NCBI RefSeq assembly: GCF_017942225.1
Contig: NZ_JAGKSD010000001.1
Span: 62,001 to 126,000 of the forward strand
DNA length: 64,000 nt
Source: Corynebacterium sp. Marseille-P3884
GTDB lineage: Bacteria; Actinomycetota; Actinomycetes; Mycobacteriales; Mycobacteriaceae
Direction of reading: 5' to 3'
In this document: positions 1 through 64,000 of the stretch, one piece after another
Numbering within the stretch: the stretch's first letter is position 1
Layout: each line of letters begins with the position of its first letter
Notes under the pieces: model-generated
What the model was told of the DNA's origin: nothing
Seen by the model: only the letters and a program-made list of their open reading frames with translations
Database searches by the model: none
Translations under genes and position numbers: made by a program

Positions 1-415
1 TAAAGGCGATCTGTTCTGCATCTACCCGGAGGGAACGCGCTCCCCGGATGGGCGTATTTACAAGGGCAAGACCGGTATGGCGCGCGTGGCGATGGAATCG
101 GGCGTGCCCTGCATTCCGGTCGCCATGATCGGTACCCGCAACGCGAACCCGATCGGCTCCTGGATTCCGCGGCCGGCGAAGGTGCGAGTGAAGATCGGCG
201 AAGCGATCGACCCGCACGAGTGGGCACGTGAGAACGGATATGACCCGAGCGATTCTGCCGTTTGGCGCCCGTTCACCGATTTCTTTATGGAGCGGCTCGT
301 TGAGCTGTCCGGCTACGACTATGTCGATGCGTACGCCGGGGACGTGAAGAAGTCCCTCGAGGCAGGCAACGGCTACCCGGAGGGCACGGAGCCTGACTGG
401 CAGAACATGCAGTGA
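1..415 (+). CDS. plsC: 1-acylglycerol-3-phosphate acyltransferase family protein, 3' part
   Basis: The gene is cut by the window start; the reading frame is open from base 2. The visible part opens with the acyltransferase block FCIYPEGTRSPDG, the EGTR motif of the PlsC/LPLAT family that binds the glycerol phosphate, followed by KGKTGMA and a pocket-like VPCIPVAMIG segment. The HX4D catalytic motif must lie upstream of the window. Family members acylate lysophosphatidate or related acceptors at the inner face of the membrane. The C-terminus (YPEGTEPDWQNMQ) is hydrophilic. Its stop overlaps the GTG start of the next gene by 4 bp, so the two are probably cotranscribed. In M. tuberculosis the positional equivalent is Rv2182c. 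The exact acceptor substrate cannot be told from the sequence. Confidence 0.85.
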   Translation, partial: KGDLFCIYPEGTRSPDGRIYKGKTGMARVAMESGVPCIPVAMIGTRNANPIGSWIPRPAKVRVKIGEAIDPHEWARENGYDPSDSAVWRPFTDFFMERLVELSGYDYVDAYAGDVKKSLEAGNGYPEGTEPDWQNMQ

Positions 416-930
416 GGTACTTCTACGACACCGAATTCATCGAGGACGGCACGACGATCGAGCTGATCTCCATCGGGATCGTCGCCGAGGACGGACGCGA
501 GTACTACGCCGTGTCCACGGACTTCGACGCCTCGCGCGCGAATCCGTGGGTGCGCGAGAATGTCCTAGAGAAGCTGCCCAATCCGCAGCGTCCGGAATGG
601 AAATCGAAGCAGACCATCCGCGAGGAGGTCTTCGCCTTTCTCACCGATTCCGATTCGAAGCCCGAGCTGTGGGCGTGGGTGGGCGCGTACGACCATGTCG
701 TGCTGGCGCAGCTGTGGGGCGATATGGCCAAACTCCCGAAGGAGATGCCGCGGTACACACGTGAGCTGCGCCAATACTGGGACATGGCGGGGCGCCCGAC
801 GCTGCCTCCCGCCCCCCAGGGCAACCACGACGCGCTTGTCGACGCGCGCCATAATCTCCTTAAATTCAAGATCTGCGCGCGCTCGCTGCCCCTCGATCGT
901 CGGGGTCACGCGACCGCGCGGCCGGAATAA
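412..930 (+). CDS. RNase AS-type 3'-5' exoribonuclease (Rv2179c family)
   Basis: A 172-residue protein that starts MRYFYDTEFIEDG, giving the D-x-E of exonuclease motif I, and carries AYDHVVLAQLWG (motif II region) and HDALVDARHNL near residue 140 (motif III H...D). This is the DEDDh pattern of the compact actinobacterial RNase AS, which trims adenylate-containing 3' ends of RNA. The GTG start overlaps the preceding stop (gtga), which supports translational coupling. In M. tuberculosis Rv2179c likewise lies next to aroG. The length matches the family, and all acidic residues expected by eye are present. Confidence 0.88.
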   Translation: MRYFYDTEFIEDGTTIELISIGIVAEDGREYYAVSTDFDASRANPWVRENVLEKLPNPQRPEWKSKQTIREEVFAFLTDSDSKPELWAWVGAYDHVVLAQLWGDMAKLPKEMPRYTRELRQYWDMAGRPTLPPAPQGNHDALVDARHNLLKFKICARSLPLDRRGHATARPE

Positions 931-2379
<1,449 letters not shown>

Positions 2380-2380
2380 C

Positions 2381-2422
2381 AGAGCGGGAACCAACAGAGC
2401 GGAGTGGGGGAATTCCCGCTCT
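2381..2422. terminator. Bidirectional hairpin between aroG and pknL
   Basis: AGAGCGGGAA pairs perfectly with TTCCCGCTCT (10-bp stem, 22-nt loop). It fills the 41-bp gap between the convergent stops of aroG and pknL and touches the pknL stop codon. There is no long U tract on either side, so termination strength is uncertain. Confidence 0.6.
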
Positions 2423-3713
2423 ACTCAGGCATCCGGAGGATTTCGGGGATCTCCCCGTAGGACCCGGAACCGAACCACCAGCCACCGACAGCGACTGCTG
2501 CGGTGGCTGCTGTTATGAGCAGGAGAATCACGACCATCGCAGCCGCCGAGCGGTTCGTGTCCACCGGGGGCTGTTCATCCATTTCGGGCTCCCGCCGGCG
2601 ATCGTCGACACGCTCCAACGGCGGAACATGCGGTTCGTACGGTGCCGGGGCTGGGGCCGGAGCTTGTGCGGCTGCCGGCGGGAGCGGGGCAGCGTACGGC
2701 TCCCGTGGCTCGTCGTGATCCCAGTACCTGTGGTCGTCGCGGCGGCCGAACAGACCTGGTTCCGGTGCCGGGGCAGATTCCGGGGCAGACTGCGGGGAGT
2801 CAAGGTGAGTGACGCTCGTGGGAATCGCTGCGGCCCGGTTCGCCGCGGACTGAGTGGGCACTGGGACCGTGAACTCTGGCAGCTCCAACTCGGCGGCGAC
2901 ATCGTCGAGAGCATCGAGAAACTCCCGTGCATCGGCGAAACGCTCGCGGGGATCGCGGGCGGTGGCGGTGGCCACGAGCTCGTCGAAAAGCATTGGCACG
3001 CCCTGCATGCGCGACGACGGTGCCGGGACATCCGACCGCAGGCGCGCCATCGCATGGCCGAGCGAGGTGTCCCCATCGAAGGGGACGGTGCCGGTGAGGA
3101 GTTCGAAGAGCACGATGCCGGCGGAATACACATCAGAGGTCTGGGTGATTTCTGTGCCGTCGACCTGCTCGGGGGAGAGGTACGCGACAGTGCCGACGAT
3201 CTGATCCGTGGAATGCCGGGCATCGCTCGCCGCGCGCACGAGACCGAAATCTGCGAGCTTCACCGTGCTGTCGCCGTTGATGAGAATATTGTCTGGTTTG
3301 ATGTCGCGGTGCACCAGACCGCGACGGTGCGCGACGGACAAGCCCGTCAGCATTGCCCGCATGACTGCGGCGGCGGCATGTGGGGGCATTGGGCCGCGCT
3401 CGGCGAGCAGCTCCCGGAGCGTGCCGCCGGTGATCAGCTCCATGATGAGGAAGACATCCTCGCCGTCGGCCGCGAAATCGTACACATTGACCAAATTCGG
3501 GTGGCTCAGCTGCGCCATCGCGCGGGCCTCGCGCGCGAAGCGATCGAGAAAAACATCGTCGTGGACATAGCGTTCATCCATCACCTTCGCGGCGACTTCA
3601 CGGCCCAAACGGTCGTCGAGGCAGCGGTACACGGTGGACATGCCGCCGCGCGCAATGGGGCGGTCGATGATGTACCGGCCTTCCAACACGTCGCCGGCTG
3701 CGAGGTGAGTCAT
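2421..3713 (-). CDS. pknL: Membrane-anchored Ser/Thr protein kinase PknL
   Basis: 430 residues. Residues 1-270 form a Hanks-type kinase: ARGGMSTVY glycine loop at 21-29, catalytic Lys43 in VAAKVM, HRDIKPDN with Asp137, DFG at 155-157, and an APE-like SPEQ. A Pro/Ala-rich, charged juxtamembrane linker follows, then one membrane segment (AAAMVVILLLITAATAAVAVGGWWF) and an extracellular tail of only about 18 residues. There are no PASTA repeats, so it is not PknB. The neighbouring divergent wHTH gene is the homologue of Rv2175c, a known PknL substrate in M. tuberculosis. The start was set at MTHLAAGDVLEGRY; a longer in-frame reading would run through the divergent gene. The -10 CATACT lies 7 nt upstream, again leaderless. 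Confidence 0.93.
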   Translation of the reverse strand: MTHLAAGDVLEGRYIIDRPIARGGMSTVYRCLDDRLGREVAAKVMDERYVHDDVFLDRFAREARAMAQLSHPNLVNVYDFAADGEDVFLIMELITGGTLRELLAERGPMPPHAAAAVMRAMLTGLSVAHRRGLVHRDIKPDNILINGDSTVKLADFGLVRAASDARHSTDQIVGTVAYLSPEQVDGTEITQTSDVYSAGIVLFELLTGTVPFDGDTSLGHAMARLRSDVPAPSSRMQGVPMLFDELVATATARDPRERFADAREFLDALDDVAAELELPEFTVPVPTQSAANRAAAIPTSVTHLDSPQSAPESAPAPEPGLFGRRDDHRYWDHDEPREPYAAPLPPAAAQAPAPAPAPYEPHVPPLERVDDRRREPEMDEQPPVDTNRSAAAMVVILLLITAATAAVAVGGWWFGSGSYGEIPEILRMPE

Positions 3714-3779
3714 AGCACCCAGTATGGTGCACGGGACTTCCCGACCGGTAGACGGCATGCGGTGAGTAGAGTGGCGGGC
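3714..3779. promoter_or_regulatory. Divergent promoter region of pknL and its wHTH partner
   Basis: This 66-bp spacer holds two opposed -10 elements, each exactly 7 nt from its start codon: CATACT (minus strand, 3726-3721) for pknL and TAGAGT (3767-3772) for the wHTH gene. Both transcripts are predicted to be leaderless and the promoters are close enough to be coregulated. Confidence 0.5.
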
Positions 3780-4163
3780 GTGAATTCTACAGAGCACGAC
3801 CCCAACGAACACGACCTCGACGCACTGCTGAGCGGGGAAACGCTGCTGCCATTCCCCGAGGTGGCGGAGCGGCTCGGCGTCCCTGTGACAAAGGTCCACG
3901 ACTACGTCAACGCCGGCAAACTCGTGTCCCACAAAAAGGACGGCACGAAAGTCATCCCCGAGCTCATGCTCGACGGCGGGAAGGAGCTATCCAAATTCAT
4001 CGCCGGGGCCATCACCGTTCTCCTCGACGGTGGCTTCAACCAGGAGGAAATCCTGGCCTACCTGTTCACGGAAGATGACAGTCTGCCCGGCCGCCCGATC
4101 GACGCGTTGCACGGCCACGGGGCCCGTGAAGTGATCAGGCGCGCTCAGGCGATGGCGTTTTAG
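3780..4163 (+). CDS. Rv2175c-family winged-helix DNA-binding protein
   Basis: 127 residues beginning at GTG (VNSTEHDPNEHDLDALL). An acidic N-terminal tail precedes a MerR/excisionase-like helix-turn-helix, LPFPEVAERLGVPVTKVHDYVNAGKL, and a C-terminal helical part. In M. tuberculosis the homologue Rv2175c is a DNA-binding protein phosphorylated by PknL on its N-terminal tail; the Ser/Thr residues in the first dozen positions here could play that part (inference). The divergent arrangement with pknL is conserved. The end overlaps the convergent mptA gene by 29 bp. Confidence 0.85.
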   Translation: MNSTEHDPNEHDLDALLSGETLLPFPEVAERLGVPVTKVHDYVNAGKLVSHKKDGTKVIPELMLDGGKELSKFIAGAITVLLDGGFNQEEILAYLFTEDDSLPGRPIDALHGHGAREVIRRAQAMAF

Positions 4164-5610
4164 AACGCGGCAGGACATACGCGGCCGCGCACCAGCCGGC
4201 GATCAAAGCGGCGAGCATCCACGGCCCGTTGTAGAAGTGGTGGTTGCCGCTGCCGGAAAACGCGAGCGCCACGATCACTGACAACCCCACAGTCAGGCGT
4301 GTTAGCCAGCGCGCCGGGGTGAACGTGCCCGCCACGGACACAGCGGAGGCGAAGTACCACGGCAGCGAGACTGCGTTGAAGACGAATGCGACCATGTATG
4401 CCAGCGCCATGCCCATGACATTGCGGCGGTCAGTCTTCCGGAAGATCCACCACACCGCCACGAGACCGGCCAGCATCAGCACCGAACTGATAGTGCGGGT
4501 GGTGCCGAGGACGGTGTTGTAGGGGAAGGCTTCGTCGAAAAGCTGCAGGAAGGGCGTGATTGCCTCCGCGGCGAGTGTCGCGGCGGAGAGCGGATTGACC
4601 ACTTTCGAATTGCCGGAGATCTCCGCCAGCCAGCCCCACGAGGTGCCTGACGCCAGCGTCACCGCCGCGACGGTGGCCACAGCCGTTGCTACTACGGCGA
4701 AACCAGCAGCGAAGAAGACACCCACCCGTCGGGCTGGGCGGGACCCCTCGGGCGCGTAGCGGTGCAGAGCCATCCACACGATGAACGGCAACGTGACCGC
4801 AGCAGTCGCCTTGAGGGATACAGCCACCCCGACCAGCACGGTGCCCAGCAGGAAGCGTCGCGACAGGCACGCCACAAGGCCGAGACTGACCAAGCCGACC
4901 ATGACGGCCTCGTTGTGCATGCCGCCGACCATGTGGATGAGCATCACCGGATTGGCCACACCCAGCCACAAAGCGACCGCTGGATCGCCCCCGAGGAAAC
5001 GCGCGATTTTCGGGACCGCCCACGCAATGGCGGCGAAACCAGCGAGGGAGATGAATTTGTAGCAGATGATGCCCGCCATGACATTGTCACCGACAAAGCT
5101 GGTCACTCCATTGCCGATCCACAGGTGCAGCGGGCCGTAGGGCGTGGTGGTGTTGCGCCAGTCGTGGGAGACTTCCAGCAAATACGGGCCGGGGTTTATA
5201 GCGGCGCCTTCCGAATACGGGTCGAAACCGTCGCGGACCATGGCGCCCTGCATGAGGTAGGAGTAGATGTCGCGCGACATCAGTGGCGCGGCGAGCAGGA
5301 GTGGGGCAGTGGCGGACCACAGTGATGCCCGCGCGAATTCACACCGGTCGCGCACGCCAGGCTCAGTGCGGTCAGCCAGCACATACCTGCCGGCGGCGAC
5401 CCAACCGAGCACGAGAAGCACAAGCCCTGCGGTCAATGCGATGTTGAGCAGGCCCCGGCCGTGGCCGTACGACAGGAAGGCGATACCGGAAGCATCGAGC
5501 ACCCCGCCGCGGTTCCTCGTTGCGCCCGCGCCGAAGGAGCCGACCATCATGAGGACGGCACCGGCAGCGCCCAACCACAGCGCGGTTTTCGGGGAGAGTC
5601 GTACGGTCAT
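4135..5610 (-). CDS. mptA: Alpha-(1->6)-mannopyranosyltransferase MptA
   Basis: A 491-residue polytopic membrane protein of the GT-C type, with about a dozen hydrophobic segments. The first external loop carries the acidic motif region (MSRDIYSYLMQGAMVRDGFDPY), as expected for polyprenyl-phosphomannose-dependent transferases. MptA elongates the distal part of the alpha-1,6-mannan backbone of lipomannan and lipoarabinomannan in Corynebacteriales. The start MTVRLSPKT was chosen over an upstream in-frame Met because the extra 29 residues are Pro/Ser/Trp-rich and uncharacteristic. Its position between the Rv2175c homologue and idsA mirrors Rv2174. Confidence 0.9.
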   Translation of the reverse strand: MTVRLSPKTALWLGAAGAVLMMVGSFGAGATRNRGGVLDASGIAFLSYGHGRGLLNIALTAGLVLLVLGWVAAGRYVLADRTEPGVRDRCEFARASLWSATAPLLLAAPLMSRDIYSYLMQGAMVRDGFDPYSEGAAINPGPYLLEVSHDWRNTTTPYGPLHLWIGNGVTSFVGDNVMAGIICYKFISLAGFAAIAWAVPKIARFLGGDPAVALWLGVANPVMLIHMVGGMHNEAVMVGLVSLGLVACLSRRFLLGTVLVGVAVSLKATAAVTLPFIVWMALHRYAPEGSRPARRVGVFFAAGFAVVATAVATVAAVTLASGTSWGWLAEISGNSKVVNPLSAATLAAEAITPFLQLFDEAFPYNTVLGTTRTISSVLMLAGLVAVWWIFRKTDRRNVMGMALAYMVAFVFNAVSLPWYFASAVSVAGTFTPARWLTRLTVGLSVIVALAFSGSGNHHFYNGPWMLAALIAGWCAAAYVLPRSKTPSPERA

Positions 5611-5623
5611 CGGACAGACGCCT

Positions 5624-6721
5624 CTATTTGCGCCTGGCCGTGGACTTGATAGCCAGGGACGTGAGGGTCTCCACGGCGTCATCGGTGATGTGGGCATCCT
5701 CGAGATGCTTCAATCCGGACTCGGTCAGACGCGTGATGCGCTCTTCCGTGACGTCCACAGCGCCGGTCGACTCGATGATGCGCGCCAGTTCCGCGATGTC
5801 GTCGGGGGCCGTGGCGGTGCCGATTCCCGAGCGGAGTTTTTCTGCAGCGGCCGGATCTGATGCGTCCGCGGCTTGCAACGCAAGTGCGTAGAGCACGGTC
5901 CGCTTGCCTTCGCGCAGATCGTCGCCTGCCGGCTTACCGGTCACCTCAGGGTCGCCGAAGACGCCTAGAAGATCGTCGCGGAGCTGGAAGGCAATGCCGA
6001 TATCGCGGCCGTATCCGCGCAGCGCAGCGATAGTCGTCTCGTCCGCGCCCGCCAGTGCCGCACCGAGGTGGAGCGGACGTTCCACCGTGTAGGCGGCGGT
6101 CTTGTAACGGTTGACAGAATCTGCCATCTCCACGCTTTCGCTGCCGGAGGCTTCCAAGGCGATGTCGAGGATCTGCCCGCCGATGACCTCCGCGCGCATA
6201 CCGCGCCACGGTTCAGCCGCGCGCAGCAGCGCTGCATCGCTCACGCCGGAGTAGCGCCACATGTCGTCGGCCCAGGCCAGAGCAAGATCGCCAATGAGGA
6301 TCGCGACATTCTCACCATATATGTCCGCGTCGCCGTGCCAGCCGCGTTGCGCATGTTCCGCAGCGATTGCACGGTGAACCGTGGGCTTGCCACGTCGGGT
6401 GTCTGAGGCATCGATGATGTCGTCGTGGACCAGTGCACACGCTTGAATGAGCTCGAGGGCGCTGACCGCACGAAGCACGGCCGCCGGGTCCTCGCCGCTG
6501 CCGTCCGCACCGACTGTCGCCGCGTACCCCACCCAACCGTAGGTGGGACGGATGCGTTTTCCTCCGCCGAGCACGAAATTGCGCAAGTGCCCCACGGCCT
6601 CAGCGACGGGAGCGCCGATTTCGCTTATCGACGCCGCGTTGTCCCCGAAGAATGCTTCCAGCTCTCGTTCCACTGCTGCTGGGACATCTGCTACCGCAAT
6701 GTGAGGTGTGCGCTCGCTCAA
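5624..6721 (-). CDS. idsA: Polyprenyl (geranylgeranyl-type) diphosphate synthase
   Basis: Trans-isoprenyl diphosphate synthase of about 365 residues. It has both Asp-rich motifs: first HDDIIDASDTRRG, second FQLRDDLLGVFGD, plus GGGKRIRP and the KTA segment. It condenses IPP with allylic diphosphates; product length is not predictable by eye, but the IdsA/GrcC group in Corynebacterium makes C20-type products for menaquinone and carotenoids. The TTG start (MSERTPHIAV) is preferred because AAGGAG lies about 8 nt upstream; a GTG at 6745 in the same frame has no good ribosome binding site. It lies 13 bp after mptA in the same orientation, so the two are likely one operon. The gene contains one copy of the repeated word CGTCGATAAGC, read with the rare codon ATA. 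Confidence 0.9.
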   Translation of the reverse strand: MSERTPHIAVADVPAAVERELEAFFGDNAASISEIGAPVAEAVGHLRNFVLGGGKRIRPTYGWVGYAATVGADGSGEDPAAVLRAVSALELIQACALVHDDIIDASDTRRGKPTVHRAIAAEHAQRGWHGDADIYGENVAILIGDLALAWADDMWRYSGVSDAALLRAAEPWRGMRAEVIGGQILDIALEASGSESVEMADSVNRYKTAAYTVERPLHLGAALAGADETTIAALRGYGRDIGIAFQLRDDLLGVFGDPEVTGKPAGDDLREGKRTVLYALALQAADASDPAAAEKLRSGIGTATAPDDIAELARIIESTGAVDVTEERITRLTESGLKHLEDAHITDDAVETLTSLAIKSTARRK

Positions 6722-6770
6722 AAGTGGTGTCTCCTTCTGCCGCACGGAGGGGAGGATGGACGATTACCAC

Positions 6771-7355
6771 TCACTTTACCGGGGTGCTGATCTCCAACGG
6801 CAATGTCCGGCCAAGCACCGCGAAGGGGCGCGGATCACCGGTGTAGCGGAAATCGCGGAGCACATCTTCAAAGCCGAGCGAGCGGTAGAGGCCGAACGCG
6901 GCGTTGCCCTCGTTCGGCACTTCGGGGGTGGAGAGCAAGACATGTGGCTGCGATGCCCGGCTGAGCAATCTTTCAATGAGGGCTCTGCCGATGCCGTGGC
7001 CCTGGAGATGCGGGGCGACGTGAATTTCCGCTAGCTCGAAATAGTTCTCCACGACAGCGGTCATCTCTGGCGTCATCGCATGGCTATTCACTAGTCCGCG
7101 TCGAAGCTGCTGGTCCCACCAGCGTTTCTGTGAGCCTCGGAAACCATAAGCGACACCGGCGAGCTGCTCCTCGTCGAATGCGGCGACGGCAGCGAAGTCC
7201 CGTTCCAGCGAATCGCGGCGCCAGACAGTCACGCGCTGGTCGTGGATGGCAATGGGGTAGCGCATCGCCGTGATGTAGAGGCCCACGAGTTCGGGAGCCA
7301 TGGCGGTGAATTCGTACGGGGACAGCTCGCGGATGGTGACGGACACGGTTTCCAT
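6771..7355 (-). CDS. GNAT family N-acetyltransferase
   Basis: 194 residues from METVSVTIREL. The acetyl-CoA-binding block is AEIHVAPHLQGHGIGRALIERLL (the Q/RxxGxG/A signature as QGHGIG), followed by LSTPEVPNEGNAAFGLYRSLGFE, the usual GNAT C-terminal strand-helix. The substrate is unknown. Position next to idsA matches Rv2170 of M. tuberculosis. A longer reading would start at 7523 but has poor coding character before METV. Confidence 0.8.
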   Translation of the reverse strand: METVSVTIRELSPYEFTAMAPELVGLYITAMRYPIAIHDQRVTVWRRDSLERDFAAVAAFDEEQLAGVAYGFRGSQKRWWDQQLRRGLVNSHAMTPEMTAVVENYFELAEIHVAPHLQGHGIGRALIERLLSRASQPHVLLSTPEVPNEGNAAFGLYRSLGFEDVLRDFRYTGDPRPFAVLGRTLPLEISTPVK

Positions 7356-7600
7356 CGAACCATGTGGGGCGCGTGGGTGCGTCTGATTCAGCTTATCCAC
7401 ACCCCGACATCGCTGAAACTGCAGGTCATAGCGGTGTGTTGATACGAAGTGGGGCAATAGTTCGAAAACGTGTTCGAACTGCTGGCGGGCTGTGTCCGGT
7501 TCGGTTTCTAGTGTGAGGCTCACAAAGTAATTGGAAATGAGGGCGCGAACAGGAATGTGAGCGCCGGGCGGAACGGTAGTGAAACGAGGAGGAGAGTCAG

Positions 7601-8038
7601 ATGTCTAGCGTGATCTCAGCAACGACGGGCGCGGTATACGGGGCGGTGCCCGCGACCTTGCAGCATGATGAATTTCTGGCTTCGGGGCGTGCGCTGCTCG
7701 AGGACGCGCATGCGCAGCTCGCTGCCGGCGCATACGGCCTGGCTCTGGAAAGTGCGTACCGCGCGGCACTGCGTACCGCAGGGGCCGTGATTGCGCAGTC
7801 GGCAGTGGTGGCCAAGCGGAAGCGTCTGCCCACGAGTGCGTGGGACAAGCTTGCACTCACAGGGGCTCGTGGAGCGTATTGGGCGACTGCGTTCTCCGGA
7901 TTCTCGCGGCTGAGGGGAAGAGTCGCGTCCGGGATCGAGCTGAATCCGCAACGTGAGGATGTCGAAAGTCTTGTTCAGCTGGCTTCCGAGTTCTTCGGGG
8001 AGACGGCCGGGGAGGGAAGTGGCATGACCGCTGCCTAG
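7601..8038 (+). CDS. SAV_6107 family HEPN domain protein
   Basis: 145 residues, almost all helical. The core QHDEFLASGRALLEDAHAQLAAGAYGLALESAYRAALRTAGAVIAQ resembles HEPN/SAV_6107 proteins found beside the dcw cluster of Corynebacterium. I see no clear R-x4-6-H ribonuclease motif, so no RNase activity is claimed. A strong ribosome binding site (GAGGAGGAG) precedes the ATG. Function is unknown; conservation of position suggests a link to cell-envelope growth only by context. Confidence 0.7.
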   Translation: MSSVISATTGAVYGAVPATLQHDEFLASGRALLEDAHAQLAAGAYGLALESAYRAALRTAGAVIAQSAVVAKRKRLPTSAWDKLALTGARGAYWATAFSGFSRLRGRVASGIELNPQREDVESLVQLASEFFGETAGEGSGMTAA

Positions 8039-8152
8039 CCTGCTGTGACTGTTCTGCGGTGGTGTCGGGGCGCTATGATGAAGGGAACAAAACGACGCCG
8101 TGGCGCGTTGTAGTTCAGAGAAGACAGCGACCAAACCAGGCTGGGAGTGAAA

Positions 8153-8545
8153 GTGGCTTTATCTGAGCAGGAACAGAAGTTGCTCCGCGAAATCGAGGAG
8201 TCGCTGATGGCCGACGATCCGAAGTTCGGGTCGACGGTGGCTTCTGTGCCTGAGCGTGGATCTGCTGACGGCGGGTTCCGGCCGACCATGCGGGCCGTTG
8301 CCCTCATTGTGCTCGGCCTCGTGCTGCTCATTGCGGGCGTCGCCTTGGCTGCTGAAAGCATCTGGTTTGTGGCACTCAGCATCCTCGGTTTCGTTGTCAT
8401 GTTCATTGGCGGCATTTGGGGGCTGCGTGCACCGGCTCAGGAGAACGTGCCATCGCGTGCTCAAAGCGCTGGGCCGCAGTTGCGCCGCGAAGGGCGCAGC
8501 TCCCGGATGGAGGAGAATTTCCGCCGTCGCTTCGAAGGCCAGTAA
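8153..8545 (+). CDS. DUF3040 domain membrane protein (Rv2169c type)
   Basis: 130 residues. The N-terminus ALSEQEQKLLREIEESLMADDPKF is the DUF3040 signature, followed by two hydrophobic segments (AVALIVLGLVLLIAGVALA and IWFVALSILGFVVMFIGGIWGL) and an Arg-rich tail that ends SSRMEENFRRRFEGQ. The second GTG was chosen because GGGAG lies 5 nt before it and it gives the canonical start; a GTG 6 nt upstream is possible. It is the last gene before the mraZ promoter region, as in M. tuberculosis. Role unknown. Confidence 0.8.
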   Translation: MALSEQEQKLLREIEESLMADDPKFGSTVASVPERGSADGGFRPTMRAVALIVLGLVLLIAGVALAAESIWFVALSILGFVVMFIGGIWGLRAPAQENVPSRAQSAGPQLRREGRSSRMEENFRRRFEGQ

Positions 8546-8670
8546 ACCGTCCTCCTGATTCAGTTGCCGCCCTCCCGGCGTGAAGGCCCGTCCACGAGGG
8601 CCTGCCCAACTAGGCAAGAGTGCCTGCCCAGCTAGATAGGTTCCCGGCCCTTTAACGGAATAGTTTCAAA

Positions 8671-8703
8671 CCCTCTTACGGAAACGTGAGGGGGAATTTT
8701 TGT
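8671..8703 (+). terminator. Rho-independent-like terminator after the DUF3040 gene
   Basis: CCCTC and ACG on the left pair with CGT and GAGGG on the right, closing a GAAA tetraloop, with two unpaired T in the left arm. GGGGAATTTTTG follows. It lies about 125 bp after the DUF3040 stop. Confidence 0.6.
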
Positions 8704-8749
8704 GCGCGCATCACGGTATCTCGCCTGGGTGGCGCCTTTTTGCTTGGCT

Positions 8750-8818
8750 TCCCACTTTCCTCCACCTGGGGTTCCCACTTTCCTCCACCCAGGCTCCCCA
8801 CTTTCACCCACTGGGGTC
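8750..8818. repeat. Three tandem 23-bp units (CCCACTTTC repeat)
   Basis: Units begin at 8750, 8773 and 8796. The first 17 bases (TCCCACTTTCCTCCACC) are identical in units 1 and 2; unit 3 is CCCCACTTTCACCCACT. Read on the minus strand each unit gives AAGTGGG, and unit 3 gives TGGGT-GAAAG-TGGGG, close to the mraZ operator. Confidence 0.8.
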
Positions 8819-9028
8819 TCTTGGTTATGGCGTGATCCGTTTTTCCTGCGGGAATGCCGATCGGTCGTAGTGGTAGTGGTGGTGATGGTGGGGTAGTAAA
8901 GGGCGATTAGGGGCGGATGTGGTGGAAAGTGGCTAGAGGGGGCGGGTGGACGCGCCACGTGTGATCAGTGTGCTGAACTGTGGATTCGTGACACGCGGAA
9001 AGAATTTTGTGTTCCAATGTGGCGTTTG

Positions 9029-9063
9029 TGGGGGAGAGTGGGTTAAAGTGGGGGACAGTGAAG
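9029..9063 (+). promoter_or_regulatory. MraZ operator (TGGGN repeats at 10-bp spacing)
   Basis: TGGGG (9029), TGGGT (9039) and TGGGG (9049) are each separated by 5 nt, with a degenerate fourth unit TGAAG (9059). MraZ is known to bind TGGGN repeats with 5-nt spacers upstream of its own gene, so this should be the autoregulatory site of the dcw operon. It ends 80 bp before the mraZ start. Confidence 0.8.
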
Positions 9064-9142
9064 GGCCGGTGTGACGATGCCGGGTCGGATCTGACAAAAA
9101 TTCACAGCCGGAGTCATTGAGCGAAGGAAGGTAGGGCGCCGG

Positions 9143-9577
9143 ATGTTTCTTGGCACCTATACCCCCAAGCTGGATGACAAAGGGCGCCTGACGCTGCCCG
9201 CCAAGTTCCGTGAAGGACTGGCGGACGGGCTGATGGTGACCAAGGGGCAAGACCACTCGCTGGCGGTCTATCCCCGCGAGGAATTCGCGGCACGCGCGCG
9301 TAAAGCGGCTGCGGTTTCCCGCACGAATCCGAAGGCGCGCGCCTTTATCCGAAACTTGGCGGCAAGTGCGGATGAGCAGACGCTGGACGGTTCGGGTCGC
9401 ATCACGCTGTCACCGGCGCACCGGGACTACGCGAACCTGTCCAAGGAATGTGTGGTCATCGGTTCAGTGGATTTCTTGGAAATCTGGGACGCCGAGTCCT
9501 GGCAGAAATACCAAGAAAATACGGAGGCCGCTTTCTCGGCGGCCGATGAGGACGACATTCTCTCGGGCCTGCTCTAA
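9143..9577 (+). CDS. mraZ: Transcriptional regulator MraZ
   Basis: 144 residues with two SpoVT/AbrB-like halves, each carrying the conserved DxxGRxxLP/SP motif: [14 protein letters not shown] at residues 10-23 and [14 protein letters not shown] at about 80-93. MraZ forms a ring-shaped oligomer that binds TGGGN repeats and controls the division/cell-wall cluster; such repeats stand upstream. AAGGAAGG lies about 11 nt before the ATG. In C. glutamicum, RNase III cleavage of mraZ mRNA has been reported to matter for division, which makes the long stem just after this gene notable. Confidence 0.96.
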
Positions 9578-9593
9578 GCGGGCGAACGGAGAG

Positions 9594-9678
9594 CGTGTAC
9601 GGACTCTGCTCGGGGCGCGAGTCGTTCTGGTGTACTTCCCCGATATCAGAATGACCGCCCCGAGCAGGGCCCTACACG
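9594..9678 (+). promoter_or_regulatory. Long RNA stem-loop between mraZ and rsmH
   Basis: Nested pairing: CGTGTA with TACACG (outer, 6 bp), CTGCTCGGGGCG with CGCCCCGAGCAG (12 bp, perfect), and TTCTG with CAGAA (inner). The 3' side lacks a U tract (TTCCCCGTTAG), so it is not a typical terminator. It could be an RNase III substrate or stability element in the mraZ-rsmH transcript (inference). Confidence 0.6.
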
Positions 9679-9762
9679 TTCCCCGTTAGAACAGATTCTT
9701 TCAACCGCAGTCAGACCTAATCCGTAGCACGGCACACCAGGCACAAGGGGGGGGTGGACCAC

Positions 9763-10806
9763 ATGGCACATGACACGTCGCAGAAGTCGGACATGGACTT
9801 CGGTGTCGATGCGAACCATGGTCACGTCCCCGTTATGCGCGACCGCATGGGTGATCTGCTGCGCCCGGCAGTAGAACGCTTCGGAGCTGAGGCCGTGATC
9901 GTCGACGGCACGCTGGGTGCCGGCGGGCACACCGAATATTTCCTTACCGAATTCCCCGACGCCACCGTGATCGGCATTGATCGAGACGGGGCGGCGCTGG
10001 AAAACGCCACTAAGCGTCTGGCGCGGTTCGGCGATAGGTTCGTTCCGGTCCGGGGCCGCTTCGATTGCCTCGGCGAGGAATTGGCGAGCAACGAAAACGT
10101 TGTGTTCGAGCGCGTCCGCAAGACGGGATTGGCGGGCGCGTTCTTTGATCTTGGCGTGTCATCGATGCAGCTCGACCAGGAGGAGCGCGGTTTCGCTTAC
10201 CGCGTCGACGCACCACTGGACATGCGCATGGATCCGAGCATCGGTCTGACGGCCGCGGATGTCTTGAACACGTACAGCCATGGTGATTTGGCGCGTGTGC
10301 TTAAGACGTACGGTGACGAGCGTTTCGCCGGCAAGATCGCCTCGGCAGTGATCGATGAGCGCGAGAAAGAACCCTTCGATCGGTCCGGACGTCTCGTGGA
10401 GCTTCTTTACGATGTGATCCCTGCGGCGACGCGCCGCACGGGCGGACACCCGGCCAAGCGTACGTTTCAGGCTCTCCGCGTCGAGGTCAACCGGGAGCTC
10501 GAGGCACTGGAAAACGTCATCCCGATGGTTGCGAATGCGCTCGGTGAGGGTGGTCGCGCAGTGTTCATGAGTTACCAGTCGCTCGAAGACAAGCTGGTCA
10601 AGCGTGCATTCGCGGATATGACGAAGTCGAAGACCCCGCCGGGTCTCCCGACCGAGCTGCCAGACATGGCACCGAAATTCCGGTTGGTCACTCGTGGCGC
10701 CGAGCAGGCCTCCGAGGCAGAGATTGAGCTGAACCGCAGAGCAGCTTCAGTGCGCGTTCGGGCGGTGGAGAAGCTCGACAGCGGGCCACCTGGGGGTGCG
10801 CGATGA
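9763..10806 (+). CDS. rsmH: 16S rRNA (cytosine1402-N4)-methyltransferase RsmH
   Basis: About 347 residues. HVPVMRDRM opens the domain; the SAM site is [16 protein letters not shown], followed by [26 protein letters not shown] and DMRMDP, and the C-terminal [18 protein letters not shown], all RsmH hallmarks. The enzyme N4-methylates C1402 in the ribosomal P site. The ATG at 9763 is preferred, since a G8 tract (9747-9754) would then act as a purine-rich binding site 8 nt away; a GTG at 9754 in frame is the alternative. The stop overlaps the next start (ATGA). Confidence 0.95.
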
Positions 10807-11756
10807 GCATCCGATCGACGCATTCACGCACAGCACGGCAACCACACACAGCACGGCAACAAGCGAAGGGAACCACGACCATGGGAGCAAGCCGAGACCT
10901 CACCGCCGGTAACACTGCCGGCAGCTCGACTGCGCTGCTGGAGCGCACCCCGCAGCGTACGACCCGCCATGCTGACCAGCCTGGCACGCGCACAGCACCG
11001 GTGCCGTCGGGGCTGAAGCCGCGCATCGCCCCGCACGTCCCACGCGGACCGCGTCGTCTGGGCTCCAAGCAGGTCGTGTCCGTGCGTGGACGTCGCGTGG
11101 CCACCACGGAGGCGAAGCGCAAGTTCTCGACGATGTCGATGCTGGCGTTGCCGCTGTTGGTGCTGGGCATCTTTGGTGCGATGCTGCTGTCTGCTCTGTC
11201 CACGCAGCAGACATTCACGATCGAACAGCTCCAGAGCAAGGAGCGCACGCTCAACAATGAAATTGAGACGCTGAACCGCAATGTCGAGGACAGCCGTGCT
11301 GCTGCAGAAGTCGCGGCGAAGGCCGATGCTGCGGGCATGGTCGTTCCGGTTCAGCCCGGCATTATCGATGTCGCTGCTGACGGCAAGGCGAACGAGACTC
11401 GTGAAGCCGACCCAGAAAAGCACGTGCGTGTTGTCGATGTGAATGAGGAGACGATCCGCACCGACAAGGCGACGAGTGACCGCGAAGCAACGCGCGATAT
11501 TGCCGATAACCTGTCTGCTCTTCCGCAGAACTCGCTGCCGACCGGACGCGGAGCTGCGCCGTCGCTGCCGACTCCTGGCGGCCAGTCGGGTAATCGCGGG
11601 GCTGCTCCGGCGGCACCAGCGCCCGCTGCTGATGCACCGGCACCTAACGCACCGGCTCCGGCAGCCCCAGCACCCGCACCGGCTCCGGCCGCTCCGGCCC
11701 CAGCACCCGCACCGGCGGCGGAGGGCGCACTGCCAGCTTTGCCCGGCGGTTTCTGA
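10803..11756 (+). CDS. FtsL-like bitopic division protein (Rv2164c type)
   Basis: 317 residues. A long basic cytoplasmic N-terminus (about 115 residues, rich in R, T and P) is followed by one membrane segment ([20 protein letters not shown]), a coiled-coil stretch ([41 protein letters not shown]) and a Pro/Ala-rich tail with APAPAP repeats. Layout and position between rsmH and ftsI fit the FtsL-like protein of Corynebacteriales, which would bind FtsQ and DivIC-like partners in the divisome. Sequence identity in this family is low, so the assignment rests on topology and context. Confidence 0.75.
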
Positions 11757-11916
11757 GCGTCTGCCTAGGCGCGAATGATTCGTACAGGGATTTAGTCCCC
11801 AGTTCGTGTGTGGCGGTCATAACCTTGCCCGGTGATCGGGGCAAGATGAAGGCAATCATTGGGATGAAAGCCTCCTATGGGCGCGACGACACAAGAGAAG
11901 TAGGTGAGACTGCGAC

Positions 11917-13926
11917 GTGAGCAGAATGGTCCCGCGGAAGCGGCAGGCGCGGGCAGTCCCCGCGCAAAAAGTCATTACTGCCAGTCGCATGCGCATCCTC
12001 ACGGCCTTCTTCTTGGTTCTCGCCCTCGTCCTCGTCGGGCGTCTCGCCTGGGTCCAGCTCAAGTGGGGCCCGCAATTGCAGACGGTGGCCGCCGAGCAGC
12101 GCGAACGGGATTTTGAGGATCCTGCCCGCCGCGGCGCGATCCTGGACCGCGAAGGCAATTACTTGGCCTACACGATGAAGGCCCGCTCCTTGACAGTGTC
12201 GCCGGTGACCCTGCGCCGCGAACTCGGTGAGATCGCTCGCAACGAGATGTACGAAAACGGCGCGACCCGCGCTGAAGCGGAAGCGCAGCAGGACGCACGC
12301 GTCGAGGACATTCTGCGCCAGATGGCCAATGAGATCCCCACCATGATCAGCGACGATCAGGTGCAGGATCCGAATGGCGAGAGCTCTGAAGATTCAGACG
12401 ATAAGGATGAAAAAGACGACGACAAGAAATCGGCGGGGGAGAAGGACAAGCTGCCCACCCCGCAGGTGAAGTCCAAGGACATCTTGGAGAAGCTCCACGC
12501 GGATACCGATTACGAGGTTCTCGTCCGCAATGTCGACCCAGATGTCGCGGCGAAGGTCGCGGAGAAATTCCACGGCGTGGCCGCTGACCGGCAAGACATA
12601 CGTGAATACCCGAACGGCGCGATCGGCGAGAATATCGTTGGACGGGTGTCCATGGACGGCCAGGGCCAGTTCGGGCTCGAAGCGTCCAGCGATTCAATTC
12701 TCACGGGCATTGACGGCCGTTCCACCGAGGACGTTTCCGCTAACGGTCAGGCGATCCCCGGCACCTTGCGCGATGTGGTGCCGGTCGTCGATGGTGCACG
12801 CGTCGAGCTCACGGTCGACCTGGACCTCCAGGCATATGTTCAGCAGTTGCTGGAACAGTCCAAGGCGAATGCGAAGGCCAAGGAAGCAGAAGCAGTCGTG
12901 TTGGACGCCAAGACCGGTGAAGTTCTAGCAATGGCGAATACGAATACGATCGACCCGAACGGCGACCTGGACCGCCAGCTCGATTCCGGGCGGAATTTCG
13001 AGAACCCGTCGATTTCTCACCCGTACGAGCCAGGCTCTGTCGCCAAGATCATCACTGCTGCGGCAGCGATCGAGGAAGGTCTGACCACGCCAGACGAGGT
13101 ACACCAGGTGCCCGGTTCCATTGAGATGGCTGGTGTGACGGTCGCAGATGCATGGCAGCACGATGTCGTTCCGTACACCACAACCGGCATCTTCGGTAAG
13201 TCCTCTAACGTGGGCACCCTGATGCTTGCCCAGAAGGTGGGCGAGGACCGATTCGACGATTATTTGAAGCGATTCGGCGTGGGCCAATCCACCGGCATCG
13301 AATTGCCCAATGAATCCTCGGGCCTAGTCCCGACACGTGAGCAGTGGTCCGGCGGCACCTTTGCCAACCTGCCGATCGGCCAGGGCATGTCCATGACCAC
13401 GCTGCAGTTGGCCAGCGTCTATCAGGCGCTGGCCAATGAAGGAGAGAGGATCGAGCCCCGCGTGGTCAAGACTGTCACGCAGTCCACCGGCGAGGAGATC
13501 CCGCAGGATGATCCGCGTCGCACCCGTGTGGTCAGCGAAAAGACTGCGAAGACGATCGTCGACATGTTCCGCGCACCGTTCCAGGACGACCCGAACGGGG
13601 TCAACAGCGGTACCGCGCAGGGCAACTCCATTCCGGGCTACCAGCTGTCCGGCAAAACCGGTACAGCACAGAAGGTGAACCCGGACACTGGCGCGTACTC
13701 CAATTCGGATTATTGGATCACGTTCGCCGGTATCGCACCGGCAGACGATCCGCGCTTCGTCGTGGCGGTGATGCTCGATGATCCGGAGCGTGGCCCGCTT
13801 GAAGGCGGCGGTGGCGGACAGTCGTCGGCACCGATCTTCACCGAGATCGCCAACTGGCTGATCAACCGAGAAAATATTGCCCAGAGCCCGGACCCGGGCG
13901 AGCCGATGGTCCTGCAAGCCCAGTAG
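11917..13926 (+). CDS. ftsI: Septal peptidoglycan transpeptidase FtsI (PBP3/PbpB)
   Basis: 669 residues. A short basic cytoplasmic tail and one membrane anchor (ILTAFFLVLALVLVGRLAWVQL) precede the PBP dimerisation domain (RRGAILDREGNYLAYT) and the transpeptidase: SxxK as Ser374-Val-Ala-Lys377, SSN at 429-431, KTGTA from Lys580. Between the dimerisation domain and the catalytic part there is a low-complexity acidic insert (about residues 150-175, rich in D, E and K). It crosslinks septal peptidoglycan and is a beta-lactam target. The 160-bp gap upstream has no clear terminator. GTG start; AGTAGGTGAG upstream is a modest binding site. Confidence 0.95.
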   Translation: MSRMVPRKRQARAVPAQKVITASRMRILTAFFLVLALVLVGRLAWVQLKWGPQLQTVAAEQRERDFEDPARRGAILDREGNYLAYTMKARSLTVSPVTLRRELGEIARNEMYENGATRAEAEAQQDARVEDILRQMANEIPTMISDDQVQDPNGESSEDSDDKDEKDDDKKSAGEKDKLPTPQVKSKDILEKLHADTDYEVLVRNVDPDVAAKVAEKFHGVAADRQDIREYPNGAIGENIVGRVSMDGQGQFGLEASSDSILTGIDGRSTEDVSANGQAIPGTLRDVVPVVDGARVELTVDLDLQAYVQQLLEQSKANAKAKEAEAVVLDAKTGEVLAMANTNTIDPNGDLDRQLDSGRNFENPSISHPYEPGSVAKIITAAAAIEEGLTTPDEVHQVPGSIEMAGVTVADAWQHDVVPYTTTGIFGKSSNVGTLMLAQKVGEDRFDDYLKRFGVGQSTGIELPNESSGLVPTREQWSGGTFANLPIGQGMSMTTLQLASVYQALANEGERIEPRVVKTVTQSTGEEIPQDDPRRTRVVSEKTAKTIVDMFRAPFQDDPNGVNSGTAQGNSIPGYQLSGKTGTAQKVNPDTGAYSNSDYWITFAGIAPADDPRFVVAVMLDDPERGPLEGGGGGQSSAPIFTEIANWLINRENIAQSPDPGEPMVLQAQ

Positions 13927-13944
13927 CGAAAGCGAGGAGTGGTC

Positions 13945-15525
13945 ATGAACAACATCAACGAGAATTTTGCGGCCGCCGTCGCACTCACCACAGTGGCCGA
14001 GATTGCCGCCGCGCGGATCGAGAACGCTCCGACGGAAGAACTGAAGGTCATCGGGATCAGCCTCGACTCGAATGCAGTTGAAGCAGGCTCCATTTTCGCG
14101 GCGCTGCCGGGCACGCGCGTGCACGGAGCGACGTACGCGGAGGGATCGAAGGCCGCGGCCATTCTGACCGATGCGGCCGGCTGGGACATCCTCGTTGAAG
14201 CGCACGAAACCCGACCGGTGCTCGTTGTCGAGGACGTCCGCGCGATCCTCGGTCTCGTTTCTGCTGAGATCTACGGGCACCCGTCGGAAAAGCTCACCAT
14301 CATCGGTGTCACTGGCACGTCAGGCAAGACCACCACGACATACATGCTTGAATCCGGGCTGACTGCCGCTGGCTGCGCGGTGGGGCTCATCGGCACCACC
14401 GGCACTCGCATCAAGGGCGAAGACGTGCCCACCTCGCTCACCACGCCGGAGGCGCCGAAGCTACAGGAACTCTTCGCGCTCATGGTGGAGCGCGGCGTGA
14501 CCCACGTGGTCATGGAAGTCTCCTCCCACGCTCTCGTGCTGGGACGTGTGACAGGCACGCATTTCGCTGTCGCCGGTTTCACGAATCTGTCGCAGGACCA
14601 CCTGGATTTCCACCCGACGATGGAGGAGTACTTCGACGCCAAGGCGATGCTCTTCGAACCCGGTTCACCGGTCGCGACTGAGCAGGCTGTGATCTGCGTT
14701 GACGATGAGTGGGGCCAGAAAATGGCGCAGCGTGCCGCAGGAGGGGAGCACGCCGTAATCACCGTGGGCACGAATGGGCAGGATGATGTCGATTGTGCTG
14801 CCACACTGAACAGCACCACCGACACCGGCGCACAGGACATCACGGTGAAACTTCACGGCACCGCGATCGATACGCGTCTGCCGCTGCCGGGCGCATTCAA
14901 TGTCGCCAACGCAGCGCTGGCCACGGCACTCGCTGCCGCAGCGGGCATCGACGCGGAGACCTTCCTCAAGGGCGTCAGCGGCGCCGCGGTCCCGGGCCGC
15001 ATGGAACGCATTGATGCGGGCCAGGAATTCGTGGCTGTCGTCGACTACGCGCACAAGCCCGCCGCGATCGCTGCTGCCCTGGACTCGCTGCGCGAACAGG
15101 TCGATGGCCGCGTCGGTATCGTTGTGGGCGCCGGCGGCGACCGCGACCAATCCAAGCGCGCAATCATGGGCGCGGAGTCGGCGCGACGCGCCGACCTGGT
15201 CATCATCACCGACGACAACCCGCGCACCGAGGACCCGGCCACCATCCGCGCGGCTGTGCGGGAAGGCGCCGAACAAGCGGCAGCGTCCGGCAGAAACGTT
15301 GAGATCCGCGAGAGCGATTCACGCGGGGACGCGATCAGGCAGCTCGTCGCGTGGGCACAACCCGGCGACGCAGTTATCGTCGTGGGTAAAGGCCACGAAG
15401 TCGGGCAAATCATCGGTGACACGACCCACCACTTCGACGATAGAGAAGAAGTACGCGCGGCTTTGGCGGACAATGGCTTCGGCACTGCACCCGCACGGAC
15501 TGAGAATAAGGAGGACCGGGCATGA
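13945..15525 (+). CDS. murE: UDP-MurNAc-tripeptide synthetase MurE (meso-DAP adding)
   Basis: 526 residues. Mur ligase N-domain with the SLDSNAVEAGSIFAALPG uridine-binding segment, ATP site GVTGTSGKTTTTYM (about 121-134), and C-domain with DNPRTEDP: DNPR at 424-427 is the signature for meso-diaminopimelate, fitting the A1-gamma wall of Corynebacterium. It adds the third residue to the cytoplasmic UDP-MurNAc-dipeptide. The ATG at 13945 has GAGGAG 5-6 nt upstream; an in-frame GTG at 13939 overlaps that site. The stop overlaps murF (ATGA). Confidence 0.96.
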   Translation: MNNINENFAAAVALTTVAEIAAARIENAPTEELKVIGISLDSNAVEAGSIFAALPGTRVHGATYAEGSKAAAILTDAAGWDILVEAHETRPVLVVEDVRAILGLVSAEIYGHPSEKLTIIGVTGTSGKTTTTYMLESGLTAAGCAVGLIGTTGTRIKGEDVPTSLTTPEAPKLQELFALMVERGVTHVVMEVSSHALVLGRVTGTHFAVAGFTNLSQDHLDFHPTMEEYFDAKAMLFEPGSPVATEQAVICVDDEWGQKMAQRAAGGEHAVITVGTNGQDDVDCAATLNSTTDTGAQDITVKLHGTAIDTRLPLPGAFNVANAALATALAAAAGIDAETFLKGVSGAAVPGRMERIDAGQEFVAVVDYAHKPAAIAAALDSLREQVDGRVGIVVGAGGDRDQSKRAIMGAESARRADLVIITDDNPRTEDPATIRAAVREGAEQAAASGRNVEIRESDSRGDAIRQLVAWAQPGDAVIVVGKGHEVGQIIGDTTHHFDDREEVRAALADNGFGTAPARTENKEDRA

Positions 15526-17129
15526 TTCCGATGACGCTGGCAGACATCGCACAGGTCACCGGTGGCACCCTCAGTGAGTCCGCCGACCCGCAAGCGACGG
15601 TGACCAGCTACGTCGAGTTCGACTCGCGGAAGATCACCCCTGGCGGCCTTTTCGTGGCCCTGCCCGGTAGCAATGTCGACGGACACGATTTCGCCGAATC
15701 CGCGATTGCGCGTGGAGCAGTAGGAGTGCTCGTCGCGCGCGAAGTGGGAGTTCCCGCAGTCATTCTTCCGCCTGTCGAGCAGATTGAGGGAGATAATTCA
15801 GATCTCGCCGCGGGTGATCCGGATGGTTCCGCCCGCGCAGTCGTCGCCGGAATGGCGAAATTGGCGGGGCATGTGGCGCGAACGCTCGTCGATAAGCATG
15901 GCTTGCGTATCACTGGCGTGACGGGTTCTGCGGGCAAGACCTCCACGAAGGACTTGATCGCGAATGTGCTCGGTCATGGAGGGGAGACGGTCGCGCCGCC
16001 TGGCTCGTTCAATAACGAGATCGGCCTGCCGTACACCGTGCTGCGCTGCACGGAAAACACAGCCTTTTTGGTCGCGGAGATGTCCGCGCGCAATGTCGGG
16101 CACATCGCTCAGTTGGCCAGCATCGCGCCGCCGCACATCGGTGTGGTGCTCAACGTCGGTAGCGCCCACCTCGGCGAATTCGGTTCGCGCGAGAATATCG
16201 CCCAAGCGAAAGGCGAGCTCGTCGAGGCCCTGCCGGCTGATGGCGTGGCCATTCTCAACGCTGACGACGATCTTGTCGCGGGCATGGCGCCGCGCACCCA
16301 CGGGCGCGTCGTGCGTTTTTCCGCGGAGCATGGAGGCGCCACAGGGCACGGCGCGGCTGAGTACTACGCCACGGACATAAAGCTTGACGACGTCGCGCGT
16401 GCCACCTTCACCATGCATTCCCCCGCGGGCGGCCCGCAGCGGGTGAGTTTGAAGGTCTTCGGCGCCCACCAGGTGTCCAATGCTCTCGCGGCCGCGGCTG
16501 TCGGCATCGAAGCTGGGCTGGATGCGGCGACCGTCGCCGACGCGTTGTCGAATGCGCACAGCGTCTCGGTCAACCGGATGGACGTGAACACGCGTGCCGA
16601 CGGCGTGACCGTGATCAACGACGCGTACAACGCCAACCCGGATTCGATGCGCGCAGGCATCGCCGCCCTCGGCTTCACTGCTGCTGCGCGCCCCGGCGTC
16701 CGCTCGATCGCGGTGCTGGGCGAGATGGGCGAACTCGGCTCCGACTCTGTTGAAGCGCACCGTGCATTGGGCGACGAACTCGCCCGATACCGTGTCACCC
16801 ACCTCGTGGTGGTGGGGGAGAGCGAGGAAACGCGAGTGCTCGCCGAGCGCGCCGCCGGGCGCGGGATTCAAACCCATAGCGCGGGCGGCGTCGACGCAGC
16901 CGCAGACATCGTCAGCGAGATCGTGCGCACCGCCCCGCCAGGGGAGGGAAATTGGCGTAACCGCGACGACCGCGATGTGGTGCTCGTCAAAGCATCGAAT
17001 GCGGTGGGCCTGTGGCGGGTCGCGGAGATTCTGCTCGCCGACGGGCCTGCGCACCCGCAGCAACCGAATACTGTCCCGCATTCGCCGAACATACCGATCA
17101 CACAACCTGACCAGGAAGACACGAGGTAG
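15522..17129 (+). CDS. murF: UDP-MurNAc-pentapeptide synthetase MurF
   Basis: 535 residues, three Mur ligase domains. Residues 1-110 bind UDP-MurNAc-tripeptide (VEFDSRKITPGGLFVALPG), the ATP site is GVTGSAGKTSTKD, and the C-domain carries NDAYNANPDSMRAG, typical of MurF. It adds D-Ala-D-Ala to complete the UDP-MurNAc-pentapeptide. AAGGAGG sits about 8 nt before the ATG, inside the end of murE. The C-terminus runs on for about 20 residues rich in P, Q and N before the stop. It carries one copy of the 11-mer CGTCGATAAGC (codons for Val-Asp-Lys). Confidence 0.96.
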   Translation: MIPMTLADIAQVTGGTLSESADPQATVTSYVEFDSRKITPGGLFVALPGSNVDGHDFAESAIARGAVGVLVAREVGVPAVILPPVEQIEGDNSDLAAGDPDGSARAVVAGMAKLAGHVARTLVDKHGLRITGVTGSAGKTSTKDLIANVLGHGGETVAPPGSFNNEIGLPYTVLRCTENTAFLVAEMSARNVGHIAQLASIAPPHIGVVLNVGSAHLGEFGSRENIAQAKGELVEALPADGVAILNADDDLVAGMAPRTHGRVVRFSAEHGGATGHGAAEYYATDIKLDDVARATFTMHSPAGGPQRVSLKVFGAHQVSNALAAAAVGIEAGLDAATVADALSNAHSVSVNRMDVNTRADGVTVINDAYNANPDSMRAGIAALGFTAAARPGVRSIAVLGEMGELGSDSVEAHRALGDELARYRVTHLVVVGESEETRVLAERAAGRGIQTHSAGGVDAAADIVSEIVRTAPPGEGNWRNRDDRDVVLVKASNAVGLWRVAEILLADGPAHPQQPNTVPHSPNIPITQPDQEDTR

Positions 17130-17135
17130 CCAACC

Positions 17136-18248
17136 ATGACCCAGATCATCATGTCGGGGGCTATCAGCTTCCTCGTCGCAATCTTCACCACACCGCTGTT
17201 GATCCGGTACTTCACCAATGCTGGAAAAGGTCAGGAAATCCGTGAGGACGGTCCGGCCTCCCACATCCGCAAACGCGGCACGCCGACGATGGGCGGCATC
17301 GCGATCCTGCTCGGCATTCTCGTCGCCTATCTCGTCGTGGGCATCTGGGGGCAGGCCACTGGCCACGGGGGCTTCACTGCATCTGGCCTGCTGGTGCTGG
17401 GGTTGACCATGTGTCTGGGCTTGCTCGGTTTCGCCGATGATGGAATCAAGCTCTTCTTCAACCGCAACCTCGGGCTGAATAAGACCGCGAAGCTTATCGG
17501 CCAGCTCGTGGTGTCGCTCGTTTTCGGCTTCCTGCTCCTGCAGTTCCCGCAGGACCGCACCGGCCTGACACCGGGTTCGACGAAGCTGAGCTTCATTCGC
17601 GATATCGAGACCTTCGATATCGCCGTCGGTGGTGCAGTCCTGGGCACGATTTTCTTTTTGATCTTCGTCTACTTCCTCATCGCCGCATGGTCGAATGCGG
17701 TGAACTTGACCGACGGCCTCGACGGGCTCGCTGCCGGTTCCACCTCGCTGGTGATGTTCGGCTACACCTTGATCACCTTCTGGCAGTTCCGGAATTCCTG
17801 CGCCCAAGCGCCGGGTGCCGGCTGCTACGACGTGCGCGATCCGCTCGATTTGGCGGTGTTGTGTTCCGCGGGCCTCGGCGCCTGCATCGGCTTCCTGTGG
17901 TGGAATGCCGCGCCCGCGAAGATTTTCATGGGCGATACCGGTTCTTTGGCTCTCGGCGGACTGGTGGCCGGCGTGTCCATCGCCAGCCGCACCGAGGTTC
18001 TGATGGTCGTCATCGGTGCTCTGTTCGTCATGGAGGCAGCGTCCGTGGTCATCCAGGTGCTGGTGTTCAAGACCAGCGGTAAGCGCGTGTTCCGCATGGC
18101 GCCGTTCCACCACCACTTTGAAAACGGTGGCTGGGCAGAGACCACCGTGGTGGTCCGTTTCTGGGTCATGTGCGCCATCGCCGTCGTGCTCGGCCTGGCT
18201 GTGTTCTACACCGATTGGCTCTCCGCCACCGGAGTGAATCTGGCATGA
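17136..18248 (+). CDS. mraY: Phospho-MurNAc-pentapeptide transferase MraY
   Basis: 370 residues with ten hydrophobic segments. Family motifs are present: [18 protein letters not shown] (Asp-rich motif), [13 protein letters not shown], and the C-terminal FHHHFE of the HHH motif (MAPFHHHFE). MraY transfers phospho-MurNAc-pentapeptide to undecaprenyl phosphate to form lipid I at the inner membrane face. It lies 6 bp after murF and overlaps murD by ATGA. Confidence 0.97.
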
Positions 18249-19693
18249 GCGACAGCATTCACTCCACCACGAGCGTGAACGAGACTTTCTCCATCCTGCT
18301 TTCCGGCGGAGTTCTCGTCGCCGGAGCCGGAGTGTCCGGCATGGGAACCGCGAAGCTGCTTCGTGAGGCGGGCGTTTTCTTCGCTGTCGCCGACGACAAC
18401 GAAGCTAACCGCGCAGCCGTGCACGAAGCGACCGGCTGCCGCACCATGACGACGGCGGAAGCCGCCGAGCGGGTCACCGAGTACCCGCTCGTGGTCACCT
18501 CTCCGGGTTGGCGCCCGAATTCTCCGCTCCTCCTCGCCGCGCAGGACATGGACTGCACGGTGATCGGCGATGTCGAGCTGTGCTTCCTGTTCGACCAGAA
18601 CAGCTTCTTCGGCCCGCCGCGCGACTGGCTCGTGGTCACCGGCACCAACGGCAAGACGACCACGACGGGCATGCTCGCCCGCATCATGGAGGAAGCGGGG
18701 GAATACACCGGTAAGCGCGCGACAGCCTGCGGCAATATCGGTATCGCGGTCGGCGACGCGCTGTTGAGCACACCGCGCATCGACGTCCTCGTCGCCGAGC
18801 TGTCCAGCTTCCAGCTCCACTGGTCCCACGACCTCACCGCTGATGCCGGCGTGCTGCTCAACCTTGCCGATGACCACATCGACTGGCACGGCAGCTTCGA
18901 CGCCTACGCGGAAGCGAAAGCGAAGGTCTTCGGTTATTCGACAGCCGTCGCTGGCATCGACGACGAGCACGTGTGGAGCTACGCCGAGAAATCCGGCCGC
19001 GCGGACATCATCGGTTTCACGCTCAACGAACCGCAGGACAACCAGGTCGGCATCATCGACGGCACGATTGTCTCGCGGATCGGATCAGCGACGACGGAGA
19101 TCACGCGTATCGACGGCATCGAGCCCGCCGGCACCGCCGGCACGCTCGATGCGCTGGCCGCTGCGGCTGTGGCTATTACCCGTGGCGCCACCCCGGAACA
19201 GATCGACCGCGCATTGCACTCCTACGAAGTGTCGGGGCACAGGGGAGCGGTAGTTCACACCGACAACAGCATCGATTGGATCGACAATTCCAAAGCGACC
19301 AACCCCCATGCGGCAGATTCGGCCCTCAACGGTGTCGAAGGACAGATCGTGTGGATTGCGGGCGGCCGGCTCAAGGGCGCTGAGATCGACCAGCTTGTCG
19401 CCGACCATGCCCAGCAATTCAGGGCAGTCGCTTTGCTGGGGGTGGACAGGGAACAGATCGCACGCGCCGTCGATAAGCATGCCCCCGAAATTCCTGTCTT
19501 CCTGACAGATAGCGCGGACCCCGAAGAAGCTATGCGTGCTGTCGTGGAATTCGCGGCGGAGCAGGCTCGCCCGGGTGACTCGGTGATCCTCGCGCCGGCT
19601 GCCGCGAGCCTGGATATGTACTCGGGAATGGCGCAGCGCGGAAATATCTTCGCTGACGCTGCGCGCGCCCTCGCCGGAAAACGCGACGTTTAA
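18245..19693 (+). CDS. murD: UDP-MurNAc-L-alanine:D-glutamate ligase MurD
   Basis: 482 residues from MSDSIHST. N-domain [18 protein letters not shown] (Rossmann-like), ATP site [14 protein letters not shown], substrate segment [15 protein letters not shown], and C-domain [17 protein letters not shown]. Adds D-glutamate to UDP-MurNAc-L-Ala. A longer reading from 18170 lies inside mraY and was rejected because the ATGA overlap gives the canonical start. One copy of CGTCGATAAGC lies in the C-domain. Confidence 0.96.
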
Positions 19694-19709
19694 GGCAGTC
19701 TGAAACACG

Positions 19710-21365
19710 ATGACCACAGCAGCTCAGCGCCCACCACGGCCACACCAGCCCCGTAAGCCGCATGCGAAACAGGCACAGCGGCCTACGCGACCGCGCCAGC
19801 GTGCCGCTGCCGGGCAGCACTCGTCCGGCATGGCGCGTGCGCTGTCCCGCATGAACGCGTGGATGGATGCGCGTCCGCTGCTCGATTACACGATGGTGCG
19901 CACGATCGTGCTCGTGCTCGCCGGTCTCGGCGTGGTCATGGTGACCAGCTCCTCGATGACGTGGTCCGCGCTCAACGATTCTTCTGTGTGGGCCCAGCCG
20001 CTCAAGCAGGTCATCGTTGTCACACTGGGCCTGTTCATGTTCTGGGTCGCGCTGCAAATTCCTCCCGAGCGGGTGCAGAAGATCGCGCTGATCCTGATGG
20101 TGCTATCGATTCTGCTGCTCATCGCGGTGCTCCTGCCCGGCGTGGGCACCGGGCGTGAGGAAGTGGGCTCCCAGTCGTGGATCTATATCGGCGGCTTCCA
20201 GCTGCAACCTTCGGAGGTGGCCAGGGTGGCCATTTGTGTGTGGGGTGCGTCGATTCTGGCGAATAAGGACCCGCGCCGCATGTTCGACATGACCAACGGC
20301 TTCGTGCCGTTCGCCGCCGTCGCGGTGCTGTGCGTCGGGCTCATTGCCGCGCAGGGCGACCTGGGCATGGCCGTGTCGTTCTGTATCGTCGTCGCGTTCA
20401 TCCTCGTCTTCGCTGGCATTTCCTGGAAGTTCATCGGCGTTGTCGCCGCTTTCGGTGTGCTGCTCTTCGCCGGCGTCATGGCTGCCGGCGGATACCGTTC
20501 CCAACGCTTCCACGTCTACTTCGACGCGCTCTTCGGCCATTTCGAAGACACCCGCGGCGTAGCGTTCCAGTCCTACCAGGGCTTCTTGTCGCTGGCGGAC
20601 GGTTCCGTATTCGGTGTTGGTCTCGGCCAGTCCCGCGCGAAGTGGTTCTACCTCCCGGAGGCGAAGAACGACTTCATCTTCGCGGTCATCGGCGAGGAGC
20701 TCGGCCTGTGGGGCGGGGCCTTGGTGATCATCCTGTTCACCATGCTGCTCTTCTTCGGTCTGCGCACCGCGCGTCTTGCCGCGAACCAGTACCAGGCTCT
20801 TCTGGCGGCCTCGATCACCACTGGAATTGTCTCCCAGGCATTCATCAATATCGGTTATGTCATCGGCCTGCTTCCGGTGACCGGTATTCAGCTGCCCATG
20901 ATCTCCGCCGGCGGCACCTCGGCAGTGATCACCCTCGGCGCAATGGGTCTGGTCGCCTCCGTCGCCCGTCACGAGCCGGGTGCTGTGTCCTCGATGCAGA
21001 ACTATGGCCGGCCGTTGTTCGATCGTCTCTTCTTCCTCCGCGAGCCGACCGCGAGCGAGCCACGTCAGCGCGCCGCCGCACGGCCGGGGAAGAAACAGCA
21101 GTCGAAGCAGCAGACGAATGACAGCCGCTACGGCACCCCGGTCACTGCGCGTCGCCGTCCCGCGCCGGAGGCACGTGCGGCCCAACACGAAGGACAGCGG
21201 CGGGGCCGTGCTCAGGCCCCGACCCGCAGCAGTGGCCGCGGCGATGTCCGTGGCGGTGCCCGCACTGGCGCACGTCCGGCGGCCCGGACGCGATACGATG
21301 AGCCACGCGCGCGACGTGAGCCCCGGAACCACCGGAACGCACACGACACCCGCCGCGCCGGATAG
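19710..21365 (+). CDS. ftsW: Septal SEDS glycosyltransferase FtsW
   Basis: 551 residues. Residues 60-440 hold about ten membrane segments of the RodA/FtsW/SpoVE family, with [31 protein letters not shown]-type sequence ([21 protein letters not shown]) and the C-terminal [16 protein letters not shown]. It polymerises lipid II at the septum together with FtsI. The N-terminal 55 residues are basic and Pro-rich. The C-terminal tail of about 120 residues is unusually long, disordered-looking, and rich in R, A, Q and G; such tails are known in mycobacterial FtsW to contact FtsZ. Confidence 0.96.
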   Translation: [551 protein letters not shown]

Positions 21366-21374
21366 TAAAGGCGG

Positions 21375-22457
21375 TTGAATCACCCAGTGACAGCACGACA
21401 CATCGTGGTGGCCGGCGGCGGCACTGCCGGCCACATTGAACCAGCTTTGGCAGTGGCGGAAGTCCTGCGCGACTCCTTTGGTGCCGAGGTCACCGCGCTG
21501 GGCACTGAGAAGGGCCTGGAGACGACGATCATTCCCGCCCGCGGTTTCCCGCTCGAGCTCATCGAGCCCGTGCCGATCCCGCGCAAGAAGCCGCTGAAGC
21601 TGCTCGGCGTGCCTGCGAAACTCATTCGCTCCGTGGCACAGACTCGCGCGGCGCTGAAAAAGGCCAAGGCTGACGCGGTTTTCGGCACCGGCGGCTATGT
21701 GTCAGCTTCTGCGTATCTGGCAGCGAAATCGCTGCGCATTCCCTTCTATGTTCTGGAGACCAATGCGCTGGCGGGCATGGCGAACAAGCTCGGCGTGAAG
21801 CTCGGTGGCACCGGTTTCAATGCCGTGCCTCATTCAGGCATGCCAGGCGAGGTCCTCGGCATTCCCGTTCGCCCGGGTGTCGGTGTGGACACCGACGGTG
21901 TGAAGGCAGAGCGTGGCTACAAAATGTGGAACCTGGATCCGCAGCGCCCGACAGTGCTGGTGACCGGTGGCTCGCAAGGAGCACGCAGCATCAATACCGC
22001 ACTCGAGGGCGCGGTCGGCCCGCTTGTCGCTGCCGGCTATCAGGTGCTGCACGCCTACGGCCAGAAGAATGACGCGCCGGCCGAGCACGACCACTACACG
22101 GCTGTGCCGTACATCGACGACATGGAAGCGGCCTACGCCGTAGCCGATGTGGTCATTTGCCGGTCGGGCGCGATGACGGTGGCGGAGAATTCTGCGGCGG
22201 GCGTCCCCGCGATCTACATTCCGCTGCCGCACGGCAACGGAGAGCAAGGACTCAATTCGGCGCATGTCGTCGAGGCAGGGGCGGCAGTGCGTATCGACGA
22301 CGCCGACCTGACCCCCGAGGCCCTCGTCGACGCTGTCACTGAAATCCTCGGCCCCGGCGGTACCGCTTCTGCCATGCGTGCGGCGTTGGATGACTCCGGG
22401 GCAGGCAATGCGGCGGAGGAAATCGCCCGGCGCATCATCGGAGAAAGGACATCATGA
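21375..22457 (+). CDS. murG: UDP-GlcNAc:undecaprenyl-PP-MurNAc-pentapeptide GlcNAc transferase MurG
   Basis: 360 residues, GT28 family with two Rossmann domains: [24 protein letters not shown] at the N-terminus (G-loop 1), [16 protein letters not shown], and the donor site [15 protein letters not shown] and [41 protein letters not shown]. It converts lipid I to lipid II at the membrane. The start is uncertain between TTG 21375 and GTG 21387; neither has ideally spaced Shine-Dalgarno sequence. It overlaps murC by 4 bp. Confidence 0.95.
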
Positions 22458-23959
22458 CTTCTGCGGCACCCATCGCCCTCTCCCGGGTCCACCTGATCGG
22501 CATTGGCGGTTCCGGCATGTCGGGCGTTGCCCGCATCTTGCTTGACCGCGGCTCTGTGGTCACGGGCTCCGATGTGAAAGACTCCCGCCCCGTCCGCGCC
22601 CTGCGCGCACAGGGCGCCACCATTGCGGTCGGGCACGCGGCGGAGAACCTCGAACTGTCTGGGCAGTTGCCGACTGTCGTGGTGACGAGTTTCGCGGCCA
22701 TTCCGAAAGACAACCCGGAGCTTCTCGCCGCCGCGGAGCACGGCATTCCGGTGATCCGCCGCTCGGATTTGCTGGGCGAGCTCATGGAGGGCTACACCCA
22801 AGTCCTCTTCGCCGGCACCCACGGCAAGACATCAACGACGTCGATGGCGGTCGTCGCCCTTCAGGCAGCGGGGGAGGACCCCTCCTTCGCCATCGGCGGT
22901 CAACTCAACCGGGCTGGCACGAATGCGCACCACGGCGGCGGCCACATCTTCGTGGCGGAAGCCGATGAATCCGATGCGTCGCTGCTGCGCTACCGCCCGT
23001 CGGTCGCTGTGATCACGAATATTGAGCCGGATCACCTCGACTATTTCGGCAATGCGGAAAGCTACTACCAAGTATTCGACGAATTTGCGGACCGCCTTCC
23101 CGACGATGGCACGCTGGTTGTCTGCCTCGACGATGAGGCGACGGTGCGGTGCGGCCTGCGCGCGCAGGAGCGCGGAATCACGGTGCTGGGCTACGGCACG
23201 GACACCGCAGCTGCCCGTCACCCGGAGATCCTGGCTGGAGCGGTGATCACCGACGAGTCGGCCGACGGCCATCTCACCGAGGTCGCCGTTGACTTGCGCC
23301 TCCAAGGCCACGAGGGCACGGTGGCGTACCACCTCGCGCTGCCAGGTCGTCACATGGTGCTCAATTCCGCCGCAGCGCTTTTGTCCTGCGCGATCGCTGG
23401 CGCGGATCCGCGAAAGCTCGCCGAAGGTTTGAGTAGCTTCACTGGTGTGCGCCGCCGTTTCGAGCTGCGCGGGGAGATCACCGCGGGGCCGCAGACCGGC
23501 ACCCGGGTCTACGACGATTACGCGCACCATCCGACGGAGGTGCACGCCGTTGTGTCCGCCGCGCGCGGCAAGGTCGAATCCGAAGGCAACGGCGCCCGCG
23601 TCGTCGTGTGCTTCCAACCGCACCTGTACTCGCGCACGCAGGCCTTCGCGCAGGAATTCGCCGAGGCGCTTTCGCTTGCCGACGCCGCTGTGGTCCTCGA
23701 TATCTTCGGCGCCCGCGAGGCTCCTGTGGAAGGAGTGGATTCCCGAATCATTACCCAGCACATTGCCGATGGCACTGAGACTGTTTATGAGCCGGATTTC
23801 TCCCGCGCGCCAGCCACTGTGCGCTCCGTGACCCAGCCGGGCGACGTTGTAATCACCATGGGCGCCGGCACCGTCACCATGCTCGCCGACCCGATCCTCG
23901 AGGCGCTGGCGGGCACTGACACAGCCTCCGGTTCCACCGATGGTGAGGAAGCGAACTAA
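22454..23959 (+). CDS. murC: UDP-MurNAc:L-alanine ligase MurC
   Basis: 501 residues. Begins with the Rossmann segment [21 protein letters not shown] site [15 protein letters not shown], and typical [14 protein letters not shown] and [14 protein letters not shown]. Adds the first residue (L-Ala) to UDP-MurNAc. AAAGGA precedes the ATG, which overlaps the murG stop (ATGA). The residual C-terminus ends in a short Ser/Glu-rich tail. Confidence 0.96.
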
Positions 23960-23965
23960 ACACCC

Positions 23966-24745
23966 ATGTCCACAGCCGTGAACCCGTCCAGCAGCGATGA
24001 TCGGAACGACGATCGCACCCTTGACAGCGGACAAGCGAAGAACGTAGACCGGCAACGCCGAAATGCTGCCCGCGGCCGCCGTGAGCTGCCGTGGCGCCGG
24101 ATCGCGGGGATCACGGCAGTCGGTGTGGTCGTCCTGGCGCTGCTGTGGGCGATCGTCTATTTCACGCCGTTGTTCTCTGTGAAGAACGTGGCGGTGGAAG
24201 GCAACGAGCACCTCGACGAAGAGGCAGTCGTCTCCGCCGCCGGCGTCGCCGAGGGCACGCCCTTAGCGCAGGTGAATATGCGCCAGACGGCGTCGAATGT
24301 GGTCTCCCTGCCGTGGGTGAAATCCGCGACTGCAACGCGGAAATGGCCGTCGACAATCTCCGTGAAGGTGGAAGAGAACACCGCCGTCGCATACCGCGCT
24401 GCGTCGGACGGCACCCACCTCATTGACCCGGAGGGCAAGGAATTCGCGGTCGACACTCCTCCGGAGGACGCAGTGGAGCTGACCGGCGCTGCTGATTCAG
24501 ATGAATCCGTGCGCAAAGACGCCGTGGACATCGCCGCGGCTCTCAGCGAGAACGGGCGCGCCGCGGTGACATCCATCGAGGCGAAGTCGAAATACCAATT
24601 CGTGCTCAATCTCAAAGACGACCGCACCGTCGTGTGGGGCGCGAGCGAAGACAACAAAAATAAATCCCTGGCGTTGGACACCGTGCTTCAGCGCGAAGGA
24701 AAAGAATTCAACGTGACCAACCCGCGGCAGATCACCGTCAAATAG
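23966..24745 (+). CDS. ftsQ: Cell division protein FtsQ
   Basis: 259 residues. A hydrophilic cytoplasmic N-terminus (about 45 residues) precedes one membrane segment (IAGITAVGVVVLALLWAIVYF), a POTRA domain (FSVKNVAVEGNEHLDEEAVVSAAGVAEGTPLAQVN) and a beta domain ending near NPRQITVK. FtsQ links early and late divisome proteins. Its stop codon lies inside a 14-bp tandem duplication (see repeat entry). Confidence 0.94.
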   Translation: MSTAVNPSSSDDRNDDRTLDSGQAKNVDRQRRNAARGRRELPWRRIAGITAVGVVVLALLWAIVYFTPLFSVKNVAVEGNEHLDEEAVVSAAGVAEGTPLAQVNMRQTASNVVSLPWVKSATATRKWPSTISVKVEENTAVAYRAASDGTHLIDPEGKEFAVDTPPEDAVELTGAADSDESVRKDAVDIAAALSENGRAAVTSIEAKSKYQFVLNLKDDRTVVWGASEDNKNKSLALDTVLQREGKEFNVTNPRQITVK

Positions 24746-24765
24746 AGACGTTCAAATAGAGACGT
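24738..24765. repeat. 14-bp perfect tandem duplication across the ftsQ stop
   Basis: TCAAATAGAGACGT is repeated head to tail (24738-24751, 24752-24765). The first copy contains the ftsQ stop TAG. The duplication lengthens the ftsQ-ftsZ spacer. Confidence 0.9.
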
Positions 24766-24788
24766 TTCTACAAAAGTCCAGGTCATAA

Positions 24789-24811
24789 ACCCTAAAGTAT
24801 AGGTTGAGGGT
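24789..24811. promoter_or_regulatory. Palindromic box upstream of ftsZ, shared with wag31
   Basis: ACCCT and AGGGT arms flank 13 nt that contain GTA and end in GTTG. The box upstream of wag31 has the same arms and the same 13-nt spacing, with 18 of 23 bases identical. A GACAC word (24815-24819) follows; GACAC is the core bound by WhiA in actinobacteria. The box lies 104 bp before the ftsZ start. The TATAG inside it could also serve as a -10. Confidence 0.55.
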
Positions 24812-24915
24812 GCCGACACGCCGAAAGAATTCGCCGAAATGCCGCATCGTTTAGTCATGATGGGAGGCGTCTTTGAATCACATGTCCCCGTTATCTGAAA
24901 GGCGAGCACACACCC

Positions 24916-26220
24916 ATGACCTCACCTAGCAACTACCTCGCCATGATCCGCGTTGTCGGTGTCGGCGGCGGCGGTGTCAACGCAGTGAACCGCATGATCG
25001 AAGAGGGCCTGAAGGGTGTCGAGTTCGTCGCCATCAACACGGACTCCCAGGCACTCCTGTTCACCGATGCGGACACCAAGCTCGACATTGGCCGTGAGGC
25101 GACCCGCGGTCTCGGTGCAGGCGCTAACCCGGAGGTCGGCCGCACCTCCGCCGAGGACCACAAGCAGGAGATCGAGGAATCCCTCAAGGGTTCCGACATG
25201 GTCTTCGTCACCGCCGGCGAGGGCGGCGGCACGGGTACGGGCGCGGCACCGGTGGTTGCCGGCATCGCCAAGAAGATGGGCGCACTCACCATCGGTGTGG
25301 TCACCCGACCGTTCTCCTTCGAGGGCAAGCGCCGCACCCGCCAGGCGCTCGAGGGCATCGACGCTCTGAAGGAAGTCTGCGACACCGTCATCGTCATTCC
25401 GAACGACCGCCTGCTGCAGCTGGGTGAAGCAGACCTGTCGATGATGGAAGCGTTCCGCGCTGCCGACGAGGTGCTCTACAACGGTGTTCAGGGCATCACG
25501 AACCTGATCACCATCCCGGGCATGATCAACGTCGACTTCGCTGACGTTCGCTCCGTCATGGCCGATGCCGGCTCCGCGCTCATGGGCGTGGGCTCGGCCC
25601 GCGGCGAGAACCGCGTCATGGCTGCCACCGAGCAGGCCATCAACTCCCCGCTGCTGGAGACCACCATGGAGGGCGCCAAGGGCGTGCTCATCTCCGTGGC
25701 CGGCGGTTCCGATCTCGGCCTCATGGAAGTCAACAACGCCGCCTCCATCGTTGAGGAGAAGGCCGACGAAGATGCCAACATCATCTTCGGCACGATCATC
25801 GATGACAACCTGGGCGACGAGGTCCGCGTGACCATTATCGCCACCGGCTTCGACGAGAAGGCCAACGCTCGTCCGCAGGCACCGGGCCAGGAGCAGGCAG
25901 GCCAGGGCTCCACCCAGGTTGTGGAGACCCAGCAGGTCCAGGTTGAGCCGGCCGCTGCCGCCGAGACCCCGACTCCGGCACCGTCCTCGAGCTCCCTGTT
26001 CGAGTCCAGCGACCGTCAGGAACCCGCTGACGCACCCGTGGCTGAGGAGTACACGCCGCGCCACCGTTACGACGAATCCCGCGGCGGCCTGTTCACCAAT
26101 TCCGACCGTGGCTCCGACCGTGAGTACGACCGTGAGTACCGCACGACCCGCCGCTACGAGGACACCCGCGATTCCCGCGGTGGTGATGACGACCTCGACG
26201 TGCCGGACTTCCTCCGGTAG
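24916..26220 (+). CDS. ftsZ: Cell division GTPase FtsZ
   Basis: 434 residues. Tubulin-like GTPase with the signature loop GGGTGTG near 103-109, N-terminal [19 protein letters not shown]7 loop region [20 protein letters not shown] (catalytic Asp pair), and a long Q/A/P-rich linker ending in the conserved tail [11 protein letters not shown], the docking peptide for SepF and FtsW. It forms the Z ring. Its own promoter region (170 bp) suggests expression partly independent of the upstream operon. Confidence 0.98.
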
Positions 26221-26234
26221 TAGCCTTGGGTGTC

Positions 26235-26984
26235 ATGATTGACACCACCAGCCGCCCCGTCCGCATGCTGTTCACCAGCCGTGCGGGCGGGGTTTCTGCA
26301 TCCCCGTATGATTCCTTCAACCTCGGCGATCACGTCGGCGACGACGAGCGGGCAGTCTCAGCTAACCGTGCGCGTCTCGCCGATATCGCCGGGCTCTCCC
26401 CGGAGCAGTTCGTGTGGATGGAGCAGTTGCACACCAATAACGTCACCGTCGTCGACGGGCCGCAGGATGGCCCAGTCGAGGCGACCGACGCGATCGTGAC
26501 CACCAAGCAGAACCTGGCGTTGTGCGTGCTGGTCGCCGACTGCGTTCCTGTGCTGCTGTCCGACCACAATGCCGGGGTAGTGGCGGCAGTGCACGCCGGA
26601 CGACTCGGCGCCCGCAACGGGATCGTGCCGCGCGCGGTGGAGAAAATGCGAGAGCTCGGCGCAGAACCTGCGAATATTCAAGCGCTCCTCGGACCCGCCG
26701 CGGCGGGCGAATCCTACGAGGTGCCGCAAGAAATGGCCGATGATGTGGAGAAACACCTGCCGGGCTCCCGCACACGGACCAAGAAGGGCACGCCGGGGTT
26801 GGATATCCGCGCTGGCCTGGTGCGGCAGTTGATGGCGGCGGGCGTGACCCACATCGATGCGGATCCGCGCGATACCGTCACCGACGATTCCTTCTTCTCC
26901 TACCGACGTGAAGGTACCACTGGACGCCAGGCGGGCGTGATCTGGTTGACGGGCAAATCTGTTGATTCCGGGGAGGAGAACTAA
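26235..26984 (+). CDS. pgeF: PgeF/YlmD-family (LACC1-type) purine nucleoside hydrolase/oxidoreductase
   Basis: 249 residues. The family metal ligands are recognisable: MEQLHTNNV (His), VLVADCVPVLLSD (Cys) and VAAVHAGRLGARNGIV (His). The usual motif reads HAGWRG; here it is HAGRLG, a change worth noting. Homologues were named polyphenol oxidases; later work assigns purine nucleoside phosphorylase/adenosine deaminase activity, and E. coli YfiH is proposed to correct UDP-MurNAc-peptide errors, which would fit the cluster. ATG 26235 is favoured over TTG 26226 because TAGCCT lies 8 nt upstream as a leaderless -10. Confidence 0.8.
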   Translation: MIDTTSRPVRMLFTSRAGGVSASPYDSFNLGDHVGDDERAVSANRARLADIAGLSPEQFVWMEQLHTNNVTVVDGPQDGPVEATDAIVTTKQNLALCVLVADCVPVLLSDHNAGVVAAVHAGRLGARNGIVPRAVEKMRELGAEPANIQALLGPAAAGESYEVPQEMADDVEKHLPGSRTRTKKGTPGLDIRAGLVRQLMAAGVTHIDADPRDTVTDDSFFSYRREGTTGRQAGVIWLTGKSVDSGEEN

Positions 26985-27722
26985 GTGGAATTCACCGATG
27001 AGCGCCGTGCCGACATCGCGGCAAAATGGGAGCAGCTCCAGTCCCAGGTGCGCGCGGCCGAAGAAGAAGCGGGCCGGATGCCCGGCAGCGTGAGCATTCT
27101 TCCGGTCACCAAATTCCATCCGGCGTCCGATGTCGCCGTGCTGGCGGAACTGGGCATTGACCTCGTGGGGGAGAACCGCGAACAAGAGGCGCGCGGCAAG
27201 GTCGAGGAACTCACCGCCGCCGGAGTGGAGATGCGTTTCGCGATGATCGGCCAGATCCAGTCGAAAAAGGCCAATGCCGTCGCACGCTGGGCGAGCGAAG
27301 TCCACTCCGTCGATTCGGTGAACCTGGCGAACGGCCTCGACCGCGGGATGGGGCTGGCTCTCGAGCGCGGCGACCGCACCACGGACACATTGCCGTGCTT
27401 GATCCAGCTGTCATTCGACAACGACACCAACCGCGGGGGAGTGCCGCATGACGACGCAGAGCTGCTTGATTCCGTGGTCGCCGCCGTCGATACGGCCGAG
27501 CATTTGCTTTTCGACGGCTTCATGGTGGTCCCGCCCCGTGAGGCCGAGCCGGGGGAGGTGTTCGCGGCGTCGAAAAGCATCTGCGATGCATACGCGGAAA
27601 AGCTCGGCCGTTCCCTGCGGCTGTCAGCGGGAATGTCCGGTGATTTTGAAGATGCAATTGCTCACGGATCGACCGTCGTGCGTGTCGGAACCGGGCTGTT
27701 GGGAGCACGGCCCGTAGGCTGA
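26985..27722 (+). CDS. YggS/PROSC-family PLP-binding protein
   Basis: 245 residues, alanine-racemase-like TIM barrel without the second domain. PLP lysine lies in SILPVTKFHPASDV; LVGENREQEARGK and RFAMIGQIQSKK (usually WHFIGxLQxNK) and LSAGMSGDFEDAIAHGSTVVRVGTGLLG follow. This family keeps PLP and amino-acid homeostasis rather than catalysing a known reaction. GTG start directly after the preceding gene with GGGGAGGAG upstream. Conserved between ftsZ and sepF in actinobacteria. Confidence 0.92.
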   Translation: MEFTDERRADIAAKWEQLQSQVRAAEEEAGRMPGSVSILPVTKFHPASDVAVLAELGIDLVGENREQEARGKVEELTAAGVEMRFAMIGQIQSKKANAVARWASEVHSVDSVNLANGLDRGMGLALERGDRTTDTLPCLIQLSFDNDTNRGGVPHDDAELLDSVVAAVDTAEHLLFDGFMVVPPREAEPGEVFAASKSICDAYAEKLGRSLRLSAGMSGDFEDAIAHGSTVVRVGTGLLGARPVG

Positions 27723-27777
27723 CGAACAACGCTAGATCGACTCCCCAAAACAGCCCGCGAACAGGAGACTTACGCGC

Positions 27778-28236
27778 ATGTCCTTCTCTAACAGCCTCAA
27801 GGAATTCTTCGGCATCGGCCAGTACGACCCGGCAATGGACCCGTACTACGATGACCCGGCGTACGAAGAAGCTGGCGCCGGCGCGTACTCCCGCACCGCG
27901 ACCGCTGCTGAGCCCCGCACCCGCGAGCGCGAGTACAGCTACGAGCCGCGCGACTACTCCGCGGCGATCATCAGCGTCCGTCCGCGCAACTACAACGACG
28001 CTAAGGAGATCGGTGAGCCGTTCCGTGATGGCGATGCAGTGGTCATGGACCTGTCCAACGTGGATAAGCCGACCGCAATGCGCCTGATCGACTTCGCTGC
28101 TGGCCTGTGCTTCGCTGCCCGCGGCAAGATGCACAAGCTGTCCCGCACCGGCGATGAGCATCTCGTGTTCGCCATCGTTCCGGAGAATGCGCGCACCACC
28201 GTCAGCGAGCTCGAGCGCGCTGCGCACATCCGTTAG
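27778..28236 (+). CDS. sepF: Cell division protein SepF
   Basis: 152 residues. An amphipathic N-terminal helix (SFSNSLKEFFGIGQYD) binds membrane, a disordered Tyr/Glu/Ala-rich linker follows, and residues 60-150 form the SepF/DUF552 core (IISVRPRNYNDAKEIGEPFRDGDAVVMDLSNVDKPTAMRLIDFAAGLCFAARGKM). In actinobacteria lacking FtsA and ZipA, SepF anchors FtsZ to the membrane. AGGAGA lies about 10 nt before the ATG. Confidence 0.96.
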   Translation: MSFSNSLKEFFGIGQYDPAMDPYYDDPAYEEAGAGAYSRTATAAEPRTREREYSYEPRDYSAAIISVRPRNYNDAKEIGEPFRDGDAVVMDLSNVDKPTAMRLIDFAAGLCFAARGKMHKLSRTGDEHLVFAIVPENARTTVSELERAAHIR

Positions 28237-28284
28237 TTCACTGCTAATTCATTTGGCGTACCCGCCTAGGTAGGGTGGGGTCCC

Positions 28285-28575
28285 GTGAATATGCTCGGAG
28301 CCGTTCTCTATTCAATCGTCGGTCTGTACACGCTTTTCGTGATCATCCGGCTGATCATCGAGATGATCCAGTCGTTCTCCAAGCACTTCGACCCGCCGCG
28401 CTGGTTCATGGTGGCGGGCGAGTTCTTCTTTGTTGTCACGGACCCGCCGATCAAACTCCTGCGCAGGTACATCCCGCCGCTGCCGCTCGGTGGCGTCGCG
28501 TTGGATGTCAGCGTGATCGTGCTGTTCCTCGCCCTCGCGGTGCTTCAAGCGTTGATCCGTGGCATCTTGCTGTAG
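28285..28575 (+). CDS. YggT family integral membrane protein
   Basis: 96 residues with two hydrophobic segments (MLGAVLYSIVGLYTLFVIIRLII and GVALDVSVIVLFLALAVLQALI) around the family motif FVVTDPPIKLLRRYIPPL. GTG start; TAGGGT lies 8 nt upstream (leaderless type). Its place between sepF and wag31 is conserved across Gram-positives; a role in septum or osmotic physiology has been proposed, not proven. Confidence 0.9.
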   Translation: MNMLGAVLYSIVGLYTLFVIIRLIIEMIQSFSKHFDPPRWFMVAGEFFFVVTDPPIKLLRRYIPPLPLGGVALDVSVIVLFLALAVLQALIRGILL

Positions 28576-28625
28576 TGGCAAAACTGCAGAGCGGTTAAAT
28601 CCCGGAAAATAAAATTCTGAAACTC

Positions 28626-28648
28626 ACCCTCGGGTAAACGTTGAGGGT
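28626..28648. promoter_or_regulatory. Palindromic box upstream of wag31, shared with ftsZ
   Basis: ACCCT and AGGGT arms separated by 13 nt (with GTA and a terminal GTTG), directly followed by TATAAC, a good -10 candidate (28649-28654). A second palindrome, TAGGCTT/AAGCCTA, lies at 28664-28678. If the -10 is right, the box covers the -35 region and would suit a repressor or an activator. Confidence 0.55.
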
Positions 28649-28738
28649 ATAACTACTGTCAGCTAGGCTTTAAGCCTAGACCGTGCCACTGGCCCGATCG
28701 GGGCTGGCAAAAAACGTCATTACTTGAAGGGAACGCAA

Positions 28739-29701
28739 ATGCCGCTGACACCAGCTGACGTGCACAATGTCGCTTTCAGCAAGCCGCCGATTGGCAAGCG
28801 TGGCTACAACGAGGACGAAGTCGATCAGTTCCTCGACCTCGTTGAGGATACTCTCGCCCAGCTGCAGGATGAGAACGACGATCTTCGCGCACGCATCGAG
28901 GAGCTCGGCTCCGGCAGCGGTGCACCGGCTGCGGCAGCTGTCGCTCAGCCGTCCAACCAGGTTGACGAGAATGCGATCCGCCAGGAGATCGAGGCTAAGC
29001 TCCGCAAGGAGTACGAGGCACGTCTGAAGGATGCCGAGGACGAGGCCAAGGCAGCCCGTTCCCGCGCCGAGGCCGCAGATGCCGAGATTCGCTCCGCACG
29101 CGAAGAGGCTGCGCAGGCACGCAAGCAGGCCGAGGCATCCCAGAAGAGCGACGCACAGGCTCAGGGCATTTCCCGCCCGGTCAGCCAGCAGCAGCCGAAG
29201 ACCACCGGCGAGGCACACATCCAGGCCGCTCGCGTTCTCGAGCTGGCGCAAGAGACCGCCGACCGTCTCACCCGCGAAGCTGCCGAAGAGTCCGAGCGCG
29301 TTGTTGCCGATGCACGCGCCAACGCCACCACTCAGGTGTCCGACGCAGAGAAGAAGGCCGCCGAGACCACCAAGGCCGCCGAGCAGCGTGCTAGCCAGCT
29401 CGTCAGCGACGCTGAGCGCAAGGCTGAGGAGACCACCAACGACGCTAACTCCCGCGCCGAGGCACAGATCCGCCAGGCTGAGGAGCAGGCTTCCAAGCTG
29501 AAGAGCGACGCTGAGCGCAAGCACACCGAGATCATGAACACGGTCAAGCAGCAGCAGACCGCACTCGAGTCCCGCATTTCCGAGCTGCGCACCTTCGAGC
29601 GCGAGTACCGCACCCGCCTGAAGACCCTGCTCGAGTCCCAGCTCGAGGAGCTGGAGACCCGCGGCACCTCCGCTCCGAGCGGCGATGTGACGCAGAAATA
29701 A
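28739..29701 (+). CDS. wag31: Polar growth protein Wag31 (DivIVA)
   Basis: 320 residues. The N-terminal DivIVA crossed-loop domain ([42 protein letters not shown]) binds curved membrane; a variable Gln/Pro linker follows, then a long coiled coil made of [13 protein letters not shown] units. Wag31 marks the cell pole and directs apical wall synthesis; in mycobacteria it is phosphorylated by PknA/B. GAAGGGA lies 7 nt before the ATG. It is the last gene of the division cluster and is closed by a strong terminator. Confidence 0.97.
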
Positions 29702-29728
29702 GCGCTCTCTATAGTCAGTTTGCTGAGG

Positions 29729-29757
29729 CCCGACCGGTGAACCGGTCGGGTCATTTT
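29729..29757 (+). terminator. Rho-independent terminator of wag31
   Basis: Perfect 9-bp stem CCCGACCGG / CCGGTCGGG with a TGAA loop, followed by TCATTTT. Confidence 0.85.
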
Positions 29758-29783
29758 GCTGTTAAACCAGCGTGTCTTCTGCC

Positions 29784-29802
29784 AACCTAAGTAAGTTAGG
29801 TT
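29784..29802. promoter_or_regulatory. Inverted repeat at the start of the AlbA/Schlafen-type gene
   Basis: AACCTAA and TTAGGTT are perfect 7-bp arms around GTAAG. The right arm overlaps the TTG start candidate. This looks like an operator, possibly autoregulatory. The bases TTAGGTTGAAGGGT that follow resemble the right half of the ftsZ/wag31 box. Confidence 0.5.
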
Positions 29803-31321
29803 GAAGGGTGGAATTTTTGAACTTATTGGTTCAGACGATACAGGCGGAGGCGGACCAATCTTGGTATCTGGTGAACAGGATCTAATGCTGTTAGAGAGCT
29901 TGGCTGCGCAGGTGAGCGAAACTGAGACTATTGAGTTCAAAGAAAACCTCAGTGATGCAGAGAAAAGTGGCCGTTATATTTCCGCCCTGTCTAATTCTGC
30001 GGTGTTGCAAGAGCAACCACGCGGCTATTTGGTGTGGGGGATTGAAAATGCTACTCACGCGTTAGTAGGGACGCATTTCGACGCTGGTGCCGTGAAAGTT
30101 GGTAATCAATCGTTGGAACCGTGGCTGGCGTCAATGCTTGACCCTGTTCCCGGCTTTGTTTTTCGAAAGGTCGAGAAGGAAGGCAAGAAATTTGTAATTC
30201 TTGAGATTTGGCCAGCTCCCGGCAACGCCGTGAAGTTTAAGAATATTCCGTACATGCGGTTAGGCAGTCATGTGAAGCGCCTTGCTGACCATCCATCTGA
30301 GGAGAAGCGCCTTTATCGTCTGCTGACGGCGGGTTCGGTCGAGTCTCACATTGCTCGTGCTGACTTGCAGGTGGAGCAAGCAATTAAATTGATCGACACG
30401 GACCAGTATTTCTCTTTGCAAGGTTTGCCACGCCCGGATTCTGATGAACTAGTACGGGATCACCTACTGGCTGATGGTCTATTGAGTGAACAGCCAAACG
30501 GCCAGTACTCTGTCACAAACTTGGGTGCTTTGCTGTTCGCTAACGATTTAAGAGAGTTTCCCCAAGTACAAAGAAAAGCTTTGAGAGTTATCCGCTACCA
30601 GGGCTTTAATAAACTGTCCGCTAATAAGGAAAAGTTGTTCTTAGCGGGATATGCTTCGGGTTTTGAAGCGTATATGGAATATATCGAGGTGTTGATTCCC
30701 TCTAATGAATTCATTGGAGCGGCTCTTCGAATTGATAAGCCGATGTATCCGCTTGTTGCGGTTCGCGAACTAGTCGCAAATGCGCTGATCCATCAAGACC
30801 TTAGTTTCACTGGTGTTTCGCCGATCGTCGAGATTTATGACGATCGTATTGAGGTATCAAACCCCGGCGTACCGCTGATTGAACTAGACAGGTTCGTTGA
30901 TTCGCCGCCCCGTTCCAGAAACGAAGCTCTTGCGTCTTTAATGCGCCGTGTGGGAATATGCGAAGAACGTGGCAGTGGCTGGGACCGCATCGCAGCAGAG
31001 GTTGAGCTGCATCAACTGCCCGCTCCGCGAGTGCGTACTTCAAGTGAGAACACGATTGTTCAGCTTCAGTCCCCGCGTGAATTATCAAAGATGGACAATG
31101 AAGAGAAGGCGTGGGCAGTCTACCTGCATTCCTGCCTTCAGTACGTATCGAATTCAGATACGAATAATCAATCGATTCGTGAACGGTTCGGGCTATCGGC
31201 TAAACAAAGTCAGAAGGCAAGTTCTCTCATACGGCTTGCCATGGATTATGAGTATCTGATCCCGAAGGACCCTAACGCTGGCCGAAAGAATATGCGCTAC
31301 CTTCCGTACTGGGCTCGGTAA
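29801..31321 (+). CDS. AlbA_2/Schlafen-type putative DNA-binding ATPase (COG2865-like)
   Basis: 506 residues. N-terminal AlbA_2 (Schlafen) domain at about 40-165: ETETIEFKENLSDAEKSGRYISALSNSAVLQEQPRGYLVWGIEN..., with the usual E-FKE motif, and a C-terminal GHKL-like ATPase region (YPLVAVRELVANALIHQDLS, VEIYDDRIEVSNPG, RVGICEERGSGWDRI) plus a terminal helix-turn-helix-like part. Such proteins are predicted regulators or defence-linked factors; function is unproven. Base and codon use is clearly A+T-richer than the flanking genes (AAA, TTT, TTA, ATA-type codons are common), suggesting transfer. The start is uncertain: TTG 29801 overlaps an inverted repeat, TTG 29862 has GGAGG about 10 nt upstream, and ATG 29886 is third. 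Confidence 0.75.
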   Translation: MKGGIFELIGSDDTGGGGPILVSGEQDLMLLESLAAQVSETETIEFKENLSDAEKSGRYISALSNSAVLQEQPRGYLVWGIENATHALVGTHFDAGAVKVGNQSLEPWLASMLDPVPGFVFRKVEKEGKKFVILEIWPAPGNAVKFKNIPYMRLGSHVKRLADHPSEEKRLYRLLTAGSVESHIARADLQVEQAIKLIDTDQYFSLQGLPRPDSDELVRDHLLADGLLSEQPNGQYSVTNLGALLFANDLREFPQVQRKALRVIRYQGFNKLSANKEKLFLAGYASGFEAYMEYIEVLIPSNEFIGAALRIDKPMYPLVAVRELVANALIHQDLSFTGVSPIVEIYDDRIEVSNPGVPLIELDRFVDSPPRSRNEALASLMRRVGICEERGSGWDRIAAEVELHQLPAPRVRTSSENTIVQLQSPRELSKMDNEEKAWAVYLHSCLQYVSNSDTNNQSIRERFGLSAKQSQKASSLIRLAMDYEYLIPKDPNAGRKNMRYLPYWAR

Positions 31322-31736
31322 GGCTCTCAAGTTTGTTATAAATGTATTTTCCTTCTGACATCATTCAGCCCTTTGAACTGCAGGTTTCTTTTTCGCTTCA
31401 GAGCTCCGGTGCGTGCCGTGTTCTTAAAAAATGTGCCATCTAAGCGTGATTGAAACAGCATGTTGAACTACCCATTGCGCACTGCTTGAAGGGGAGAGCT
31501 ACACTGACCCATGTCAGAACCAGACACGCATTGATCCGGCCATCACTGGGGAGCGTTTCCGGAAGAACAGCCATACAGCCTATTTCGCGCCACTGGCCCA
31601 GTAGAACCGGACGTGCATAGGGATACGTCAATCCTTCACCACAATGAAGTGGGAATTTCCCCATCCGGGAAGTTCCAAGCGGGGTGGTACCGCGCAGCCT
31701 GCTGCGTCCCCGCGCGATGATGTGCGTGGAGGAATC
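31322..31736 (+). other. 415-bp leader region before ileS
   Basis: Bases 31322-31440 are A+T-rich with no gene or clear terminator. The rest is occupied by the T-box leader described separately. Confidence 0.6.
31531..31736 (+). promoter_or_regulatory. T-box riboswitch of ileS (translational type)
   Basis: The T-box core GGGTGGTACCGCG is at 31682-31694, the segment that pairs with the tRNA acceptor end. GCGGGG before it (31679-31684) pairs with CCCCGC (31708-31713) to form the antisequestrator. Upstream, a short stem I (about 31536-31562) contains GGCCATCACTGGGG with an ATC specifier for isoleucine, followed by the conserved GGAAGAACAG. The ribosome binding site GGAGG sits just past the switch, so control should be of translation, as known for actinobacterial ileS leaders with ultrashort stem I. 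The limits are approximate. Confidence 0.9.
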
Positions 31737-34700
31737 ATGGCAGACAAGCAAGGTGTCGGCGGCGTGTACCCCAAGGTCGATATGACCGGGGGCTCGTCGA
31801 AATTCCCGGAGATGGAGCAGATCGTCCTGGATTATTGGAACCAGGACGGCACTTTCCAAGCCAGCCTTGAAAACCGCGAGGGCTGCGAGGAATACGTCTT
31901 CAACGACGGCCCGCCTTTCGCGAACGGTCTGCCGCACTATGGCCACCTGCTCACCGGTTATGTGAAGGACATCGTTCCGCGCTACCGCACCATGACGGGC
32001 TACCATGTACCGCGCGTGTTCGGCTGGGACTGTCACGGCCTGCCCGCCGAGCTTGAGGCGGAGAAGCAGCTGGGCATCACCGACAAGGCCCAGATTGAGG
32101 ACATGGGTCTGGCCAAGTTCAACGAGTACTGCGGCAAGTCGGTGATGCACTACGCCGACGAGTGGGAGGACTACGTCACCCGCCAGGCACGCTGGGTGGA
32201 CTTCAACAACGGCTACAAGACGATGGACCCGGAATACATGGAGTCCGTCATGTGGGCATTCAAGGAGCTCTACGACAAGGGCCTGATCTACCAGGGCTTC
32301 CGCGTCCTGCCGTATTCCTGGGCCGAGCACACGCCGCTGTCGAACCAGGAGACGCGCCTCGACGACGCGTACAAGGAGCGCCAGGATCCGACGGTCACCG
32401 TCACGTTCCCGATCAAGGATGCCAAGGGGCACGAGGAGCTTATCGACGCCGCCTTCATCGGCTGGACCACCACCCCCTGGACGACGCCGTCGAACTTGGC
32501 TCTCGCTGTTGGGCCGGAGATCGAGTATGCACTGGTGCGCGTGGGCGAAGACACCTCCGTGCCGGAATTCGCCGGTGCGAAGCTGGTCTTGGCGTCTGAC
32601 CTGATCAAGGCCTACGCCAAGGAGCTGGGGGAGAACCCGGAGGTGCTGGCCACCTACCGCGGAACCGATTTGGAGGGAATCACCTACGAGCCGCTCTTCG
32701 ACTACTTCGCCGATGAGCCGAATGCCTTCCAGGTGCTGCTGGCCGATTACGTCACCACGGAGGACGGCACCGGTGTCGTCCACCAGGCACCCGCCTTCGG
32801 TGAAGACGATATGAATACCTGCGAGAAGTACGGCATCGGCCTGGTCATCCCGGTCGACGCGGACGGCAAGTTCACCTCCCAGGTTCCCGAATATGAGGGC
32901 AAGCTCGTCTTCGACGCTAACCGCGACATCATCCGCGACCTGAAGGCCCGCGGCCGTGTCGTGCGCGACCAGACCATCGTTCACTCCTACCCGCACTCCT
33001 GGCGTTCCGGCGAGCCTTTGATCTACATGGCTTTGCCAGCATGGTTTGTCAAGGTCGTCGACATCCGCGACCGCATGGTGGAACTGAACCAGGAGATCGA
33101 CTGGATCCCGTCGCACATCCGTGACGGCCAGTTCGGCAAGTGGCTGGAGGGCGCCCGCGACTGGAATATCTCCCGCACCCGTTACTGGGGTTCCCCGGTG
33201 CCGGCGTGGGTGTCCGACAACCCGGAATACCCGCGCGTGGATGTCTACGGCTCCCTCGATGAGCTGGAGGCCGACTTCGGCGTCCGTCCGGAATCACTGC
33301 ACCGCCCGTACATCGATGAGCTGACCCGCCCGAACCCGGACGACCCGACTGGGAAGTCCACCATGCGCCGCGTCCCGGATGTTCTGGACTGCTGGTTCGA
33401 GTCCGGCTCCATGCCATTTGCGCAGTACCACTACCCGTTCGAGAACAAGCAAGAATTCGACACCCGCCAGCCGGCGGACTTCATCGTCGAGTACTCCGGC
33501 CAGTCCCGCGGCTGGTTCTACGTCCAGCACGTGCTGTCCACCGCACTGTTTGACCGTGTGGCGTACAAGCAGGTCGTCGCCCACGGCATCGTGCTCGGCG
33601 AGGACGGCCTGAAGATGTCCAAGTCCAAGGGCAACTACCCGGACGTGAAGGAAGTCTTCGACCGCGACGGCTCGGATGCGATGCGCTGGTTCCTCATGTC
33701 CAGCCCGATCCTGCGCGGCGGCAACCTGATCGTCACCGAGCAGGGCATCCGCGACGGCGTGCGCCAAGCGATTCTGCCGTTCTGGAATGCCTACACGTTC
33801 CTGCAGCTCTACTCCGACCGTGAGGCAACCTGGGATACCAGTTCCGATAACGTGCTGGACCGCTACATCTTGGCCAAGCTGCACGACATGGTGAAGAACA
33901 CCAGCTCAGCCCTCGAATCCACTGATATCTCCGGTGCATGCGAGGAAGTCCGTCTCTTCGCCGACACTTTGACCAACTGGTACGTGCGCCGCTCCCGCGA
34001 CCGCTTCTGGGCGGGCCAGGACGAGCACCCGGAGGCATTCAATACCCTCTACACCGTGCTCGAGGTCCTTGCCCGGACCGCGGCTCCGCTGCTGCCGTAC
34101 ATCACCGAGGTCATGTGGCGCGGTCTCACCGGCGAACGCTCCGTGCATCTTGCCGATTACCCGAATGCGGACGACTTCCCGGCCGACGACGAGCTCGTCG
34201 CCGCGATGGACACCACCCGCGCTGTGTGCTCCGCTGCGTCCTCGCTGCGCAAGGCGAAGAAGCTGCGTAACCGCCTGCCGCTGCCGGGCCTGAAGGTCGC
34301 CCTGCCGGAGGCGGACACACTCGCCCCGTTCGAGTCGGTCATCCGTGACGAGGTCAACGTGAAGAACGTCGAACTCACCCAGGACGTCGCTTCCGCCGGT
34401 TCTTTCGACGTCGTCGTCAACGCGAAGGTCGCCGGCCCGAAGCTGGGCAAGGACGTCCAGCGCGCGATCAAGAACGTCAAGGCCGGCAATTACGTTCACG
34501 ATGGCGAGAACGTCGTCGTCGACGGCGACCTGGTGCTCACTCCGGATCTGTACACCGAGCGCCTCGTCGCCGCAGACCCGGATTCGACCGCGCGCGTGGA
34601 GGGCATGGACGGCCTCGTCGTCCTAGACACCACCCTCACCGAGGAGCTGGAGGCCGAGGGCTGGGCCGCCGATGTCATTCGCGGCCTGCAGGACGCCCGC

Positions 34701-34901
34701 AAGAACGAAGGGCTTGAAGTCTCCGACCGCATTTCGGTCACCCTCCACGTCCCGGCGGACAAGGAGGAGTGGGCCAACCGCCACGCCGACCACATCGCGG
34801 CTGAGACGCTGGCCACCTCGTTCACCGTCACCACCGACGCCCACGATGCCGGCCACAAGGTCCTCGACGGCGTCACCGCGAACGTGACCAAGAACGGCTA
34901 A
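31737..34901 (+). CDS. ileS: Isoleucyl-tRNA synthetase
   Basis: 1054 residues, class I synthetase. The HIGH motif appears as HYGH at 67-70 ([13 protein letters not shown]) and KMSKS at 626-630. The editing (CP1) domain contains [16 protein letters not shown]. The C-terminal anticodon-binding and extension domains match the long eukaryote-like IleRS2 type of actinobacteria, which is relevant to mupirocin tolerance (family knowledge). The start follows GTGGAGGAATC, the binding site controlled by the T-box. One copy of CGTCGATAAGC lies in the editing domain. Confidence 0.97.
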
Positions 34902-34931
34902 AAAAGAACAGCTAGCAAGCGCGCTTACGCC

Positions 34932-35022
34932 AAACACCTACTTCAGGCCACCTATCCACAACGTCGCGGAAAACCTCGCCGCAGAGCCCACGCTGTGAAC
35001 AGGTACCTAGGAGTAGGTGTTT
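34932..35022. repeat. 11-bp inverted repeat downstream of ileS
   Basis: AAACACCTACT (34932-34942) and AGTAGGTGTTT (35012-35022) are perfect inverted arms 69 nt apart in the spacer after ileS. They could fold as a long hairpin or mark a former element; no gene lies between. Confidence 0.6.
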
Positions 35023-35060
35023 AGGCTTTTGTGGAGTTCAAGAGAAAAGACGTGGGGCAC

Positions 35061-35240
35061 TTAAACGTCTTTCTCAAATGGATGGTGGACCGATTGGTCA
35101 ACATGCGCATCATTTTCGGAGCGAAAACGCGCGTAGTCAACCTTTGGCGCGTTCTGAAAAGCTTCTAAGAGATCTTCTTTGAGCGCGTAGTACGGGCGTC
35201 GCGTCAGACGGTTATCCTGCAGTTCTTTCGCATCTGCCAT
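35061..35240 (-). CDS. Small hypothetical protein, 59 residues
   Basis: MADAKELQDNRLTRRPYYALKEDLLEAFQNAPKVDYARFRSENDAHVDQSVHHPFEKDV. Wholly soluble and charged. The VDYARFRSENDAHVDQS tail faintly recalls the C-terminal arms of Phd/VapB-type antitoxins, but there is no DNA-binding N-domain and no toxin gene next to it, so no function is assigned. The start was placed at this ATG because TACACT lies 6 nt upstream, a leaderless arrangement; a longer in-frame reading to 35279 is less likely. Confidence 0.5.
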   Translation of the reverse strand: MADAKELQDNRLTRRPYYALKEDLLEAFQNAPKVDYARFRSENDAHVDQSVHHPFEKDV

Positions 35241-35319
35241 GGTCAAAGTGTAACTCGTTGCTGCAAATGGGATCTTCAACCCGAACCTGCGGTCACCGGG
35301 CCTTCCGGCCTACGCTGGA

Positions 35320-36720
35320 ATGGCTATGAATCGCTGGGTGCTGCACATCGACATGGACGCGTTCTACGCGTCCTGCGAGCAGTTGACCCGTCCGACGCTG
35401 CAGGGCCGGCCGGTGTTGGTCGCCGGGGTAACGGGTCGCGGAGTGGTCGCGGGTGCAAGTTACGAAGCGCGCAAATACGGGGCGCATTCGGCGATGCCGA
35501 CGTATCGCGCGGTCCAGCTCGTCGGGCCGAAAGCCGTGCTGGTCACGCCGCGTCGGCCGGTGTACACCACGGCATCGCGCCGGGTCTTCGGGGTCATCGC
35601 GCGCCGGGTCGACGTCGTCGAGCAGCTGTCCATCGACGAGGCGTTCCTCGAGCCGCGTGAACTCGCGGGAGCGTCCCCCGACGAGGTCAAAAACTGGGCG
35701 GATAATCTTCGCGAAGAGATCCGCACGGAGACAGGTCTGCCCAGCTCCATCGGGGCGGGAACAGGCAAGCAGTACGCGAAGATCGGTTCGGGCCTGGCCA
35801 AGCCGGACGGCACGTTCATCATCCCGCGCGAGAAGCAGACGGAGATCCTCCACCCGCTGCCCGTCGGCGAATTATGGGGTGTCGGGCCCGTGACCGCGAA
35901 TAAGCTCACCGGCATCGGGGTGGAGTCGATCGGCGATTTCGCGGCCATGAGCGAGCGCGAAGTGGAAGTAGCGCTGGGCGGGGTCGTAGCCAAGCAGCTG
36001 TGGACGCTGGCCCGCGGCATCGACGACCGCGAAGTCGCGCCGCGCGCGGAGTCGAAGCAGATCTCCGCCGAGCACACCTACCCGCGCGATCTGACAACGA
36101 AGAGCGAGGTCGAGGCCGCCATTAGGCGCGCGGCGGAAGGAGCGCACAAGCGGTTGCTTATCGACGGCCGCGGTGCCCGCACCGTCACCGTCAAACTCAA
36201 GATGGCTGATTTCCACATCGAATCGCGTTCCAGCACCTTGACCTACGCCACCGATGACATAGACACGCTCACGGCGGCGGCGTTCCGCATCGCCCGCTAC
36301 CCGGACGAGCTCGGACCGATCCGTCTCGTCGGTGTGGGATTTTCCGGGTTAGAGACCGTCATGCAAGAAGTGCTCTTCCCGGAGCTCGACCGGGCGAATT
36401 TGCCCGAGCCGCAGACGGGGGAGATCCTTCCGGTCATGCCCACCGGCACGCGCGCGTGGGCGGCGACGCAGGATGTCCACCACTCCGAATTCGGCCACGG
36501 CTGGATTCAAGGAGCGGGTCACGGGTTCGTCACCGTACGGTTCGAGACCCGCGCGACAGGCCCTGGCCCGGTGAAGAACCTCCGCGCGGACGATCCCGAT
36601 TTGAGCCCCGCCGACCCTGTCGCGTCGTTGGCATGGGAGGACTGGCTGGCTACGACTGAGGATGCTCCGGCCCAGATGGACGATGCCCCGGCGCCGGGTG
36701 AGCCGAACGCGGAAGGCTGA
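35320..36720 (+). CDS. dinB: Y-family DNA polymerase IV
   Basis: 466 residues. N-terminal palm motif VLHIDMDAFYASCEQL, catalytic QLSIDEAFLEP, YEARKYGAHSAMP, and helix-hairpin-helix LWGVGPVTANKLTGIGVESIGDF, then the little finger and a C-terminal extension of about 110 residues. No clear beta-clamp QLSLF motif was recognised in the tail. Translesion polymerase. Start at ATG 35320 or 35326; TACGCT 9 nt before the second fits a near-leaderless start. Position after ileS mirrors dinX (Rv1537). The end overlaps the convergent histidine kinase gene by 71 bp. Confidence 0.93.
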   Translation: MAMNRWVLHIDMDAFYASCEQLTRPTLQGRPVLVAGVTGRGVVAGASYEARKYGAHSAMPTYRAVQLVGPKAVLVTPRRPVYTTASRRVFGVIARRVDVVEQLSIDEAFLEPRELAGASPDEVKNWADNLREEIRTETGLPSSIGAGTGKQYAKIGSGLAKPDGTFIIPREKQTEILHPLPVGELWGVGPVTANKLTGIGVESIGDFAAMSEREVEVALGGVVAKQLWTLARGIDDREVAPRAESKQISAEHTYPRDLTTKSEVEAAIRRAAEGAHKRLLIDGRGARTVTVKLKMADFHIESRSSTLTYATDDIDTLTAAAFRIARYPDELGPIRLVGVGFSGLETVMQEVLFPELDRANLPEPQTGEILPVMPTGTRAWAATQDVHHSEFGHGWIQGAGHGFVTVRFETRATGPGPVKNLRADDPDLSPADPVASLAWEDWLATTEDAPAQMDDAPAPGEPNAEG

Positions 36721-37759
36721 GCCGGGCGATGACACCTCCGCCGCGGCGCGGGGTGAGATCGAGGTGGCCGTGGTGGGAGGTGGCGATGGCGTCCACAAGC
36801 GCGAGTCCGAGACCGTGACCGGGCCCGGCTACTCGGTTCGCGCCGCGGGCGAAAGGTTCTTTGAGCTGGTTCAACTGCTCCGCGCTCAATTCGGGTCCGC
36901 CGTTAGACACTTCGATGACCGCCGTAGTTGCGTCAGTGAACAGACGCAGCTGTGTAGTTCCCTCCGTCCCGTGCGCATGCGCATTGCGCAGCAGGTTGTC
37001 CACGGCTTGGCGAATGAGAACAGGGTCGCCGGCGACGGTGACTGGTGCATCGCCGTGAGAGCTATCTGTGTCGGTCGTGGAGGTGATTGCGGAGACGGGC
37101 AGCGCATCGGTGAGGTCGAAGACCGACACATTTGGTGTCTGGGCGCGCGCGAGATCGAGGAGCGCGGAGACGGTTTCGGAGCTGCGCGCGTTCACGGTGC
37201 GAATCTGGGTGAGCGCCGCGCGCATCTCGTCTTCGCCGGCTTCGGGGGCAAGCGCCACGTCGGCGACGGTCTGAATGGTGGCGATGGGCGTTTTCAACTC
37301 ATGCGACGCGTTGGCGGAGAAACGCTGCTGGCTGGCAATGGAAGCGGCGAGTGAATCCAGCATGGTGTCGAGTGCGTTGGCGAGGTCGCCGACCTCGTCG
37401 TTAGCGCCGGCGTAGCCCGTGCGTTGGTCCAAGTTCCCGGCGGTGACCTGACGCGCAGATTGCGCGATACCGGTCAAGGGAGTGATCGCCCAGCCAGCGA
37501 CGAACCAGCCGATCGCGCCAGCCAACACGGTGAGAACAGCCAGCGTGGTCAGCGACACCGTGAGCACGACCTTCAAGATGTCGTCTGTGACAGGAACGGC
37601 ACCGCTGATCGCCGCATCGTCGGAGAAGACTGCTTCGAACGGCACCGGAGTGAGCTTCAAATAGGCGTACATCACCGCGATGAGAATGCCGCCGACACCG
37701 GCGACGGTGAGAACGAATAGCAAAGTGATGCGGGCGCGCAGGCTCAACGCTTTTTTCAT
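36650..37759 (-). CDS. Sensor histidine kinase
   Basis: 369 residues. Two membrane segments (ITLLFVLTVAGVGGILIAVMY and VVLTVSLTTLAVLTVLAGAIGWFVAGW) flank a short extracellular loop of about 30 residues; HAMP (ITPLTGIAQSARQVTAGNLDQRTG), HisKA H-box FSANASHELKTPIATIQ, and HATPase boxes (VDNLLRNAHAHG, GPGHGLGLALVDAIATSHHGHL) follow. The small sensor loop suggests a membrane or cell-wall signal. It is the partner of the response regulator 16 bp upstream. Start and Shine-Dalgarno arise within a 20-bp tandem duplication. Confidence 0.92.
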   Translation of the reverse strand: MKKALSLRARITLLFVLTVAGVGGILIAVMYAYLKLTPVPFEAVFSDDAAISGAVPVTDDILKVVLTVSLTTLAVLTVLAGAIGWFVAGWAITPLTGIAQSARQVTAGNLDQRTGYAGANDEVGDLANALDTMLDSLAASIASQQRFSANASHELKTPIATIQTVADVALAPEAGEDEMRAALTQIRTVNARSSETVSALLDLARAQTPNVSVFDLTDALPVSAITSTTDTDSSHGDAPVTVAGDPVLIRQAVDNLLRNAHAHGTEGTTQLRLFTDATTAVIEVSNGGPELSAEQLNQLKEPFARGANRVAGPGHGLGLALVDAIATSHHGHLDLTPRRGGGVIARLSLPRSAHPAPGHRPSGPEHPQS

Positions 37760-37793
37760 GAGTCCATCTCCGCTTTCATGAGTCCATCTCTGC
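37754..37793. repeat. 20-bp tandem duplication at the regulator/kinase junction
   Basis: Two 20-bp units (37754-37773 and 37774-37793, one mismatch) each contain CATGAGTCCATCTC. On the minus strand each reads GAGATGGACTCATGAAA, so the regulator stop/kinase start junction (ATGA) was copied, leaving a 7-codon mini-ORF (MKAEMDS) between the genes. Confidence 0.9.
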
Positions 37794-38465
37794 GGGGTCG
37801 GCGGCGAAATACCCTTCGCCAGGCAGAGTGTGAATGATCCATGGTTCGCCGAGCTTGCGCCGCAAATACGAGATGGTCACACGCGGGGAGTTGGTGAAGG
37901 GGTCGGCGTTGGCATCCCACGCTTCCTCGAGCAGCTCCTCGGCGGAGAGCACCGCGCCGCCGGCCTCCATGAGGACTTTGAGGACGGCGAATTCTTTGGG
38001 GGACAGGTTGATCTCGTTACCGGCGCGCATGACGCGCTTGCGGGTCTCGTCGAGACGCACGTCCCCGCACACCAGCACTGAATTGCGCTGCGGGGAGGAG
38101 CGGCGCGACAGGGCGGTCACGCGGGCGATGAGTTCGGGCAGCTCGAAAGGCTTGGGCAGGTAGTCATCGGCGCCGAGCTCGAAACCGCTCAAGCGGTCGT
38201 CCAATGTCCCGGCGGCGGTGAGCATGAGCACTCGGATATGCGGGTAGTCAGCGACGATCCGTGCGCAGATCTCATCGCCATGCACGCCGGGTAGGTCGCG
38301 GTCGAGAACCACGACATCCACATCTGCGGCGTGGGAGGTGAGGTGGGTCAGGGCTTGTGTGCCGTCGTAAAGCGCGGAAGCGTCGAAATTCTCCCTGCTC
38401 AACGCGGTCGCTATAGCGTCGGCGAGGAAGGTCTCGTCTTCGACGATGAGTACGCGCGAGGTCAT
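37776..38465 (-). CDS. OmpR/PhoB-family response regulator
   Basis: 229 residues. Receiver domain: RVLIVEDETFLADAI, phosphoacceptor Asp in VVVLDRDLPGVHGDE, Thr/Ala switch MLTAAG and Lys in LPKPFELPEL. C-terminal winged helix: INLSPKEFAVLKVLMEAGGAVLSAEELLEEAWDANADPFTNSPRVTISYLRRKLGEPWIIHTLPGEGYF. The VTISYLRRKLG form (instead of VDVHI) is typical of this subgroup. TAAGAT lies 8 nt upstream of ATG, a leaderless arrangement in the 51-bp divergent spacer. Confidence 0.93.
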   Translation of the reverse strand: MTSRVLIVEDETFLADAIATALSRENFDASALYDGTQALTHLTSHAADVDVVVLDRDLPGVHGDEICARIVADYPHIRVLMLTAAGTLDDRLSGFELGADDYLPKPFELPELIARVTALSRRSSPQRNSVLVCGDVRLDETRKRVMRAGNEINLSPKEFAVLKVLMEAGGAVLSAEELLEEAWDANADPFTNSPRVTISYLRRKLGEPWIIHTLPGEGYFAADPAEMDS

Positions 38466-38516
38466 GTTTTGTGATCTTAACGCTCTCGCAACATCGCCCT
38501 GAATAGCGTGCGAAGC
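38466..38516. promoter_or_regulatory. Divergent promoters of the response regulator and membrane acyltransferase-like gene
   Basis: TAAGAT (minus strand, 38479-38474) 8 nt from the regulator start and TAGCGT (38504-38509) 7 nt from the other start. Both are leaderless-type and share one 51-bp spacer, which would allow joint control by the regulator (inference). Confidence 0.45.
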
Positions 38517-39416
38517 ATGCCAAAACGGATTGTAGGAATCGATGTGTGCCGCGCGGTCGCGCTCATCGCGATGATGGCCGCGCATTTGACGACGACGGGC
38601 GCGAACACCCTCGGGATCACCGGTCAGTTGCTGTACGGCTTTCCCGCGGCACTGTTCGCCTTCCTGGCGGGTATGTCCATGAAGCTCATGGCGCGTTCTG
38701 CTGGGCCGCTGCAGTTCACCGTTCGCGGGGTGCTGCTCATCGCGCTGCACTTTGCGCTCGTGCCGTTTGCGGGCGAGATCACCGTCGTCCTGCTTCCCAT
38801 TGGCATGTCCATGATCGCGCTCGGGTGGATCACTGGCTGGGACGTGCGCGCGAAACTCGCGCTGTGCGTGGCGCTGTCGGTGGCCTCGGGGCTGATCTAC
38901 CAGTTCGGTCTCGAACCGTGGTCGCTCTTCGGTCCGCCGTATCCGCTGGTGATGTGGGCGGCGTTGATGACCGCGGGAATGGTCGCCGAAGAACGTGTTT
39001 TGCCCTCGCGCACCGCCACTGTTGTTGCGGCTGTGGCTGGCGCCGTTATCGCCGCGCTCGTGGTGGTCGTGCGACTGAACTTCATCGTGCCGTCCGCATG
39101 GCTGGAGCCGAACGGGCATACCGGCGGGCTGCTGGATATTGCCGGTTCGGTCGGCATGTCACTCGCCGTGCTGGGCCTGTGCAGTTTTGTCCCGCGGTCG
39201 TGGGTGATGCAGCCGCTCGGTTCGATGTCGCTCACCATCTACTGCCTGCACATGCTCAGCGCCCAGTGGCTGAGCTTCACCGTCAGCGTCATCATCGCCG
39301 CTGTCTTCGCCGTCGCGTGGTCGGCCTTCTTCCGCCGCGGACCGATGGAATCGGCGATGCGCTGGTGCATCGACCGAATCACAGCTCTGGTGCCAAAGCC
39401 GGCATCAACCTCGTAG
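38517..39416 (+). CDS. HGSNAT/DUF1624-like polytopic membrane protein
   Basis: 299 residues, about eight to nine membrane helices. The opening PKRIVGIDVCRAVALIAMMAAHL matches the R-x-x-G-x-D-x-x-R-x-x-A-x-x-x-M-x-x-x-H pattern of heparan-alpha-glucosaminide N-acetyltransferase-like and acyltransferase-3-like proteins, with the conserved His near residue 23. Later MSLTIYCLHMLSAQ resembles their C-terminal motif. A cell-envelope acylation role is possible, but the substrate is unknown. The ATG at 38517 was chosen over GTG 38508 because of the -10 spacing. Position beside the two-component system suggests coregulation. Confidence 0.7.
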   Translation: MPKRIVGIDVCRAVALIAMMAAHLTTTGANTLGITGQLLYGFPAALFAFLAGMSMKLMARSAGPLQFTVRGVLLIALHFALVPFAGEITVVLLPIGMSMIALGWITGWDVRAKLALCVALSVASGLIYQFGLEPWSLFGPPYPLVMWAALMTAGMVAEERVLPSRTATVVAAVAGAVIAALVVVVRLNFIVPSAWLEPNGHTGGLLDIAGSVGMSLAVLGLCSFVPRSWVMQPLGSMSLTIYCLHMLSAQWLSFTVSVIIAAVFAVAWSAFFRRGPMESAMRWCIDRITALVPKPASTS

Positions 39417-39435
39417 AACTCTTTGAAGGAGAATC

Positions 39436-40377
39436 ATGAAACTCACTCGTACTCATAGTCGCATTGCCGCACTCGCACTGACTGCTTTGCTGGTGTCGCC
39501 GACACCTGCGTGGGCACTGGACAGCAAAGACATGGCTGGTTCGACCCCGGAAGCCGGCACTGTCGTCTCGCTGCGCATGGAAGACAACGAGCCGGATGAC
39601 GGCAGCTGCACCGGCACCGCGATCGCCCCGCACTGGGTGGTCACCGCGCGCCACTGCATGGAGATGTTCAACAAACCCGGCGGCACTGTTCGCACCGGGG
39701 AGGGCGACCAGCAGCGCATGTACAAAGTCGACCGCTGGGAGAAGGCGCCCCGCGGCGATATCGGCCTGGTGCACACCGAGGAGCCGATGCAGCTCGAGCA
39801 CTTCGCTGAGGTCTCCCATGACGAACTGAAAAACGGGGAGGTCACGGTGTACGGCTGGTCGTCGGAGGGCACCGGCGGTTCGAAGACCCTGCCCGTTGCA
39901 AAGGGCGATGCCGATACCTCCGCAGGCGATCAAGCACCCGCGCTTTTCGACGCCCCGTCGGCTGCCGTGGTCTCGCTGAAAAACGGCGCGCGCATCCAAG
40001 GCGGCGACTCGGGCGGCCCGATCTTCGCCGACGGGAAGGTCGCTGCTGTGATGTCTGCCGGGCTTTTCGACGACCCGGACAACCCCTCCGAAGAAGACCT
40101 CATGAGCAACCCGAAGGTGGCCGTGTCCCCGGTAGCGGACCAGGCGGAGTGGATCGAAAAGACCGTTGCCGGTGAAGAAACAGGATCTGGGGAGGCCGCA
40201 GCAGCTGGCGAAGAAGCAGCGTCCGGCGAAGAAGCAGGATCTGAGGCTGTTTCCGGTGCTGACACCATGACGACGGCTGATGACGGTGCCCGTCAGATGC
40301 CGGTGAGCCTGTGGATCATCCTGGGCAGCGTCGTCATCATCGCTGGTGCGGTGGTGTGGCGCCTGAGCCGTCGATAA
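39436..40377 (+). CDS. Secreted, membrane-tethered trypsin-like serine protease
   Basis: 313 residues. Signal peptide with cleavage after AWA (residue 27). Chymotrypsin-fold triad: His73 in VVTARHC, Asp108 in RGDIGLVH, Ser192 in GGDSGGP. After a Glu/Ala/Gly/Ser-rich linker there is one C-terminal membrane helix (VSLWIILGSVVIIAGAVVWRL) with a basic end, so the protease domain is outside and anchored. AAGGAG lies about 7 nt before the ATG. Its stop TAA is part of a CGTCGATAAGC word, and the gene end overlaps ansA on the other strand by 41 bp. Substrate unknown. Confidence 0.9.
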   Translation: MKLTRTHSRIAALALTALLVSPTPAWALDSKDMAGSTPEAGTVVSLRMEDNEPDDGSCTGTAIAPHWVVTARHCMEMFNKPGGTVRTGEGDQQRMYKVDRWEKAPRGDIGLVHTEEPMQLEHFAEVSHDELKNGEVTVYGWSSEGTGGSKTLPVAKGDADTSAGDQAPALFDAPSAAVVSLKNGARIQGGDSGGPIFADGKVAAVMSAGLFDDPDNPSEEDLMSNPKVAVSPVADQAEWIEKTVAGEETGSGEAAAAGEEAASGEEAGSEAVSGADTMTTADDGARQMPVSLWIILGSVVIIAGAVVWRLSRR

Positions 40378-41320
40378 GCGTGCGCGGGTCGATACCTGCC
40401 GATAGCGCTGCGGCGAGGGCGATACGTGCCTGACCGGCGCGCAACCACCCGGCCGGAATCGCACCGCGGTCCCCGAGCGTTGCGCCGCCGCCGGCACCGC
40501 CATAGGCGAATTCCACCTTGCCGTGCGGCACGACGGTGGTGACCACCACTGGAATCCCGGCGTCCAGTGCACGGTGCAGCGCCTGGCCCATCTGCTCCGA
40601 GACATTGCCGGAGCCCATGCCCTCGACCACGATGCCGTCGGGGGCCATCCCGATCACCGCGTCGACGATGTCCCCGTCGGCGCCGGCCCACCCGGCCACG
40701 ATCGGGATTTTCATTCCGGCAAGCCGCACAGGCTGGATCGGAGCGGGGCGAGGCGGATTCTCGTCGCCGGTTGATCCGGTGGTGGGGCGGAAGGCATCCA
40801 GTGCGTGTGTGTCCGCCTTGACTAAGCCCCGCGCCGGGGTGATGTTGCCGCCGAATGCCACGACGACACCAGAAGCGCAGCGGCGGTCAGTGGCGTCGCC
40901 TGAGACAGCTCCAGAGATGTAATCCGCGGCAGCACGCAGGTTGCCCGGGCCGTCGGGGGTGTCGGCATCGGCGGCGCGTTGCGCACCCGTGACCACGACC
41001 GACTTAGCCGGGTTCGTGTGGAATAGATCGAGTGCAAAAGCAGTCTCCGCCATCGAATCGGTGCCGTGGGTGACCACGACGCCGGCGACGGATGGATCGG
41101 CGAGTTGCTCGTGAACGGTGGCGATAAGGGCATCGACATCCGCCAGAGTCATCGACGACGAATCCAGGGCGCGGACGTCGACTGGACGGCACGGCGCAGT
41201 GATACCGGCGGATTCGATCAGCTCTTCGGCAGTGCGGCGGGGCACGAGCGCGCCGGTCTCGTCTGCCTCACAGGCGATGGTTCCTCCAGTGGCGACCACA
41301 GCGATTTCTAACGCATTCAT
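40337..41320 (-). CDS. ansA: L-asparaginase (type I/II family)
   Basis: 327 residues from MNALEIAVVATGGTIACE, which holds the nucleophile Thr of the TGGTIA motif. The second motif is VVTHGTDSMAETAFAL (Thr-Asp of HGTD), followed by VVTGAQR and MGSGNVSEQM. It hydrolyses L-asparagine to aspartate and ammonia; no signal peptide, so cytoplasmic. TAATCT lies 7 nt upstream of the ATG, which supports this start over the longer reading. Convergent with the protease gene. Equivalent to ansA (Rv1538c) in M. tuberculosis order. Confidence 0.93.
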   Translation of the reverse strand: MNALEIAVVATGGTIACEADETGALVPRRTAEELIESAGITAPCRPVDVRALDSSSMTLADVDALIATVHEQLADPSVAGVVVTHGTDSMAETAFALDLFHTNPAKSVVVTGAQRAADADTPDGPGNLRAAADYISGAVSGDATDRRCASGVVVAFGGNITPARGLVKADTHALDAFRPTTGSTGDENPPRPAPIQPVRLAGMKIPIVAGWAGADGDIVDAVIGMAPDGIVVEGMGSGNVSEQMGQALHRALDAGIPVVVTTVVPHGKVEFAYGGAGGGATLGDRGAIPAGWLRAGQARIALAAALSAGIDPRTLIDGSGATPPHQR

Positions 41321-41406
41321 GAACTTCAGATTAGGCGCGCCGATTAGTCCTAAACCAACTGGCACCGGTAACGTTAGGCCAGTTAACGGAATTCAAGGAG
41401 AGATAA

Positions 41407-42108
41407 ATGAACGCACCGACTACCGCACGGAAATTCGCCGCCATCGCGGCTGCGTTCGGCGCTGCAATGACCCTCGCGGCGTGCTCGAACGACGAGACCG
41501 GATCCGACTCGGACACTGCCACCGAGACCAACACGGCTTCGCAGCAGGCAGCCCCGGCTGCTGAGAAGCCGACCGCTGAGCAGCTCAACGAGGTGCTCGC
41601 ACGTGCCACCAACCCGGAACTGCCGATGGAAGAGCGCGTGAAGACGGTTCAGGGCGGCGAAAATGCCCGCGAGCTTTTCGACGTCATGACGCAGGCAAAG
41701 AAGGAGTCCGGCGCGGACTTCCAGGTCGTCGAACCGATCTTGCCGGGTTACACCCCGAATGAGGTCCTCGCCGCCGTGAACTTCACGCAGCCGGACCAGG
41801 GCCCGTCTGTGGCTGAGAACGTCTCCTTCATCTTCGAAGATGACACCTGGAAGCTGTCCCAGTCCTGGGCCTGCACCCTGATCACCAACACGGTGACTCC
41901 GGAGCAGGTCCCGGCAATGTGCAACGCCCAGGCAGGCCAGGACGGCCAGGCCCCGGCGCAGGGCGGTCCGGCCCCGGAGGGCCCGCAGCAGGGCGCTGAC
42001 GGCGCACAGGCTCCGGCGCAGGGCGGTCCGGCACCGGAGGGCCCGCAGCAGGGCGCAGACGGTGCACAGGCTCCGGCACAGGGCGGCGCACCGGCCCCGG
42101 CATTGTAA
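41407..42108 (+). CDS. Mtb12-like secreted lipoprotein with 20-residue repeats
   Basis: 233 residues. Lipoprotein signal with lipobox LAAC (Cys26), a Ser/Thr/Ala-rich spacer, then a domain (PTAEQLNEVLARATNPELPMEERVKTVQGGENA...WKLSQSWACTLI) that resembles the low-molecular-weight antigen Mtb12 fold of mycobacteria. The C-terminus consists of two and a part copies of a 20-residue unit (Q-APAQGGPAPEGPQQGADGA). AAGGAG lies 8 nt before the ATG. Expected outside the cell membrane. A 7-bp inverted repeat (AACTGGC/GCCAGTT) lies in the spacer upstream. Confidence 0.8.
   Translation: MNAPTTARKFAAIAAAFGAAMTLAACSNDETGSDSDTATETNTASQQAAPAAEKPTAEQLNEVLARATNPELPMEERVKTVQGGENARELFDVMTQAKKESGADFQVVEPILPGYTPNEVLAAVNFTQPDQGPSVAENVSFIFEDDTWKLSQSWACTLITNTVTPEQVPAMCNAQAGQDGQAPAQGGPAPEGPQQGADGAQAPAQGGPAPEGPQQGADGAQAPAQGGAPAPAL
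41941..42086. repeat. 60-bp in-frame tandem repeat in the lipoprotein gene
   Basis: Units at 41941-42000 and 42001-42060, with a third partial unit from 42061. Units 1 and 2 differ at only a few bases. Copy number may vary between strains. Confidence 0.9.
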
Positions 42109-42114
42109 AGAACA

Positions 42115-42158
42115 CGAAGTCACTGAGCACTGCTATTGAGCATTGCTCGGTGACTTCG
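42115..42158. terminator. Bidirectional terminator between lipoprotein and ABC-F genes
   Basis: A 15-bp stem (CGAAGTCACTGAGCA with TGCTCGGTGACTTCG, one G-T pair) and 14-nt loop lie between the convergent stops. Confidence 0.75.
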
Positions 42159-42159
42159 C

Positions 42160-43830
42160 TCAGTCTTCTTCGCGCCACACCTCCTCGGTCCACAGCGTGG
42201 ACAGGGTGAGAAGTGTGGCGCGTCCGTCTTTCTGGGCGATGCGCTGGCGCCAACGGCGACGGATCCACCGGTCGTGGCTGGTGATGATCACGGTGCCGGG
42301 GAAATCCACCAGGGCGGCCTCGAGCTCCTCGGCTAAGGCGAGGGAGAGGTGGTTGGTGGGCTCGTCGAGAAGCAACAAATCCGGCGGAGAGCACAAGATC
42401 TTGCCCAAGGAGACGCGGCGGCGCTGGCCGAGCGAGAGGTCCTTCAGCGGCATTGCGGCCTGCGCTGATGTCATGAGCCCCATGTCGACGATTCCCGGCA
42501 CGATATCGGCACCGGTGACGGAGAGATCCGTCCATGAATCGTCCTGTTCCAGGCGGGCAACGCTCATTTCCTCCGGCATGACGAGCTCGCCGGAATAGTC
42601 GGTGAGCTCGCCGTCCAGAATCTTCAGCAGGGTCGATTTGCCGGAGCCGTTCGGGCCCTCGACAAGGAGCTGTGCGCCGGGCTGGACTTTGAGGTTCAAC
42701 GGTGCGAGACGGTCAGGGACCGCGAGTTCGTTCGCGACGACGGCGGGAACGCCGAGGGAGGTCGCGGTGTGTTCCGGGATGCCGGTGAAACGCAGCGGCT
42801 TCGGGGGAGCAGGGATCTGGTACCGCTCCAATTCCTCGAGGCGGTTCTCGGCGGCGCGGCGACGGTTGCCCACGGTCTTGGCGGCGCGGTCGGCATAGAA
42901 CTTCGCGGCTTTGCGGACCTCGGATTTCGATTCCTGCGAGTGGAAGATGTCCTCCGCCGACTGCTCAGCGGCTTTTTCCAGTCGCTCGCGCTCGTGTTCC
43001 TGGGCGGCATAGTCGGCGGCCCAGCGCTGACGGCGCTGCTCGCGTGCCTTCAAATAATCGCTGAAGGAACCGCTGAAACGCGCACCCTGGCGGGTTTCTT
43101 CGCCCATACCGCCCTCCGCACCGAGACCCGGGTCGAGGTCGACGAGTGCATCGCAGACCGCGTCGAGGAAATAACGGTCGTGGGAGGCGGCGAGCACGGG
43201 GCCGGAAAAAGACTCGAGCTCGCCGACGAGAAAGTCCACAGCTTCATCGTCGAGGTGGTTCGTCGGCTCGTCGAGCACCATCGCGTCCACTGGGCGCAGC
43301 AGGAGAGTAGCCAGAGCGAAACGGCGGCGCTGCCCGCCGGACATCTCACCCAGCGGAGTGGACAGATCCACATTGGCCAGTCCGAGACCTGCCAAGACGG
43401 CGGCGATGCGGGCATCGAGCTCCCATACGCCGGAATTCTCAGCCCTGGCCAGTGCGAGATCGAATTCATCTGCTAAGCGTGTGTTTTCCGGGTCTTCCGC
43501 CATCGCGCCGGAGAGATCCGCAATGGCGCGCTCAACGCCGCGGAGCTCGTCCACGGCGGCGTCGATAAGCATGCTCGCGGGTTCCGTGAACGGCAGCGAG
43601 GTCTCCTGGGCGATGAACCCCGTCACTGGCGGGGTGACCAGCGCTCCGGCGGTGGGGGTGAGGTCGCCGGAGATGACGCCGAGGAGCGTCGACTTGCCCG
43701 CGCCATTCTCGCCGATCAGGCCGGTGACCGAACCGGACGGCACAGCGAAGGAGATGTCCGTGAGCACGCGGTGGCCGTCTGGGTACGTGAATGAGATTCC
43801 GTCGAGTCCGATGTGGAGTGGGGCAGGCAT
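42160..43830 (-). CDS. ABC-F family ATPase with two ABC domains
   Basis: 556 residues, no membrane segments. First ABC domain: Walker A GENGAGKST, signature LGEMSGGQRRR, Walker B VDAMVLDEPTNHLDD. A charged linker (LKAREQRRQRWAADYAAQEHERERLEKAAEQS) corresponds to the P-site tRNA interaction motif. Second domain: GPNGSGKST, LSLGQRRR, DLLLLDEPTNHLS. ABC-F proteins act on the ribosome, either as translation factors or as antibiotic-resistance proteins that displace drugs; which applies cannot be told here. One CGTCGATAAGC word lies in the gene (read as Leu-Ile-Asp). Confidence 0.9.
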   Translation of the reverse strand: MPAPLHIGLDGISFTYPDGHRVLTDISFAVPSGSVTGLIGENGAGKSTLLGVISGDLTPTAGALVTPPVTGFIAQETSLPFTEPASMLIDAAVDELRGVERAIADLSGAMAEDPENTRLADEFDLALARAENSGVWELDARIAAVLAGLGLANVDLSTPLGEMSGGQRRRFALATLLLRPVDAMVLDEPTNHLDDEAVDFLVGELESFSGPVLAASHDRYFLDAVCDALVDLDPGLGAEGGMGEETRQGARFSGSFSDYLKAREQRRQRWAADYAAQEHERERLEKAAEQSAEDIFHSQESKSEVRKAAKFYADRAAKTVGNRRRAAENRLEELERYQIPAPPKPLRFTGIPEHTATSLGVPAVVANELAVPDRLAPLNLKVQPGAQLLVEGPNGSGKSTLLKILDGELTDYSGELVMPEEMSVARLEQDDSWTDLSVTGADIVPGIVDMGLMTSAQAAMPLKDLSLGQRRRVSLGKILCSPPDLLLLDEPTNHLSLALAEELEAALVDFPGTVIITSHDRWIRRRWRQRIAQKDGRATLLTLSTLWTEEVWREED

Positions 43831-43836
43831 GATGGC

Positions 43837-44718
43837 TTATTTTCCGTATCGTGTCGCGGTGGTGATGTCCTGGACCACCTTGAAGTCTGGGTTTTGGCCG
43901 GTATAGACCAGCCGTGTCGTCGCGGCATTCTGGCCGGCGACGGGGATCGGTTTTGTCAGGTCGACCGTGATCTCCGCTTGCGATGTCGTGCTCGTGCTTT
44001 CGGTTTCGAGCTGTACTGTATCGCGATCGTCTTCAATCCCATCGGGGTTAGGCCCGAAGCTAGAGGGGCCTTGTGGCAGCTCCTCCGAAATATCAAGGTC
44101 GAGCGTGACCGTGGACCCCTCGATTTTCGTGACCGTGTAAGTGGTCGTGCGGTTCATCGAGGTCTGCCCAGTCGTGCGCGCCTCCGCCGTCCACGATGCG
44201 CCTTCGCCGACCTCCTCGCGGGGGAAGACCGGCATGGTGGATAGAAGCTGGAGCAAACCGCGCTCGAGGCGTTCGCGGTCCTCGTCGCTGCTTCCTTCTT
44301 CCGGGAGCAGCTTCACGTCGTTGATCTGCCCGCTCGGGTCGGCGGACCAGCGCATGCTAAAACCTTCGGCGACAACGTCGGTGGTCTCCCCGTTGCTGGT
44401 GGCCTCGAGCTGCAGCGACTGTGCGTCAGTGGCGCTGGGTTCCGGTGCCTTGGGATCGACCTTGTCCGTGGCCACGCGGCCCTGGTAGATGCCGTTTATG
44501 GTCTCGATCCCGGTGGTCTGCTCCGCGCCTTCGGTCGCGTAAGCGAGCACCTTCTTCTCGCCCTCGCCGGCGTTGACGAGCGTGACACGTCCCGGGTCGA
44601 CGTTGAATGCGGGGACCTCCGCGAACGGGTCGGCATCCTGCGACGAGCACGCGGAAAGCACCGCGGTAGCGCCTACCGCGCCCGCGATCATGATTGCTTG
44701 CAGATACCTAAAGCTCAC
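43837..44718 (-). CDS. Conserved lipoprotein of unknown function
   Basis: 293 residues. Lipoprotein signal with lipobox LSAC (MSFRYLQAIMIAGAVGATAVLSACSS). The mature part is beta-rich with repeated GxYxG-type strands (TINGIYQGRVAT, TTYTVTKIEGSTVTLDLDISE) and a conserved-looking VGEGASWTAEART segment, as in DUF6263-like corynebacterial lipoproteins (low certainty). It starts at GTG with TAGGTT 6 nt upstream. It lies 6 bp before the ABC-F gene, so the two are probably cotranscribed. Confidence 0.65.
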   Translation of the reverse strand: MSFRYLQAIMIAGAVGATAVLSACSSQDADPFAEVPAFNVDPGRVTLVNAGEGEKKVLAYATEGAEQTTGIETINGIYQGRVATDKVDPKAPEPSATDAQSLQLEATSNGETTDVVAEGFSMRWSADPSGQINDVKLLPEEGSSDEDRERLERGLLQLLSTMPVFPREEVGEGASWTAEARTTGQTSMNRTTTYTVTKIEGSTVTLDLDISEELPQGPSSFGPNPDGIEDDRDTVQLETESTSTTSQAEITVDLTKPIPVAGQNAATTRLVYTGQNPDFKVVQDITTATRYGK

Positions 44719-44762
44719 ACATTGAACCTACCGCACACGTAACCGACTACAGTAAGGCGACG

Positions 44763-45302
44763 ATGAGCACCTCTACTTCGCAGAAGCCCAACAGCGCCCG
44801 CGGAACCACTCGCCGCCGGACCGTGGCAATGGTCGCCGGCATCATGGTCGCCGTGGGGCTCGTGGACCAGGTGGTCAAACAGATCATGGTCACAACCCTG
44901 ACCCCCGGTGAGCCCGTCGCGGTAATCGGGGACTGGTTCCGCTGGCTGCTGTTATTCAACTCCGGTGCCGCGTTTTCCATGGGGCAGGACCTCACCTGGC
45001 TGATCACCGCGATTCAGCTCGCCTTCGTCATCGGTGCGCTCGTGTTCGCGCACCGCCTCCACAACCGCTGGGAGGTCCTCGGCATCGCGCTCATTGCCGG
45101 CGGTGCGCTGGGCAACCTCATCGACCGCCTGTTCCGCCCGCCGGGATTCTGGTTCGGCCACGTCGTGGACTACATTTCCGTTGGCGATTTCGCCGTGTTC
45201 AATCTCGCGGACACCGCCATCAACATCGGGGTTGCCGTGTTCATTCTCGCCCTGTTTTTCGCCAAGGATGAAGAGGCCACGGCCGAGAAGGACGAGTCAT
45301 GA
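44763..45302 (+). CDS. lspA: Lipoprotein signal peptidase (signal peptidase II)
   Basis: 179 residues with four membrane helices. Catalytic aspartates are in GNLIDRLFR and FNLADTAINIGV, with the conserved FNSGAAFSMG between helices. It cleaves prolipoproteins after lipidation; several lipoproteins are encoded nearby (LAAC, LSAC, TAC lipoboxes). TACAGT lies 9 nt upstream of the ATG, so the leader is at most a few bases. Overlaps the next gene by ATGA. Confidence 0.96.
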   Translation: MSTSTSQKPNSARGTTRRRTVAMVAGIMVAVGLVDQVVKQIMVTTLTPGEPVAVIGDWFRWLLLFNSGAAFSMGQDLTWLITAIQLAFVIGALVFAHRLHNRWEVLGIALIAGGALGNLIDRLFRPPGFWFGHVVDYISVGDFAVFNLADTAINIGVAVFILALFFAKDEEATAEKDES

Positions 45303-46213
45303 CCAGCGGTTACAGGTCGATCACGGTTCCGGAGGGACTCGACGGCATGCGTGTCGACGCCGCCGTGGCCAAGGTCTTCGGCGTGTCACGCTCGGTTGCG
45401 GCGGATCTCGATGTGCTTATCGACGGCACCGTGGTCCCTAAATCCACCCGCCTCACCCCCGGGCAGACCCTCGAGGTGACCCTGCCGGAACCCAAGACCG
45501 TGCCCATGCCGAAGGACGAACCGGTGGAGGGGTTGGAGATTCTCTACGACGACGAGGATGTCATCGTCGTGGACAAGCCCGTCGGTGTGGCGGCTCACCC
45601 GACGCTCGGTTGGGAAGGCCCGACCGTCGTCGGCGGCTTAGTGGCCATGGGCTTCCAGCTACCTGACGCCGGTCCGCCCGAGCGCAAAGGCATCGTCCAG
45701 CGCCTCGATGTGGGCACCTCCGGCGTGATGGTCGTGGCCAATTCGATCCCCGGCTACTCAGTGCTCAAGCGGGCCTTCAAGGAACGCACCGTGGAAAAGA
45801 CGTATCACGCGGTGGTTCAAGGATTGCCTGATCCGATCGTGGGCACCATCGACGCGCCGATCGGGCGCCATCCATCTTCCGGGTGGAAATTCGCCGTAAC
45901 GCAGGACGGCCGGCCGTCGGTGACGCACTACGAGGTGATCGAGGCGTTCCGTGAAGCGAGTCTGCTCGAGGTCCACCTGGAAACCGGCCGGACCCACCAG
46001 ATCCGCGTGCATATGTCTTCGGTCGGCCACCCGTGTGTCGGGGACCCGATGTACGGCTCCGATCCGAACCTGACCAAACGGCTGGAACTCAAACGCCAGT
46101 GGCTGCACGCCACCGGGCTCGGTTTCACCCACCCCGGAACAGGGAAGTGGATGGACGTCACCTCGCCGTACCCGGAGGATCTCCAACGGGCCGTCGAAAA
46201 GCTGCGCGCATGA
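45299..46213 (+). CDS. RluA/RluD-family rRNA pseudouridine synthase
   Basis: 304 residues. N-terminal S4-like domain (MRVDAAVAKVFGVSRSVAADLDVLIDGTVV), then the catalytic motif IVQRLDVGTSGVMVVA with the active Asp, and family segments LEVHLETGRTHQIRVHMSSVGHPCVGDPMYG. The position after lspA is conserved (Rv1540). Start overlaps the lspA stop (ATGA); stop overlaps the next gene in the same way. One CGTCGATAAGC word lies in the S4 region. Confidence 0.93.
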   Translation: MTSGYRSITVPEGLDGMRVDAAVAKVFGVSRSVAADLDVLIDGTVVPKSTRLTPGQTLEVTLPEPKTVPMPKDEPVEGLEILYDDEDVIVVDKPVGVAAHPTLGWEGPTVVGGLVAMGFQLPDAGPPERKGIVQRLDVGTSGVMVVANSIPGYSVLKRAFKERTVEKTYHAVVQGLPDPIVGTIDAPIGRHPSSGWKFAVTQDGRPSVTHYEVIEAFREASLLEVHLETGRTHQIRVHMSSVGHPCVGDPMYGSDPNLTKRLELKRQWLHATGLGFTHPGTGKWMDVTSPYPEDLQRAVEKLRA

Positions 46214-46743
46214 ACCGGCGTGAATTCGCGGCGGGCGCAGCCTTAATCCTCGGTGCTGTTGCCGCCGGTGTGCTCGTGGCACTCATCTCCGCGCTGGGCA
46301 CCCGCACGCGCTTCGAATCGGTCCCGCTTGGCGACACGTTGGGGCAGGACAACGGCGAGACTTTCGCAGAGTATGTCGAACGCGCGGACCGCTCGCTGGC
46401 TGAGGCACCGGATGACGAGCCGGTCTTCGCACTTGTGACCTTTGCTGCTGATGCTTCTGCGGAGGAGGCCTCCGCGGTGCTCGAACCCGTGCGAAGGGTC
46501 GACGCCGTGATTCCGCCCAATGCTCCGCTCAAGCCCGTCGGCGAACCGGAGGAGGGGCGCGACAGGACCGATATCTTCCGGATCGCGGTGGACGGCGACA
46601 TTGCCGGCGCCGTCGTCCACGACACCGGCGATGTGCTGCGCGCGCTGTCCTCCGGCGACAGGATCGCCTCTGTCGAGGCCCTTCCATCCGATGCCGTGTG
46701 GGGCGCTTTCGGGGTACGTTCAGTGAATATTCAGGCTCGTTAA
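46210..46743 (+). CDS. Hypothetical membrane-anchored protein
   Basis: 177 residues. Begins MNRREFAAGAALILGAVAAGVLVALISAL, an uncleaved signal anchor; the rest (about 140 residues) is acidic and lies outside. The ATGA overlap with the pseudouridine synthase makes it the third gene of the lspA operon. No family recognised; the extracellular part has a small alpha/beta look (PVFALVTFAADASAEEASAVLEPVRRVDAVIPP). Confidence 0.65.
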   Translation: MNRREFAAGAALILGAVAAGVLVALISALGTRTRFESVPLGDTLGQDNGETFAEYVERADRSLAEAPDDEPVFALVTFAADASAEEASAVLEPVRRVDAVIPPNAPLKPVGEPEEGRDRTDIFRIAVDGDIAGAVVHDTGDVLRALSSGDRIASVEALPSDAVWGAFGVRSVNIQAR

Positions 46744-46820
46744 GCGCCTATCGGTGAGGCCTTCCGAACGTGTAAGGTCATTGAAGGTTAATTTTCGATC
46801 CTTAAACGAGGAGATGAGAC

Positions 46821-48347
46821 GTGTCAGCTATCCGTAAAACCGGGGCGTCGATCGCTATCGCTTCGACCCTGTTCTTCGCAACGGCGTGCGGTCTGGGCGG
46901 AGGCGGCGGCGACAAGGAAGATGGAGCCTCCCTCGGCGCTGGCGAATACGATGTCGTGGCCAAGGAAGAAGTGGTCAACAGCATCATCGTCGACGGTTCG
47001 ATCGCCCCGATTCGTCAGGCTGGCATCTCCACCACGCTGCAGGTTCCGGTGGAGAAGATCCACGTCGGCGTCGGCGACAAGGTGAAGCAGGGGCAGCTCC
47101 TGGTCACCATGGACACCTCCTCGATTGAGCGCGAGATCGACGCCCAGCGTCAGGCGAACGAGCAGCTGACGAGCCAGGGCCAGGCCGGCGGGGAACCCGT
47201 CGAGATGACCGCCGCGTCGAACAACGTGAAGCGGATGGTCGATGACGCGCGCAAGACGATCGACGACTGCATCAAGCAGGTTCTGCCCGGCCCCGCCCCG
47301 GCACCCCAGCCGGCACCTGCTCCGGAAGAGAAGGGCCCGTCCCGCGAGCAGATCGAAAAGGCGTTGAGCGAAGCCCACGAGCAAGGCCGCGCCCAGGGCG
47401 CACAGGAAGCGCAGGACGCACTGCAGCAGCAGGCACAGATGGGTGGCGGCGGCGGAATGCCGGGCCAGGACGGCATGTCTGAAGAGGAAGCCATGGCCCA
47501 GCAGCAGGCGCTCGCCCAGCAGGAAGCGATGGCGCAGGGCGGCGGAATGCCGGGCGGCGGTGGCGCTGACACCAGCATGCTCGAGCACCAGGTTCAGGAG
47601 CGTGAAGTCACTTCGCCGATTAACGGTGTCGTGACCAAGATTGAGGCTGAGGAAGGCTCCCCGGCCGGCGGCGCGCTCATGACCATTGCGGACACGTCGC
47701 GCTACCTGATCAAGACCACTGTGCGCGAGTCCGACATCGCAAATGTGAAGGAAGGCAACCGCGTCACCTTCACCACTCCGGTCACGGGCGACCGCGAATT
47801 CGAAGGCAAGGTGCGCCGCGTCGCACCGATGGCCGACGGCGGCGAAGACGGTGGTGCTGCGGCAGCCGCACGCGCCATGCAGGGCGGCCCTGGCAGCGGT
47901 GGTGGCCAGAACAGCAAGAAGGACACCGGCATCAGCTTCCCGGTCGAGATCGAGGTCACCGGTGACACCAAGGGCCTCCGCCTGGGCGGTTCCGCCCGCG
48001 TAGAAATCATCACCGAGGAAGACCGCGACCACCTGAGCATCCCGCGCGATGCTGTCTACGACGAGAACAAGGTGCTCGTGCTCAACCGCGCTAACAAGGA
48101 TGCGGCCGAGGGCACGATCGAAGAACGCACCGTGAAAACGGGCGTGAAGAACGATACCGACATCGCGGTCACCAGCGGTGATCTCAAAGAAGGCGATATC
48201 GTCATCGCGTGGCCGGATGATTTCCGCGGTCGCGTGGGCGAGACCCTCAGCATCAATGACGAGAATTTCGGCCCCGGATCGTCCGGCGATGGTGAGAAGG
48301 ACGACAAGGCTGATCAGGACGAGCAGTCCGACAAATCGGACAAGTAG
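46821..48347 (+). CDS. MacA-like lipoprotein, membrane-fusion adaptor of an ABC exporter
   Basis: 508 residues. Lipobox ATAC in FFATACGLGGGG. A biotinyl-lipoyl-like half-motif (ISTTLQVPVEKIHVGVGDKVKQGQLLVTMD), a long Gln/Ala/Met/Gly-rich hairpin region (about residues 130-255), then the second half (VQEREVTSPINGVVTKIEAEEGSPAGGALMTIAD) and beta-barrel domains with RVEIITEEDRDHLSIPRDAV. The low-complexity hairpin replaces the regular coiled coil seen in Gram-negative MacA. It precedes the ATPase and permease genes and should be their extracytoplasmic partner. AGGAG lies 8 nt before GTG. Confidence 0.85.
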   Translation: MSAIRKTGASIAIASTLFFATACGLGGGGGDKEDGASLGAGEYDVVAKEEVVNSIIVDGSIAPIRQAGISTTLQVPVEKIHVGVGDKVKQGQLLVTMDTSSIEREIDAQRQANEQLTSQGQAGGEPVEMTAASNNVKRMVDDARKTIDDCIKQVLPGPAPAPQPAPAPEEKGPSREQIEKALSEAHEQGRAQGAQEAQDALQQQAQMGGGGGMPGQDGMSEEEAMAQQQALAQQEAMAQGGGMPGGGGADTSMLEHQVQEREVTSPINGVVTKIEAEEGSPAGGALMTIADTSRYLIKTTVRESDIANVKEGNRVTFTTPVTGDREFEGKVRRVAPMADGGEDGGAAAAARAMQGGPGSGGGQNSKKDTGISFPVEIEVTGDTKGLRLGGSARVEIITEEDRDHLSIPRDAVYDENKVLVLNRANKDAAEGTIEERTVKTGVKNDTDIAVTSGDLKEGDIVIAWPDDFRGRVGETLSINDENFGPGSSGDGEKDDKADQDEQSDKSDK

Positions 48348-48362
48348 GGGGAGAATAGCCCT

Positions 48363-49112
48363 GTGAGCACTGCCATCAACGGCGGCGAACAGCCGGCCAT
48401 GGTCAAAATCGACCCCGACAAGCTGATCTTCATGCGCGGGATCGTCAAGACCTACAACCAAGGCAAAGACACCGAGCTGACCGTCCTGCACGGCATCGAC
48501 TTCGACACCGACCACGGCGAATTCGTGTCCATCGTCGGCCCGTCCGGCTGCGGCAAGTCCACATTGATGAACTTGATCGGCATGCTGGACAAGCCGACGC
48601 ACGGCGGGTACGCGTTCAACGGCGAGGATATTTTCCAGAAAGTGGATAACGAGCTCGCGTCGTACCGCTCGGAAAATATCGGCTTCATTTTCCAGAACTT
48701 CAACCTCGTCGGCCGCATCAACGCGCTGCAGAATGTCGCCATGCCGATGATGTATGCGGGTGTGGGCAAGCGGGAGCGCGAGGAGCGCGCTGCGGAATTG
48801 CTCGAACTCGTGGGCATGGGCGATCGCATCAAGCACGCACCCAACGAGCTGTCCGGTGGCCAGAAGCAGCGCGTGGCTATCGCGCGCAGCCTCGCCAACG
48901 ACCCGGATTTGCTGCTTGCCGACGAACCGACCGGCGCCCTCGACTCCGAAACCGGGCGCATGGTGATGGATCTGTTCCACCAGCTCAACCAGGAATACGG
49001 CAAGGCGATCGTCTTCATCACCCACAACCCGGAGCTGGCGGAAGAAACCAGCCGGATCGTCGAAATGAAGGACGGCCGCGTCGTGGACGTGCGTTCGGGA
49101 GGAGCGGTCTAA
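48363..49112 (+). CDS. ABC transporter ATPase, MacB/LolD type
   Basis: 249 residues. Walker A IVGPSGCGKSTLMN, Q-loop FIFQNFNLVGRINALQNV, signature LSGGQKQRVAIARSLA, Walker B LLLADEPTGALDSETG, and H-loop VFITHNPELAEE. The ALDSETG form is typical of the MacB/FtsE/LolD group. Forms the energy subunit for the permease encoded 3 bp downstream. GTG start with GGGGGAG about 9 nt upstream. Confidence 0.94.
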   Translation: MSTAINGGEQPAMVKIDPDKLIFMRGIVKTYNQGKDTELTVLHGIDFDTDHGEFVSIVGPSGCGKSTLMNLIGMLDKPTHGGYAFNGEDIFQKVDNELASYRSENIGFIFQNFNLVGRINALQNVAMPMMYAGVGKREREERAAELLELVGMGDRIKHAPNELSGGQKQRVAIARSLANDPDLLLADEPTGALDSETGRMVMDLFHQLNQEYGKAIVFITHNPELAEETSRIVEMKDGRVVDVRSGGAV

Positions 49113-49115
49113 ACC

Positions 49116-50408
49116 ATGGAATTCCGTGAATCAGTCAACCTCGCGCTCGGCAGTCTGCGGACGAACAAGATGCGTTCGATCCTCACCCTGCTGGGCATCA
49201 TCATCGGCATCATGGCCGTCGTCATCATTATGACGCTCGGCCGCGGCTTGCAAAACAGTGTGACCAGCGGCCTCGAGGACATCGGCGCATCGCAGCAAGC
49301 GGTGTTCATCACCGAGAAGCCCGAGGAATCCGAGGACGGCGCCGAGGACGCGGGCGGCTTCAGCCCGCCTGTCGGCGACGAAGCGGACAAAGTCACGCTC
49401 GAGCAGCTGGACGAACTCAAGGACCACTTCGGCGACCGCATCGTTGGCGTGGACATTCAGGACAGCTTCGGCGGCGATGCCAAATTCGAGGGTGAGGATG
49501 CCTCGGTCCAGGTGCACCCAGTTCTCGGCGAGTCCATGGAAGTGCGCAACGTCGAGATCGCCTACGGGCGCGCAATCGAGCAGCAGGACATCGACAGCCA
49601 GCGCCCGGTCGCGGTCGTTTCGCAGGAGCTTGTCGACGCCTTCTTTGGCGGCGACGGTGCCGCCGCCCTCGGAAAGCGCATCGATCTGAGCGTGGAATCG
49701 ACCGGTGTCTACACCATTGTCGGTGTCGCCGAGGCGGAGAAGCAAGACGCCAGCAACTTCGGCCAGGATTCCGCTGCTGGCCAAGCCTTTGTGCCACTGA
49801 GCTCCATCGACCGTATCGCGGAGCCGATCACGAGCACTGATTTGTTCAACGTGCAGGCCAAAGGTGACGAAGATCCGGCGGAGTTCCGCGACGAACTGCA
49901 GAAGTATGTCGACCGGTGGTACTCCAAGAGCGATACGGCCCAGGCCGAAGTCATCGACATGCAAGCGGAGCTCGCGTCCTTCACCAAGATCTTCGGCGCC
50001 ATCAGTGCTGTGATCGCCTCCATTGCCGGTATCTCCCTGCTCGTCGGTGGCATCGGTGTCATGAACGTCATGCTCATCACTGTTACCGAGCGCACCCGCG
50101 AAATCGGTGTGCGTAAGGCGCTCGGCGCGACCCGCCGTGATATCCGCACCCAGTTCATCGTCGAGGCAGTCATGGTCTGTCTCCTCGGCGGCATCATCGG
50201 CATCGTTTTGGGTGGTCTCATTGGCTCGGTCGCCAGCGGATTCATCGGCATGTTCGGCGGTGGCGAATACGGACCAATGGCGTGGCCTCCGATCAGCGCT
50301 GTCCTTGCCTCGTTGATCTTCTCCATGGCGATCGGTGTTTTCTTCGGCGCGTACCCGGCGAACAGGGCCGCCAAGATGCAGCCGATCGACGCTTTGCGCT
50401 ACGAGTAA
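49116..50408 (+). CDS. ABC transporter permease, MacB type
   Basis: 430 residues with four membrane helices: one near the N-terminus (ILTLLGIIIGIMAVVIIMTL) and three at the C-terminus (SAVIASIAGISLLVGGIGVMNVML, AVMVCLLGGIIGIVLGGLIGSV, PPISAVLASLIFSMAIGVFFGAYP), around a large extracytoplasmic MacB-PCD domain of about 220 residues. TERTREIGVRKALGATRRDIRTQF is the family's coupling segment. Together with the upstream genes it forms a tripartite-like export or envelope-stress system; the substrate is unknown. The stop codon lies within the -10 element proposed for dnaE. Confidence 0.93.
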   Translation: MEFRESVNLALGSLRTNKMRSILTLLGIIIGIMAVVIIMTLGRGLQNSVTSGLEDIGASQQAVFITEKPEESEDGAEDAGGFSPPVGDEADKVTLEQLDELKDHFGDRIVGVDIQDSFGGDAKFEGEDASVQVHPVLGESMEVRNVEIAYGRAIEQQDIDSQRPVAVVSQELVDAFFGGDGAAALGKRIDLSVESTGVYTIVGVAEAEKQDASNFGQDSAAGQAFVPLSSIDRIAEPITSTDLFNVQAKGDEDPAEFRDELQKYVDRWYSKSDTAQAEVIDMQAELASFTKIFGAISAVIASIAGISLLVGGIGVMNVMLITVTERTREIGVRKALGATRRDIRTQFIVEAVMVCLLGGIIGIVLGGLIGSVASGFIGMFGGGEYGPMAWPPISAVLASLIFSMAIGVFFGAYPANRAAKMQPIDALRYE

Positions 50409-50417
50409 ACTACCGGC

Positions 50418-53400
50418 ATGGCCAAAAACTCCTCGTTCGTTCACCTGCACAACCACACCGAGTTTTCCATGCTCGACGGTATGGCCAAGGTGGATCTCTT
50501 GGCCGAGGAAGTTGTCCGCCAGGGCATGCCCGCCGTGGGCATGACAGACCACGGCAATATGTTCGGCTCGAACGCGTTCTACCGCCGGATGGTGGAAGCC
50601 GGCGTAAAGCCGATCATCGGCATCGAGGCGTATATGGCCCCAGAATCCCGCTTCAACAAAAAGCGTGTGCTGTGGGGCACTCCCGACCAGAAGGGAGACG
50701 ACGTCTCGGCCTCCGGCGCTTACCTGCACCAGACGATGCTGGCGGAGAACGCCACGGGCCTGCACAACCTGTTCAAGCTGTCCTCCTTGGCGTCTTACGA
50801 GGGGCAGCTGGGCAAGTGGCCGCGTATGGACGCAGAGCTTGTCGCCGAGCATGCCGACGGAATCATCGCCACCACCGGCTGCCCGTCCGGTGACGTGCAG
50901 ACGCGCCTGCGTCTCGGCCAGTACGACCAAGCGCTCGAAGCGGCAGCGATGTGGCAGGACATCTACGGCAAGGACAATTATTTCCTTGAGCTGATGGACC
51001 ACGGCCTGCACATCGAGCGCCGGGTCCGCGACGACTTGTTGCGCATCGGCCAGGCGCTCGACCTGCCGCCGCTGGTCACCAACGATTGCCACTACGTGCT
51101 CGAATCACAGGCACCAGCCCATGAGGCAATGCTGTGCGTCCAGACTGGCAAGACGCTGCTCGATCCGGACCGCTTCAAATTCGACGCCACCGACTTCTAC
51201 ATCAAGTCCGCTGAGCAGATGCGCGCCACGTGGGACGATATGGTGCCGGACGGCTGCGATAACACTCTCTGGATTGCTGAGCGCGTGGGCGACTACGGCG
51301 AGCTGTGGGAAGAACACCCGCACGACCGCATGCCGATTGCGACAGTGCCGGAAGGGGAGACCCCGACGACGTGGCTGCGCAAGGAAGTCCATCGTGGTTT
51401 GGAGGAGCGCTTCGAGGGCAAGGAAGTCCCGGAGGAGTACTTGAAGCGCGCCGATTACGAGATCAGCGTCATCGACATGAAGGGCTACCCGTCCTACTTC
51501 CTCATCGTCGCTGAACTGATCAAGCACGCCCGCTCCGTGGGCATCCGAGTCGGCCCGGGCCGTGGTTCCGCTGCGGGCGCACTGGTCGCATATGCCTTGA
51601 CGATCACGAATATCGACCCGATCGAGCACGGTCTGCTCTTCGAGAGGTTCCTGAACCCGGAACGTCCGTCCGCACCGGATATCGATATCGACTTCGACGA
51701 CCGCCGTCGTGGAGAGATGCTCACCTACGCCGCCGAGAACTGGGGCGAGGACAAGATCGCCCAGGTGATCACCTTCGGCACAGTGAAGACGAAGCAGGCC
51801 ATCAAGGATGCCGCGAAGGTCAATTTCGGCCAGCCCGGCTTCCAGATGGCCGACCGCATCAACGCTGCACTGCCGCCTGCGATCATGGCAAAAGACATTC
51901 CGCTCGCCGGCATCACCGACCCGGAGCACGATCGCTACTCGGAGGCCGCCGAGGTCCGCTCCATGGTCGAGACCGACCCAGATGTGGCGAAGATCTACGA
52001 GACTGCCCGCGGCCTCGAAGGCGTCGTGCGCCAGGCGGGCGTTCACGCTTGTGCAGTGATCATGGCCTCGGTTCCGCTCATGGACCACATTCCGATGTGG
52101 AAGCGCCCCGCTGACGGTGCCTTGATCACTGGCTGGGATTACCCGGCGTGCGAGGCCATCGGCCTGCTGAAGATGGACTTCCTCGGTCTGCGCAACCTGA
52201 CCGTCATCGGCGACGCAATCGAGAATATCCAGAAAAACAGGGGCGAGACCCTCGACCTTGAAGGCTTGGACACCGATGACCCGAATGTCTACAAGCTTTT
52301 GTCCCGCGGCGACACCCTGGGGGTGTTCCAGCTCGATTCCGGCGGCATGCAGGAGCTGCTCAAGCGCATGAAGCCGACGGGCTTCAACGATATTGTCGCC
52401 TCGCTCGCGCTTTACCGTCCGGGACCAATGGGTGTGAACGCGCACTGGGACTACGCAGACCGCAAGAACGGCCGCAAACCGATCACGCCGATCCACCCGG
52501 AGTTGGAGGAGCCACTGCGCGAGATCCTCGATGAGACGTACGGTCTCATCGTCTACCAGGAGCAGATCATGAGGATCTCCCAGAAGGTAGCCAATTACAC
52601 GGCTGGTGAGGCAGACGGCTTCCGTAAGGCCATGGGTAAAAAGAAGCCAGAAGTGCTCGCCCAGCAGTACGAGAAATTCTCGCAGGGCATGTTCGACAAC
52701 GGTTACACCAAGTCTGCGGTCGACGCGCTGTGGGGCACGATCGAGCCGTTCGCGTCCTACGCGTTCAACAAATCTCACGCCGCCGGCTACGCGTTGGTCT
52801 CGTACTGGACGGCGTACCTGAAGGCTAATTACGCCTCCGAGTACATGGCGGCACTGCTGACCTCTGTCGGCGATAAAAAAGACAAGTCCGCGATTTACCT
52901 CGCTGACTGCCGCCATTTGGGTATTTCTGTTCTGCCGCCGGACATCAACGAGTCGGAGGAAAACTTCCTCGCTGTGGACAAAGACATCCGCTACGGGCTC
53001 GCCGCGATCCGCAATGTCGGCGTGGAAGTGGTGGAGTCCATCATGGAGACACGCCGAACCAAAGGCGCGTTCACGAGTTTCTCCGACTACCTGGACAAGA
53101 TCGACCTGCTGCCGTGCAATAAGCGCATCACGGAATCGCTGATCAAGGGCGGCGCATTCGACTCGCTCGGCCATCCACGCAAGGGGCTGCTGCTCGTCTC
53201 CGACGGTGCGGTCGATTCAGTTCTGACGACGAAGAAGGCAGCTGATAAGGGCCAGTTCGATCTGTTCTCGTCCTTCGGCGGAGATGACGGCGACGACAGC
53301 GCCGCAAACGCATTCAGCATTGATGTGCCGGAAGAAGAATGGGAGAAGAAGCACAAGCTCGCGCTCGAACGCGAAATGCTCGGCCTTTATGTCTCGGGCC

Positions 53401-53984
53401 ACCCGCTCGACGGGTTCGAGGAAGCGCTCGAAGCGCAGACGGACACTCCGATGCCGAAGATTCTCGGCGGGGAGATGCGCCACGGCGACCAAGTGACCAT
53501 CGGCGGCATCATCTCCGGTGTCGACCGGCGCTATTCCAAGAAGGATGGCTCACCGTGGGCGATCGTCACGCTGGAGGATCACAACGGCGCCCAGGTGGAG
53601 GTTCTGCTGTTCAACAAGGTCTACGCCCTTGTCGCGCCGCAGATCGTCGAGGACAACATCATCTTGGTCAAGGCGCACGTCTCCATCCGTGATGAGCGCA
53701 TGAGTCTGTTCGGCGACGACGTGAAGGTCCCCGAGCTCGGGCCCGGCAACGGTGCTGGTCTGCCGTTGCGCCTGACCTTGCGCACCGACCAGTGCACAAT
53801 GGATAACATTCGGAAGCTCAAGCAAGTGCTGGTGAATAATCCGGGCGATTCCGATGTGTACTTGAACCTCGTCAACGGGGATCACTCCCAGTTGATGGTT
53901 CTCGGTGACCACTTGCGGGTGGAGCGCTCCGGCAGCCTCATGGGCGATCTCAAGGCAGCCATGGGCGCCGGCGTGCTGGGCTAG
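50418..53984 (+). CDS. dnaE: DNA polymerase III alpha subunit
   Basis: 1188 residues, the replicative DnaE1 type. N-terminal PHP domain ([25 protein letters not shown]), palm with catalytic acidic motif [11 protein letters not shown] at 420-430 and [16 protein letters not shown], helix-hairpin-helix and OB fold ([28 protein letters not shown]). In mycobacteria the intact PHP domain proofreads; the His/Asp residues appear present here. TAAACT lies 6 nt before the ATG, so the transcript is likely leaderless with a promoter inside the upstream gene end. Confidence 0.97.
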
Positions 53985-53999
53985 GTCAGCAGAGGCGAC

Positions 54000-54021
54000 G
54001 TCGATAAGCACGCTTATCGAC
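54000..54021. repeat. Inverted pair of the word GTCGATAAGC
   Basis: Perfect palindrome: GTCGATAAGC (54000-54009), AC, GCTTATCGAC (54012-54021), placed 16 bp after the dnaE stop and before the terminator. Single copies occur at ten other sites in the window. Confidence 0.95.
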
Positions 54022-54030
54022 GCGCAAGCG

Positions 54031-54080
54031 AAAGACTCCTCGCCCCCACGGATTCATTCCGAGGGGAACGAGGAGTCTTT
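54031..54080. terminator. Terminator of dnaE
   Basis: AAAGACTCCTCG pairs perfectly with CGAGGAGTCTTT (12 bp); inside, CCCC and GGGG can pair further. The stem starts with A and ends with T runs, so it may act in both directions. Confidence 0.85.
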
Positions 54081-54124
54081 AACAATTGAGGCGGCCCTTC
54101 ATCATCTAAGGGGCCGTGCCGTAC

Positions 54125-54634
54125 TTAGCGGAGGCTCCTCAAGAAGTTGTCGAACTGAGCCTTCGCTGTAGGGGAGACAGAGATGATCAGCGCGGCCACC
54201 TGGGAGCCCACCGTGATCACGCCCGAGACCAGGGCCACGATCGTGGAGATGCTCTTGAACTGGTTGCTCTGGGTGTAGTTCGAGATGCGGTTCAGGCCGG
54301 ACGAGCCGAAGGGACCTTCCTTACCGGCTTCGGAGCTGGCACCGCCGTTGTCCCACTTGCCCTTGGTCGGGTCGAGGGCGTTCGGGTTCTCCTCCTCTTC
54401 TTCGTCTTCGTCCTTATCCTTCCCAGGCTTATTCGGTGCCGGCTTGGTTTTACCGTTGTCGTCGCCAGTCTCGGAGGTGGTGTCATCGTTGCCGGAGGTG
54501 TTGTCACCGTCGTTGTTGGTGCCGGTGTCGGTCGATGCGTTGGACTCGCCGGTGGTCTCGGCGACGGCCGGTGCGGCGCTGAAAGCCATTGCGGCGGAAA
54601 GTGTTGCGGCGATGAATGCGGTGCGCTTCTTCAC
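54125..54634 (-). CDS. Secreted protein with acidic linker, unknown function
   Basis: 169 residues from GTG (VKKRTAFIAATLSAAMAFSAAPAVA), a clear signal peptide with cleavage after AVA. A Thr/Gly/Asn/Asp-rich stretch and a Lys/Asp/Glu block (KPGKDKDEDEEEEEN) follow. The C-terminal 50 residues contain a hydrophobic helix (SISTIVALVSGVITVGSQVAALIISV), which may be a membrane anchor or pore-like segment. AAGGAG lies 6-7 nt before the GTG. No family recognised. The upstream in-frame ATG at 54709 gives a poorer start. Confidence 0.7.
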   Translation of the reverse strand: MKKRTAFIAATLSAAMAFSAAPAVAETTGESNASTDTGTNNDGDNTSGNDDTTSETGDDNGKTKPAPNKPGKDKDEDEEEEENPNALDPTKGKWDNGGASSEAGKEGPFGSSGLNRISNYTQSNQFKSISTIVALVSGVITVGSQVAALIISVSPTAKAQFDNFLRSLR

Positions 54635-54756
54635 GAAGGACTCCTTCTGCACTGAATACGTTCGGGTAAAGCTAATAGGAACCTCGAAAGAGCTTACGCC
54701 TCGCATCAACTAATGCCAAGGGTTTTCGCGGGCTGCTCTGCTTGGCCCAGCCTTTG

Positions 54757-56025
54757 TCAAGGCCGGAGCTGGTGCAGAGGAAAGGTGATGACTCCGTCGT
54801 CCAATTCCGCAGTGATGCCTGTGCCAGTGATCACGGCGGTGAATGAGGGTGCACGTCCTTCGTGATTGATGGCTTCGACGGCTTTCTTGAGGGATTTAGC
54901 GCCACGCTCAACTCCGCCGAAACCAGTCTTGACCTCGATAGCTCCCCATCGGCCATCGGGGAGTGTCAGCACTGCATCGATCTCATTCCCGTTCGAGTCG
55001 CGGTAGTGGTGGATAGCTCCACCCAACGATTCGATCATGACCGCAAGGTCGTGAATCACGGCAGATTCGAAGAGCAGGCCAGTGGTCTCGGGGTCTTGTT
55101 CCAGTGAAGCGGAGGTGGCACCCAGAGCTGCGATGGCGAGTCCAGCATCTGCGAGGTGGTATTTCGGGGACACCCGCAGACGTGCCTTGGAACGGAGCCG
55201 CGGTGTCCAAGCGGCGACTGCTTCGACGACAAAAATGCGCTGCAAGCTGTCCAAGAGCTTGTTCACCGTTGGCAGCGAGATGCCCGGGCTTACCGCATCT
55301 AGGTCTTTCCGTAACGTGGCCACGGAGACTTCGCCTGCAGTTGACCGCGCGATCGCAGCAATGAGCCGTTCGGTCGCTAAGGGCGAGATGCGGAGATCCA
55401 CCACCCGCTGCATGTCGGCTCGGGCTGCCTCCGTCAGGTAACCACGCAATTGAGTGAGCACGACTTGCTCGTTCGTGTCCTGGTAGCCGGGAAAACCTGG
55501 CCGGAGCAGATCGCGGATGACCTGTTGGTAGGAGATTTGTTTTGCATCTGGAAGTGGGGACTCGCCGTTGAACAACGATTCGAGAGAAACCGCCGGCTCA
55601 TAGTCTGCCTTCTCAAAAAGTGTCAGAGTGCGCTGCCGCATGCGCAGGAACCGTGCGGCGCCTGTGTGGCGAGTGAGATCATCTGCCGGCACAGCCGAGC
55701 CTGCCAAGATGAACTGCCCCGGCTCCCCGGCCTGGTCGATGGCGCGACGGGCGAGATTGAACAGATCCGGTGCAGTCTGCCATTCGTCCAGCAGCCGGGG
55801 TCGCGGGCCCGCGAGCACGGACTCAGGTACGAGTCGCGCTACTTGGTTGGTGGCGGGATCGTCAACAAATGCGAAGGACTCGCAGTGGTACAACCCGGTC
55901 ATCGTCTTGCCGCATCCGCGCGGACCTTCGATGATGACGGCGCCGCTGGCCTGCAGCAAAAATTCGACTCGAGTGTCGACGATCCGTGGACGGTAGCGGC
56001 GGCCTGCTAGCTGTTTAGTATCCAC
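54757..56025 (-). CDS. AAA_14/DUF4143-type ATPase
   Basis: 422 residues. Walker A GPRGCGKT at 34-41, a Walker B-like PRLLDEWQ near 76-83 and FILAGSAV (sensor region), then a winged-helix region (LRKDLDAVSPGISLPTVNKLLDSLQRIFVVEAVAAW) and the DUF4143 nuclease-like C-domain (GLLFESAVIHDLAVMIESLGGAIHHYRDSNGNEIDAVL...WGAIEVKTG) with a PD-(D/E)XK-like E-D-EVK pattern. These ATPases are widespread and mobile; function is unproven. GGAGGGA lies 9 nt before the ATG. Three 23-bp iterons stand directly upstream. Confidence 0.85.
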   Translation of the reverse strand: MDTKQLAGRRYRPRIVDTRVEFLLQASGAVIIEGPRGCGKTMTGLYHCESFAFVDDPATNQVARLVPESVLAGPRPRLLDEWQTAPDLFNLARRAIDQAGEPGQFILAGSAVPADDLTRHTGAARFLRMRQRTLTLFEKADYEPAVSLESLFNGESPLPDAKQISYQQVIRDLLRPGFPGYQDTNEQVVLTQLRGYLTEAARADMQRVVDLRISPLATERLIAAIARSTAGEVSVATLRKDLDAVSPGISLPTVNKLLDSLQRIFVVEAVAAWTPRLRSKARLRVSPKYHLADAGLAIAALGATSASLEQDPETTGLLFESAVIHDLAVMIESLGGAIHHYRDSNGNEIDAVLTLPDGRWGAIEVKTGFGGVERGAKSLKKAVEAINHEGRAPSFTAVITGTGITAELDDGVITFPLHQLRP

Positions 56026-56040
56026 ACCAATCCCTCCTAA

Positions 56041-56100
56041 TTTATGTTTTGCAGCAAGTGTAGTTTATGTTTTGCAGTAACCATAGTTTATGTTTTGCAG
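56041..56100. repeat. Three iterons upstream of the DUF4143-type ATPase gene
   Basis: TTTATGTTTTGCAG occurs at 56041, 56064 and 56087, a period of exactly 23 bp; spacers are CAAGTGTAG and TAACCATAG, with TAG shared. On the gene's own strand the box reads CTGCAAAACATAAA. The first copy begins 15 bp before the start codon. Likely protein-binding sites in the promoter. Confidence 0.85.
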
Positions 56101-56189
56101 ATTCTGGGGCGGGGGACCTGCTGGAAACGCGGCGGTCTTCGGTCGTGGAGCACGCTCGCGGCGTCCGGAAATTTTCGGTTCACATGCGC

Positions 56190-56224
56190 TTGAGGGGCCA
56201 TGTGTGAGTCTATGATTGCTCGGT
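56190..56224 (+). promoter_or_regulatory. Probable leaderless promoter of ilvA
   Basis: -10 TATGAT (56211-56216) lies 8 nt before the ATG, with TTGAGG (56190-56195) as a possible, rather close, -35. No leader peptide or attenuator is visible. Confidence 0.5.
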
Positions 56225-57508
56225 ATGACACATTCGCCTGATTTCTCACCCGTCCACGCAGCAGACATCCAAGGGGCACAGGCGAGCATTTCGAGCATTA
56301 TTGCGCCGACTCCGTTGCAGTATTGCCCGCGTTTGTCGCAGGCCTACGGGGTGGAGGTGTACCTCAAGCGCGAGGACCTGCAGGATGTGCGGTCGTACAA
56401 GATCCGCGGCGCGTACTACAACATCAGCAACCTCACCGAAGAAGAGAAAGCCGCGGGTGTCGTCGCGGCGTCGGCAGGCAACCATGCGCAGGGTGTCGCG
56501 TACGCGTGCCGCTCGATGGGCATCGACGGAAAGATCTTCGTGCCGAAGCGCACGCCCAAGCAGAAGCGCGACCGCATCAAGGTGCACGGCGGGGACAATG
56601 TGGAGCTCGTTCTCGTCGGTGACACCTTCGACGAAGCGGCAGAAGCAGCGCGCAAGGACGCACAATCACGCGGCGCCACCATCGTCGAGCCCTTCAATGC
56701 GCGCAATACCGTGATCGGCCAGGGCACCGTGGGCGCTGAGGTGGTCTCCCAGCTGTCGGGTCTGGGCAAGTCACTCGACTCCATCGTTGTCCCAGTTGGT
56801 GGCGGCGGACTGCTCGCCGGCATCACTTCCTATCTGGCAGATATGTCACCGCGTACCGCGGTCGTCGGCGTGGAGCCAGCAGGCGGCCGATCGCTGCAGG
56901 CGGCGCTCGATGCCGGCGAGCCAGTGACGCTGGAGACCATCGACCCGTTCGTCGACGGCGCCGCGGTCAAGCGCATCGGCGACGTGAATTTCAAGATCAT
57001 CGAGGAAAACCTCGGGCGCTTGCACGTTGTGGCAGCTGATGAGGGAGCGGTGTGCACGAGCATGCTCGCCCTGTACCAGAACGAGGGCATCATCGCGGAG
57101 CCCGCGGGCGCCCTGTCAGTGGCGGCGTTGGCAGATGTAAACCTGACACCTGGCAGCACCGTTGTGTGCGTCATTTCCGGCGGCAATAATGATGTCCTGC
57201 GCTACGCCGAGATCATGGAACGGTCCCTGGTGCACCGGGGACTGAAGCACTACTTCTTGGTCAACTTCGCGCAGGAGCCGGGCCAGCTGCGCCGCTTCCT
57301 CAACGACGTGCTCGGCCCAGACGACGACATCGCATTGTTCGAGTATCTGAAGAAGAACAACCGCGAGACCGGCGCGGCACTCGTCGGCATCGAGCTCGCG
57401 CGCGCATCCGATCTCGACCCGCTGCTCGAGCGCATGGAGGAGGCCGCATTCGACTGCCGCCGGCTCTTCCCGGGCACCCCCGAATACGATTTCATTGTCA
57501 CTGGCTAG
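56225..57508 (+). CDS. ilvA: Threonine ammonia-lyase (biosynthetic threonine dehydratase)
   Basis: 427 residues. PLP-binding Lys59 in VRSYKIRGAY, SAGNHAQGVAYA, the Gly-rich phosphate loop VVPVGGGGLLAGI, and a C-terminal regulatory region of about 90 residues (YFLVNFAQEPGQLRRFLNDVLGPDDDI) with a single ACT-like domain. First step of isoleucine synthesis; the C-domain normally senses isoleucine and valine. ATG 56225 preferred over TTG 56216 because of the promoter spacing. The end overlaps treZ by 4 bp, convergent. Confidence 0.94.
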   Translation: MTHSPDFSPVHAADIQGAQASISSIIAPTPLQYCPRLSQAYGVEVYLKREDLQDVRSYKIRGAYYNISNLTEEEKAAGVVAASAGNHAQGVAYACRSMGIDGKIFVPKRTPKQKRDRIKVHGGDNVELVLVGDTFDEAAEAARKDAQSRGATIVEPFNARNTVIGQGTVGAEVVSQLSGLGKSLDSIVVPVGGGGLLAGITSYLADMSPRTAVVGVEPAGGRSLQAALDAGEPVTLETIDPFVDGAAVKRIGDVNFKIIEENLGRLHVVAADEGAVCTSMLALYQNEGIIAEPAGALSVAALADVNLTPGSTVVCVISGGNNDVLRYAEIMERSLVHRGLKHYFLVNFAQEPGQLRRFLNDVLGPDDDIALFEYLKKNNRETGAALVGIELARASDLDPLLERMEEAAFDCRRLFPGTPEYDFIVTG

Positions 57509-59220
57509 CGCCTGATGACGGCGAATCCCCAGGGCTCCAGCTGAATCGCGTCGGCGGTGACAGTGGGGGAGCCGAATGAGTAGATGAGCTCCCCGCCCGC
57601 AGGGACGGTGACTGGCTGGTCAGTGAAATTCGCCGCGAGGAAGACATCGTCGTAGCCCATGGTCAGCCAGGAATCGGAATGATCGACTTCAAGCTCGCGC
57701 AGATCCTCGCGGGCGAGGTTCAATTCGCGGCGCAGGGTGATCAGCGTCTTGTACGCCTCGTGCATTGCGGAGGCATCGTCGTTGACATTCCAGTTCAGCT
57801 TCGCTGATGCAAAAGTAGCTGGATCAGCCGGATCAGGGACCTCGTCGAAGTCCCAGCCGTAGCGCGCGAATTCGTGGGCGCGTCCCTGACGGGTCAGCTG
57901 CATCAGCTTCTCGTCGGTGTGGGAGACGAAGAAGGGAAACGGTGTCTGCGCGAAGGATTCCTCACCCATGAAGATCATCGGCGTGAACGGGCTGAAGAAG
58001 ATCACGGCGGCTTTCAGCGCGTGCTGGGCCAACGTGAGATTTTGCGACGGGCGGTCGCCCTGCGCGCGGTTGCCCACTTGGTCGTGCGTCGTGGTGTAGG
58101 TGATCAGCTTCCACGGCGGGATCGTCGACAAATCCAGTGCACGACCGTGGGTGCGGCCGCGGAAGCTGGAGTAGTGGTTACGGAACCGGAAGCCGTGGCG
58201 TAGCGTGTCCGCGAGAATCTCAATCGTGCCGAAGTCTTCGTAATATGCGTTATTTTCGCCGGTGACGACGGTGTGGAGGGCATGGTGGACGTCGTCAAGC
58301 CACTGCGCGTCCAGGCCGTAGCCACCGACGGAATAATCGGAGATGATCCGCGGATCATTGAGGTCGCTTTCGGCGATGATGATCGGGTTCGGCCCGAATT
58401 CCGCTTCCACCTCGTCGGCGAGCATGTTGATCTGCTCCATGATCGAGTACGCGTTGCGGTCATCGTAGGAATGCACCGCGTCGAGGCGCAGCCCGTCGAT
58501 GTGGAATTCGGTGAGCCAGCGGCGGACAGCGTCCAGCACATACGCCCGGACCTCGTCCGAATCAGCGCCGGAGAAGTTGACCACGTCACCCCACCCCGTG
58601 GAACCCGACGTGGTGTACGGCCCGAATTGGCCGTTGTAATTGCCGTCGGGCCCGAAGTGGTTGAACACCACGTCCAGGTACACGCCCACACCGCGACGGT
58701 GCGCGGCATTGACCAGACGCTTAAGCCCGTCCGGCCCGCCGTAGCTCTCCTGCACCGCGAACCAGTCCACACCGTCGTAACCCCAGTTGTGCTCGCCGCC
58801 GAAGGGCTGGACGGGCATCAGCTCGATTGTGGTCACGCCCAGGTCCACAAGATAATCAAGCTTATCGACGGCCCCGTCGAACGTTCCCTCCTTACTGAAC
58901 GTTCCCACGTGGAGCTCGTAGATCACTTGCCCCTTGAGCTCGTAACTGGTCCAGTGCTGGTCGGACCACTCGAATTCGGGATCCGTCACCGCAGACAGAC
59001 CGTGCACTCCGTCGGGCTGGCGGGTTGAGCGCGGGTCGGGGAGAGGCGAGGTCCACGACGCGCCGTCGAAAAGCGAAAAGCCATAGCGCTGACCTGGAAC
59101 CTTCTCGATATCGCTCAACCACCAACCCGTGCGCGCGTCGTCGCGGCGCATCGGGTGCTCGACGCCGTCGACCACCACTTTCACATCGTGCGCGTACGGG
59201 GCCCACACATCGAACTTCAT
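57505..59220 (-). CDS. treZ: Malto-oligosyltrehalose trehalohydrolase
   Basis: 571 residues, GH13. N-terminal beta domain (MKFDVWAPYAHDVKVVVDG), then the barrel with VIYELHVGTFS, FNHFGPDGNY, catalytic nucleophile in DGLRLDAVHS, acid/base in IIIAESDLNDPR and the third acidic residue in YTTTHDQVGN. Releases trehalose from maltooligosyl-trehalose made by TreY, which is encoded downstream on the same strand. TAGGGT lies 7 nt before the ATG (leaderless). Its first bases are duplicated at 61080. One CGTCGATAAGC word near the region coding GAVDKLDYLVD. Confidence 0.94.
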   Translation of the reverse strand: MKFDVWAPYAHDVKVVVDGVEHPMRRDDARTGWWLSDIEKVPGQRYGFSLFDGASWTSPLPDPRSTRQPDGVHGLSAVTDPEFEWSDQHWTSYELKGQVIYELHVGTFSKEGTFDGAVDKLDYLVDLGVTTIELMPVQPFGGEHNWGYDGVDWFAVQESYGGPDGLKRLVNAAHRRGVGVYLDVVFNHFGPDGNYNGQFGPYTTSGSTGWGDVVNFSGADSDEVRAYVLDAVRRWLTEFHIDGLRLDAVHSYDDRNAYSIMEQINMLADEVEAEFGPNPIIIAESDLNDPRIISDYSVGGYGLDAQWLDDVHHALHTVVTGENNAYYEDFGTIEILADTLRHGFRFRNHYSSFRGRTHGRALDLSTIPPWKLITYTTTHDQVGNRAQGDRPSQNLTLAQHALKAAVIFFSPFTPMIFMGEESFAQTPFPFFVSHTDEKLMQLTRQGRAHEFARYGWDFDEVPDPADPATFASAKLNWNVNDDASAMHEAYKTLITLRRELNLAREDLRELEVDHSDSWLTMGYDDVFLAANFTDQPVTVPAGGELIYSFGSPTVTADAIQLEPWGFAVIRR

Positions 59221-59314
59221 ATGTTCAACCCTAAGTAAAATGATCTACCGATGGCGACAACATATTCATTGCCTGTCGCGGGTGAACCAACGGTGAGCGA
59301 GATCGAGATCAAAC
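59201..59314. repeat. Left 114-bp direct repeat (treZ/yigZ junction copy 1)
   Basis: Identical to 61080-61193 at 104 of 114 positions. It holds the start of treZ, the spacer and the first 21 codons of a YigZ-like gene. Confidence 0.95.
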
Positions 59315-59328
59315 TTGCCGAAGCGTGA
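59251..59328 (+). pseudogene. Truncated 5' fragment of the YigZ-family gene
   Basis: ATG followed by 25 codons (MATTYSLPVAGEPTVSEIEIK...) that match the start of the intact YigZ-family gene at 61130, then unrelated codons and a TGA. The same -10 (TAAAAT) is kept 9 nt upstream, so the fragment may still be transcribed toward the antisense side of the cassette. Confidence 0.85.
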
Positions 59329-59394
59329 CCGCGATGCTGGTAGACCGAATAAGAAAAAGTGCCGCGAGCTAGACAAACTGCGTGGCAGGCGTGG

Positions 59395-60225
59395 CTAAGC
59401 GTGGAGCGGGAAGCGCCGCCAGGGAGAGTTCGGGTCGATCAATGCTTCCGTGAGAATGTGGTCGAACAACTGGAGTTCACCCTGCATGTCGTCTGCGTTG
59501 TCCCTGATGGTGTCGGCTGACCAAATGGCGCGACCCCACCAGAAGCTGGCTGCGGCATCCCCCCAAGACCGGAAGTGCTTCTGCAGCTCGGCGACAGCGC
59601 GCGAGGCGTAGCTGGAGTACTCCTCAGGGGTGATGAGCCCGACGAGCGCGGCTGTCGCGCCTGTCATTTCCACCCGCATGATGTCCCAGGCGCGGGTCGT
59701 TGTCGGGGTCGACGGCGCGTTAACGTTCGCGAACGAAGGGTGGGTGCGCACAGCTATCCAGTGGTCGAAGTCGGTCCAGAGCTGCTTCGGATCCATCCAG
59801 TTGGAAATAGCCAAGTGCTCCAGGAAGATCTCCATCGTCCGGCGGCGCGCCGCAAAATCCTGCGAACGCCATTCCTGCGGGGCGAACTCACCCGTGAGCA
59901 TTTCGGCTGTGTGCAGCACGGCATCCGACGACGCGGTGTGCATGTCGCCGGCGATGAGCATCTCCATCATTTGACGGGCTCCATCAGCCGAGGTGATGCC
60001 CCACGAGTGCTCAAGCATGCGCTTGTATTGCACGCGATCTTTCTTTACAGGCAACGTGGGAGTGTCCACGGTCCGGTCGTGTGCCACTCGGTACGGCAGG
60101 GCGAAAACCGCCTCCAGCACCGTCTGACGGTCCGGCTGCGGGGCGCTCCATTCCCACAGGTCAACTGCCATATTTTCGGCCTTGGCGCGGGGACGTTCGA
60201 ACCGTGCGGCGGTGATGGCGGTCAT
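59395..60225 (-). CDS. DUF1266-like protein
   Basis: 276 residues, soluble, Trp-rich. The segment MLEHSWGITSADGARQMMEMLIAGDMH (about 70-96) is typical of DUF1266 proteins, as are RAWDIMRVEMTGATAALVGLITPEEY and SWGDAAASFWWGRAIWSAD. DUF1266 proteins often lie in variable regions beside secretion or toxin loci; no activity is established. GGAAGGAA lies about 8 nt before the ATG. Base use does not stand out from the chromosome. Confidence 0.75.
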   Translation of the reverse strand: MTAITAARFERPRAKAENMAVDLWEWSAPQPDRQTVLEAVFALPYRVAHDRTVDTPTLPVKKDRVQYKRMLEHSWGITSADGARQMMEMLIAGDMHTASSDAVLHTAEMLTGEFAPQEWRSQDFAARRRTMEIFLEHLAISNWMDPKQLWTDFDHWIAVRTHPSFANVNAPSTPTTTRAWDIMRVEMTGATAALVGLITPEEYSSYASRAVAELQKHFRSWGDAAASFWWGRAIWSADTIRDNADDMQGELQLFDHILTEALIDPNSPWRRFPLHA

Positions 60226-60284
60226 CAGGGGATTCCTTCCTCACAAGACGAAATTCGCGCAATACACATGTTAACCTGCCCTAC

Positions 60285-60800
60285 GTGGTCGATGAGAACG
60301 AGTTTGTGCGTAAAGCGTTAGAGCGTTGTGGTGACACCCAGATCGCACCGGCCGTCGTGAATGATGTCATGCATGTGCTTGGCCCTGGAGAGGAAATCCT
60401 GGAGGTGGCACTCACGAGTGCTCCCGGGTTCACGTCAGCATGCGTGTGCACGACTTCGCGCCTGTTTCTTGGCACTGCGCCAGGCCAGGTGACAGTGATC
60501 GACCACGCCTGGCTCACCGGCTTTTGTGGTCGCCCGTACGGGCCCGCAGAAGAGCTAACGCTCACACTCAAGGCCGTGGACGGGGAAGTGAACTGGATCG
60601 GATTCAACCGCACTGGACTGATGCGTATCTTGCACGCCCTTGATTTCGCGATGCAGAGCCCGGCACCGGAAGCAACCATTCCAGAACTGTTCAACCAGTG
60701 GATCGATGTCCAGCAGGAAGCGGACAACGTTGAGATGACTTCCGAGCAGTTCGAACTGAACATCCGCGAAGCGATCGGAGAGGGCAAGTGGCTGACATAA
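60285..60800 (+). CDS. Hypothetical PH-like soluble protein
   Basis: 171 residues. The strands EEILEVALTSAPGFTSACVCTTSRLFLGTAPGQVTVIDHAWLTGF resemble bacterial PH-like (YokE/SHOCT-associated) domains, which place 'thing to measure' strands after a helical N-terminus; low certainty. GTG start with TAACCT 7 nt upstream (leaderless). Divergent from the DUF1266-like gene with a 59-bp spacer; overlaps the next start by 13 bp. Confidence 0.6.
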   Translation: MVDENEFVRKALERCGDTQIAPAVVNDVMHVLGPGEEILEVALTSAPGFTSACVCTTSRLFLGTAPGQVTVIDHAWLTGFCGRPYGPAEELTLTLKAVDGEVNWIGFNRTGLMRILHALDFAMQSPAPEATIPELFNQWIDVQQEADNVEMTSEQFELNIREAIGEGKWLT

Positions 60801-61057
60801 ACACCTACCCGGAGCCGAGGGCCGCCTTCTCTGGCGACGCGCTTCTACCCGATCCGCCATCGAACCGGCCCCGGCCCAACTACGGGCCGAAAGGTGCTCC
60901 CCCGGCGCAGAAGGCTCATAATGGCGCCCCTTACGGTGAGGACTATGATTTCTGGCAACAGGGCCTGTCCCCGGTGAAGCTCTCCGTTCAGACGCAGCTC
61001 ATTCTGGCCACCGTGATCGTGACCATTATCGTGACTTTCGCGGTGATCTTCGTTTAA
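60788..61057 (+). CDS. Small membrane protein, 89 residues
   Basis: GTG start. The N-terminal 60 residues are Pro-rich and hydrophilic (PEPRAAFSGDALLPDPPSNRPRPNYGPKGAPPAQ), then one membrane helix at the end (LILATVIVTIIVTFAVIFV). Translation is probably coupled to the preceding gene, which it overlaps by 13 bp. No family recognised. A small hairpin (GGCGCAGAGCTGCGC on the minus strand) follows. Confidence 0.6.
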   Translation: MADINTYPEPRAAFSGDALLPDPPSNRPRPNYGPKGAPPAQKAHNGAPYGEDYDFWQQGLSPVKLSVQTQLILATVIVTIIVTFAVIFV

Positions 61058-61079
61058 GGATCTAGCGCAGCTCTGCGCC

Positions 61080-61193
61080 GCCCACACATCGAACTTCAGG
61101 TGTTCAACCCTAAGTAAAATGGTCCGGCGATGGTGACAACATATTCATTGCCTGTCGCGGGTGAACCGACGGTGAACGAGTTCGAGATCAAAC
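61080..61193. repeat. Right 114-bp direct repeat (treZ/yigZ junction copy 2)
   Basis: Partner of 59201-59314. Here the treZ start codon is lost (CAT changed to CAG) and the YigZ-family gene is intact. Confidence 0.95.
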
Positions 61194-61774
61194 GCTCCCG
61201 CTTCATCACCTGGATTGCACGAGCTGAGACCGAAGAAGAAGCACGCGATGTCATCGCGCGCGCACGACACGAATTCCCCGATGCGCGGCACCACTGCTCC
61301 GCATTCATCGTGCACGTCGACGGTGCTGTGCCCATTGAACGCTCCAGCGATGACGGCGAACCTGCCGGCACAGCCGGTAAACCGATGCTCGATGCACTGC
61401 GCGGCTCTGGCCTCGAATCCGCCGTGGCCGTGGTGATCCGCTATTTCGGCGGTGTGAAACTCGGCGCGGGTGGGCTCGTCCACGCCTATTCGGAATCTGT
61501 CTCACAAGCTCTTGACGCCGTGCCACGGGCGGAGAAATCCCTTCGCGAACTCGTCGCAGTCGATCTTCCTCATGCCGATGCCGGGCGGATTGAAGCGGAA
61601 CTGCGCACCCACGGCATCGACGTCGTCGACGTGGCCTACGGTGCGCACGCGAGTTACCGGCTCGCCATCGCCCCCGGAACCCGCGACGAATTCGATGAGC
61701 TGCTCGCCGCCGTCACCCAAGGAAACGCAACCGCGCGCGAGGCGGGAACAATGTGGGTGGAGCGCGCCCGCTAA
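61130..61774 (+). CDS. YigZ/IMPACT family protein
   Basis: 214 residues. The UPF0029/IMPACT N-domain is plain: EFEIKRSRFITWIARAETEEEARDVIARARHEFPDARHHCSAFIV, SDDGEPAGTAGKPMLDALRGSGLESAVAVVIRYFGGVKLGAGGLVHAYSESV, followed by the DUF1949-like C-domain. Homologues bind ribosomes or proline-rich targets; in bacteria the role is unsettled. TAAAAT lies 9 nt before the ATG. Its 5' end is duplicated near treZ, which indicates that the original neighbour was treZ. Confidence 0.92.
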   Translation: MVTTYSLPVAGEPTVNEFEIKRSRFITWIARAETEEEARDVIARARHEFPDARHHCSAFIVHVDGAVPIERSSDDGEPAGTAGKPMLDALRGSGLESAVAVVIRYFGGVKLGAGGLVHAYSESVSQALDAVPRAEKSLRELVAVDLPHADAGRIEAELRTHGIDVVDVAYGAHASYRLAIAPGTRDEFDELLAAVTQGNATAREAGTMWVERAR

Positions 61775-61784
61775 ACTTGTGCTC

Positions 61785-62021
61785 ATGACTCTTCAGCCCC
61801 GCCCGAATAACCCGATCGAAGCCCGTAAACAAGCCGTGCGCCGCTACTCCCGCAACGGAGTGGCTTGCGTCGGTGGCGGTGTGCTCGGCGGTGTGGCGCT
61901 GGGCCTGATCTTCTCCTCCTTCTGGTTTTGGTTCGCCCTCGGCATGGTCGTCGCTGTCGGCGGCGGGCTGTACAACTACAGCAAGATCCAGAAGATCATC
62001 AACCACCAGGACAACTACTAA
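61785..62021 (+). CDS. Small two-helix membrane protein
   Basis: 78 residues: MTLQPRPNNPIEARKQAVRRYSRNG, then two adjoining hydrophobic stretches (ACVGGGVLGGVALGLIFS and FWFWFALGMVVAVGGGLY) and NYSKIQKIINHQDNY. TAAACT, overlapping the preceding stop codon, lies 7 nt before the ATG (leaderless). No family assigned. Confidence 0.7.
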   Translation: MTLQPRPNNPIEARKQAVRRYSRNGVACVGGGVLGGVALGLIFSSFWFWFALGMVVAVGGGLYNYSKIQKIINHQDNY

Positions 62022-62025
62022 TTCC

Positions 62026-62412
62026 GTGGCTGGTGCTGAACCCGACGGCAGCCCCGTCCGCATCGACGTGTGGGTGTGGGCCGTCCGCATGTACAAGACC
62101 CGTTCCGAAGCCGCCAACGCGGTGCGCGCCGGGCACGTCAAGCTCAACGGCAACGCCGTGAAACCATCCACGCAAGTCGTGCCGGGCGACCGAGTCAAAG
62201 CGTGGAAAGACTACCGGGACATCGAGTACGAAGTGGTGCAGACCCTTCGCAAACGCGCCGGTGCACCTGTAGCCCGGACCTGCTACATCGATCACTCGCC
62301 GCCGCCTCCGCCGAAGGAGTACTTCTACTCCATGCCGAAGCGCGACCGGGGTGCCGGCCGGCCGACCAAGAAGGAGCGGCGCGAACTCGACCGGCTGATG
62401 GGTCGGCGCTGA
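62026..62412 (+). CDS. S4-domain RNA-binding protein, Hsp15 type
   Basis: 128 residues. S4 domain at 12-60: VRIDVWVWAVRMYKTRSEAANAVRAGHVKLNGNAVKPSTQVVPGDRV, as in Hsp15 (HslR), which rescues stalled 50S subunits carrying peptidyl-tRNA. The tail is rich in P, K and R (PPPPPKEYF, GRPTKKERRELDRLMGRR). GTG start 4 bp after the preceding gene, so the two are likely cotranscribed. Confidence 0.87.
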   Translation: MAGAEPDGSPVRIDVWVWAVRMYKTRSEAANAVRAGHVKLNGNAVKPSTQVVPGDRVKAWKDYRDIEYEVVQTLRKRAGAPVARTCYIDHSPPPPPKEYFYSMPKRDRGAGRPTKKERRELDRLMGRR

Positions 62413-62465
62413 ACTGGGACTGAGCAGACGAGCTCTGGATGCGGGCATCCGCGGCGAGGATGTGA

Positions 62466-62540
62466 ACCCCAAAACTTAGTTAGCCCAGGTCGGCGAAAAT
62501 GGCCTGAAATCCGCGACCTGGGGTAACTCACTTCTGGGGT
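62466..62540. repeat. 27-bp imperfect inverted repeat between convergent genes
   Basis: Arms 62466-62492 and 62514-62540 match at 23 of 27 positions around a 21-nt loop; the inner 9 bp (CCCAGGTCG/CGACCTGGG) are perfect. May serve as a bidirectional terminator between the S4 gene and treY, but is longer than needed and lacks U tracts, so a small palindromic element is possible. Confidence 0.75.
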
Positions 62541-62585
62541 CAACATCTAGAGAACCGAAGTCCAGGGGGCTGAGTTTGAGCCGCG

Positions 62586-64000
62586 CTACACGTCGGTGTG
62601 GACAGCGACCAAAAGCGCCGTCGGCAGGACGTCCAGGACATCGCGGACGAGGACCGTGCCCGCGAAAGTCGAGCCGGTGAGCCGGTCCGTCCACTCGCCC
62701 TCGGGCAAGGTGACGGTGGTCTCGCCCCATCCGCCACGGTCTTCCAGCAGGAGCGGGCGGCGGGTGGCTAGCGCGACAACATCGAGGCCGTCGGTGCCTC
62801 GCGCCATGCCGACGAGGTGGCTCGCAGCTTCGCCCACGCCGAAGACTGCCTGGTAATCACCGTCCAAGAAGAAGTCCGGGTGCTCCCGGCGGAGGTAGAC
62901 GCCCTCGTGGGTGACAGCTTGCTTGGCGCGGTCGATGATGCCGGCCAGGTGCGGATAGAGGCCGGGCTGCTCGTCGTCCGCCGCGGCGTCGCGGTCCCGG
63001 ACCAATTCGGCGTGGACACGGCCGGACAACGCCGCCTCCTTGAACTGTTCCAGTGTTTGCTCGCGTGCCACGTAATCGACGAAGCGGCGATTGTCCGGGT
63101 CCACCAGCGACAAATCCCAGAATTCCTGGCCCTGGTAGGTGTCCGGGATACCGGGGCCGATGAGCTGGAGCATCTTCCGGCCGAGGGAGACTTGCACGGC
63201 ACCGCGGTGAATCTCACGGAGGAAGTCATCGATCATGGGGGCGGCGGGGCCGTCGATAAGCGCGTCGACCCAATCCGTGATCGTCCGTTCGAAATGCTCC
63301 TCGTTGTCGAACCACGACGTGTGCACGCCAGCTTCGCGCACTGCTTTGACGGCGTAGTCCTTGAGGCGCTCGCGGATGGTGTCGGTGCTGCCGTCGGTCG
63401 GCCAGATACCGATGATGTTCTGGAGGAGGAAATGCGCCGTCGCATCGTCTGGCGCGGGGACCAGGGCGCTGATCTGCTGGGCCAGCTCCGCGAAGTCCTT
63501 GTGGCGCTCGGTGAGCTCGATGATGCGGGCGCGGGTGTCCTCGCTGCGCTTCGTGTCGTGGGTGCTCAGCGATGTCATGGCGTGCGGCCACAGCATCGCA
63601 CGCTCCTGCTGGAGCAGATGGAATTCCGCAGCCGACACCCCGAACCGGCCGGGCGCGCCGCCGACTTCCTGGAGCGCGACGAGGCGGCAGGCCCGGTAAA
63701 ACAGCGTGTCCTCCACGCCCTTTGCCATGACGGCACCGCAGACCTGGGCGAAGCGTGTCTTGGCTTCGCCGTTCGCGAGAAACGCCGCAGAGATCAAATC
63801 GAGTGCTCCGCGGCGTGACGGGAAGCGCCGCACCATGTCCGCCACGATCGTCGACGTCTGGCGGGATAGGGAGATATAGTCCGCGCGGTAAACCGGCATA
63901 GCGGCGACGAGGTCGATGACAGTGCGTTCCAGATCCTCGTCGGTCACGTCCGCGCCGGCCGTGGAGAAATTATCGCGGCGGATGGCGCGGGTCAGACGGC
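62586..64000 (-). CDS. treY: Malto-oligosyltrehalose synthase, C-terminal part
   Basis: The 5' end lies beyond the window; the frame is open to base 64000. About 471 residues are visible. GH13 TreY features: MTSLSTHDTKRSEDTRARI (with conserved His-Asp), GPGIPDTYQGQEFWDLSLVDPDNRRFVDY, and the terminal beta domain. TreY converts the reducing end of malto-oligosaccharides to a trehalose unit, which TreZ then releases. With treZ on the same strand it makes up the TreYZ route, important for trehalose and mycolate supply in Corynebacterium. One CGTCGATAAGC word is present (Leu-Ile-Asp). Confidence 0.92.
   Translation of the reverse strand, partial: RLTRAIRRDNFSTAGADVTDEDLERTVIDLVAAMPVYRADYISLSRQTSTIVADMVRRFPSRRGALDLISAAFLANGEAKTRFAQVCGAVMAKGVEDTLFYRACRLVALQEVGGAPGRFGVSAAEFHLLQQERAMLWPHAMTSLSTHDTKRSEDTRARIIELTERHKDFAELAQQISALVPAPDDATAHFLLQNIIGIWPTDGSTDTIRERLKDYAVKAVREAGVHTSWFDNEEHFERTITDWVDALIDGPAAPMIDDFLREIHRGAVQVSLGRKMLQLIGPGIPDTYQGQEFWDLSLVDPDNRRFVDYVAREQTLEQFKEAALSGRVHAELVRDRDAAADDEQPGLYPHLAGIIDRAKQAVTHEGVYLRREHPDFFLDGDYQAVFGVGEAASHLVGMARGTDGLDVVALATRRPLLLEDRGGWGETTVTLPEGEWTDRLTGSTFAGTVLVRDVLDVLPTALLVAVHTDV

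What the first reader, a model, noticed from the sequence alone, without database searches (positions are those of the whole stretch)
6623..63261. Twelve copies of CGTCGATAAGC: a candidate genome word like an uptake sequence
The 11-mer CGTCGATAAGC (or its complement) occurs at 6623, 15888, 19469, 32438, 36156, 40370, 43561, 45415, 54000, 54012, 58860 and 63252 (10-mer coordinates); G is favoured two bases further upstream. My rough arithmetic for about 60% G+C gives far below one expected copy in 64 kb. Copies are six per strand, lie in unrelated genes (idsA, murF, murD, ileS, dinB, protease/ansA, ABC-F, rluD-like, treZ, treY) and are read in different ways: Val-Asp-Lys, Leu-Ile-Asp with the poor codon CTT, and Ser-Ile-Ser with ATA, plus one spanning a stop codon. 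That argues for selection or biased gain at DNA level, not protein level. The lack of strand bias speaks against Chi or KOPS; the pattern resembles Neisseria DUS, Haemophilus USS or cyanobacterial HIP1. I know of no such word described in Corynebacterium.
Basis: partly seen in the sequence, partly recalled or inferred. Interest (0 to 1): 0.88.

Follow-up and report, generated by a model that had tools for sequence, protein, structure and literature searches.

The report
Self-label DNA word of Corynebacterium
About four in five Corynebacterium genomes examined carry one short DNA word roughly 160 to 2000 times, in two species-specific spellings, and it is likely a label that would let the cell recognise and import DNA of its own kind, something that as far as I could find is described only for two families of quite different bacteria.

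Summary
Confirmed, and larger than reported. The 12 copies of CGTCGATAAGC exist (0.03 expected). The real word is C(G/A)TCG-NN-AAGC: 29 copies in the window, 1535 in the 2.40 Mb genome against 84 for the reversed pattern. Among 242 Corynebacterium genomes I read three states: 170 carry CGTCGNNAAGC (195-1964 copies), 18 carry CATCGNNAAGC (159-1337), 54 neither; one of the 54, G012, has a private word, TGACGNCGCG, 1144 copies. None of 199 other genomes of the order shows a like excess. It is kept at DNA level: synonymous shuffling drops 252 copies to 25, and rare Leu codon CTT rises from 8.5% to 81% in word context. Copies are conserved, change spelling in place, show no replication-strand bias (107 to 108), and are near background in two mobile islands and six plasmids. 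I read it as an uptake-sequence-like self label. That function is inferred: no receptor was found, and competence-type genes also occur in word-free species. I found no description in print.

The parts
834..844 (-). word copy CGTCGACAAGC
   Evidence: pattern match and frame
2981..2991 (+). word copy CGTCGAAAAGC
4533..4543 (+). word copy CGTCGAAAAGC
6623..6633 (-). word copy CGTCGATAAGC (read Ser-Ile-Ser)
15887..15897 (+). word copy CGTCGATAAGC (Val-Asp-Lys)
16382..16392 (-). word copy CGTCGTCAAGC
19468..19478 (+). word copy CGTCGATAAGC (Val-Asp-Lys)
23674..23684 (-). word copy CGTCGGCAAGC
27506..27516 (-). word copy CGTCGAAAAGC; nine fixed bases intact in five of five compared species
27568..27578 (+). 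word copy CGTCGAAAAGC; intact in five of five compared species
32438..32448 (-). word copy CGTCGATAAGC (Leu-Ile-Asp, in the ORF 31644-34901 used as IleS query)
36156..36166 (-). word copy CGTCGATAAGC; intact in five of five compared species
38363..38373 (+). word copy CGTCGTAAAGC outside called genes; intact in five of five compared species
39942..39952 (-). word copy CGTCGAAAAGC
40062..40072 (-). word copy CGTCGAAAAGC
40369..40379 (+). word copy CGTCGATAAGC; holds the TAA stop of the ORF 39436-40377
41673..41683 (-). word copy CGTCGAAAAGC
42363..42373 (+). word copy CGTCGAGAAGC
43560..43570 (+). word copy CGTCGATAAGC (Leu-Ile-Asp); intact in five of five compared species
45415..45425 (-). word copy CGTCGATAAGC (Leu-Ile-Asp)
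46192..46202 (+). word copy CGTCGAAAAGC
48914..48924 (-). word copy CGTCGGCAAGC
49628..49638 (-). word copy CGTCGACAAGC
53999..54009 (+). word copy CGTCGATAAGC, left arm of an inverted pair 15 bases after the ORF ending at 53984
54012..54022 (-). word copy CGTCGATAAGC, right arm of the inverted pair
58290..58300 (+). word copy CGTCGTCAAGC
58860..58870 (-). word copy CGTCGATAAGC (Val-Asp-Lys)
59064..59074 (+). word copy CGTCGAAAAGC
63251..63261 (+). word copy CGTCGATAAGC (Leu-Ile-Asp)

Best explanation
The DNA word C(G/A)TCG-NN-AAGC, present about 160 to 2000 times in 188 of 242 Corynebacterium genomes, is likely a self label that a surface DNA receptor would recognise so that naturally transforming cells preferentially import DNA of their own kind. 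Shown here: the word, its two spellings (position 2 G or A), its upkeep at DNA level, its strand symmetry, its conservation and in-place change of spelling between species, its near absence from two mobile islands. Inferred: that an extracellular or pilus-borne receptor reads it; that the Tad (Flp) pilus plus ComEA/ComEC carry the DNA in; that copies accumulate because word-bearing fragments are taken up and recombined more often; that the change of spelling was a change of receptor specificity which then spread through the genome and would hinder exchange between dialects. Untested: natural transformation in any of these species.
For: Density: 1535 copies in 2.40 Mb, about one per 1.6 kb. Three states in 242 genomes: 170 G, 18 A, 54 neither. 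Sharp specificity: 132 CGTCGATAAGC in 464 kb but 13 copies in all of the 21 single-mismatch variants at positions 1-5, 10 and 11; the centre is loose. DNA-level upkeep: 252 in coding sequence against 25.4 after synonymous shuffling (maximum 37 in 60 shuffles); CTT 162 of 199 in word context against 8.5% overall; in G009 190 against 22.7 and 122 of 170 against 7.2%. Read in all six relative frames, and outside called genes at about the genomic rate (42 of 293 with non-coding fraction 0.15 in G000; 26 of 215 with 0.19 in G009). No replication-strand bias: 107 leading, 108 lagging. Conservation: 8 of 12, 8 of 12, 8 of 12, 8 of 11 and 8 of 12 aligned copies intact in five relatives; third-codon-position change 5/47 inside words against 37% outside for C. 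urinipleomorphum. Change of spelling in place at four orthologous positions. The seven A-spelling species sampled group together in a 20-taxon tree. Two G009 stretches with mobile genes hold 1 and 0 copies in 20 kb against 6-20 in the other 18 of the series. ComEA and ComEC are adjacent in the window's genome; Tad genes are required for transformation in the actinobacterium Micrococcus luteus (PMC4322843, abstract and passages). G012 has another word of similar density.
Against: The machinery does not track the word: ComEC matches in 241 of 242 genomes, the DUF4244 Flp-like pilin in 238 of 242, DprA in 80 of 80 and prepilin peptidase in 79 of 80 genomes tested, 54 of them word-free; the one without a peptidase match, G129, is an A-form genome. 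No receptor or gene that follows the word or its spelling was found. No report of natural transformation in Corynebacterium appeared in two listings (12 of 12 and 15 of 23 papers listed, titles and abstract starts only). Inverted pairs are rare (4 within 60 bases in 864 kb), unlike Haemophilus. The plasmids come from hosts whose own word state I do not know. The A clade contains a word-free species (G043) with intact ComEA. The states are not perfectly clean: G024 has both spellings, about a dozen G-form genomes have raised A counts, and nine of the 54 have 101-134 G copies, in G171 and G178 about four times the reversed control.
Confidence: 0.6

Rival explanations
1. The word is the binding site of an intracellular protein that organises or repairs the chromosome (a nucleoid, repair or recombination factor), and has nothing to do with DNA import.
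For: Roughly random spacing (CV 0.96 and 0.90) and presence in coding and non-coding DNA alike would suit a chromosome-wide binding protein; competence genes do not track the word.
Against: Absence in 54 of 242 species, a change of spelling and another word in G012 are easier for a peripheral recognition system than for a housekeeping binding site; near absence from mobile islands is expected of an uptake label but not of this.
Confidence: 0.2
2. The word is a Chi-, KOPS- or AIMS-like orientation signal for a replication-coupled helicase-nuclease or translocase.
For: High copy number and genus-specific sequence; AIMS octamers are reported in C. ulcerans (PMC3164646, one passage).
Against: No orientation relative to replication: 107 against 108 in G009, 14 against 15 in the 64 kb window. 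AIMS octamers in C. ulcerans are strand-biased. Nine fixed positions is longer than Chi sites (recalled).
Confidence: 0.1
3. The word is a self mark for a defence or modification system that spares word-bearing DNA.
For: It is scarce in two mobile islands and six plasmids; self/non-self marking would also drive species-specific spelling.
Against: I did not look for or meet such a system; sites read by restriction systems are avoided rather than accumulated (recalled). One spelling is shared by 170 species genomes, wider than defence systems usually are (recalled).
Confidence: 0.07
4. The excess is a by-product of codon usage, protein motifs or mutation bias.
For: In genes the word falls mostly in one codon phase, as Leu-Xaa-Asp (162 of 251 in called genes of the G000 sample).
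Against: Synonymous shuffling removes 90% of it while the other spelling and the reversed word stay near expectation (10 against 8.5; 16 against 11.5); it also occurs outside genes and in both orientations.
Confidence: 0.01

Closest known systems
DNA uptake sequence (DUS) of Neisseriaceae
   Same: 10-12 base word in thousands of copies; dialects that differ at few positions, follow the core-genome tree and share an invariant core (PMC3630211: abstract, introduction and passages)
   Different: Different sequence with an open two-base centre; host is an actinobacterium with a Tad/Flp locus; no ComP-like receptor found; uptake not shown; inverted pairs rare
Uptake signal sequence (USS) of Pasteurellaceae
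   Same: Non-palindromic word, many copies, two versions among relatives (PMC3630211 introduction)
   Different: Sequence unrelated; flank is G-rich upstream rather than AT-rich (recalled for USS); few inverted pairs, whereas Haemophilus terminators are often made of them (PMC5217627 passage)
HIP1 of cyanobacteria (recalled)
   Same: Highly repeated genome word of unclear use
   Different: HIP1 is a palindrome; this word is not
Flp-pilus-dependent transformation of Micrococcus luteus
   Same: Same kind of gene set: tad genes with ComEA/ComEC
   Different: No uptake word is mentioned there ('uptake sequence' occurs 0 times in the text)

Membership tests
DUS/USS uptake sequences | Hundreds to thousands of copies of a 9-12 base word, far above expectation | tested here: met
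   1535 copies against 84 reversed in G000; 170 + 18 of 242 genomes, the lowest with 159
DUS/USS uptake sequences | Upkeep at DNA level, independent of protein sequence | tested here: met
   Synonymous shuffle and CTT usage; copies outside genes
DUS/USS uptake sequences | No replication-strand orientation | tested here: met
   107 against 108, halves of the G009 contig taken as replichores
DUS/USS uptake sequences | Dialects among relatives with a constant core | tested here: met
   TCG and AAGC constant, position 2 G or A
DUS/USS uptake sequences | Scarce in recently acquired DNA | tested here: inconclusive
   The two near-empty stretches of 20 in G009 carry mobile genes; six plasmid stretches at background but host state unknown
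DUS/USS uptake sequences | Host has competence-type machinery | tested here: met
   ComEA, ComEC, TadA, DprA and prepilin peptidase matches in G000; no pilin match there, likely because TadA lies at the edge of contig C10
DUS/USS uptake sequences | Word raises DNA uptake or transformation | not testable with these tools
   needs an uptake assay
DUS/USS uptake sequences | Cognate receptor (ComP in Neisseria) | tested here: inconclusive
   Tad and ComEA proteins present in all states looked at; none singled out
Chi / KOPS / AIMS | Orientation bias along the replichores | tested here: not met
HIP1 | Palindromic octamer | tested here: not met
   sequence of the word; the HIP1 definition is recalled

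The most novel reading that the evidence does not exclude
Corynebacterium has a genus-wide uptake code: a self-recognition word with two dialects (CGTCGNNAAGC, CATCGNNAAGC) and one species with an unrelated word (TGACGNCGCG), read by a receptor of the actinobacterial Tad-pilus competence machinery. It would be the first uptake word of the DUS/USS kind outside Neisseriaceae and Pasteurellaceae, arisen independently in bacteria with their own kind of outer membrane.
Probability: 0.5. Interest if true: 0.94.

Novelty: new variant of a known kind. Interest (0 to 1): 0.88.

Why it matters
[quoted passage not shown] A third, independent case would show which features of such codes are general and why they arise. 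It would predict that most corynebacteria are naturally transformable and exchange genes mainly within a dialect, and it would give a direct handle (add the word to DNA) for genetics in species that are hard to transform. Even if the uptake reading fails, a nine-position word kept against codon usage in 188 of 242 species genomes, absent from others scattered in the tree and re-spelled in one clade, needs an explanation.

Tried and rejected
Codon or protein explanation: rejected by synonymous shuffling. Replication-oriented motif: rejected; an apparent all-plus listing in several single-contig genomes looks like an artefact of the listing: 50 plus copies in the first 506 kb of G246 is what 260 plus copies spread evenly over 2.5 Mb predict. 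Competence genes as the cause of word loss: not supported (ComEC, pilin, DprA, prepilin peptidase). The T2SSE search first looked as if many word-free species lacked TadA (weaker scores); the pilin search argues that the locus is present there but divergent; I compared loci of only five genomes without either spelling. DprA matches are weak or split in 3 of 54 word-free genomes (G029, G113, G163) and in none of 26 others; peptidase matches are below the cut-off in 3 word-free genomes and missing in one A-form genome: too few to build on. Other words: a gapped-word scan of 13 word-free genomes and the weak A-form genome G028 (40-120 kb each) gave G012 (real); high-scoring strings of G018, G021 and G029 that I checked are local clusters; GC-rich strings in G206 and weaker ones elsewhere were not followed; in G028 the scan found no word, so a low-density word can be missed. 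Similarity of part of L037 to plasmids: none. Word as terminator: one close inverted pair in the window, no run of T seen after it. DNA of G242 contig C12 was fetched on a wrong guess of the contig and used only for counts per stretch.
Full report
What is there. The 12 stated copies of CGTCGATAAGC are in the window, six per strand, where 0.03 are expected. k-mer counting showed a second form, CGTCGAAAAGC, 9 copies (expected 0.09). In 464 kb of the window's own genome the 11-mer occurs 132 times; single-mismatch variants are nearly absent at positions 1-5, 10 and 11 (13 copies over 21 variants), but the seventh base varies (A 28, C 16, G 16) and the ninth tolerates C (15). Counting CGTCG-NNNN-GC gave ATAA 132, TCAA 29, AAAA 28, GCAA 22, ACAA 16, AGAA 16, ATAC 15, so the word is CGTCG-NN-AAGC with a preferred centre. 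The window holds 29 copies.

Genome and genus. The genome (G000; 2,403,595 bases in 32 contigs) holds 350 + 329 copies of the 11-mer against 3 of the reversed pattern, and 779 + 756 of CGTCGNNAAGC against 84. The nearest named relatives by IleS are Corynebacterium sp. p3-SID1145 (94%) and C. urinipleomorphum (92%); the tool may leave out still nearer records. In 242 genomes of the genus I read three states from the tables: 170 with CGTCGNNAAGC (195 to 1964 copies), 18 with CATCGNNAAGC instead (159 to 1337; four of them, G028, G032, G157 and G185, below 230), and 54 with neither (at most 134 and 87 copies). The borders are not perfectly sharp: G024 carries 1337 of the A form and 352 of the G form; some G-form genomes carry 118-165 of the A form (for example G181, 165); nine of the 54 carry 101-134 of the G form, in G171 (115 against 27 reversed) and G178 (127 against 35) enough to suspect a weak word. 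Named examples: C. glaucum 499, C. urinipleomorphum 529, C. gottingense 478, C. tuscaniense 407 copies of the 11-mer; C. phoceense 7, which has the A form in its IleS locus (7 A, 0 G). In 199 genomes of the same order outside the genus (60 genera) counts stay near or below the reversed control; the largest ratio I read is 418 against 246.

A private word. A gapped-word scan of 13 word-free genomes and one weak A-form genome, with five positive controls in which it recovered the known words, showed one new word, in G012: TGACGNCGCG, 73 copies in 120 kb. G012 has 1144 copies genome-wide (control 50); of the other 61 genomes tested the highest is G021 with 143 (control 30; a 72% G+C genome by its sample). 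Its centre is C or T, and TG(A/T) is favoured just upstream.

Kept at DNA level. I called genes by a codon-usage script (coding fraction 0.85 and 0.81). Of 293 copies in the G000 sample 42 lie outside called genes or at their edges; the rest occur in all six relative frames, mostly where the complement reads Leu-Xaa-Asp (162) or the word reads Val-Xaa-Lys (45). Shuffling synonymous codons within genes lowers 252 copies to 25.4 (60 shuffles, maximum 37) while the A form (10 against 8.5) and the reversed word (16 against 11.5) hardly move. The rare Leu codon CTT is used in 162 of 199 places where it completes the word, against 8.5% overall. A second genome, G009, gives the same result.

Symmetry and spacing. 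In 20 evenly spaced 20-kb stretches of the single-contig genome G009 the word points with replication 107 times and against it 108 times, taking the two halves of the contig as replichores; GC skew of the stretches mostly, not always, agrees with that division. Gaps between neighbours have CV 0.96 (G000) and 0.90 (G009), near random. Close pairs are rare: 7 within 60 bases in 864 kb, 4 of them inverted, one being the dyad at 53999-54022. G at -2 is favoured also outside genes (0.64, 0.62), with further G upstream, so recognition probably extends beyond the 11 bases (inferred).

Evolution. In the IleS region 8 of 12, 8 of 12, 8 of 12, 8 of 11 and 8 of 12 aligned copies are intact in C. urinipleomorphum, sp. 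p3-SID1145, C. meitnerae, sp. MSK041 and C. tuscaniense; third-codon positions differ in 37% outside words but 5 of 47 inside for the first, and 49% against 8 of 44 for the last; at first and second positions inside and outside are similar (for example 6 of 43 against 14% for C. meitnerae). In the helicase and topA genes beside the Tad locus four positions hold the word in both G-form and A-form species with the spelling changed in place (for example helicase column 93: CATCGGCAAGC in G107, CGTCGATAAGC in G010 and G100). Against this, G009 (G form) has one A-form copy (helicase column 721), G024 (A form) one G-form copy (topA column 235), and three copies lie in word-free genomes. A tree of 20 genomes (TadA plus helicase) groups the seven A-form species sampled, with one word-free species (G043) inside, and places the five genomes lacking both spellings in three places: one change of spelling and several losses is the simplest history on this small sample.

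Foreign DNA. Of the 20 G009 stretches two are empty or nearly so (0 and 1 copies; the others 6-20). Both carry mobile genes: mercuric reductase and MerR, IS3-type integrase cores, Mutator-family and Mu-type transposases, and parts of the first match Corynebacterium plasmids at 83-99%. Six plasmid stretches of Corynebacterium (277 kb) hold 12 G-form and 5 A-form copies in all, but the word state of their hosts is unknown to me.

Machinery. The window's genome has adjacent ComEA (SLBB plus helix-hairpin-helix) and ComEC. TadB, TadC and the DUF4244 Flp-like pilin accompany TadA in 20 of 20 loci, which had been fetched by their TadA match; TadE or TadF was not recognised in G012, G071 and G029. 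In Micrococcus luteus the tad genes are required for transformation, and tad with comEA/EC is frequent in actinobacteria (PMC4322843, abstract and passages). But these genes, and DprA and prepilin peptidase, are as common in word-free species, so they show that transformation is possible in the genus, not that the word serves it.

Mechanism. I commit to an uptake-sequence-like label: a surface or pilus receptor recognises the word, word-bearing DNA is imported and recombined, and copies therefore accumulate and are maintained. The shown steps are those above; receptor, import and drive are inferred. The known parallels are DUS and USS, which PMC3630211 (introduction) calls unique to Neisseria and Pasteurellaceae; DUS dialects there follow the core-genome tree and act as barriers between species (abstract). 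Corynebacteria have a mycolic-acid outer membrane (recalled), so, like those bacteria, they must bring DNA through an outer layer; this is a suggestion, not evidence.

In print. Eight of my ten library searches bear on the question; in what they listed (titles and abstract starts; 15 of 23 papers, 12 of 76, otherwise all that matched) I saw no description of the word or of an uptake sequence in Corynebacterium. The exact 11-mer occurs in three unrelated papers. One motif survey, in the passages I read, names Corynebacterium only for CRISPR-derived pairs in three species (PMC5217627). Searches were for the Flp pilus and DUS dialects. Most subscription papers, and preprints, are not held.

Noticed in passing
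G012, e.g. L111-L114, L162, L214: A private genome word TGACGNCGCG with 1144 copies, not evidently related to the genus word and at similar density.
   Followed up: partly
L036 and L037 (G009:C1:805001-825000, 920001-940000): Nearly word-free stretches with mercuric reductase, MerR and several transposases; parts of L036 match Corynebacterium plasmids.
   Followed up: partly
53999-54022: Perfect inverted pair of the word with a two-base loop, 15 bases after an ORF end; a possible hairpin, without a T run seen.
   Followed up: no
L016:143-188 (G000:C3): A run of 46 T in a 63% G+C genome, near a contig start.
   Followed up: no
G-form genomes such as G035, G052, G086, G150, G180, G181, G195, G238, G239: CATCGNNAAGC is raised to 142-165 copies beside about 480-1090 CGTCGNNAAGC, as if position 2 were less strict there.
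   Followed up: no
L117:37-4845 (G021): 22 copies of AGCCGGGTAA clustered in 5 kb, absent from the other G021 stretch.
   Followed up: no
L121:7756-9796 (G029): An 11-mer repeated 8 times, four of seven gaps being 252 bases, suggesting an internally repeated gene.
   Followed up: no
G029, G113, G163: DprA match weak or split, all in word-free genomes.
   Followed up: no
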